Source: Methylobacter sp. (GTDB lineage Bacteria; Pseudomonadota; Gammaproteobacteria; Methylococcales; Methylomonadaceae). From it: DNA of 35,817 nt. A program made the translations under genes and the position numbers. Below are positions 1 through 35,817 of this stretch, one piece after another. Location of the stretch: assembly GCF_004322395.1 (NCBI RefSeq), contig NZ_SCTW01000155.1, positions 1 through 35,817 on the forward strand, read 5' to 3'. The stretch's first letter is position 1. The number at the start of each line of letters is the position of its first letter. The notes beneath the pieces are model-generated. The model had not been told where the DNA came from, did not search any database, and was given only the letters and a program-made list of their open reading frames with translations.

Positions 1-1146
1 AAATAGAGTGACGGACACCGTCACGAAAGTACGGTACAGCCATGCCAGCGGAGTGTAACAAAGCAGCCAAAGCCGTTCCGATTCGGTCTCATGAGAAGGG
101 GCTATATCATACGCGCCAAAGACATGCCGATCCCACAAGTAGGTCAGGTACTTTTGCCCGCGCTGGGCAAGATTAGGAATCTCAACCAGATCGGTGAAAA
201 TATAATAGCCGTCATAGCGCAGCAATGGATTGCCGTTTACCACCAGTGAAGAAACTCCCGCAATCACCATCACATTAAACGCCATCGCACGAACAATGCC
301 CGGCTCAATCAGCAACCAAACATACAGCGCCAGCGCAGCTAGGAAGAGTTCAACCAACATGCCGGCAGCGGCCACCATGGCGCGCCTGTATTTTGAAGGA
401 AACGCCGCTGACGATGACGCATCCACATACGGTACCGGGGCAAAGACCAGAAACATCACGCCCATTTCATGCACTGCACCGCCCCATACTTTAGTTGCAA
501 AGCCATGCCCCAATTCATGCAGCAATTTAACGACCGGAAAAACCAGAACCATGACCATCAGGTTGCTTGACGACAGCACATTATCCGATAAGTTATTAGT
601 TAACTCGGACCAATGCTGAGCTGCCAGAAACAGTGCGGGAAACACCACTGCCAGCCATAGCAAAGCGCCCGTCGTGCTAAAAAGCCAAGCCAAGCTTGGC
701 GCCCAGCGCGACAGAAAATTATTGGGATCGACCAATGGCAGCTTAAGGCTCATCGGGTTAAGGAACCATTGCTTCAAGACGGCAATGCGTTTTTTGTTAT
801 ATCGTTGAAACAGCGCTACCGGATCCGGCGCAGAATCAACTTGCAATAGGTCTGCCGCATGCATTTGCACTAATAAATCGACAACCTCGTTTTGGGTACA
901 GGCATCCTCTTCACCCGCAGTGTTGGCAAGCTCCCACAACGTTTGGACGGATTTCGCGCCATCCATTCTCTTTACCAGCGCATAAGCTCCCGGAGAAAGC
1001 CTGTGATATCGCCCGCCGGTCTGGTCCTGCACCACATACCAAACCTGGCTGCGATAGACATGGCGATGCACGCGCGCTTGCGGAACCAAACGCGGTTTTA
1101 ACTCGGCAACGCTATGCCATGAGGAACTAAAGATGCTGCGGGTCAT
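1..1146 (-). CDS. PqqD-like / M50 family membrane zinc metalloprotease (C-terminus outside window)
   Basis: The first 382 residues are visible and the frame stays open at the left edge. Residues about 28-110 resemble a PqqD-like winged-helix domain (WYVVQD..GGRYHRLSPGAYALV), a fold that in other proteins binds peptides. Hydrophobic segments follow at about 151-176, 194-210, 226-240, 256-281 and 285-303. HELGH at 210-214 is the zinc-binding HExxH of site-2-protease-like M50 peptidases, and NGNPLLRYDGYY at 304-315 supplies the second metal-ligand motif (NxxPxxxxDG). Both catalytic motifs are intact. The ATG is preceded in frame by no closer start and the motif spacing is normal. Relatives with this layout are often about 700 residues long and carry an HlyD-like half after the protease, which would lie outside the window. 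It follows the TolC and GAF-HlyD genes on the same strand, so I infer a role in assembling or processing the exporter or its cargo. The substrate is unknown. Confidence 0.85.
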   Translation of the reverse strand, partial: MTRSIFSSSWHSVAELKPRLVPQARVHRHVYRSQVWYVVQDQTGGRYHRLSPGAYALVKRMDGAKSVQTLWELANTAGEEDACTQNEVVDLLVQMHAADLLQVDSAPDPVALFQRYNKKRIAVLKQWFLNPMSLKLPLVDPNNFLSRWAPSLAWLFSTTGALLWLAVVFPALFLAAQHWSELTNNLSDNVLSSSNLMVMVLVFPVVKLLHELGHGFATKVWGGAVHEMGVMFLVFAPVPYVDASSSAAFPSKYRRAMVAAAGMLVELFLAALALYVWLLIEPGIVRAMAFNVMVIAGVSSLVVNGNPLLRYDGYYIFTDLVEIPNLAQRGQKYLTYLWDRHVFGAYDIAPSHETESERLWLLCYTPLAWLYRTFVTVSVTLF

Positions 1147-1175
1147 GGATAGTACGTCATCTGGAAAAACGGCTC

Positions 1176-1311
1176 TTTGTCCACGAAAAACACGAAAGAC
1201 ACAAAAATACTCATAGAGATTCCAGACTGTAGACCATCACTCTTTGGGAAATGACTAAATAAACACAACACATCGATTTATTTATTAATGTTCGTGCTTT
1301 TCGTGGACAAA
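1176..1311. repeat. MITE-like inverted-repeat element between adaptor and protease genes
   Basis: The arm at 1176-1196 (tttgtccacgaaaaacacgaa) is the reverse complement of 1291-1311 with 20 of 21 bases matching. About 94 bp of AT-rich sequence with no ORF lies between the arms. Similar 'cgtgtttttcgtgg' repeats are, from memory, dispersed in many environmental proteobacterial genomes, so this is probably a non-autonomous mobile repeat. On transcription it would form a long hairpin and could uncouple expression of the M50 gene from the two genes upstream. Confidence 0.7.
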
Positions 1312-1317
1312 ATAATT

Positions 1318-3189
1318 TCATGGCATCCAAGTCCACAACGTCAGCGTTAACCAATCGGTAAAACTATGAATCAGCACCCACCACAATGAATGCCGATCAG
1401 TAACAACTTTCCCTACGCCTTCCATGCCTGGACGCAGCCGTGTAGACGCATCGGAAAGGCTCGCTTCGACTCTGAAGAAATTTTTCCCATCTTCCGCCGT
1501 TGCAACGGGGGTCACTTTTTGTATTGTCAGCGGCATTGCGTCCCCGGCAATGCCTGTAATGACCAGCATTCCCGTCTGCCCTATCTTGATATGGCGAATG
1601 TCCCGTTCGTCTATTTGCAAAATCACCCGGTAACTCTGCAACGGCGCAATCTCAAATAACTTCTTGCCAACCTCGACCGGCGCTCCAACTTGCTGGCTTA
1701 AATCACCGGATACAACCAATCCATCAAAAGGAGCGATCAAATGCGCATACTCAATCTTTTTAGTCACCAGATTTAGTTCAGCCTCAGCTTGGTTTAACTG
1801 GGCTCCCAGTACCTGCACCTCCGCCAAATCATGGGTCGCCATAGCCTCGCGCAGACGGTTATCGTACTGATCGCGCTCACTTGACCAACGCGCCTTCTCG
1901 ATCATCAGATCATGATCATCTAACGTGGCCAGCAGTTGCCCTTGCTTTACCGTATCGCCTGCACGGACATAAGTTGAACCAACAAACCCGTCGAATGGAG
2001 CCGATACGACGCGTTGTATCTCGCCTTCAATGACAGTTTTTGCAGTCACTCGATAATCGATATGCACTAACAATAAAATCGCCAACAATATAACCAATGA
2101 TGCCGTTGCCGCTTTCCATATCAAATAACGCGGCCCAAACAGCTTTGCCAGTATTGATTTAGCTCCATCCGCCAAACGTACCCAGCCATTTTGTTCCGCC
2201 TTTTTGCGCTGCGAAATAATCGGGGCGGCCATCGCAACAAAAGCATCCAGCCAGACCAATTTCGCATCGTCAAAAGCTTTACCGGACGACTCTAAAATAA
2301 GGATGCCCATACTGCGCCCGCCCTCAAAAAGCGGACAGGAAATAACAGACCTGGAGCCGGATATTTGCATCAGCTCGCGATGCATTGGGAAATGACTAGT
2401 CTCGGAACTCATGTTGAGCAGTTCCATCTTGCCGTGATCGTAAGCCTCTTCCATGGCGTGTAGGTAAGCTTTGGCAAGCGACGTGTTTTTCTCAAAGGCC
2501 GCAGCTTCCGATAGCGCAGTCAACTTGACGTTGTCGTTGTTTACCAGCCCTATCGCAACCCTTGCGCAATCAAGACGCTGCCGCAGTTCGTTGACCGTTT
2601 CGAATAAGACCTGCTGCAATTTTCCATGGCGCAAAACGACAGCAATGACTTCCAATACCGAGCCGACATGAGACTTGGCATTTATTGCATCTTCCAGTTC
2701 CCGCCCGGTAAGCAAGCCCGACAGCCAGGCGCTGGCCCAATGAATGTCGCGAAATATCTTGTTGACATCATCAACATCACAATCGGCTTCGACAGCAACA
2801 ACCGCACTCACTCGCTGCTCTAAAATAATCGGATAAGCAATCTGGGTTAAATGAGCCAAATCAGGCTGATCCGGTCCATCTTCAGCTTGCTGCGCTAAAG
2901 CGGCCGATTGAACGACACCGCGCCGGTCCCGCAAGCAAATCTCCACTATTTTTGCCAGCCTGCCCATGCTTGGACTTGCTTTTGGCCAAACGGCCATCGG
3001 CACATAAATTTGCATTTCCTGATTTTCAACCAATACCGCTGCCGCGCTTGCGCCTGGAATCTGTTCGCATATCAAAGCAAGCCAAGCCTGGCACAATTCA
3101 TTCGATGTATTGGCATTAACAAAAGCATCCCAAGGCGATGCCCCTTGATCTGCCAGAGTTAAACCGTCATCTTGCGCGTATTGATTCAC
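1318..3189 (-). CDS. HlyD-type membrane-fusion/adaptor protein with N-terminal GAF-like sensor domains
   Basis: This is a 623-residue inner-membrane adaptor, much longer than a typical HlyD (about 450-480). Residues 20-160 look like a divergent GAF fold. Residues 175-330 are a clearer GAF-like domain, with helices followed by SRSVISCPLFEGGRSMGILILE at 279-300 (quoted in two parts: SRSVISCPLFEGG and RSMGILILE). A single membrane span lies at 356-376. The periplasmic part has a biotinyl-lipoyl half-motif (APFDGFVGSTYVRAGDTV, 397-414), a helical hairpin at 425-480, the second lipoyl half (APFDGLVVSGD, 486-496) and a beta-barrel at 520-595. By topology the GAF domains are cytoplasmic. The start is GTG, overlapping the TGA of the TolC-like gene by 4 bp (GTGA), which points to translational coupling. 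I infer an exporter adaptor whose activity or assembly responds to a cytoplasmic ligand. The ligand cannot be read from sequence. Confidence 0.88.
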   Translation of the reverse strand: MNQYAQDDGLTLADQGASPWDAFVNANTSNELCQAWLALICEQIPGASAAAVLVENQEMQIYVPMAVWPKASPSMGRLAKIVEICLRDRRGVVQSAALAQQAEDGPDQPDLAHLTQIAYPIILEQRVSAVVAVEADCDVDDVNKIFRDIHWASAWLSGLLTGRELEDAINAKSHVGSVLEVIAVVLRHGKLQQVLFETVNELRQRLDCARVAIGLVNNDNVKLTALSEAAAFEKNTSLAKAYLHAMEEAYDHGKMELLNMSSETSHFPMHRELMQISGSRSVISCPLFEGGRSMGILILESSGKAFDDAKLVWLDAFVAMAAPIISQRKKAEQNGWVRLADGAKSILAKLFGPRYLIWKAATASLVILLAILLLVHIDYRVTAKTVIEGEIQRVVSAPFDGFVGSTYVRAGDTVKQGQLLATLDDHDLMIEKARWSSERDQYDNRLREAMATHDLAEVQVLGAQLNQAEAELNLVTKKIEYAHLIAPFDGLVVSGDLSQQVGAPVEVGKKLFEIAPLQSYRVILQIDERDIRHIKIGQTGMLVITGIAGDAMPLTIQKVTPVATAEDGKNFFRVEASLSDASTRLRPGMEGVGKVVTDRHSLWWVLIHSFTDWLTLTLWTWMP

Positions 3190-4559
3190 TCGACAAGCTC
3201 CGTCAGGACTTTATCCGTTTCCGACACGCTAACACCTGCCGGCATCTCCACAAAAAGGGAATCTAAAGCCGCAATGTCCTCATTTAGCAAAATACCCATA
3301 ACGGATTTTAATTTCACAAAATTAACAACCTGATCATAGCGGCTTTTACTGTAGTCGCGTTGCGCTTCAGATAGCTTCTGCTGCGCTTCCAGGACGGCTG
3401 TTTCAAACTTCAAACCATTACGGCTCGCAACTGCCGCCGCAAGCAATGCTGAATTTGCGGCCTTGATCGCCTGTCCGGCGGCACGGGCTTTTGAGTAAGC
3501 GGAATACCAGCCATACCACGCCTGCTTGGCAGATAAAATCGATAAGTTTCTTGCCGCATCAATATCGAAACGGGCTTTTTCTTTTTGCGCAACGGCCTCA
3601 TCTACCTTAGCCGTCTGAGTACCGCCGGAATAAATAGGCATATTGAGCTGTAAGCCAACGGTTCCCAGCATAATGTCATAGCCCGCCTGTCCGGGAAAAC
3701 CGCCGACCGGCTGGCTATTTTTTCCATAGCTGGCGACCAAATCCAGAGTAGGCTGGTGTCCTGCCTGCTGCTTGCGAACCTCATGTGAAGCCGCTTCATG
3801 AGCTTGTATGGCTGCCAATATATTGTGATTTCCGGATTCTACATTTTCTAACACAGCGTTGAGTTTTTCACTGCTCAAGTCGGCAAGCTCGGCATCTGCT
3901 CGCATGAATGTTGGGGTGATTTGATCGACATTACCGACAATTTGCTCTAATGCCGCACGTTTAAGATTTAAATCCGTCTCGGCAGACACCTCTTCAGCCA
4001 TGGCCTGATCTTGCTTTGACCCAGCCTCCTCAAGCTCCGGCCTGCCTATGTAATTAAGCTCAAAGCCGCGTTTCGCCTCTTCCCATCGGTGTTGGGCAAC
4101 TGCAATCTGCCGTTGAGTAAACAGTACCTGATCCCGGGCAGCCAACAAATCAAGCCACACAGAAACGACCTTTGCCAAAAGCTCCTGCTCGGTATTCGCT
4201 AATTGCTGCTCTGCCTGAAAGGCTGCAGTTTCAGCTTGCTGCAGGCCAATATAACTTGGACGTTTCCAGATCGGCTGCGTAAGGCTTATTTGTTCAGAGT
4301 CGCTATCATACTTATCCTGCGCAGGCGGAACTTCTGTGCTACGAGTAATATAATTCCGCTTGTTGAAATTCACACTGGCAGTCACATTGATTTGCGGCAG
4401 CAAGCCGCCCAATGCCTGATCCGTTCGCGCCCTGGCAGCCTGTACGGCGGCCTTGGCGCTCAGATACGCGGGTTCATTGATTCGCGCCATGTCTAACAAG
4501 GAAGATAACGTCTCCGCATGCGCTGTGCTACATAAAAACGGGCTAATCACCAGCATCAT
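3186..4559 (-). CDS. TolC-family outer-membrane efflux/secretion channel
   Basis: It forms the outer-membrane channel and periplasmic tunnel of tripartite exporters and type I secretion systems. From the ATG at 4559 it is 457 residues, the usual TolC length. A signal peptide is visible with a likely cleavage after STAHA (residue 15), although its N-region is short. Two OEP repeats follow: strand motif ISLTQPIWKR at 91-100 and its counterpart LNMPIYSGG at 305-313, each flanked by long Ala/Gln/Glu-rich helices (about 105-210 and 315-420). The frame stays open up to 4856, but that extension translates decayed giant-gene sequence (GWYIDYTQYL) and precedes the signal peptide, so I reject it. A TTG at 4607 would give a more normal charged N-region and is the main alternative start. 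It overlaps the next gene by 4 bp, implying co-expression with the GAF-HlyD adaptor. Confidence 0.88.
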   Translation of the reverse strand: MMLVISPFLCSTAHAETLSSLLDMARINEPAYLSAKAAVQAARARTDQALGGLLPQINVTASVNFNKRNYITRSTEVPPAQDKYDSDSEQISLTQPIWKRPSYIGLQQAETAAFQAEQQLANTEQELLAKVVSVWLDLLAARDQVLFTQRQIAVAQHRWEEAKRGFELNYIGRPELEEAGSKQDQAMAEEVSAETDLNLKRAALEQIVGNVDQITPTFMRADAELADLSSEKLNAVLENVESGNHNILAAIQAHEAASHEVRKQQAGHQPTLDLVASYGKNSQPVGGFPGQAGYDIMLGTVGLQLNMPIYSGGTQTAKVDEAVAQKEKARFDIDAARNLSILSAKQAWYGWYSAYSKARAAGQAIKAANSALLAAAVASRNGLKFETAVLEAQQKLSEAQRDYSKSRYDQVVNFVKLKSVMGILLNEDIAALDSLFVEMPAGVSVSETDKVLTELVE

Positions 4560-4578
4560 TCGCCAATGGCGAATCTTA

Positions 4579-5504
4579 TTAAAAGAAGTGGCTGGTTTTA
4601 TTATCAAAATTATTTTTTGAAGACTTAATACTCTGCTGATGTACATGCAAAAACTCTTGATTAGATTTGTAGCTAGCGGCGCCGCTACCCGTCTTGGCGA
4701 CCCACTCGTTCGGGTTATGGTGGGCGGGAAGTCTTCGCTGAGGTACTGGGTGTAGTCGATGTACCAGCCGTAGTGCGGCGTCGGTGTCAAGGGTGATGGT
4801 GGAGGTAGCGCCTTCACCTTTGGTTTCGCCAACTGCGGAGCCTGTGAGGTTATCAAAAGTCACAGCAGGGCTGACGTAGTCGTAACCAGCCAAACCCGCT
4901 GGCAAGTTTAGGGTGTAAGTAAGTTGGGCTGGAGAGGTACTGGAAGGTTGAGATATTTTCCAATAGGGCTTTGCACAGCGCTCGACATCGTCAATTCTTT
5001 CACCGTTTTCGCCAATTGCGTAGGTTGGCTCACCGGAGAGTCCAACCGACATGGTGTAGTAAATCTGTACGGTAATATCGCCCGTTTTGGCTTCCATCAC
5101 AAAATAGTCGTAATCGCCGTAATCGACATCCGGGATATATTGGTAATGATTCCGTGTGTAATCAATGGCTTCAGAGTATTTCTGAACTAGGCGACCATGT
5201 TTGGGTTGCTCAATAATTCGAACACTAATATCGGTTCGTTCGCTACTGTCTGGATTAATATTAAGATCTTGATTCAAATATTGAAAACTATACGTTCCTG
5301 CATCCAAAGTTGGATAAATATTAGCTGGCCCGTTGATTGCGCTACATACGCCCAATTTATGAAGTACAACTTCCCTCCCCATTTGGACTGTCTGGGTATT
5401 GGCCGCCAGATAAATCGCTGGTTGTTCAATGGGATGCGTTGATAGATCAGGAATCCACATGGTAAATTCTCCTTCTTTGAAATTAAGCGCTTTTTGAGCC
5501 TGCA
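4579..5504 (-). pseudogene. Decayed fragment of a giant-protein paralogue: Cys-pair domain plus truncated matrixin-like protease domain
   Basis: The translation aligns with the giant gene's segment at about 11560-10620: shared motifs include PKHG, GVC, (V/Y)YY, DYVSPAVTFDNLTGSAVGE and NPNEWVAK. It preserves the two cysteines of that domain (GVC and ERC, against GVC and KYC). Compared with the giant copy it lacks 2 bases near 4772 and 1 base near 4716, so about 20 codons are read out of frame (DTDAALRLVHRL instead of DTDAAGHGWYID) before the frame is restored at NPNEW. Homology ends at about 4680, just before where HEYGH should be, so the protease is certainly inactive. An ATG at 5460 with AAGGAG eight bases upstream could start a product of about 293 residues. 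That Shine-Dalgarno falls in codons homologous to giant-gene codons and may be fortuitous. A short expressed relic is possible. Confidence 0.75.
4600..4628 (-). promoter_or_regulatory. Possible sigma-70-type promoter for the exporter genes
   Basis: On the minus strand a GATAAT hexamer (4600-4605) lies 17 bp downstream of TTAAGT (4623-4628), about 40 bp before the proposed TolC-gene ATG in very AT-rich sequence. The -35 match is weak. An 8-bp perfect inverted repeat with a 1-base loop (attcgcca/tggcgaat, 4559-4575) sits directly before the ATG and could affect translation. Confidence 0.3.
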
Positions 5505-5804
5505 CTAATAAGGTTGACGTGCTATTAGAGTCTCGCCGGGATGACGGTAATGGTTTGCCCGGTAATCGTTGCACCTACGGCGAATTTTCCGCCGCTGATA
5601 ATAAGGCGGCGCTAAGGTCAAGTATCCATAATCCGATTGGTCGCCGCCACCAATGCTTGCGCTATCGGTAGAATCGCCGAAATAAAGGCCCGGATCAAGC
5701 AATAAAGTGAGCGGGCCTTTGAGGTCGTCGGTACCGATGTTGGTCAGGCTAACATCGTAGCTGACTTCGCCTGTCGCCCGGTTGGCGCGGGTGTGATTTT
5801 TCAA
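5505..5804 (-). pseudogene. Decayed fragment of a giant-protein paralogue: 'GTDDLKGPLTLLLDPG' domain
   Basis: The fragment matches the giant gene's domain at about 23190-22930, with near-identical stretches such as TNIGTDDLKGPLTLLLDPG and DSASIGGGDQSD and high identity at DNA level. After GGGDQSD the frame shifts (giant: LWTIDLSSALA; here YGYLTLAPPYY). The correct sequence continues in another frame until it meets the next fragment near 5520. Homology begins at about 5795, directly next to the toxin-gene stop. In the giant gene the two fragments' counterparts lie more than 11 kb apart, so this copy has a large internal deletion. Confidence 0.78.
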
Positions 5805-5825
5805 AAGTTCGACTTTTTTCGTTGT

Positions 5826-6323
5826 TCATCGACAAAAAGCCGTAGCAGGCAGCAATAAACGATCTGACCTACCTGATAATTCGATAAATCCAAAATGACG
5901 ATAGAATTCCGCAGCCGAATCATCTTTTGCATCAACAATGATACCAACCACAGCCAAAGTGTCTCTTGCTTGTTTTACTTTTTGACATGCATCTGCCAAT
6001 AAGATTGAGCCAAGTCCTTTGCCTTGAAAGGCTTGATTGACCGCTAAACGGCCTATTAACGCCACTGGCACAGGGTAACAAGGCAGTTTACGAGCCAATT
6101 TCTCAGGTAAGGCTGAACAATTGATGCTGCCAGCACTCAACGTGAAAAAACCCGCCAAGCAATTCAAATCATCTGCTGGCGAAGCAATAAAAACTCTAGC
6201 AAGATCACGTCTGATATCCTGTAAGGCATAGCGACGGATATAGTCATTAAGGGCAGACTGACCGCAATTAAATCTTTTCGCATCCATTGTTCCATCGTGA
6301 GCACGGATAATATAGCCCGTCAA
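5826..6323 (-). CDS. GNAT acetyltransferase toxin (TacT/AtaT-like)
   Basis: This 165-residue GNAT-fold protein has the acetyl-CoA loop QGKGLG at 100-105 after the strand GRLAVNQAF, and a Tyr in FYRHFGF (141) at the usual catalytic position. The N-terminal FNCGQSALNDYIRR (18-31) is typical of toxins that acetylate the amino group of aminoacyl-tRNA and block translation; this activity is family knowledge. The start is a TTG (6323) that overlaps the antitoxin TGA by 4 bp, the usual coupled arrangement. An ATG at 6287 is possible but would remove residues before the conserved FNCG segment. The gene appears intact and lies between the giant gene and its decayed relics. Confidence 0.88.
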   Translation of the reverse strand: MTGYIIRAHDGTMDAKRFNCGQSALNDYIRRYALQDIRRDLARVFIASPADDLNCLAGFFTLSAGSINCSALPEKLARKLPCYPVPVALIGRLAVNQAFQGKGLGSILLADACQKVKQARDTLAVVGIIVDAKDDSAAEFYRHFGFIELSGRSDRLLLPATAFCR

Positions 6324-6601
6324 CGGTTAACCTGTTCACTATGGCGATTGAATGCACGGCTTAAAGCTGCATTGGGTTCAGCAGGTTCATCAAGAGCAGC
6401 AAGAAAAGCTTGAAAGTCTTCGGGCTTTAAAGTGATCGACTCATGCTCTTGAATCACATGTTCTGCAGAAGCTAAAGCATGAGAGAGTACAAATTCAGAA
6501 ATGCTCACATGCGCGTAGGCGGCTGCCTTATTAAGCATCTGCCGGGCATGATTATCACAGCGTATGTTAAGACGGTTTTCCTTGATGGTTACTGTGTTCA
6601 T
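6320..6601 (-). CDS. DUF1778 (TacA-like) ribbon-helix-helix antitoxin
   Basis: The 93-residue protein has an N-terminal RHH-like DNA-binding segment (RLNIRCDNHARQMLNKAA, 10-27; SISEFVLSHAL, 33-43) and a C-terminal arm (LKPEDFQAFLAALDEP, 58-73) of the kind that wraps the GNAT toxin in DUF1778 antitoxins. The ATG has GGAGA at 6608-6612 a few bases upstream. It is the first gene of a two-gene operon with the overlapping toxin gene. By analogy the complex probably represses its own promoter. Confidence 0.88.
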   Translation of the reverse strand: MNTVTIKENRLNIRCDNHARQMLNKAAAYAHVSISEFVLSHALASAEHVIQEHESITLKPEDFQAFLAALDEPAEPNAALSRAFNRHSEQVNR

Positions 6602-6626
6602 AAAAAATCTCCAAACTAATAATTAA

Positions 6627-6655
6627 ATTATGCACCGTTTGTACAGACACTGCAA
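6627..6655 (-). promoter_or_regulatory. Predicted promoter of the toxin-antitoxin operon
   Basis: On the minus strand TTGCAG (6650-6655) and CATAAT (6627-6632) are separated by exactly 17 bp, about 26 bp before the antitoxin ATG. The spacer contains a TGTACA palindrome that could serve as an operator half-site core. Sequence between this promoter and the ATG is AT-rich and includes the ribosome-binding site. Confidence 0.55.
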
Positions 6656-6752
6656 GTATAGCTTCATACAAATGCTGGTCAAACCAATCTATTTTAAAAG
6701 ACGCGTTTTTTCTCAGCCTTTGGTCATATTTCATGATCACACAATCCAAGAT

Positions 6753-6870
6753 CGTCATTCCGGCATGGATTCGCTACGCGCTCTATCGGGTCACTTCAGG
6801 CTATCCAGCCTGATGCCCTTCATAAATCTGTTCCAGACAGATTTGTGCCGGAATCCAGGCAGGTATGACG
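6753..6870. repeat. MITE-like element with imperfect terminal inverted repeats
   Basis: The end cgtcattccggcatggattc (6753-6772) pairs with 6851-6870, 17 of 20 bases complementary. Inside, aaatctgt and acagattt form an 8-bp stem around a 5-base loop (6824-6844), and there is a small ggct/agcc stem near 6810-6821. 'cgtcattccggcatggatt' repeats are, from memory, abundant in proteobacterial intergenic DNA. It occupies the gap between the giant gene's stop and the toxin-antitoxin promoter. The remainder of 6656-6992 contains no gene that I can support. Confidence 0.65.
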
Positions 6871-6992
6871 AGCTTGCGTATAATCTGACAAAGTAGAATT
6901 AAGACCCCAAGCTCTCACATAATTATCGGAGCCATCACCCCATTGTCCGCCCTGTCCGGTCGGTAAAGCAGGCGGTAGCGACCTCATCTTTG

Positions 6993-8545
6993 TCACTTGA
7001 TTTTCACTACCAAGCCCGTCAACTCTGCTAGGCTTTGCTCCTTGGGCTGGTCGGTCAATAACTCCGCAACCCAATCGTCTTTTTTCAGCTTACCTAGGTT
7101 CGGTACTTGGCCTGTCCAATCGATTTGGTCGGTCGTCAAGCTGCTGTGCCGGTTAATGGGGATCGTACCTTGCCGGTCGTCATGCTGTTGACTGTCATCG
7201 TTATGGGCAGACTGCACGATGATCGTAGCGCCCCGGTGCTCGTCGTAGCCTTGGTAGCCTTTGTGCTCACTATGTTCGAAACCATGATGCCAACCGTGAT
7301 CATGATGGTCTTCGTCGTGGTCTTTTTTAGGCAGTACGGTCAAGGTGATGCTGGCGGTAGTACTGAGCTGGCCGTCGGAAACCGTGTAAGTGAAGGTCTC
7401 GGTGCCCGAGAATTCGCGCTTCGGCGTGTAAGTGTAAGTGCCGTCGGCGTTTTTGCTCAGTTTGCCGTGCTTGGGTTGGGTGAAACTCAAGCTCAGTACG
7501 TCGCCATCGACATCGCCGATCAGACCGGCGAAGTCGATGATGACGCTGCCGCCTTCGTTCAGCGTGTAGCTGGCGCTGTTGGCGACCGGAGCATCATTGA
7601 CCGGCAACACAGTGACCTGGAGGGAAGCTTCGACGGTCGCCTGGGACCGGTTGGCTTGCTCGGTGGCGGTGGCGATGACTCTCAGGGCGAATTGGCCGTT
7701 AAAATCTTGGGGCGGCAGGATCGCGAGCCTACCCCAATTCCAGCCGGTCACATCGGTCATGTCGCTACCCAGGCTGGCGGTGAAACGGTTGACGCCGTCG
7801 GTCAAGGTGGCACCGACCGGAATCGCGCCGATGGCCAAGGTCAAGGTTTCGGAACCGTCGGTGTCCTGTAACAGGGCGCCGATCGCGGACAATGGTATCG
7901 CGCCGTCCTCGAAGCCGGTGTTGGCCTGAAGGGTTTCGTTCAAGGCGATGTTGTCGATCATCATGCCGCCGTGGGCTTGGCCGGAATCGGCTTCGCTGAC
8001 GATGCGGATGGTCTGCGGGCCGCCGCTGCCGATGAAGCTAAAGCTGCGAGTTTGCCAGTTCAGCGCGCTGCTTGGGCTGATGCTGTCGTCCATGCCGATC
8101 TTGACGCCGTCGACATAAATGCCGATCCGGGTCGTGTCGGCGCTGTAGCCCGGATGGCCGGCCAGGTCGAGGCTCAGGGTGTAGATCGCGCCGGCGATCG
8201 TGTCGATGCGACGTTCGATGCCCCGTGTTTCATGGCCTTCGCCGTTGGTGTTGCCAAGTTCCAGCCAGTTACCGCTGCCGCTGGCCGCGTAAACGGTCCG
8301 GCGTTGACCTTGGGCATCCTTGAGGCTGTCGCCGTGGCTCCACACGATGAAGCGGCTGTTGCCGTTGTCGTGCCGGTCGTGTCCGTCCTGTTCGTGACAG
8401 TCATCATGATCTTTATGATGATCGTGCTCTGGCCGGGCGACTACTGTCCAACCTTCCAGTTCGCGTTGTTCGATATGAGCCGCCTCGTGGCTACGGTTCC
8501 TGATGCTGTCCCAATCGGTGCGGAAGCGTTCTAGGCTGGCGCCGG
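6993..8545 (-). other. C-terminal region: His/Asp-rich jelly roll, final cadherin-like repeats and tail (giant protein)
   Basis: A DUF642-like module (ELEGWTVVARP, then SGNWLELGNTNGEGHETRG) contains a His/Asp-rich insert at 8358-8432. Two cadherin/VCBS-like repeats follow to about 7335. A second His/Asp/Glu-rich stretch is encoded at 7229-7328. The tail ends with DDWVAELLTDQ and SLAELTGLVVKIK, a candidate type I secretion signal. Confidence 0.6.
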
Positions 8546-11500
8546 GTACGTCGCTCAGCACTAAGGTAGGCGCGTCGGCGACGGCGTTGACGATCAGACG
8601 GACGGTGGCGATGCCGGAGTCGAGGCCTGTCCTGAGCGGAGTCGAAGGATCGCCGTCGTTCAGTTGGTAGCTGAAGCTATCTTCGCCGCTCCAGTTTGCC
8701 AGCGGCGTATAGCTGACGGTGTTGTCAGCGTTGACTACCAACAGGCCGTGCAACGGTTGGCTGACGATCACCAGGTTCAGCGCGGTGCTGTCGATGTCGA
8801 CATCGTTGGCCATAATGGCGAGCTGAATGCTGCGGTCTTCATCCAGCGTCGCGCTGTCGTCCAAGGCGACCGGGGCGTCGTTGACGGCAGTGAGGGTCAG
8901 GCGCACGATGGCCGGGCCGGAATCCAGCCGGCCGTCGCTGACTGAATAGCTGAAGCTATCCTCGCCGTTGTAGTCGTCTACCGGCAGGTAGGTATAACTG
9001 CCGTCGTCGTTCTTGATCAATTGACCGTGTTGAGGCTCGCCTACCGTCACGGTTAGCGGGTCACCGTCAACATCGCTGGCGCTACCTTGCAAGTTCAACG
9101 TGATGCGGCCGTCTTCGAGCAGGGTCGCGGCAATCGGGCTAACTACAGGGGCGTCGTTGACCGGCACGATGGTCAACAGCACAGTAGCGACGGCGGAATC
9201 CAGTCCTGTCCTGAGCGGAGTCGAAGGGTCGCCGTCGTTGACTTTATAGGTAAAGCTGTCGGTGCCGTTGTAGTTGGCGTCCGGGATATAGGTGAAACTG
9301 CCATCGGCGGCGACGCTGACTTGGCCGTGCTGGGGACCAGCGACTACGCTGGCCTGTAACGCGGTACTGTCGATGTCGGCGGCCGCGGCCAGCAAGCTGC
9401 CGGTCAGCGCAGTGTCTTCATCGGTGCTCAGGCTTTGGTCGCCTGCGGTCGGCGCATCGTTAACCGGCGTAACGGTCAAGGTCACGGTAGCCAGGTTGGA
9501 ATCGACCCGGCCGTCGCTCAGTTTGTAGGTGAAAGTATCCTCGCCGTACCAATCGGATGCCGGGGTGAAGCTGAAGCTGCCATCGGCGTTGACGGAGACC
9601 TGGCCGTGGGCCGGGCCGTCGACGATGACCGGCACAAAACCCGGTTGGAGAGAGTTGAGGTCGTTGCCCAGCGCGTCGATGACGGTTGGGGTGTCTTCGG
9701 CAAGCGTGACGTTGTCATCGGCAGTTTGCGGCACGCCCAGACGCAGGTCGCGCACGGTGATGCGGCTGTTGCTCGCCTCGCTGCCCTGGCCGAAGCCGAT
9801 CAGGTCGAAAGACAGGTTGACCGCAGTGCCGGCGGCAATGCCGCCAAGATCAGCAAGATAAGTCCGGCTGCCGTCGGCGTTGTCGATCCGGGTGATGCCG
9901 GAGGCTTTGTGTTCCTCGCCGTTGGTCTGAAGGTTCAGGAAGGCGTCGTTGCGACTCAAGCCGGTCGCGCCGAACAGCGACACGCCGGTGTTGGCGTCGA
10001 GCAAGGCCACCTCAAACGCGTCGTCGGGGCCGTCGGCCTGGTCGCCCAGTGCAGCAGAGATCGTGAACGACAGGAAGCGGTCGTGTTCGCCGAGCATAAA
10101 GGCTTGGTTCAGGCGGGTTTGGCTGCCAGAAACTTCGCTGAATACCGCCTCGCCTCCCGTCTGTCCTGAGCCTATCAAAGGATTGACAACGACGTTGCCG
10201 GTGGTTTCCCAGCCATCGGCGCTTTCCAGTTTGCCGTTGACCAGGGCCGGATTGGCGGCGATGTCGTATTGCACTGGCGCGTTGGCGGATAGGCGGCTGC
10301 CCCTATTAGTATTCCGGCGCGTCAGGCCAAGGAAGGAGATGCCGAAACCGGCACCCAGCGGCAAGGTCGGGATCGGCGATGGCGCGGTGCCGTTGTCGGC
10401 CAGCGCCGCGCTATCCGATCCGGCCAAGTTTTGCTTGGCTTCGGCCACCAGTTGCGCCATCAGCGCCAACTCGTCGGACGACGGCAACCGCCGCATACCG
10501 GGAGTTAACGTGGTGCCCATGAAGTCATGGGCATCGGCACTGTGCGCCAAGCCTAAGGCATGACCGTATTCGTGCAACAGCACCGACAGCATGTCCATTT
10601 TGCCAGCCGCCGCGCTACCCTCCTTGGCGACCCATTCGTTAGGGTTACTGGTCGGCAGGAAGTCTTCGTTCAGGTACGGGGTGTAGTCGATGTACCAGCC
10701 GTGACCGGCGGCGTCGGTGTCGAGGGTTATAGTGGCGGCTGCGCCCTCGCCTTTTGCTTCGCCGACGGCGGCGCCAGTAAGATTGGCGAAAGTTACCGCA
10801 GGAGTGAGATAATCATAAACTGTAAAAGCGGTGGGTAGACTGAGAGAATAGGTACCATCAGTGATGTTGGCTATTGGGCTGTCTAGGGTAGTTATATTCG
10901 GCATTCCGTCGGAGAAATTGGATATTTGCCATATCGTCTTTGGACAATATTTTTTGTAACCATTTTTAATATCACTCCTAGTTAATTCAGTCGTTACTAC
11001 TTTTAGGTAATAAACTACCTTTACTTTGTAATCACCCATTTTTACTAAAAACACTACTTTGTCGGGACCTACATAGCCGCTATCAGGCTTATAACCATAA
11101 ACATCATCGGAAATAAATCGATCCAAAACTGGTTCTAAATCAAAGTTACCCGTGTCCCTATTCTGTAGCTTTATAGTGCCATGCTTGGGTAGTTCTAATA
11201 GCTGAATTTCAGCCGTTTCTACTACTTTAGCCCAAGCATCATAATCAGTTTCCATGGCTAGCGGAGAATGCTTATAACTAAATGCGGCACCTGCTTCAGT
11301 AATAGTTGAAAGATAATAAAACCCATAATGCGTTAGGTTATTTCTATCCAATCCTAAACTATTTTTCCCATCAAATTGGTTATGTATATTGCTAGAAGCC
11401 GGCAAACAAACACCTACTGTGCCGTACAACTGGTCTGGGTTGTTTTTTGCATTTGAGGTCGCTACCAGCACTGTAGCTGCTTGTGTAGGTAATGTATCCA

Positions 11501-14500
11501 CATAGTTGGTATCTACTAGCAACATGTCAATCTCTCCTGTTTGAATATCAAAATCACTCAGCAAATCGTTTAAACTCTGATTTGTGGAGAGTTCATTCTC
11601 CGTCATATTAGTTTCAGCCGCCAATAAATGACGCGGTTCTATTGGCTGTAGTATGCGGCTGTTTAATGCGATGCCGAATTTTGTGTTGTATCCATCTTTA
11701 TTCGTAGCCTGAACTCCTACTATTTTAAGTAGGTCGCCCATGTTGCCATAGGCGTTTTGATCCTTTATAGACATAAGTATGTTGTTCCAATCGTTAGTCC
11801 TCTCCCTTTTTTCTTGATTGTATTCTGAATTAGGATCATTCTGCTGCGCAGGCTTCCCAGCCCCTCTGATCGTTATGTATGTCTTTTGAAAATCTGCATC
11901 GACAGGGTTATTTACATCCATCCTGTTATTTAAATGATGACTGTTCCAGTACAAAGCGCTAGTTCTAGCCGCCACGTTTTTGTCATTTGAAACATCTAAA
12001 TAATTTGTTTCAAGATCATAGGTACCTGCACCATAGGCAGCATTTAGGTTAACAGTCGCTGTGCGGTAATTATCTCTCCAAGTAAGCTGTATAAGCCCTC
12101 TACCCTTATAGTTTGCGCCATCTTGGATGCTTGTATTTCCATTAGTTGAAATGCCTTTATTTATCCTGTCAGTATAATAATCAAACCCAGCTTGAGCATC
12201 ACTTAAGTATTCAGTAGTTGACCTTAGCCCAAATGACTCTGCATTTATATTCGCCATAAAAGCAGCAATACGGTTTGTCGTATTAAGGCCAAACTTTTTC
12301 ATGGCATCATTAAGTGGCTGCACCCAATCGGATACAAAACCTCTTGAATAACCTATTATTGCCGCTAAAGAGTCCGCTGTTAATTGTGAACCTAAGCTAC
12401 CCTGTTTAGAACCTAACCCTCCTAACAGTAAGTTTTCATTATCAATTAATCCACCAGTTTGACCATTCCCAAAAAGTGCTTGTTGAATCTTTGCTGCATT
12501 GGCATTTACAATCATGGCAAGCTGATTATTTTCATCAAGCGAACCATTATTCGAAACACTATCATTCATCGTTGCTGCATAAACTGCTAAAAAGTCTTTT
12601 AGGGCTTGGTCTTGCAGATTTGATTCAGCATTACCAGATGAAGATGCTCCTGAAGCTGGTGCTCGGTTGGTGTATTGCAATAGATCAGCCAATTGCTGCG
12701 CAACACCAGAATCCCACTTACCATTGCTTAGGCTTGAAAGTATCCCTTTTTGTTCTAGCACATATTTAAGCTTTTGCAACGGCGTAGCACCTGTGGCATT
12801 GCTTGCCGTAACACTTAGCAAATCCACACTATTAATATCAGATAAGCCCAATAGCCACTCGTTACCATCTATCCCGCTTTGATTGCCAGTTTCTCCGCCA
12901 GAAATATAGTTTGGATTGATGCCAAGCTCTAGCATCACCCCTAACTTACCGCTACCAGCGAATTGCAACGGTTGTGTCCTGCCTTGTGTTTGAGCAGTTT
13001 TAGCCGACAAAGCCATTAGGTCAAACACCCAACTCGTGCCAAACACATGCCCGTTAGTAGAAAGATCGCCAGTTTGTTGATTGATCCAGGCGGTCACTCC
13101 TAATTTAGCATTTGTTGCTGCATAAGTGCTGCCTGTATTTGCAAAAAACTGTATCCAATGTGGTGCGTTGTAAGCGTTAAGCCAATTTTGCGTAAGTGCA
13201 GTTTGCGTTCTTGCAGCAATATCGCTACCACTATCCAGATGTTCAATAATGCCATCTATGCCGTAGTTATCCGTTTCACTACTTAGGCCTGCCGCTAGCC
13301 ATGCCTGTTGTTTAGCTTTTCCAATTGCAATATCTAACCCATTAGTTGCTGCCATCTTGATAACTTTAGCCCTGAAATCATCCAGTTGTTGTACTGATCC
13401 CCCTGTTCTAGTTCCCGTCTCAGTTATCACAGGCGACAACGCTTCAAAACTACCAGGCACCTCTTCAAAAACAGGTATACCACTACTTGATAATGTAATT
13501 CTGTACTGAACCTTAACCTGTATTGAACTAACATTAATAGTAATTCCATACTTAGTAGCTGAAGCTGAACCCGTAGCTGTTCCTTCGCCAATTTTTGAAG
13601 TGTAGCGCACCACTGTCTCAAACAGATTGAGCGCCTGTTGCTCATTATTATCAAACTTACCATCAACCTTTATCTCTTGAACAGGCTTGCCAGTGGTAGC
13701 ATCAACGGAAGCATACCCTAGATATTTAAGCCTTTGCTCAACGCGAGCTACGTCGAGTAAATCCGCGCTTGCCGTATCAATTCCCCCTTTCAGCAAAAAT
13801 TGCGAATAACCAGGATTGTCCAACGGCCTGTCACCAACAAAGGCATTGGCGGTAGAGGCATAATCTTTAGCGGTGACAAATACGATACCCTTACTGTCTT
13901 GCGGCTGGGTTGATACAGCAGAATTTGGATTGGATTCATCTTTGAAGTGAAAAATAAGTTGGGCAAACTTATCGGCCAGGGTTTGCCCCGCGCGTAGTTT
14001 TTCTATATCAGAAGGTATCCCCGAGTTTTTCTCATCTGTGATATTAGGTATAAAAAATAATATGCCTGTCTCTTTAAAGTTGGCATCTATGGTACTTTGA
14101 ACATTGCTCGCATCTGCCGATTGGCGAGAAATAATAGTTGAACTGGCTGATGAAGAATTTCCATTTGTAACCAGCAATTTTAGTGCAGGACTTTCTCCAG
14201 GAGCTTTTCCTGCAAAGTATTCCAACTGTTGTGGATCTAAGGAAAAGTCTGACAGTTCCAGCATTCTAGCAGTAAGGAATCCTTTATCCAGTAAACTCAG
14301 CTTAGCCAAAGGCGTTTTAACGACAGTTTCACTAAATATTCCTTCACTCAATAACAATTGTCTGGCGGCCTGTTCTTTCAAATCGATACCGATCACATCG
14401 CCCATATTGCCTTCCGCGTTAGCAAATATCCATTCAGGATTAAACGCGGTGCCTAGCGTTCCTTTAAATTCACTGCCGGGGCTGGCGATGCTTTGTTCGG

Positions 14501-17500
14501 CGTTGGGGGTGGCGCTCAGGCTGATGTGTTTACGCAGACGATCCTGGGCCGGCTGGGCCAAGGCGGCGGTTATCAGGGCTTTGACGTCCCAGGCGTGGCT
14601 TTGGCTGGGCTTTTGCGTTAACGATTCGGCGCTGAGAATATTGCCGCTGTAGCTGCCTTTCAGTTGTCCGATCAGCACGGCGCCGTCTTCGGACAGGCTG
14701 AGGTTGACGATGCCGTAACCGTCCAACGGCAAGGTGGCGCCCAGGTATTCGGGGCTGCCTTGTTTGCCGAACGGGTCTTTGACGATGCCGAGTTTGCCGC
14801 CGACGGCGACTTTTTTCGCGGAGGCCGAGCCTCCTACGGCCAGCGGCGGGCCGGACGGGGTGAAGATAAAGGTAGGCGCTTCATACATGGCTTTCCAGTA
14901 CGGGTCGAAGAAGTGATAGTTGTCGTCGGAAACTATCGCGTACTCGACGCCGTCTTGTTCGACCAGTACGGCGCTTTGCGCGCGCTGGATGTCGAGGCGG
15001 TCGATGAAAATTTTGTCGCTCGGTTGCGACAGGGGGATGGCTTCCAGTTTGGCGCCGGTTATTATACCGTCGGCGTCGCGGCTTAGGGTTAGTGTGGACA
15101 GGCCGCGGTTGTAATCGGACACGTTGGCGACCAGGTAGCGGTTTTCGTCGCGGGTGGCGGTGATCACTTGCGGCGTTTTTCCGCTACGGCTGTCATTGGG
15201 CGGATCGACCTTGATGATGGTTTTGATGACGCCGGTGTTGAAGTTGAAGGTGTTGAAATCCAGCACCAGGATATCGCCCGGTTCGGCGTTAGGATTGATG
15301 CTGAAGCTGTTAGCCGCTTTCGGCACGGCAACGACCAGGGTTTGGCCGTCGGGACCTACGGTCATGCCTGCGACGCCGAGTTTGCTCTGCTCTATGCCGG
15401 TGCCTTGGATCGATCTAAAGGTGTTGTAGGTTGAGCTGCCGGGATTGGTGTCCATGGCATAGAGCTGGTTGTTGCCGGAGCCGTTGCCGTAGCTTTGGCC
15501 TTCGCCGACGATCAACAGGCTGCCCACGGAGGCGAGGCTGACGATGTTTTTGCCGCCGGGTATGGCGAGGGTGTCGATCAGCTTGAAGGTTAACAGGTCG
15601 ATTTCGTAAACGACACCTTTGCCGGCGACGTAGGCGCGGCTGAGGTCGGTCGAGAACGCGATAGGCTGGACTTTGTTGCCGGCAAGATAAGCGCCGTCAA
15701 AGCCTAGCGGTTGTCCGGTGCCGATTTTATTGACCAGGTTGACTTGGCCTACGGTTTTGTTCTGCCGGTAGAATTCGACGCCGGTGCGGGTCAAGGTCGC
15801 CGCCATGTCAGCTTTAGGCGTCAGGCGCAGGGTGTTGCCGGCAAATTCGATCGGGGCATCGCCGGTCACGTAGCCCGGGATGACGCGCACCAGTTGCCAG
15901 CCGACGCTGCCGACGGCGAAGGCTTTGCCGTCTTGGTCTTTTAGGTTGGCGGTGTCGACTGTGATTGTGCCGACGGTTCCGTTATCCAAGGTCTGCACGT
16001 CGCGATAAGAGCCGTCGGCAAACAAGGCGCGCAGTTTGAGCGTGCCGGTTAGTTGACCGGGGTCGGCGTTGGCGACGGTCAGGGTGAAGACGCCGGCATC
16101 GCTGACATTAGCGCCGGAGAGATTGGGCACGACGATGGTGCCCCATGGCGTAACCGCCGGCGGCAGTTGGGCGCTGGTGTTAATGACCGGCGGCTGATTT
16201 GCCGTTGGGATGTCGATGTCGGCGAACTGGGGCACGCCAAAATGGTAGCTGCCTGCTGAACAGTTCGATGACATGGTGGCAACGATGCCAATCATTTCAG
16301 CGGTGGTTATAAATCCTCGCAAGCCACCGTTAAAGCTTATGCTGAGACCAAGAGGCCCACCAAAGGTAATAAAATCGCCTACGCCCGTGATGAGTTCGAA
16401 CGGGTTAGCGATGACGCCGGGCAGTTTTTTATAAACCCTGTATTCACCGGATTCGACCGCGCCGGGATACGGCGGGCTGGCGGTTTTGGCGACGGCATTG
16501 CCATTCGCGTCAATGCCGATAAAGCCGTTGTCGACGACCCACCAAGTATCTTGGTAGATAAGGTTATCGGCGGTGCTGCCTGGAGCAATGACTTGGCCTT
16601 TACGCAGGAACCAGACTTCATCGCCCGCTTGCACATCCACGCTGTTTTGCAGCGGAATCGACAATTGCAGCGGATAGGCGCTGGCTGTGTTGCCGATGTC
16701 CAGCGTGAACGCCCCGACCGCTTCGAGCCCGCCGGCTTGGGCGGCAAAAGGGGCGGTCGCAGGATCGACGGCAGCCAAGTCGATACGACTGATCGAGACC
16801 GGGGTGTCCTGTTTCAGCGCATCTTTTCCGATCAATACGGTCTCCCCGGTTTCGGCGCTAATGGCAGCTCCTTGTTGGGCGTTGACGGTGATGCTTTGCG
16901 GGGTGGCGCTGGCCGGGTCGTTATCGGTCAGCTGCGCGACTTGCACGGACAGTTGGATGTCGCTTTGGCCGATAACCTGTTCGCTGACGGTGCCATAGGC
17001 ATCAACTACGCTGCCTAAATGAACAATGGAAACAGTGACGTTGCCGGCGCGTAAGGCGGTGATGAGTCCGTTATCGCTGACGGTGGCGATGCTGTCATCG
17101 GAAACGATATAGCGGGTGCCGCTGAACACGGCGGGAACGGCGGCATAGACGTAGGTGGTGATTTCACCGGTATCCGGATCTTCATAGGTTTCTGTGGTTT
17201 CCGGAGTACCGGCAAAAGCGGTTTGACTCGCCTCGTGTACGTCGGTATTGAGCCCGGTGTTGGGATCTATGACGTGGACTTTCAGTTGGCGGGTCGTTCC
17301 GGGCACCAAGGTGAGTGAGTTGGGGTACACGTCGGGCGTTAGCGTCAACGGTACAGTGGCATCGATGGATTTGCCGGTTTGCGGATCAAGCTGCGCCGGC
17401 TGCGCGACGTTAATAGCCGCGACGGTACGGATCGTATAAGTTTGCAGTTGCTCATCCGTTGCGGTGCGGCTTAGGCCGATCAGGCTTGCACCTGCGGCTT

Positions 17501-20500
17501 TGGCGCTAACCAGGTCGCGGGCATCGTCGACAGTGATCGCAATCGCCCCGACTTTGCCCAGTGGGCTAAGATCCAGGGTATTAAGAGTTAGGTAGTCGCC
17601 GGAACCGGTGGTTAAATCAACGTTTTGTTCGTCGGCAAAATCACCGACAACATGTATGCGCACGCTTTGGCCGGTTTGCATGGCGATCAGCTCGGCCAGG
17701 TTGGTGATGCGGATTGCGGTCAGTGCCGCACCGCTGACGTTCATGTTCAACTCAATCGGCTCGCCTGCGGCATAGCCGTCATCGGCTTGCAGGGTAATCG
17801 TGGCCTGGCCTGCGTAACCCGCTTCCGGGGTAAAGATCAGGCTGTTGCCGTCCTGGCTGAGTTTTGCGCTGCCGTGGGTGGTGTTGAGCACGCGCAGGAA
17901 CAGGCTGTCGCCCTCGTTATCTTGGGCAATGGCGCTAACGCTGATTTTTGTGGCAAGGTCGGTGTGGGTTTTACCTTGCGCTACGTCGGCAACGGCGGTC
18001 GGAGCCAGGTTGGCTTTAAAGCCGATGTTGGCGTACAGCAGTTGGCGGTCGACGGCGTTGACTTGACCATCGCTGTTGAGATCGCCTGCGGGGTTGTTGT
18101 TTTGTGCTTGTTGCCAAGCGGCGCTATCTGCACCATCGACTAAACCGTCGCGGTTCAGGTCGCCCGCGACACTGATGCGCACGTTGGCTGCGTCCGTGCC
18201 GGTCAAGCGGATCAATTTGGCGCCCGCTTCGGTCACGCGCACCAGCAGGGTGTTCTTACCATTGATGGTGGCATTGCCGATCAGCGTGGCGCCGGTGACT
18301 TCGACGGTTGCGCCTTCCGGCAATTCGGTTTCCAGCGCATAAATGATGGCGCCTTGACCGCCGGGCGTGTGCACGGTGGAAGCCAGTTCGGATGCGCGGA
18401 CATTGAACGCCAATGTGGTGTTACCGGCTAGTTCGCCGGTCCACTGATTGGCGCTGCTGTCGCCCAGCCAGTTAACCGCTGCGCCAAGCTTGGCGGTGAT
18501 GGTATCGGTCAGCAGATTGCCTTGCTCGTCGTAGGCAATCGGCGTGCCCAAATCGTTACCGTTGAGGTTGCGTACCAGTTCCAAACGGCCTTGGGCATCG
18601 TAACGATAGACGGTGCTGATAATTTCGCCTTGGGCATCGGGGCCGGTAACGCGGCTGATGCGGCCTTGGCTGTCGCGCTGGATGTCCACGCGCTGGCTGC
18701 TGTCGCCGTTGACGGCGGCGATACCGGCATCGGACACCAGCCATTGCGCGCCGTCGCTGAAGGTGACTTGGGCGATTTTGCCCTGTGCATCCAGTTCGTA
18801 GCGGCTACCGTCGGGCGCAATCAGGGTGTATGAGCTCGGCACCCACGGCAAACCTGTTGTTTGGTCGTAGAGATGGCTGCCTTGGCGCATCAGATTTTCT
18901 GCGGCATTGGCGACCCCGCTGGTATGCGCTTGCAGTTGCCAGCCTTGGGAGTCGGTAAACTCGGGATGAAAGACTTGCGGCGCACCGGGGTCTTGTCCCA
19001 GCCGTTCGCTACGGGTGTTCAGCGTAAAGCTCAGGCTGAGCATATTGACATCGGCATCCGACAGGTTTTCCGGGATTTGCAGCCAGACACGCGCGCCTTC
19101 TTGCCATGCAGCGGTGGCGCCGCTTGCGGTGGTAGCAGGCTGGTCGGTAGTCAGTCCGGTATCGAGCAGAGCTATCTGCCAGTTGCCAAAATCGCCGGTC
19201 TGTTGATTATTGGCTGTGGTGTCCAGGCTGCGGTTAAAGGCCAAGGCGTGGCCGGCAAGCAGATAGTTGTTGTCGGTGACCGTTAGCCTGCCCACGTCTT
19301 TTTGCGCGGTGTCGATGATCAGCCGGGCTTCAATTTCGGTGGTGCGGCCGGTCAGGTCCCACGCTGAAAGGCGCAGTTGGTAAACGCCGTTGGCGAACCG
19401 GGCCGGATCTATGTTGATCAGGTCGAGCTGTTGATCGATGTCAATGGCGGCCTCGGCATGCTCGGCAAGCGTTTGCCAGGCATCGCTGCCGGCCGGGGCG
19501 ATTTGCAGTTTGTAGCCCATCAATTGCTGATCGGCCAGGCCCGCTGTCAAGACAGTCATTTGGTTGATTTCGACCGGCCATGTGGCGACGGTGGCACCGC
19601 TCAGTTGTCCCGTCCAGGCCAACAGCGGCGCTGTGGTATCGGCTGGGTTCTTGATGCGGACGGTGTGGGTTTGGCTGCTGGCAAAGCCGTCGCGATCGGT
19701 GGCGGTGACCCGCAGTTCAATCAAACCCGGCTGGGTAGGCACAAACTTCATGCGCCCCGCGTTGTCCAGCGCGACCGGTTGCCAGGTGTCGCCCAAGCCG
19801 CTGCCGCGCACTTCGGCGACGATGCCGGCAATACCGCTCCAGGCATCGGCCCTGACGCTGGCGATGACGGTTTGACCGGGCAAGGCCGGTGTGCTCGGCG
19901 TTGTGGAAACAGTGATTTTGGGTTGGTTGGCCGAGGCATCGGCCACGACGCGCAGAGTAAAAGTTCTGGACACGGTGTTTTTGCCGTCGGAGGCTTGGGC
20001 GGTCACGGTAAAGTCGCCGATCTGCCCGGGGCCGGGCACCCAATTGAGGCGGCGCGTTTCTGCATCGTAACTGGCGCCTTCCGGCAAGTTGGCAAAGCTG
20101 ATCGCCAACGCGGCGGTTTGCTCGGCACCGTCAGGGTCGGTTGCGGTGATGCCATTGCTGTTGACAGCCGCGCCCAGTTCAACCGGCAGGCTTAAGGCCT
20201 GCCCGATAACAGCCGCATGGTTGGTGACGGTCAGTTGCGGCAACCGGTTGCTGTCGAATACCCGCACTTGCACGGTTTGCGTGGTTGTAGCGCTGCCGTC
20301 GGTGGCCCGGAAGGTAAAGCTGTACGGATGGCTGGTTTCGGTCGCGTTATTGACGATGCTTTGATCAGGCGTCCATTCGAAATAGCCGGTGGCGCTGTCG
20401 AAGGCTACGCCGGACGGCGTGTTGCTGTCGTAAACCAGGCTCATGTTGACGGCGTCGCTGTCGGCATCGACGGCGCGCATCGTGAAATTAACGGTCTGGC

Positions 20501-23500
20501 CTTCGTTGACAAGTTGCAACGGCATCGGCAACAGACGAGGCGTTTGGTTGACGTTGGCAACAGCCACTTCAAAGCTGCGCTCGAACTGTGCCGCGCCGTC
20601 GCTGCCTCGGACGGTAAAACGCCACTGGCCGGCTGTGCCGGTGTTGCTGTCTTGCGCTGCAAACAGGTCCGGCGTCCAATGCAGTACGGCAAGATTGCCG
20701 TTAACTACGTCCAGCGTCATGCCGCGCGGCAGGCCGGTCGCGGCCCAGTCGATCAGGTCGGCATCGGTATCGCGGCCGAACAGTTCTATGGTCAGCGGCA
20801 CGCCTTCGGAGGCGTTGAGTTGAATCGGGGCGCTTGCACCGGTATCGGTAATTTGCGAACCGTTGACTTGTACGCCCAATACTTCAGGCGCGGCATTGGC
20901 GGCGCGCACAACGACGCGCAAGGTGTGCTTGCTGACGTTGGGCACCGGGTTGTCAGGTTGCACATAGCCTGCATTTTCAGGCGCAAGGCCGCTGTCGGTG
21001 ACCACCAGTTCAATATCGCGGGAGCCGATGTCATCGGCGCTTGGTGTCCAGGCTAGGGTGGCGTGGCCGTACTGGATGGCTTCTTGTATTTCGGCGCCCA
21101 CGGGGAGGCCGTTGGCAGTCCAGGTCAGGGCATCCTGATCCATGTCGTTCGCCAACAACGCCACGCTCAACGGCTGGCCGACAATCGCAACGACTTGGCG
21201 CGGCGCGGTAATGACCGGCGCTTCGGTTTCGCTACGCACGGTCAGCACAAAGCTCTTGGCTTGGGTCAGCACTTGGTTGATATTGCCGTCACCGTTATCC
21301 TGAGCAACTACAGTAATCGTGTAGTCGCCGCGGTCATTGGCGCCCGGCGCAAAGCGGATCAGGCCGGAAGCTGTCCCATCACTGGACGGATTTTGGCTGT
21401 AGGTGGCGAATCTGGGTAAGCCCAACAGGCTGACCTGGACGGGATTGCCGTCTGCATCAACTGCCGAAACCGGAATTTCAAGCACGCTACCTTTATCGAC
21501 GAACGCATTGCTGATGTCGCCGATGTCCGGAGCGCGGTTGGCGTTGCCGACGACAATCGGCAGCACCAACTGGCTGACGGCGGGCACACCGGAAGCCTGC
21601 CCTGAGCTTGTCGAAGGGTCGCCGTCATCGGTTGCCGTTACGGTGATGCTGTAAGTGCCTGCTTGGCTGAAACCCGGCTTCCATAGAATCTCCAAAGTTT
21701 CGGGGTCAAAGGTCGCGCCTTCCGGCAAGCCCGCTACCTGATAGCTGACCGTTGCCGCAGTGGTTTCAGGGCCGGTCGCCGTAGCGCCGGGCTGAAAACG
21801 GATACGCGGTTCGAAATCCGGGTTATCGGGATCATAAGCGAAGACGCTGATTTGCAGCGGCTGGCCTTCAAGGATATTCCAAGTTTCGGCCGCATCGAAT
21901 ACCGGCGCGCCGTTGGCGTTCAGCACGTTTAAGGCTATGTCCTTAGTGACTGATGTGATAACCGGATCGCTGCCGGGCGTATGCCAGACTGCGGTCAAGG
22001 TGACCGGGATACGGAAGGTGCCATGCTGGTTATAATCGGGCGTCCATTCAAGCCAGCCGGTCTCGGTGTTCAGTTTGGCCCCGCCGGGCAGCCACGGCGC
22101 GCTGTAGGTCAGCGTCACTGTGGTTCCGTCAGCCAGCGCTTCGCTGCCGGCGACATGACCGGCCAATTGCAGGGCGTACCTATCCCCTTCCCTCAGCGTT
22201 TGCAGGACAACCGGCGCTAAAACAGGCTTAGCAAAACCTTGCTCTACGGTCAGGTTGAACTGGCGGCTGACAATGGTTTTGCCGTCGCTGGCGACCACGG
22301 TGATGTTTTGATAGACGCCGGCTTGATCGTAACCCGGCGTCCAGCTCAATATCCCGCTGGCGGCGTCGAACACTGCGCCCGCAGGCAAATTGCGGACAAT
22401 CAGGGTCAGCGCATCGCCATCTGCATCGGCGGCGACGATCGGCAGGCTGAGCGATTCGCCCTCTTTCAGGGTAATATTGTTGATAGCATCAACTACAGGC
22501 GCATTGTTGCCACCGATGACGGGCAGTTGGAACAGACGCGTGGCGACACCGCCTCGACTGTCCTGCACGCGCACGACAATCTCGTTGTTGGCCGCATCCA
22601 GTGCCGAAGGCGTCCAATTCAGTGTCGCCACTGAATGATAACCGTCATCCGCCGGCAGGATTTCAGCCGGCGGCGTCAACGTGACTCCCGCAGGCGCTTG
22701 CACCAACTCCCAGTAAAATAATGTGCCGTCCGGGTCGATGGCTTCGATCTGCCCGGTCCATGCCTGGCCTGCCGTCGCAGCATTTAAGGTATCGGCATCC
22801 ATGATGCCGGCTACGCTTAATGATGGAGGCAGGTTAGACTGGGGCACGGCGTACACGCCATGGCCCAGATTGAATTTAACCAGGTCCGCCATGCCGGCGC
22901 GGGTAGCAAAAATGCTCGCCGGAATAACGCTGATCGTTTGGCCGGTGATCGTCGCGCCTACGGCAAATTTTCCGCCGCTTGCCGCTAAGGCAGAGCTGAG
23001 ATCAATGGTCCACAAATCCGATTGGTCGCCGCCGCCAATGCTGGCGCTGTCGATCGCATCGCCGAAATAACGGCCCGGATCAAGCAGTAAAGTCAGCGGG
23101 CCTTTAAGGTCATCCGTACCGATGTTGGTCAGACTGACATCGTAGCTGACTGCGCCGGTCGCACGGTCGGCGCGGGTGTTGCTGAACTCAAGCCGCACCT
23201 GGCTGGTCATGTCGAACAATGCCGTGAAGGTGCTGACATAGCCTTGTTCCAGACGGATTTCGGCGCTGTTTTGCAGAGTGCTGCTGATGTTGAGTTGGTA
23301 CTGGCCCGCTTCGAGTCCTTGCACATCAATCCAGGCGGTTTTGGTCGCGGCATCCCAGCGGATGTTTTGCGGCGTGATCACGGCTCCGGCATTGGCGCCC
23401 AATACGGTTAAGGTAAAGTTGGCCGGATTGAGTACGTTGGCAAGATCCGCCGTTTCCATTCCGGGTCCGCCGGTCCACATATCCTGATCGAAGACGACGC

Positions 23501-26500
23501 CGATCTGCGCCATCGGCAACGGCACCAACGCGCCATCGGGCACGGTGATGGCTTTGATAACCGGCGCTTTGCGCGGCGCTATCACATCGATATGCCCGGT
23601 TTGGGCAATCAGGATACGGCCGTCGGCTGTGGTAACAATGCTTTCGCCGCGCGTACCGCCGTCGGCCAGTTGCAGGACACGCTTGTCGGCAAGCTCGATC
23701 ATCCAAACCGACGCTTTATGCGACACGTTTGCCAAGCTATTGATCACCGGGCGTTGTTGCAGGTTGCTGGAAGCGATCAACAAGCCTTCCAACGGCGAAC
23801 CGTTCGCGCCGAACGCGATGCTGTCGATCACGCCGGACAAGCGGTATTCCAGCTCCGGGCGGCCTACCGTGCGGCCGCTCATTGGAAAGCTGATGATGTC
23901 GGTGGTGGGGTTGGCTTGGGCTGAGGTCACTTCGCTACCGGTCCAAGTTACGGCCCATAGACGGCCATCCGGGCCAAACGCCAAGTCGCTGACCCGCTGG
24001 TTGCTGAAATGCTTCCAGGCTTTGGCCGCATCGGTTTCGCCGGGACGGAAAATTTCTATGCCGTTTCCTGACGAAACATAGATGTCGCCGGTCGTTGGCT
24101 GGATAGCCAGCGAATGCGTTAATGGGTCCTGCCCCGGGCCATGCAGGCGTTTCAAGACAACGCCGCTGTTCGCGTCGACTTGCAGCAACTCGGCACCGGT
24201 CATTACCCACAATTGCCCGAGCGAATCGACGGCCATATCGGCGACAGGCGAATCCAGCGTAAATAATGGCGTAGTGCTGCGGCCGCCGTCTTTGCCGTAA
24301 CGGAACACTTCATTGCGCAGGCTTCCGGCGCTCGCAAGAATGCTGTGATCGGGCAATTCGACCATCGCCAAGGCGCCGATGTCGGCCGCGCTGGTTTGGT
24401 AGCCGTCGGCAAAGCCGCGCAAGGTGAACGGCGCCAATACGGAGCGTAAATCCGATTTCTGCACGGTCGCAACCTGTCCCGGAAGCTGGCTGCTGGCTTG
24501 CTGGAACAGTGCATTGGTTGCATAACTGCGGTCTGCGGCGGCCAGCGGGAACTCGGCGGTTTGGGTCAAGTTTTGATTCACGCCCAGCGAATCAAGCACT
24601 TCCTGGCGGCTGCCGTCATCGGGCAGCACGGCATTGACGATAGAGGCTGTCTCGCGATTGCCCGATTTATCGGTGGCGACGGCCAGGAACTCATAACTCT
24701 TACCACTCTCCCCGGTAAAGATGGCCTGGGTTTTCGAAGGATCGGCTTGGCGCAGCCAGATTTTGAAATCGCCGCCATTCTCGGCCACGTATACGGTAAC
24801 CGATTTCACGCCGCTATCGTCGTCCGTTGCAGTCCAACGGACATCGTAGCTGGGCGCGCCCTGCGCGTCGTTACCTTGGGAAGTTACGGCCAACACGGTG
24901 CTGGGCGCTTTGGCATCCAAGGTCACCAAGCTTTTGGCGCTATCGATTGGCGGCGCGGCATCGACAAAAATACGCGCCGAAGCAATGATTTCCGCTTTTG
25001 ACGGCGCCGACTCGGAAGCGCGCACGGTATAGCTGACAAAGCCTTTCTTCAGTTGCTCGGCATTGGCCGCACCAGCATCGGCTGCTGGAAGCAGCAAGCC
25101 GTGCGTCGTATCCTGCAAGACTTCGCCGGTATCGGGATCGATGGCTTGCAACAGCCAAGTGGCAATTCGGGTTGACGCATCAATACCGGCACTGACACGC
25201 AGGATAAAGCCTTTGCTGCCGGTAAAATCGAAATCGCCCTGGAAATTGGTCCGGTCTGCCGGCAGGTGAATGTTGATGTCGCCGATTTTCAGGTCGCCAA
25301 GACGTAGCGAACGGATGTCGAGGTCGGCATCGATTTCGCTGACCAAGCGCAACTGTCCGACGCCAGCCTCGGTTGGGTTGGTGAACGACACGGTATAAGG
25401 CAGCGCTACATCGGCCGGTACGTAGCTGTTGCCATCATTTCCGGTAACTGCCTGAGGGCCGCGGACACTGACTAAAGCATTGGCGTCAGCGTTCTGCTGA
25501 GCCGTTTGTTGCAGGTATTGGGACAGGTTTAAGGCTTGAGTGGAGACGGGATTAAATTTCTCGTCCAGCACGCCGATATGACGCAAATACTCAAGCTCAG
25601 TGTTGCCGCCCGCGAAAATATTGAAATTGATGAAATGCGTATCTTGGGCCGCATTCATGTCAAAGGCCAGAGCATCGGCTAATTCCGGCACCGGGACTTC
25701 AACAAAATTGCCTTCGCTGTCTTCACGCGTTTCGTAATAGTCAATGCCTACCTTAGCCGCATCAGGATCGCCCGCGTATTTGGCGGTATCGCCGTACCAT
25801 TGCTGGACCTTAGCGAAAAATCCCAGTATATCCGCCTGGGTACGATAGCTTTCGCCGGCTTTTGCCAGCAGAATGCCTGTGGCTAAGGTTGCATTCAGGC
25901 TGACTACTTTCGGATTCTCGCGGATCGGCGGCGCTTCATTTAATGGACGCAATAAACCTGCGCTCTCAAGCGCGCCCAGCCAACCGGCAATCCACTGCTC
26001 TTCGTCGGCGGCGAGCGTGCTTAAGCCGGACGGTGCCTGGGCGTCCGCTAAAATCGCATCGCGCAGCTTCTTAGCGTGTTGCGTTTGCTCCAAGATAAAT
26101 TCGTCGCGCGTAATCGGCGTTGCCGCGCCGACCACGTTGAAACGGAACGGGATGGCAAGCCACTCCAGTTTGGTGACGTGCGTTTCCGGGTCTTGCGAAA
26201 GGAATTTTTGCGCCAGGCCCTGTGAAATATTATTAAGGTCTTGCACTCCTCCATCCAACAACCCTTGAGCCTTCCACTCAGGTCTTAAGGCATAAAGCTT
26301 GTCCCGCAACCCTTCAAAGTCGTAATTCAGCCATTCCTTCAAACCGGGATAGGTTTGGACATTAAATGTCGCGCCCACAAACCCGCCAGCCGCTACATCC
26401 AACGCGTAACCGGGAGCCAGATTAAAACCCGAGGTGTTTTGCGCGCCGTCCAACTGCGCCCAGGGAATATCGCTCCGTAACGTACCGTTTGTCGGCGTGA

Positions 26501-29500
26501 TGCCGTAAGCTTGCGTGTTCCCTGCACTGTCCAGCGTTACGCCATCCGGTTGGCCGCCGATGTTGCTGCCGAAAATCACATACGGGAGATTCATGCCGCC
26601 CAGCACATCAGTGTTATAGCCCATTTCCGGCGCACCCACGTCGAAACGGACGTAGGGCGTATCGACGTTGGTCAGGCTCTGTAATGAAACGCTGTAGTTT
26701 GCATTATCGCCCGGATTGACGGTGTGCGACCCGCCGATGCCGATAGTGACATCGGCTTCTATACCGCGCTCGACAAGATAGCGCATCGCATCGGTGACTT
26801 GCTGGCCGTCGGGGTTAATCACGCTGACGTCGTACAAGCCGTGAGGCGCATCGCGTAGGTCGAATATCGCACGGATGCGCGTCGCATCGAGCACTTGCCA
26901 ACGCGTCGGCTCAACCTCGAAAACACCCGGACGCGATAATTTGACCAGCGCTCCGGCCTTGAAGTGGGAACCGTAAATATCCAAGGTCACCCAGCGGTGA
27001 TTGTCGTCGCCGGTACCGCCTTGATCCGGTGTCACTTTGGTAATGGAAAGCGGCAGCAAATCCGCTCTTATTGTGACCGGCGTATCGGCATCGCCTTGGT
27101 TGGACTTGACCAGGACATAGTAATCGCCGGCCTGAGTGCTGGGGATGAACGCTTGTTGGTCGGCCGATAGCGGGTTAGTGTAAGACGCATCGAACAGGTA
27201 AGTGGTCGGCACGTCGCCATAACGGATATAAATCTCGTTTGCGCCCTCTTCCGCTGAGGAATCGAGCAGCACGCGCAAGGTTTCGCCGGCGGCGACGCTG
27301 ACTTTGTACAAGCGGGTTTGCTTGGGGCTCAGAGTGATTTCCAACGGACTGGCTACGCTTAATTCGGGCACTTGCACCTGCAAGGTTGGGGCTGAAGCAG
27401 TGCGGTTGTTGGCTTCTTGCGGCGGCAAATTCAGGCCGGTGGCGGTGTAGGTTATCTTGCCCTCGAACACTTCATTGTAAAGATCGGGCCTGACTATAAC
27501 GCGCCAATTGCCCTCTTTGAGCGGCGGCAGTTTGGCTTTCAGGCTGGCGCTGTAGCTGGCGTTGGCATTCAGGCCGCCGTTATGATCGACTTTACCGATC
27601 AGGATGTCGCCCAAATCCCAACTGTTGTCGCTGGACAGGTAAACCGCATCGGTCCAGCGTCCGTAAGCGGGATTGATGGAATCGTTAGTGATGGTGTAAT
27701 CAACCTGAATGTCGTCGCCGACCTTTGCATTGGCAGGCAATATGACATTGCCGGCGATGAGATCCGCGGGCGGCGGCGTTTCTACCAAAATCGGCTGTAT
27801 TGCAGCGGTCGCGTTATTTTGCTCCTTGCCGAATTCGCGCACTTTGCCGTTTTCGCCAGCACCCCAGGCCCGCGCAGGGTCAGTAATGACAAAAACATAG
27901 AATGGGCCTTCGAGATTTCGCGGCGCGGTGACGGTCAAGCTGCCACCGTAGTTGCCGCCGGCCGACAGTCCGCCTGAGTGACTGACATAGCCGATATAAC
28001 TGTCTTTATTAATATCAAGGAAGCGGTCTTTGGACAGGTAAACCAGGTCGTTCCAGCTGCTTTGATCGCTCGGCGTATCGCCGCCCGCATTGATGACTTC
28101 ATAGCTCATAACAAAGTTCTGCCCGGCCACTACGGACACCGGAGCAGTGACTGAAGCCACTTGCAGATCCGGCGGGGTCGCCAGGGTGATCGGCAAGCTG
28201 ATAGCTAAGACGTTATTGCCCTCATCCTGGAATTCCAGCACCCCGCCGCTGCCGCCCATGTCCCTGACCACATCAAGGTCTTCCCGGACGGTGCTTAATT
28301 CGATTTTATAATTATCCTTGTAAACGTTGGTGTCGGCCTTAACGATCAGGTGAAAATCTCCGCTGATCGATTCGGGGATATTGACTACCGCCGAATAGGT
28401 ATAGGACTCGCCCGGTTTTAGGTATTTGGGTTTATTATTTTCATAGAAAGAGACGGATTTAACCCGCAAAGCATGCTCCGGGCTTTGAGCAAGAGCGCTG
28501 TCGACCAAAGGATAGTCGCTGGAATCCAATGATGCATCGCGTGACAGGTAAAGTCCGTCGAACCAGTTATTGGTACGCGTTTCCCGAGTGCCTTGATTGC
28601 TGACTGTCCAGGTGATGGTAACCTGCTCGCCTGAAGACGGATTGGGGTTAGACACGACGATGCTGTCGACTCTCAGGTCCGGCTCGCGGTAAGTAATATT
28701 CAGCGCACCGCGCATAATATTGTTGGCATTAAGGCCGGCCTCGTAGACAGTGCCTGCCCGGTAGGTGCCGTTAACATTTCCACCCGCATAAAAACCCAAT
28801 GCGTTAGCGTTTAGCCCGGACAGGTACTCGCCTTTTGCTTTGCGATTACGTGCGTCCTCAGGGGTATCCTGATTGTCGGCAATGACATAAATATAATAAT
28901 CGCCATCGGTGCCGGGCGGCAGTTTGACTTTTGTTGAAGTGGTGTAGCTTCCGCCTGCCGCCAAGCCTTGAACATTCGAGTGCTCAAAAACGCCCAGCAA
29001 AGTCGCGCGCTCAGGAATAAAAGACGGATCTTTACTGATATAAACGGCGTCGTTCCAGCTCTTGGTTCCGGCCCAAACCGCATCGCCAAGGTTATTGACC
29101 GTCCAGGTAATGGTGGTGTCTTCGCCGGAAAAGTTTTCCGGCTGTGTGCGTATATCGGTGACTTGCAAATCAGCCGGGCGATCGATAACGACCGATAAGT
29201 CCGACCCAGCGTTATTGTTTTCATTGGTTTCGGCAACTTGCGAGCCAACGGCATCCGTTCTGACAATCAGGTAACGCCCTTTAACCGATGGCGCAAGCTG
29301 AACAGTCTGGCTGACGCTGTACTGCTCGTTATGGCCCAAGCTGCGCGCTTGCGTGTATCTGCCGATTTCCCAGACTTCCTTTGCCGCAGCAAAATCAGGG
29401 TTGTCGGTTATATAAACCACATCCGTCCAATTCCCGGCAAAAATATCGCCATGATTTTGTACGCTGTAGTTGAAGCTATAGCTGCCGCCTGCATCGGCGA

Positions 29501-32500
29501 CATCTTGCCCTGAAACTTCACTCACAACCAGATCCGGCGGAGTAATGCCCAACACGCTGATCGCGCGGGCTTTGTAGTTGTTATTGTCGACGGCTGTCGG
29601 GTCGTCGACATTGATATTGGTCGCTAAGGTATCCTCAAGAATGACGTTATAAGTATCGCTCCATACAGTAATGAAATACTCGCCCGACATGATATTGTCC
29701 GGAATTTTCACCTGCGCTGTACCCAGGTAATCCTGTCCTACGGCGAGGTTGCCGACATGGGTAAACGATCCGAGTAATATGTCGCCTTTGTAGGCACCCG
29801 GCTTGAGTTTGTTCCGCGCCAGCCAAATGCTGTCGGTCCAGCTATTGACTGAAGCGGCCTCGCCCCGCGTTGTCTCGCTGCCTTGATTGCCGACTTTGTA
29901 GCGGACCTCAATACTGGAACCATGCACGGCTTGGTCCGGCGCTACGACATCGCTGGTGACCAAGTCGCCGAAAGGTACGGGATCGACATAAAAATGTGTG
30001 GCCCTGACGTTGTTGGTTTCATTCGGATACTCGTCAACATTGTTGTTACCGTCGGCAACTACAATCAGGTAGGCGTCGCCGCGATATGAGATCGGAATAT
30101 CGACCATGCCGGTTTCGTTGGCATAGCTCTCGCTGGTTGCCAACGCCGAACCATTCTCAAACTGCCCGACCAGCCTGTCGTCGGCGCTCAGGTTACCGTC
30201 GAGCGACAGGTAGACTTTATCGGTCCATCGCCCGGTAGCCGCAGCCGGCCCTTGGTTGCTGATGGTGTAACGGATACCGGCCGCCGTGCCGGCGGTGACA
30301 TGCTCCGGCGCTATAACTGAAGTTACCCGCAAATCCGGACGGTCGTTAAGGCTGAGTTGGATTGTGCCCACGGAATCCAAAACATTATTATCTCTTGCCG
30401 CGCCATATTCGTAGACCTGATTGCCGCTCTTGCCGAGGTTGGCGTTAGAGATCACCTTAATGCGGTACAAGCCCTCTATTTTAGCGGGCAAGCGCAGTTG
30501 TTCGGTACGGGTATAACGAATCCCCGATTCCAGGTTGCGATCGTAGGTAAAGCTGCCCAGCGTAACGGCCGGGCCGGTAGTTCCGACCGGCACCAGCAAT
30601 ACCGTATCCACCCATAAGCCTGAGGCGGCGGCATCGCCCTGATTGACCACCGTCCAGGTCACGTCGATCAAGCCGCCTTCGTTAGCGGCAGAAGGCAAGG
30701 TAATGCTTTCGACGAGCAAATCCGGCGATGGGGACAGTTCGACAGGAATCGATACCGATCTGCCGGTATTGTTTTTATCGTAAATGAACTCGAACGGCCC
30801 GCCGGTACTGACATTAACGTAAAAATTACCCACAATGCCTTCGGGCAGCAGTACATTGATGCTGCGTGTATAGCGGCCATCGACTGCGAGTTTGCCGATA
30901 TGATTGGCAGCGCCGAAGTCGGCAACGATGCCGGTACCGTCGGCATTGCGGCTCAGCCAAACTTTATCGCTCCAACTGTCGATGTTGGTAATGCCTATGC
31001 CGTTATTGACCACTTCCCAGCTGATGCTCAGCGGCCTGCCGCTGGCTGCGGTGCCTTGCGTGGTGACGGATTCCACCTGTAAATCGGCATAGGGAATCGG
31101 CATCACGTCCAGGTTTTGAGGTGCTTGCAAGACGTTATTGCTCTCAAGGTAATTCTCAAAAACGCCGCTTCGGGCATCGCTGACAACGAACAACTTATAA
31201 CTGCCCGTCGTTCCTGGCCCCAACAAAATCCGTTCACTTCGGCTGTAGGATTCGCCGGACGCAACAGCGCCATCATGAAGATATTCGCCGATCACAACAT
31301 CATCGGAATTTCCAAAGGTACTGTCTTTGGACAGCACCACGCGATCCATCCAGGTGGAAGTTTTACCGGCGCCTGTGCCTTGGTTGGTAACGGTCCAAGT
31401 TATATCAACGGGCGCTGGATCATCAATCACCCGCGTTGGCGCAAGAATTTCAGTGACTGTTAAATCGGCGTAAGCGGCTAAATCGATAGTCAGAGCCGAC
31501 GACAAACGATTATTGTCTTGGAGACGATCATCAAAGATCTTTTTGGCATCGGCAACAACGACCACTTCGTATTCGCCGTTCCATTCAAGCGGAATTAAAA
31601 AGTCGGCGGCAGCGGTATAGGTTTCGCCGGTTGCCAATTGACCGTTTCGGGCTATTTCGGCGACTTTGGTTAAGACGCCGTTTTTGGACAGGAATACTTG
31701 GTCAACCCAGCTGCCTAAAGCATTGCTGCCGTTGTTTACTACCGTCCACTCCAGATGAACGCTTGATCCTGATTCGATCAGGCTGGGACCGGTCAATCCG
31801 GTCACCGCAAGATCGATGCGCGCAACACGGACGGTTGCGGCCGAACTCGCCGCGTTGTTGTCTTCGGCAGTCCGCTCGTAAATCGTATTATCGGTATCGG
31901 TTTTTACCACCCAACGGAAATCGCCCTCAGCAAATCCCGCTGGCAATGTAAACGTTACAGTTCTGGTTTCACTGGTTCCCGCTTGGAGGGTATCCAGATA
32001 GAAGCTGTTGGCAACTTCCTGCAAGCCGCCGGTTCCGGTATCCAGGTAGATCCGGTCGCGCCAGGGACCTGCCGCTACGGTATTCCCCAAGTTAGAAATG
32101 GCGTAGCTGACTGTTGCCTGTTCGCCAGGACGAAGCATCGAAGGGCCGTTCACATCACCGACACTTAAGTCGGCGACCGGCGCTAAACTGATACTCAGTT
32201 TGGCAACGCTAGCGCCGATATTGTTCGCGGTATAACCGTTTTCGGTCACGGTGCGGTTGGTGTTGGTATCAACCAGGATGTAATAGTCGCCAATCAAGTC
32301 TCTCGGCAAAGTCAGCGTGGCTTTGCCGAGATAACCTTGTCCGGCCGTTATCTGGCCGGCATGGGTAATCGAACCGGACAGGATAATATCATCGCTGCTC
32401 AAACTGGCATCGCTGGATAACACCACGCGGTCGTTCCATAACGCGAGATCGGTTTTGGCATTACCGTTGTTGTTGACCTCCCAGGTGATCAGGATGTTTT

Positions 32501-35500
32501 CGCCGCTTAATGCGCTTTCCGGCGCAGTCACATTAACAACAGTCAGATCGGCGTAAGGAGTCTGTACGTCTATTGCCGATACCAAGCTGGTATTGTCGGC
32601 ACGCGTATCCGGCTCCAATACTTCCAAACCGCTATCGGATTTAACCGCCAAGTAATATCTGCCGGCAGGTTTATAGGGCAAATTGACGGAAACCGATTTT
32701 GTATAGGACTCGCCCGTTTTAAGCGCACCGTTATGACGGTAAGTGCCAATCACCACGTCATCACCATTACCGATGACGCTGTCTGTGCTGATGATTATCT
32801 GGTCATTCCAAGCGGCCGGCGTGTCAAGGTTGCCGTTATTGGCAACGCTCCAACTGACATTGATGGCTTCTCCGGCTACGCCGCTGACCGGTGCGGTAAA
32901 ATTCGCCACCTGCAAATCCGCGTAAGGAACAGCTAAGGATTGGGTCTGGATATTGGCGCTATTGTTGGAGCTTGCAGTATTGGTAGGGTTAGTTTCAAAT
33001 AATGCGCTTTGCCCCGCCCCATTTTGGTTGGTGACCACACGAATTTCGATTTCGCCTACGCCGCGCAAGCCATCGGGAAGCCGGAAATTAAAGCTGCGAT
33101 TCCTGAACTCGCCCGAAGCAATCATCCCCGCTCCCGCTTGGGTAATATCGTAAGCAATGCTGGTATTAAGCAGTTGTTCGCCTGTGGTTTTATTGGTGAT
33201 AACAATCCGCTCATTAAACCCGGCAGGCGCAACCGACTGACCTTCGTTCCAAGTCTCCCATGCTAAAGCGATCAATCCGCCAGCATAGATCGTTGTTTGG
33301 TCTATGTGTAGGTTCTTGACCAATAAGTCGGGGCCGGAAGCGATAGTAGTTATGCTCGTGTTATTGGTTTCGGCGGTATCTTGCAGGTTGTTTTCAAAGA
33401 TGTCCGCGTTGTAGTCGGTGCCGATCACAAACTCAAACTGACCGGCCGCATTGACTCCTGTAGGCCAAGTCAAAGTATAAGCGCGGTCGACAAAACCACC
33501 TGCCGCCAAGGTGCCGTCGACTGAAGGGATATAGGGCAAATCTGCACTGGCAACCAGTTGACCGGTCGACAGGTTCCTTACCTGCAAATGGTCTTTCCAT
33601 GCTTTGGTAATATCGGCATCGCCCGTGTTGCTGACCCGCCAGTTCAACGTCACCGCAGTGCCTGGCGCCCAGGCGCCAGGCGGTTCAATATTTAACGAAC
33701 CCAATTTTAAATCGGGATAAGCGGACAATGTTGCCTGGATGGTGGTGATGGCGGCATTGTTTTGTTCGCCGGTCGTGCCGGTTTCGGCGACACTGTTAGC
33801 AACGTCCGCCGTCACTTGAAAAGACAAATCCCCCGAGCCTCTGTTGCCTTCCGGCAAGGTAATGGTGATTTGTCGGTTGCGTCCGGCTCCCGCTTGCAAA
33901 GGCGCTGTGCCGATGTCATCGTAATTGACCAAGTAATTGGCGATGATTTCGTTAGTCGACACATTGCGGACTATTACCCGATCTTGCCACGCCGATACAG
34001 TTTCTTGGTTGCCGTTATTAAAGGTCTCCCAGCTCAATACGACCTGCCCGCCCGATTTTAGTTGCGTCTCAACCGGAGCAACCGCCAAGTTGCGGACGAT
34101 TAAATCAGGTCCCGGCTCGCTTCCCAAACCGGTAATCATGACTTTGGCGATTTTAGGCACCTGCACGGCGCTAAATTTATAATTGGTGGTGCCCGTTCTG
34201 AAAAGGTCCCCTTCCACCAATAATGTATAAATGCCGGTTTGCACTAAGAGTATCGGGCCTTTATCAAAGTCAAAGTTCATATAACTGGTATCGAATACGA
34301 CTTGGCCGTAGGGATCCAACAAACGCCAATAGGTGGTGTTTGATAGCGTTTGGCAGTCAAAATAATATTGCTCGCCAACTGTGGCGTTAAACCGGTAAAT
34401 ATCCGTCTCATTAGCCGGGTTAAGCTGGCCGCTGATCACAGTGCCCGGGGTAATGACCGTTCCTTGGACTATATCCAATAAGCGGAAACTGTAGTTGCCG
34501 ACCATGGCGCCATTGCCGTCGATAATCAGCGTGTAGTCCCCGGCGACCAGGTCATAAATGGCCGAGCCATAGAGATTACCTGAATCGCTGCTGGTGAAAT
34601 CCATTGCTGAGACTACCGCCCCTCGGGGACCAATCAATGTCCAATTGGTAGCGGTATTACTCAAGGCATCGAAATACAGCTGTTTGGCTTCGCTCAGGCT
34701 AAAACTGTAGAAGTCGCGCTGCCCGACATGGGCAATGCTGCCGTTAACGGTATCGCCGACCGTGAGCGGGTATTGCTCATCGGTGATTTTCTGCACTGTG
34801 AAGCTGTAATTGCTGGTTGCGCCCGCATCAGAAATAGAGCCTTCTATCAGCAAGGTATACGCACCGGTTTGAGTCAAGGCCTGTGGTTCCTGGTCGCTAT
34901 CGAAACGAACTGGTCCAAACACGACTTGACCATGGGGATCTAACAGCCGCCAATAGGGCCAATAATTGCCTGAAAAGCTTTTAGAATCGAAATAAAACCG
35001 TTCACCGGCTATGACATTAAATTGGTACAGGTCGGTCTCATTGGCCGGGCTGAGCTGGCCGCTGACCGCGATCCCCGGTGTCACTGGCGTGGTTTGAGCG
35101 ACGTCCAAGACGCGGAAGCTGTAGTTGCCGACCATGTCGGCATTGCCGTCAATGGTCAGCGTGTAGTCGCCGGCGACCAGGTCATAAATGGCTGAACCAT
35201 TAGGATAATTTGAGTCGCTCTTGGTGAAATCCATTGCTGAGACTACCGTCCCTCTAGGACCTATCAGTGTCCAGTTGAAGCTACTATTGTTCGTCAATGA
35301 GTCGAAGTAAAGCTGCTTGGCCTCGCCCAGGCTAAAGCTGTAAAAGTCGCGCTGTCCGGCATGGGCGATGCTGCCGGTAACGGTATCGCCCATGGTGAGC
35401 GGGTACTGCTCGTCAGTGACTTTCTGCACATTAAAGCTGTAATTACTGGTTGCTCCTATATTATAGATTCGGCCTTCGATCAGCAGGGTATACGCACCGG

Positions 35501-35817
35501 TTTGGGTCAGGGTCAGCGGTCCTTTTTCGATCTCGAGAGTATGAGGGCCAAACACCAGCTGTCCATTGGGGTCCAACAGCCACCAGTAAGGACGATAATC
35601 ATAATAGCCTCCTGAAGAACTTTTATAATCAAAATAAAACCGTTCGCCGGCCGTGACAGCGAACTGGTACAGGTCGGTCTCATTGATCGGGCTGAGCTGG
35701 CCGCTGACCGACATCCCCGGCGTCAAGGCCGTGGCCTGGGCTAAGTTCAATAAACGGAAGCTATAGCCATTGGCTGCCGGGCCATTGATGCGCAAAGAAT
35801 AGGTTCCGGCCACCAGC
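6993..35817 (-). CDS. Giant multidomain secreted/surface protein, at least 9,607 residues (N-terminus outside window)
   Basis: One reading frame runs from the right edge to a TGA at 6993-6995 with no stop. The first codons at the edge (CTG GTG GCC GGA) continue a repeat unit, so GTG 35813 is not a real start. Domain order is PPC-like units, 17 CARDB repeats, PPC/TIG, propeller-like, putative-Ig repeats, dockerin-like, Big_2, propeller-like, PG-binding, GH19-like, matrixin-like, jelly rolls, tandem-95 repeats and a charged tail; these are listed separately. I found only about five cysteines, typical of type I-exported repeat proteins. The last 20 residues (DQPKEQSLAELTGLVVKIK is the end) have alternating acidic and hydrophobic residues and may be an uncleaved C-terminal signal. 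Likely roles are adhesion or matrix formation combined with cell-wall and protein hydrolysis. Function is inferred from domains only. An exporter gene set lies downstream on the same strand. Confidence 0.93.
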   Translation of the reverse strand, partial: LVAGTYSLRINGPAANGYSFRLLNLAQATALTPGMSVSGQLSPINETDLYQFAVTAGERFYFDYKSSSGGYYDYRPYWWLLDPNGQLVFGPHTLEIEKGPLTLTQTGAYTLLIEGRIYNIGATSNYSFNVQKVTDEQYPLTMGDTVTGSIAHAGQRDFYSFSLGEAKQLYFDSLTNNSSFNWTLIGPRGTVVSAMDFTKSDSNYPNGSAIYDLVAGDYTLTIDGNADMVGNYSFRVLDVAQTTPVTPGIAVSGQLSPANETDLYQFNVIAGERFYFDSKSFSGNYWPYWRLLDPHGQVVFGPVRFDSDQEPQALTQTGAYTLLIEGSISDAGATSNYSFTVQKITDEQYPLTVGDTVNGSIAHVGQRDFYSFSLSEAKQLYFDALSNTATNWTLIGPRGAVVSAMDFTSSDSGNLYGSAIYDLVAGDYTLIIDGNGAMVGNYSFRLLDIVQGTVITPGTVISGQLNPANETDIYRFNATVGEQYYFDCQTLSNTTYWRLLDPYGQVVFDTSYMNFDFDKGPILLVQTGIYTLLVEGDLFRTGTTNYKFSAVQVPKIAKVMITGLGSEPGPDLIVRNLAVAPVETQLKSGGQVVLSWETFNNGNQETVSAWQDRVIVRNVSTNEIIANYLVNYDDIGTAPLQAGAGRNRQITITLPEGNRGSGDLSFQVTADVANSVAETGTTGEQNNAAITTIQATLSAYPDLKLGSLNIEPPGAWAPGTAVTLNWRVSNTGDADITKAWKDHLQVRNLSTGQLVASADLPYIPSVDGTLAAGGFVDRAYTLTWPTGVNAAGQFEFVIGTDYNADIFENNLQDTAETNNTSITTIASGPDLLVKNLHIDQTTIYAGGLIALAWETWNEGQSVAPAGFNERIVITNKTTGEQLLNTSIAYDITQAGAGMIASGEFRNRSFNFRLPDGLRGVGEIEIRVVTNQNGAGQSALFETNPTNTASSNNSANIQTQSLAVPYADLQVANFTAPVSGVAGEAINVSWSVANNGNLDTPAAWNDQIIISTDSVIGNGDDVVIGTYRHNGALKTGESYTKSVSVNLPYKPAGRYYLAVKSDSGLEVLEPDTRADNTSLVSAIDVQTPYADLTVVNVTAPESALSGENILITWEVNNNGNAKTDLALWNDRVVLSSDASLSSDDIILSGSITHAGQITAGQGYLGKATLTLPRDLIGDYYILVDTNTNRTVTENGYTANNIGASVAKLSISLAPVADLSVGDVNGPSMLRPGEQATVSYAISNLGNTVAAGPWRDRIYLDTGTGGLQEVANSFYLDTLQAGTSETRTVTFTLPAGFAEGDFRWVVKTDTDNTIYERTAEDNNAASSAATVRVARIDLAVTGLTGPSLIESGSSVHLEWTVVNNGSNALGSWVDQVFLSKNGVLTKVAEIARNGQLATGETYTAAADFLIPLEWNGEYEVVVVADAKKIFDDRLQDNNRLSSALTIDLAAYADLTVTEILAPTRVIDDPAPVDITWTVTNQGTGAGKTSTWMDRVVLSKDSTFGNSDDVVIGEYLHDGAVASGESYSRSERILLGPGTTGSYKLFVVSDARSGVFENYLESNNVLQAPQNLDVMPIPYADLQVESVTTQGTAASGRPLSISWEVVNNGIGITNIDSWSDKVWLSRNADGTGIVADFGAANHIGKLAVDGRYTRSINVLLPEGIVGNFYVNVSTGGPFEFIYDKNNTGRSVSIPVELSPSPDLLVESITLPSAANEGGLIDVTWTVVNQGDAAASGLWVDTVLLVPVGTTGPAVTLGSFTYDRNLESGIRYTRTEQLRLPAKIEGLYRIKVISNANLGKSGNQVYEYGAARDNNVLDSVGTIQLSLNDRPDLRVTSVIAPEHVTAGTAAGIRYTISNQGPAAATGRWTDKVYLSLDGNLSADDRLVGQFENGSALATSESYANETGMVDIPISYRGDAYLIVVADGNNNVDEYPNETNNVRATHFYVDPVPFGDLVTSDVVAPDQAVHGSSIEVRYKVGNQGSETTRGEAASVNSWTDSIWLARNKLKPGAYKGDILLGSFTHVGNLAVGQDYLGTAQVKIPDNIMSGEYFITVWSDTYNVILEDTLATNINVDDPTAVDNNNYKARAISVLGITPPDLVVSEVSGQDVADAGGSYSFNYSVQNHGDIFAGNWTDVVYITDNPDFAAAKEVWEIGRYTQARSLGHNEQYSVSQTVQLAPSVKGRYLIVRTDAVGSQVAETNENNNAGSDLSVVIDRPADLQVTDIRTQPENFSGEDTTITWTVNNLGDAVWAGTKSWNDAVYISKDPSFIPERATLLGVFEHSNVQGLAAGGSYTTSTKVKLPPGTDGDYYIYVIADNQDTPEDARNRKAKGEYLSGLNANALGFYAGGNVNGTYRAGTVYEAGLNANNIMRGALNITYREPDLRVDSIVVSNPNPSSGEQVTITWTVSNQGTRETRTNNWFDGLYLSRDASLDSSDYPLVDSALAQSPEHALRVKSVSFYENNKPKYLKPGESYTYSAVVNIPESISGDFHLIVKADTNVYKDNYKIELSTVREDLDVVRDMGGSGGVLEFQDEGNNVLAISLPITLATPPDLQVASVTAPVSVVAGQNFVMSYEVINAGGDTPSDQSSWNDLVYLSKDRFLDINKDSYIGYVSHSGGLSAGGNYGGSLTVTAPRNLEGPFYVFVITDPARAWGAGENGKVREFGKEQNNATAAIQPILVETPPPADLIAGNVILPANAKVGDDIQVDYTITNDSINPAYGRWTDAVYLSSDNSWDLGDILIGKVDHNGGLNANASYSASLKAKLPPLKEGNWRVIVRPDLYNEVFEGKITYTATGLNLPPQEANNRTASAPTLQVQVPELSVASPLEITLSPKQTRLYKVSVAAGETLRVLLDSSAEEGANEIYIRYGDVPTTYLFDASYTNPLSADQQAFIPSTQAGDYYVLVKSNQGDADTPVTIRADLLPLSITKVTPDQGGTGDDNHRWVTLDIYGSHFKAGALVKLSRPGVFEVEPTRWQVLDATRIRAIFDLRDAPHGLYDVSVINPDGQQVTDAMRYLVERGIEADVTIGIGGSHTVNPGDNANYSVSLQSLTNVDTPYVRFDVGAPEMGYNTDVLGGMNLPYVIFGSNIGGQPDGVTLDSAGNTQAYGITPTNGTLRSDIPWAQLDGAQNTSGFNLAPGYALDVAAGGFVGATFNVQTYPGLKEWLNYDFEGLRDKLYALRPEWKAQGLLDGGVQDLNNISQGLAQKFLSQDPETHVTKLEWLAIPFRFNVVGAATPITRDEFILEQTQHAKKLRDAILADAQAPSGLSTLAADEEQWIAGWLGALESAGLLRPLNEAPPIRENPKVVSLNATLATGILLAKAGESYRTQADILGFFAKVQQWYGDTAKYAGDPDAAKVGIDYYETREDSEGNFVEVPVPELADALAFDMNAAQDTHFINFNIFAGGNTELEYLRHIGVLDEKFNPVSTQALNLSQYLQQTAQQNADANALVSVRGPQAVTGNDGNSYVPADVALPYTVSFTNPTEAGVGQLRLVSEIDADLDIRSLRLGDLKIGDINIHLPADRTNFQGDFDFTGSKGFILRVSAGIDASTRIATWLLQAIDPDTGEVLQDTTHGLLLPAADAGAANAEQLKKGFVSYTVRASESAPSKAEIIASARIFVDAAPPIDSAKSLVTLDAKAPSTVLAVTSQGNDAQGAPSYDVRWTATDDDSGVKSVTVYVAENGGDFKIWLRQADPSKTQAIFTGESGKSYEFLAVATDKSGNRETASIVNAVLPDDGSRQEVLDSLGVNQNLTQTAEFPLAAADRSYATNALFQQASSQLPGQVATVQKSDLRSVLAPFTLRGFADGYQTSAADIGALAMVELPDHSILASAGSLRNEVFRYGKDGGRSTTPLFTLDSPVADMAVDSLGQLWVMTGAELLQVDANSGVVLKRLHGPGQDPLTHSLAIQPTTGDIYVSSGNGIEIFRPGETDAAKAWKHFSNQRVSDLAFGPDGRLWAVTWTGSEVTSAQANPTTDIISFPMSGRTVGRPELEYRLSGVIDSIAFGANGSPLEGLLIASSNLQQRPVINSLANVSHKASVWMIELADKRVLQLADGGTRGESIVTTADGRILIAQTGHIDVIAPRKAPVIKAITVPDGALVPLPMAQIGVVFDQDMWTGGPGMETADLANVLNPANFTLTVLGANAGAVITPQNIRWDAATKTAWIDVQGLEAGQYQLNISSTLQNSAEIRLEQGYVSTFTALFDMTSQVRLEFSNTRADRATGAVSYDVSLTNIGTDDLKGPLTLLLDPGRYFGDAIDSASIGGGDQSDLWTIDLSSALAASGGKFAVGATITGQTISVIPASIFATRAGMADLVKFNLGHGVYAVPQSNLPPSLSVAGIMDADTLNAATAGQAWTGQIEAIDPDGTLFYWELVQAPAGVTLTPPAEILPADDGYHSVATLNWTPSALDAANNEIVVRVQDSRGGVATRLFQLPVIGGNNAPVVDAINNITLKEGESLSLPIVAADADGDALTLIVRNLPAGAVFDAASGILSWTPGYDQAGVYQNITVVASDGKTIVSRQFNLTVEQGFAKPVLAPVVLQTLREGDRYALQLAGHVAGSEALADGTTVTLTYSAPWLPGGAKLNTETGWLEWTPDYNQHGTFRIPVTLTAVWHTPGSDPVITSVTKDIALNVLNANGAPVFDAAETWNILEGQPLQISVFAYDPDNPDFEPRIRFQPGATATGPETTAATVSYQVAGLPEGATFDPETLEILWKPGFSQAGTYSITVTATDDGDPSTSSGQASGVPAVSQLVLPIVVGNANRAPDIGDISNAFVDKGSVLEIPVSAVDADGNPVQVSLLGLPRFATYSQNPSSDGTASGLIRFAPGANDRGDYTITVVAQDNGDGNINQVLTQAKSFVLTVRSETEAPVITAPRQVVAIVGQPLSVALLANDMDQDALTWTANGLPVGAEIQEAIQYGHATLAWTPSADDIGSRDIELVVTDSGLAPENAGYVQPDNPVPNVSKHTLRVVVRAANAAPEVLGVQVNGSQITDTGASAPIQLNASEGVPLTIELFGRDTDADLIDWAATGLPRGMTLDVVNGNLAVLHWTPDLFAAQDSNTGTAGQWRFTVRGSDGAAQFERSFEVAVANVNQTPRLLPMPLQLVNEGQTVNFTMRAVDADSDAVNMSLVYDSNTPSGVAFDSATGYFEWTPDQSIVNNATETSHPYSFTFRATDGSATTTQTVQVRVFDSNRLPQLTVTNHAAVIGQALSLPVELGAAVNSNGITATDPDGAEQTAALAISFANLPEGASYDAETRRLNWVPGPGQIGDFTVTAQASDGKNTVSRTFTLRVVADASANQPKITVSTTPSTPALPGQTVIASVRADAWSGIAGIVAEVRGSGLGDTWQPVALDNAGRMKFVPTQPGLIELRVTATDRDGFASSQTHTVRIKNPADTTAPLLAWTGQLSGATVATWPVEINQMTVLTAGLADQQLMGYKLQIAPAGSDAWQTLAEHAEAAIDIDQQLDLINIDPARFANGVYQLRLSAWDLTGRTTEIEARLIIDTAQKDVGRLTVTDNNYLLAGHALAFNRSLDTTANNQQTGDFGNWQIALLDTGLTTDQPATTASGATAAWQEGARVWLQIPENLSDADVNMLSLSFTLNTRSERLGQDPGAPQVFHPEFTDSQGWQLQAHTSGVANAAENLMRQGSHLYDQTTGLPWVPSSYTLIAPDGSRYELDAQGKIAQVTFSDGAQWLVSDAGIAAVNGDSSQRVDIQRDSQGRISRVTGPDAQGEIISTVYRYDAQGRLELVRNLNGNDLGTPIAYDEQGNLLTDTITAKLGAAVNWLGDSSANQWTGELAGNTTLAFNVRASELASTVHTPGGQGAIIYALETELPEGATVEVTGATLIGNATINGKNTLLVRVTEAGAKLIRLTGTDAANVRISVAGDLNRDGLVDGADSAAWQQAQNNNPAGDLNSDGQVNAVDRQLLYANIGFKANLAPTAVADVAQGKTHTDLATKISVSAIAQDNEGDSLFLRVLNTTHGSAKLSQDGNSLIFTPEAGYAGQATITLQADDGYAAGEPIELNMNVSGAALTAIRITNLAELIAMQTGQSVRIHVVGDFADEQNVDLTTGSGDYLTLNTLDLSPLGKVGAIAITVDDARDLVSAKAAGASLIGLSRTATDEQLQTYTIRTVAAINVAQPAQLDPQTGKSIDATVPLTLTPDVYPNSLTLVPGTTRQLKVHVIDPNTGLNTDVHEASQTAFAGTPETTETYEDPDTGEITTYVYAAVPAVFSGTRYIVSDDSIATVSDNGLITALRAGNVTVSIVHLGSVVDAYGTVSEQVIGQSDIQLSVQVAQLTDNDPASATPQSITVNAQQGAAISAETGETVLIGKDALKQDTPVSISRIDLAAVDPATAPFAAQAGGLEAVGAFTLDIGNTASAYPLQLSIPLQNSVDVQAGDEVWFLRKGQVIAPGSTADNLIYQDTWWVVDNGFIGIDANGNAVAKTASPPYPGAVESGEYRVYKKLPGVIANPFELITGVGDFITFGGPLGLSISFNGGLRGFITTAEMIGIVATMSSNCSAGSYHFGVPQFADIDIPTANQPPVINTSAQLPPAVTPWGTIVVPNLSGANVSDAGVFTLTVANADPGQLTGTLKLRALFADGSYRDVQTLDNGTVGTITVDTANLKDQDGKAFAVGSVGWQLVRVIPGYVTGDAPIEFAGNTLRLTPKADMAATLTRTGVEFYRQNKTVGQVNLVNKIGTGQPLGFDGAYLAGNKVQPIAFSTDLSRAYVAGKGVVYEIDLLTFKLIDTLAIPGGKNIVSLASVGSLLIVGEGQSYGNGSGNNQLYAMDTNPGSSTYNTFRSIQGTGIEQSKLGVAGMTVGPDGQTLVVAVPKAANSFSINPNAEPGDILVLDFNTFNFNTGVIKTIIKVDPPNDSRSGKTPQVITATRDENRYLVANVSDYNRGLSTLTLSRDADGIITGAKLEAIPLSQPSDKIFIDRLDIQRAQSAVLVEQDGVEYAIVSDDNYHFFDPYWKAMYEAPTFIFTPSGPPLAVGGSASAKKVAVGGKLGIVKDPFGKQGSPEYLGATLPLDGYGIVNLSLSEDGAVLIGQLKGSYSGNILSAESLTQKPSQSHAWDVKALITAALAQPAQDRLRKHISLSATPNAEQSIASPGSEFKGTLGTAFNPEWIFANAEGNMGDVIGIDLKEQAARQLLLSEGIFSETVVKTPLAKLSLLDKGFLTARMLELSDFSLDPQQLEYFAGKAPGESPALKLLVTNGNSSSASSTIISRQSADASNVQSTIDANFKETGILFFIPNITDEKNSGIPSDIEKLRAGQTLADKFAQLIFHFKDESNPNSAVSTQPQDSKGIVFVTAKDYASTANAFVGDRPLDNPGYSQFLLKGGIDTASADLLDVARVEQRLKYLGYASVDATTGKPVQEIKVDGKFDNNEQQALNLFETVVRYTSKIGEGTATGSASATKYGITINVSSIQVKVQYRITLSSSGIPVFEEVPGSFEALSPVITETGTRTGGSVQQLDDFRAKVIKMAATNGLDIAIGKAKQQAWLAAGLSSETDNYGIDGIIEHLDSGSDIAARTQTALTQNWLNAYNAPHWIQFFANTGSTYAATNAKLGVTAWINQQTGDLSTNGHVFGTSWVFDLMALSAKTAQTQGRTQPLQFAGSGKLGVMLELGINPNYISGGETGNQSGIDGNEWLLGLSDINSVDLLSVTASNATGATPLQKLKYVLEQKGILSSLSNGKWDSGVAQQLADLLQYTNRAPASGASSSGNAESNLQDQALKDFLAVYAATMNDSVSNNGSLDENNQLAMIVNANAAKIQQALFGNGQTGGLIDNENLLLGGLGSKQGSLGSQLTADSLAAIIGYSRGFVSDWVQPLNDAMKKFGLNTTNRIAAFMANINAESFGLRSTTEYLSDAQAGFDYYTDRINKGISTNGNTSIQDGANYKGRGLIQLTWRDNYRTATVNLNAAYGAGTYDLETNYLDVSNDKNVAARTSALYWNSHHLNNRMDVNNPVDADFQKTYITIRGAGKPAQQNDPNSEYNQEKRERTNDWNNILMSIKDQNAYGNMGDLLKIVGVQATNKDGYNTKFGIALNSRILQPIEPRHLLAAETNMTENELSTNQSLNDLLSDFDIQTGEIDMLLVDTNYVDTLPTQAATVLVATSNAKNNPDQLYGTVGVCLPASSNIHNQFDGKNSLGLDRNNLTHYGFYYLSTITEAGAAFSYKHSPLAMETDYDAWAKVVETAEIQLLELPKHGTIKLQNRDTGNFDLEPVLDRFISDDVYGYKPDSGYVGPDKVVFLVKMGDYKVKVVYYLKVVTTELTRSDIKNGYKKYCPKTIWQISNFSDGMPNITTLDSPIANITDGTYSLSLPTAFTVYDYLTPAVTFANLTGAAVGEAKGEGAAATITLDTDAAGHGWYIDYTPYLNEDFLPTSNPNEWVAKEGSAAAGKMDMLSVLLHEYGHALGLAHSADAHDFMGTTLTPGMRRLPSSDELALMAQLVAEAKQNLAGSDSAALADNGTAPSPIPTLPLGAGFGISFLGLTRRNTNRGSRLSANAPVQYDIAANPALVNGKLESADGWETTGNVVVNPLIGSGQTGGEAVFSEVSGSQTRLNQAFMLGEHDRFLSFTISAALGDQADGPDDAFEVALLDANTGVSLFGATGLSRNDAFLNLQTNGEEHKASGITRIDNADGSRTYLADLGGIAAGTAVNLSFDLIGFGQGSEASNSRITVRDLRLGVPQTADDNVTLAEDTPTVIDALGNDLNSLQPGFVPVIVDGPAHGQVSVNADGSFSFTPASDWYGEDTFTYKLSDGRVDSNLATVTLTVTPVNDAPTAGDQSLSTDEDTALTGSLLAAAADIDSTALQASVVAGPQHGQVSVAADGSFTYIPDANYNGTDSFTYKVNDGDPSTPLRTGLDSAVATVLLTIVPVNDAPVVSPIAATLLEDGRITLNLQGSASDVDGDPLTVTVGEPQHGQLIKNDDGSYTYLPVDDYNGEDSFSYSVSDGRLDSGPAIVRLTLTAVNDAPVALDDSATLDEDRSIQLAIMANDVDIDSTALNLVIVSQPLHGLLVVNADNTVSYTPLANWSGEDSFSYQLNDGDPSTPLRTGLDSGIATVRLIVNAVADAPTLVLSDVPGASLERFRTDWDSIRNRSHEAAHIEQRELEGWTVVARPEHDHHKDHDDCHEQDGHDRHDNGNSRFIVWSHGDSLKDAQGQRRTVYAASGSGNWLELGNTNGEGHETRGIERRIDTIAGAIYTLSLDLAGHPGYSADTTRIGIYVDGVKIGMDDSISPSSALNWQTRSFSFIGSGGPQTIRIVSEADSGQAHGGMMIDNIALNETLQANTGFEDGAIPLSAIGALLQDTDGSETLTLAIGAIPVGATLTDGVNRFTASLGSDMTDVTGWNWGRLAILPPQDFNGQFALRVIATATEQANRSQATVEASLQVTVLPVNDAPVANSASYTLNEGGSVIIDFAGLIGDVDGDVLSLSFTQPKHGKLSKNADGTYTYTPKREFSGTETFTYTVSDGQLSTTASITLTVLPKKDHDEDHHDHGWHHGFEHSEHKGYQGYDEHRGATIIVQSAHNDDSQQHDDRQGTIPINRHSSLTTDQIDWTGQVPNLGKLKKDDWVAELLTDQPKEQSLAELTGLVVKIK
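8626..8648. repeat. REP-like palindromic repeat inside coding sequence
   Basis: The sequence begins cctgtcctgagcggagtc and ends gaagg. It is translated in frame on the minus strand as DPSTPLRTG within a tandem-95 repeat. The same sequence recurs at 9205. Confidence 0.8.
9205..9227. repeat. REP-like palindromic repeat inside coding sequence
   Basis: All 23 bases are identical to the copy at 8626-8648 and sit at the equivalent site of another tandem-95 unit, two units away. It is read in frame as DPSTPLRTG. Confidence 0.8.
9730..10376 (-). other. Sorting-signal-like stretch and jelly-roll-like module (giant protein)
   Basis: PIPTLPLGAGFGISFLGL followed by TRRNTNRG (10299-10376) has the proline, short hydrophobic run and basic cluster of PEP-CTERM-type tails, but lies internally. 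It is followed by a beta-rich DUF642/carbohydrate-binding-like module (ADGWETTGNVVV, LSFTISAALGDQ, NSRITVRDLRLG). Confidence 0.45.
10158..10181. repeat. Diverged REP-like repeat inside coding sequence
   Basis: The core ctgtcctgagcctatcaaag resembles the REP-like family core (ctgtcctgagcctgtcgaag) at all but two positions. It is read as PLIGSGQTGG in the jelly-roll module and appears to be an older, decayed insertion. Confidence 0.5.
10425..10830 (-). other. Matrixin-type zinc metalloprotease domain (giant protein)
   Basis: The motif HEYGHALGLAH (10542-10574) is a perfect metzincin HExxHxxGxxH site. It is followed by SADAHDFMGTT, whose Met fits the matrixin-like Met-turn. The N-terminal part GWYIDYTPYLNEDFLP and GKMDMLSVLL is characteristic of the compact domain. 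All catalytic residues are present, so I expect an active secreted protease that could also process the giant chain. Confidence 0.85.
10850..11600 (-). other. Domain with a conserved cysteine pair before the protease (giant protein)
   Basis: Two of the protein's very few cysteines occur here (YGTVGVC and KKYCPKTIW), and both are kept in the decayed copy at 4579-5504. The segment also holds a cadherin-like PKHG turn (LLELPKHGTIKLQ). A disulfide holding the domain, or a pro-segment for the following protease, is an inference. Confidence 0.5.
11770..12390 (-). other. GH19 lysozyme/chitinase-like catalytic domain (giant protein)
   Basis: NRIAAFMANINAESFGLRST has the hallmark Glu (codon 12237-12239) that is catalytic in GH19 enzymes and endolysins (normally HESGGFR). 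YYTDRINKG and then DGANYKGRGLIQLTWRDNYR (near 12070-12130) match the conserved GH19 block YKGRGLIQLTGRxNY. The His of the HES motif is replaced by Ala, but the acid is kept. Expected substrates are chitin or peptidoglycan. The nearby PG-binding domain favours peptidoglycan. Confidence 0.8.
12900..13370 (-). other. Unassigned domain, possibly a degenerate murein-endopeptidase-like module (giant protein)
   Basis: YNAPHWIQFFANTG and GHVFGTSWVFDLMALSA resemble in position and spacing the core of MepA/M15-like murein endopeptidase domains found in related giant proteins. I do not see the metal-binding His/Asp set. The assignment is tentative. Confidence 0.3.
13600..13770 (-). other. Peptidoglycan-binding-like domain (giant protein)
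   Basis: The segment VARVEQRLKYLGY, followed by VDGKFDNNEQQALNLFE, matches the PG_binding_1 pattern (V..LQ..L..LGY....VDG.FG..T..AV..FQ). It lies N-terminal to the lysozyme-like domain, the usual order in cell-wall hydrolases. Confidence 0.7.
14650..15720 (-). other. Beta-propeller-like region 2 (giant protein)
   Basis: Blade-like motifs include STDLSRAYVAGKGVVYEIDL, VGSLLIVGEGQSYG, VGPDGQTLVVAVPKA and LSEDGAVLIGQLKG. The arrangement resembles YVTN/cytochrome-D1-type propellers. It ends where base composition turns AT-rich. Confidence 0.6.
16250..18010 (-). other. Cadherin-like, Big_2 and unassigned modules (giant protein)
   Basis: A cadherin-like unit ends in TPEAGYAGQATITLQADDGY (near 17800). 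After an unassigned segment comes a Big_2-like domain with SDDSIATVSDNGLITALRAG (near 17060-17110). The rest (to 16250) is beta-rich, with PLQLSIPLQNSVDVQAGDEV, and is unassigned. Confidence 0.5.
18018..18170 (-). other. Dockerin type I-like EF-hand pair (giant protein)
   Basis: Two calcium-loop repeats, GDLNRDGLVDGADSAAW and GDLNSDGQVNAVDRQLL, lie 33 residues apart, matching the duplicated F-hand layout of type I dockerins (DxNxDGxVxxxD). In cellulosomes these bind cohesins. In large gram-negative surface proteins they occur without known cohesins. Confidence 0.75.
18480..18860 (-). other. YD/RHS-like patch (giant protein)
   Basis: The stretch reads like one or two YD repeats: YRYDAQGRLELVRNLNGN, preceded by RDSQGRISRVTGPD and followed by YDEQGNLLTD. 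It is too short to form an RHS cage. The roughly 1 kb upstream (to 19935) is beta-rich Ig-like sequence that I cannot assign. Confidence 0.5.
19935..22860 (-). other. About nine putative-Ig (He_PIG/cadherin-like) repeats (giant protein)
   Basis: Units of roughly 100 residues carry the signature AP-------EG--L---V-A-D-DGD-L-----LP-GA-FD--TG---WTP---Q-G-Y---V-A-DG. Good examples are LPAGAVFDAASGILSWTPGY and LPEGASYDAETRRLNWVPGP. The acidic DxDGD positions suggest calcium binding between domains, a family property. Confidence 0.82.
21596..21617. repeat. REP-like palindromic repeat (second subtype) inside coding sequence
   Basis: cctgccctgagcttgtcgaa plus gg is the 'agcttgtcg' subtype. It is read on the minus strand as DPSTSSGQA in a putative-Ig repeat, again directly after a Asp-Gly-Asp turn. 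Confidence 0.75.
22865..23555 (-). other. Big_5-like module and the domain duplicated in the downstream relic (giant protein)
   Basis: The first part (PDGALVPLPMAQIGVVFDQD, ending QGLEAGQYQLNI) looks like an SbsA/Big_5 Ig-like module. The second part (TNIGTDDLKGPLTLLLDPG, SIGGGDQSDLW) is the parent-type sequence of the decayed fragment at 5505-5804. Confidence 0.6.
23555..24450 (-). other. Beta-propeller-like region 1 (giant protein)
   Basis: Repeated short motifs of the NHL/SMP-30 type occur: PDHSILAS, DSLGQLWVMTG, TTGDIYVSSGNGIEIF, GPDGRLWAVTW and TADGRILIAQTG. They recur every 45-60 residues, as expected for propeller blades. Its binding partner is unknown. Confidence 0.6.
24450..26770 (-). 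other. Uncharacterised region with helical and Ig-like parts (giant protein)
   Basis: At 25480-26770 the protein becomes partly helical and rich in Trp, Leu and charged residues (EEQWIAGWLGALESAGLL, LGFFAKVQQWYGDTAKYAG). I recognise no family here. It is followed by a beta-rich stretch (PYTVSFTNPTEAGVGQLRL) near 25400 and an FN3/Ig-like module with WTATDDDSGVKSVTVYVAE near 24800. A globular core among stalk repeats suggests a functional domain. Confidence 0.45.
26775..27375 (-). other. PPC-like domain followed by IPT/TIG domain (giant protein)
   Basis: The PPC-like part (SPKQTRLYKVSVAAGETLRV, ending in AGDYYVLVKS) runs to about 27050. It is followed by an IPT/TIG-type module (ITKVTPDQGGTGDDNHRWVT, LDIYGSHFKAGALVKLSRPG, ending VSVINPDGQQ). 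These close the CARDB stalk. Confidence 0.6.
27370..34112 (-). other. Array of 17 CARDB-type repeats (giant protein)
   Basis: Seventeen units begin with a (P/A)DL-V motif followed by G--V-I-W-V-N-G, then W-D-V-LS-D and a YYI-V--D ending with N--EN. CARDB is the 'cell adhesion related domain found in bacteria' family. Units average about 130 residues and are well diverged from one another, so the array is old, unlike the PPC-like units before it. Such arrays are generally read as extended stalks. Confidence 0.87.
34157..35817 (-). other. Tandem PPC-like units of about 640 bp (giant protein, N-terminal part of window)
   Basis: Nearly identical ~214-residue units recur, for example ETDLYQF..AGERFYFD, then GQRDFYSFSL.EAKQLYFD, then AIYDLVAGDYTL.IDG. 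Markers for successive units fall near 35641, 34999 and 34370, giving a period of about 640 bp. Each unit contains two bacterial pre-peptidase C-terminal-like beta-sandwiches. The last unit ends early and is more diverged. The array continues out of the window, so the true copy number is unknown. Confidence 0.8.

Follow-up and report, generated by a model that had tools for sequence, protein, structure and literature searches.

A LEPR-XLL giant gene of Methylobacter with endolysin-like and matrixin-like domains and its putative export locus

Results

Organization of the locus

The analyzed stretch of DNA, hereafter the window, is the entire contig C3 (35,817 bp) of the genome of the methane-oxidising Methylobacter sp. 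(4.59 Mb in 157 contigs). It contains a 9,607-codon stop-free frame on the minus strand, with a stop codon at 6993–6995 and a 5' end open at the contig edge, followed by genes for a TolC-type channel, a HlyD-type adaptor and an M50 peptidase (Table 1). Since the window is a complete contig, the open edge is an assembly end.

Table 1. Coordinates of the features described (window positions unless a locus is named)
Feature	Position	Strand	Basis
LEPR-XLL giant gene: last 9,607 codons plus stop; 5' end off contig	6993..35816	-	ORF reading, codon-position conservation
Tandem PPC-like repeats, approx. aa 1-570, delimited by eye; run on into contig C146	34107..35816	-	direct reading
CARDB stalk, 13 stretches, outer limits approximate	27387..34106	-	Pfam PF07705, 3.6e-96
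Putative Ig/cadherin-like stalk, limits approximate	19917..22889	-	Pfam He_PIG, Big_9, Cadherin_5
Dockerin-like stretch, slightly under cut-off	18030..18167	-	PF00404, 22.3 bits vs 22.9
Possible PG_binding_1-like module	13437..13796	-	4 of 8 members match, best E 0.022
GH19 endolysin-like domain; presumed catalytic Glu aa 7860 and 7869	11697..12419	-	alignment, profile
Internal EPRHLL, like the LEPR-XLL core (may be chance)	11622..11639	-	motif match
Matrixin (M10); zinc motif HEYGHALGLAH at 10542-10574	10299..10898	-	Pfam, alignment
Tandem-95/cadherin-like repeats C-terminal of matrixin, limits approximate	7347..9728	-	Pfam
Conserved C-terminal tail	6996..7376	-	68% identical in L008; L012/G007 endings alike by eye
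TolC-type outer-membrane channel; start codon probably lies downstream of 4856	3186..4856	-	Pfam OEP, 2.8e-48
HlyD-type adaptor with GAF domain	1318..3189	-	domain search
M50 peptidase with PqqD-like N-terminal domain; HlyD C-terminal part off contig	1..1146	-	domain search
DUF3467 gene, plasmid locus L200	11872-12153		annotation
DUF3467 gene, plasmid locus L201	11753-12073		annotation
DUF3467 gene, plasmid locus L202	7641-7985		annotation
DUF3467 gene, plasmid locus L203	11753-12094		annotation

The original prediction, made from the window alone, was of a single gene of more than 9,600 codons still open at the edge, and comparison with relatives bears this out. Over 22 kb shared with genome G004, mismatches at codon positions 1/2/3 numbered 730/496/2323, and in the comparison with G001 554/394/1906; the underlying alignments were not codon-aware (gaps in multiples of three, 20 of 69 and 17 of 29, respectively), and the aligned block 30982–35817 of the turned contig, which lies outside the giant, was excluded from the counts. 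A similar third-position bias was seen in the comparison with G003. Such a bias over 22 kb indicates a translated frame subject to purifying selection, and by its pattern of substitution the giant frame is confirmed as a real gene evolving as coding sequence.

The homologous frame of Methylobacter sp. C13 (G003) is at least 11,770 codons long, without interruption, and is open at a contig edge. The homologue in Betaproteobacteria bacterium HGW-Betaproteobacteria-4 (G007; PHCH01000003.1) spans 12,710 codons in a single frame; its LEPR motif lies at 94 and its zinc motif at 11317. Of the loci read, this is the only one shown to be unbroken between LEPR motif and stop codon. The giant of G004 has two frame breaks.

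Two regions of the giant, namely aa ~4211 onward (by eye) and the stretch preceding the matrixin, recur as broken, incomplete copies at 4579–5804 of the window on the minus strand. A similar degenerate remnant lies at the same place in G004, and in G007 there is no room for one.

The N-terminal part of the giant

Elsewhere in the genome, the PPC-like repeats of the C3 edge were matched on contig C146 only, with 54–79% identity; the matches extend to the last base of C146, in an orientation fitting C3. The gene start on C146 carries FEALEPRVLLSG, a LEPR-XLL motif. The search for such a motif at the N-terminus, suggested in the original prediction, thus gave a match above cut-off (NF012209, 31.7 bits vs 17), the sole LEPR match of the genome at E<=0.01, and LEPR-XLL membership extends to the window only on condition that C146 and C3 are joined.

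The junction is backed by synteny and by colinearity with G004, according to which C146 ends about 0.4 kb short of the start of C3; an exact overlap between the two contig ends was sought and none was found. In G004 a single contig carries, in order, a transketolase-like gene (the label is our own interpretation), HlyD, the LEPR giant, a degenerate copy, TolC, HlyD-GAF, M50 and a SecA-like gene. Judged by these sequence relationships, the N-terminus of the giant is very probably located on C146, and the whole protein is estimated, by colinearity with the relative, at about 11,600 residues. A single frame break was found in C146, near 17,424–17,476, and no Sec signal peptide is visible by eye at the gene start on this contig.

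Domains of the giant protein

Stalk repeats had been predicted for the same gene, and PPC-like, CARDB and Ig/cadherin-like stretches were indeed found, together with one RHS repeat and one Big_2 match in Pfam. An RTX array is absent: a single GGxGxD-type match was found across 9,607 aa, and an RTX adhesin was rejected on this ground. The two hydrolase domains had been placed near the C-terminus. Both lie in the C-terminal part, about 1,100–1,800 residues from the end, but some 1,100 residues, made up of tandem-95/cadherin-like repeats and a conserved tail, still follow the matrixin.

In Pfam, the GH19-like domain of the window remained below the cut-off (18.3 and 23.5 bits vs 25.5), and single-sequence matches at E<=0.1 were obtained for five of nine members. 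The GH19 and matrixin alignments comprised the window and eight related loci, three of which (L003–L005) come from one MAG. The GH19 domains are 29–38% identical to that of the window, and Glu 7860, Glu 7869 and a GRG motif are invariant in all nine; we take the glutamate pair to be the GH19 catalytic residues. A profile built from the nine sequences matched five solved chains at 2e-27 to 1.4e-19: the putative lytic enzyme 9eoi (2e-27), the endolysin 9ms7 (6e-26), the glycoside hydrolase 8p8e (1e-24) and the endolysins 9ms6 and 4ok7 (1e-19), all of which we assume to belong to GH19. Both glutamates and the GRG motif are aligned in each of the five. A sixth chain, named amidase, followed at 3.6e-16, and entries named chitinase appeared from 2e-8 onward. 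By profile similarity, the domain is nearest to endolysins, not to chitinases, and this kinship makes peptidoglycan its likeliest substrate.

A peptidoglycan-binding module preceding the GH19 domain is no more than suggested by a subthreshold Pfam match (14.9 bits vs a cut-off of 23, E 0.03); a search of the PDB gave no match at E<=1. An AlphaFold model of the PG-binding and GH19 stretch, computed from nine rows, had a mean pLDDT of 47 and did not resolve the GH19 fold.

The matrixin exceeded the Pfam cut-off of 24 for PF00413, with 29.3 bits in the half protein and 34.9 bits in the genome search. Its motif HEYGHALGLAH occupies aa 8415–8425; the zinc ligands (HExxHxxGxxH) and the following Met are invariant in all nine sequences, and the stretch is 56–81% identical between the window and its eight relatives. 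The matrixin profile gave a weak match to matrix metalloproteinases (9e-5). Thus, the prediction of an intact matrixin-like protease agrees with our data. Rejection of both catalytic domains by profile searches had been named as what would refute the original reading; by the similarity evidence both domains stand.

Several observations concern the mobility of this region. A stretch after the matrixin, PSPIPTLPLGAGFGISFLGLTRRN (window 10311–10382, minus strand), resembles an internalised C-terminal sorting signal, which we liken to IPTL-CTERM. Together with the EPRHLL before the module, it suggests that the GH19-matrixin module may formerly have existed as an independent secreted protein. Separate fragments of the matrixin/GH19 side were found in Methylobacter genomes at L009:3095–4666, L010:6948–8318 and, in the window's own genome, C12:22104–22970. 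The L010 fragment is fused behind what we read as an integrase fragment, hinting at module shuffling. In the MAG Candidatus Methylobacter oryzae the GH19-matrixin region was found on three different contigs (L003, L004, L005), so several paralogous giants are probably present there.

Export genes and the SecA-like ATPase

The order HlyD, LEPR giant, TolC, HlyD/GAF, M50/PqqD/HlyD, SecA-like is conserved in G004 and G007. In the window's genome, the C-terminal half of the SecA-like gene, 95% identical to that of G004, is located at the edge of contig C44. The window's M50 protein scored 22.7 bits for PqqD (cut-off 23.4). No ABC ATPase was found among the five long ORFs flanking the giant in the window.

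A toxin-antitoxin-like pair (5826–6601, minus strand), consisting of a TacA1 antitoxin (91 bits) and a GNAT acetyltransferase, follows the giant in the window, ahead of the export genes. In G296, a SapC-family gene (252 bits; L092:9600–10493) lies between the LEPR giant and HlyD-GAF.

SecA_DEAD and PP_bind (preprotein crosslinking) domains were recognized in all 34 SecA-like proteins analyzed (L098, L118, L124 and L131 were omitted from the motif alignment), and at least 90% of them retain the Walker A and helicase motifs. The wing/scaffold and SEC-C domains, both present in the genome's own housekeeping SecA, were found in none of the 34 at E<=0.01; they are therefore named SecA-like rather than SecA. 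A tree of 52 rows separated the 36 accessory from the 16 housekeeping sequences at a single branch with 100/100 support; row L060, named ACC, is a housekeeping SecA and was grouped accordingly, rows L185 and L199 are the same gene, and accessory rows L123 and L126 have very long branches.

Distribution of the M50 gene and the LEPR-XLL motif

The M50 protein was searched in 398 Pseudomonadota genomes (E<=1e-20), with at most two candidates scored per genome, so that the counts are lower bounds: at least 89 genomes contained a match, at 134 places. The 45 best hits (>=244 bits, mostly full length) were designated class 1 and the other 89 class 2, a division drawn after inspection of the M50 list. 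We fetched the neighbourhoods of 40 class-1 hits (all except the window's own, two in G098, G094:C59 and G194:C139) and, as a control, of 20 class-2 hits.

A SecA-like gene adjoins M50 in 36 of the 40 class-1 loci; two of these genes are distant (L123, L126), two are split in two frames and one is cut. It is missing from L111 (G195) and L114 (G341), the L113 locus ends at a contig edge, and in L128 (G019) a very weak SecA-like match lies behind M50. None was found in the 20 class-2 loci read of the 89 class-2 hits. A motif scan for ABC ATPases was negative in all 40 class-1 stretches (3–20 kb); the same scan revealed an ABC-ATPase-like frame, anywhere in the stretch, in five of the 20 class-2 stretches.

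In 39 M50 proteins aligned (L098, L113, L118 and L131, with fused, cut or overlong frames, were omitted), HExxH and the second N/D motif, the marks of a site-2-type protease, are invariant. The PqqD-like domain was recognized in just 19 of the 39 (E<=0.01), so leader recognition by it is a guess.

An independent search revealed LEPR-XLL in 54 of the 398 genomes, 52 of which are among the 89 M50 genomes; the motif occurs in two of the 309 genomes without a listed M50 match (Fisher p 3e-38, which, because the genomes are related, overstates the number of independent events). Class-1 M50 is present in 35 of the 54 LEPR genomes versus 2 of the 344 others. Of 82 LEPR hits, 37 lie on the same contig as an M50 hit; the strands agree in 30 of these and are opposite in 7 (including G280 and G152). 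For the remaining 45 no M50 hit is listed on the contig. In 26 cases the frame lies on the M50 strand with its estimated end within 12 kb of M50, and 13 of these end 1.6–2.7 kb before it. The longest listed LEPR-XLL frame comprises 19,427 codons (G070:C115:112865, minus strand).

Several class-2 M50 genes also adjoin LEPR giants, e.g., in G231, G343, G091, G202, G112 and G114, and the G231 locus, read fully, contains OEP and two HlyD genes without a SecA-like gene. These loci weaken a model that relies on the SecA-like protein alone. The EPRxLL pattern, which cannot detect giants that begin beyond the stretch, gave no LEPR frame in the 20 control stretches. Thus, LEPR giants have the M50/HlyD set in common, and the SecA-like gene belongs only to the larger class, class 1.

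The M50 protein was also detected by tblastn in 15 of 72,556 plasmids, and five records were opened. A Pontibrevibacter nitratireducens plasmid carries an annotated LEPR-XLL protein (31.8 kb), DUF3467, an adaptor, PqqD-M50, a SecA-like gene and an adaptor. Plasmid pMSC49a of Methylosinus sp. C49 carries a 26.5-kb giant starting with TLEPRVLL, then the same set and TolC, and a Pseudosulfitobacter plasmid a 38.2-kb giant with the variant FEPRVLL, then DUF3467, adaptor, M50 and SecA-like genes. These three are complete plasmids with the same order and a motif-bearing giant. A Pseudohalocynthiibacter plasmid has DUF3467, adaptor, M50 and SecA-like genes, with no giant listed in the stretch, and a Rhizobium johnstonii plasmid shows, from the record start, an adaptor, M50 and SecA-like sequence in two frames. 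Across four plasmid records the SecA-like gene is annotated as DEAD/DEAH box helicase, prepilin peptidase, hypothetical protein or translocase; with such inconsistent annotation the system is easily overlooked.

In four alphaproteobacterial plasmids a DUF3467-annotated gene, confirmed by Pfam in two, directly precedes the adaptor (Table 1). Its product is possibly a further component of the exporter.

Discussion

The gene, its domains, their conserved catalytic-type residues, the gene neighbourhood and the co-occurrence of LEPR and M50 are direct observations. From them we infer a reading that we hold to be fairly probable: the LEPR-XLL giant is a long Ig/cadherin/CARDB stalk with GH19 and matrixin domains, exported by its own locus, and its hydrolases act outside the cell. 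In the order of events that we envisage, the M50 protein would recognize the cytoplasmic N-terminal LEPR-XLL leader through its PqqD-like domain and may also cleave this leader; the dedicated SecA-like ATPase would push the giant chain; and HlyD-type adaptors and TolC would form a tunnel to the outside. There, the stalk, bound to the surface or released, would place both hydrolases on nearby cell walls and proteins, their presumptive targets.

The hydrolases might, however, serve the producer itself rather than act as weapons, the matrixin releasing or processing the giant and the GH19 domain opening the producer's own wall while the giant is exported or anchored. More distant giants of these loci also have a matrixin-like module close to their C-terminus, in a state that could suit a structural or self-acting part: its zinc motif is intact in G168 (L096), broken (HExxN) in G296 (L092), and in G028 (L093) the zinc ligands are kept and the glycine is replaced. 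The broken and altered motifs imply that the role of the matrixin need not be catalytic everywhere. Since the GH19 glutamate pair is invariant despite the low identity of these domains, which looks like selection for an enzyme, we regard such a self-directed function as rather unlikely and retain outward-acting hydrolases as the preferred reading.

Another question is what drives the chain. If housekeeping Sec or another general ATPase moved the giant, the M50, HlyD and TolC proteins would process it and pass it on, and the SecA-like protein would be an optional regulator or helper. Class-2 loci with OEP, HlyD and M50-HlyD beside LEPR giants and without a SecA-like gene (in full for G231) fit this arrangement. 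The retention of the SecA-like gene in nearly all class-1 loci and the conservation of its Walker A and helicase motifs speak against it, and we consider it improbable.

The original prediction had assumed type I export, with the C-terminus leaving the cell first. This part of it was not supported: the giant has no RTX array, no ABC ATPase was detected in the 40 class-1 stretches, and the motif shared by the giants is N-terminal. Giant Ig-repeat adhesins are classic clients of type I secretion, and one can imagine an ordinary system of this kind in which an unlinked ABC transporter works with the local HlyD and TolC, with the SecA-like and M50 proteins as bystanders. TolC and HlyD do belong to the locus, the ABC ATPase scan covered the fetched stretches only, and the giant's C-terminal tail is conserved, so that a C-terminal signal is also possible. 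Nevertheless, M50 and often the SecA-like gene adjoin LEPR giants in many families, and together with the lone RTX-type nonapeptide and the negative ABC ATPase scan this makes C-terminus-first secretion quite improbable. It is also highly improbable that the long frame arose by chimeric assembly or belongs to a gene in decay, in spite of the frame breaks (one in C146, two in G004) and the degenerate partial copies downstream, because its changes are third-position-biased across 22 kb, on which ground a chimera was rejected, and an unbroken 12,710-codon homologue exists.

Returning to export by a dedicated locus, we propose an exporter dedicated to LEPR-XLL giants that probably takes the N-terminus first, the hydrolases being its cargo. 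A broader hypothesis is offered tentatively, as a possibility: LEPR-XLL giants would be substrates of an unnamed Gram-negative secretion system, gated by an M50/PqqD/HlyD protease that recognizes the leader and with TolC as the exit. In its larger branch it would be powered by a stripped-down SecA paralogue. The system would thread chains, some as long as about 19,000 residues, beginning at the N-terminus; the cargo here would be a peptidoglycan hydrolase and a protease on a megadalton stalk.

The locus bears on the transport of single polypeptides of more than 1 MDa across two bacterial membranes. In open-licence papers, preprints excluded, we found none that assigns an exporter to LEPR-XLL giants and none that links SecA with TolC, HlyD, M50, PqqD or giants. 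In many Pseudomonadota, LEPR giants are encoded next to what seems to be an undescribed export machine, often with a SecA-like motor and with no ABC transporter found. What is new here is the export context of these giants, which points to a dedicated exporter. The link between LEPR-XLL and the exporter is testable genetically, and a cultured carrier, Methylosinus sp. C49, holds both the set and a giant on pMSC49a.

Comparison with known systems

LEPR-XLL is named in a transcript list (PMC9611531), and a giant-gene preprint of West-Roberts and colleagues is mentioned in PMC12057145. According to a passage of PMC10868602, a Vibrio giant of ~8,000 aa combines LEPR-XLL with C-terminal RTX toxin and serralysin domains. 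The passage names no export locus. To its extent, the LEPR-XLL giants (NF012209, LEPR-8K), to which the Vibrio protein belongs, and the giant of the window share the N-terminal motif, a length of thousands of residues and a metalloprotease near the C-terminus, and they differ in that the latter has a GH19 endolysin-type domain and a matrixin in place of serralysin, and no RTX. Both metalloproteases are presumably of the M10 kind.

With GH19-type endolysins (4ok7, 9eoi, 9ms7, 8p8e, 9ms6) the giant shares the Glu pair 9 residues apart and GRG..Q.T; the endolysins are free lysins, whereas the domain described here is built into a giant protein.

Type I and tripartite exporters use a TolC channel and HlyD-type adaptors, as found in the window locus, and the lack of a visible Sec signal peptide at the gene start on C146, judged by eye, is a further likeness. 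They rely on an ABC ATPase, which was not found in the loci described here; these contain the SecA-like and M50/PqqD/HlyD proteins instead. The SecA-like protein has the same DEAD, preprotein-crosslinking and P-loop domains as SecA and SecA2 and is a separate paralogue beside the housekeeping SecA. It differs from them in its size (about 665 aa), in having no wing/scaffold or SEC-C match, in staying under the cut-offs of all listed NCBIfam models for SecA and SecA2 and in its linkage to TolC/HlyD/M50.

Finally, the daptide and YydH/LiaK M50 maturation proteases (NF041824, NF058609) are related to the M50 protein in their PqqD/M50-type sequence (142–143 and 37–38 bits, respectively). The M50 protein of the window is far under their cut-offs (300 and 225) and has a C-terminal HlyD part, and its neighbours are giant proteins rather than small peptides.
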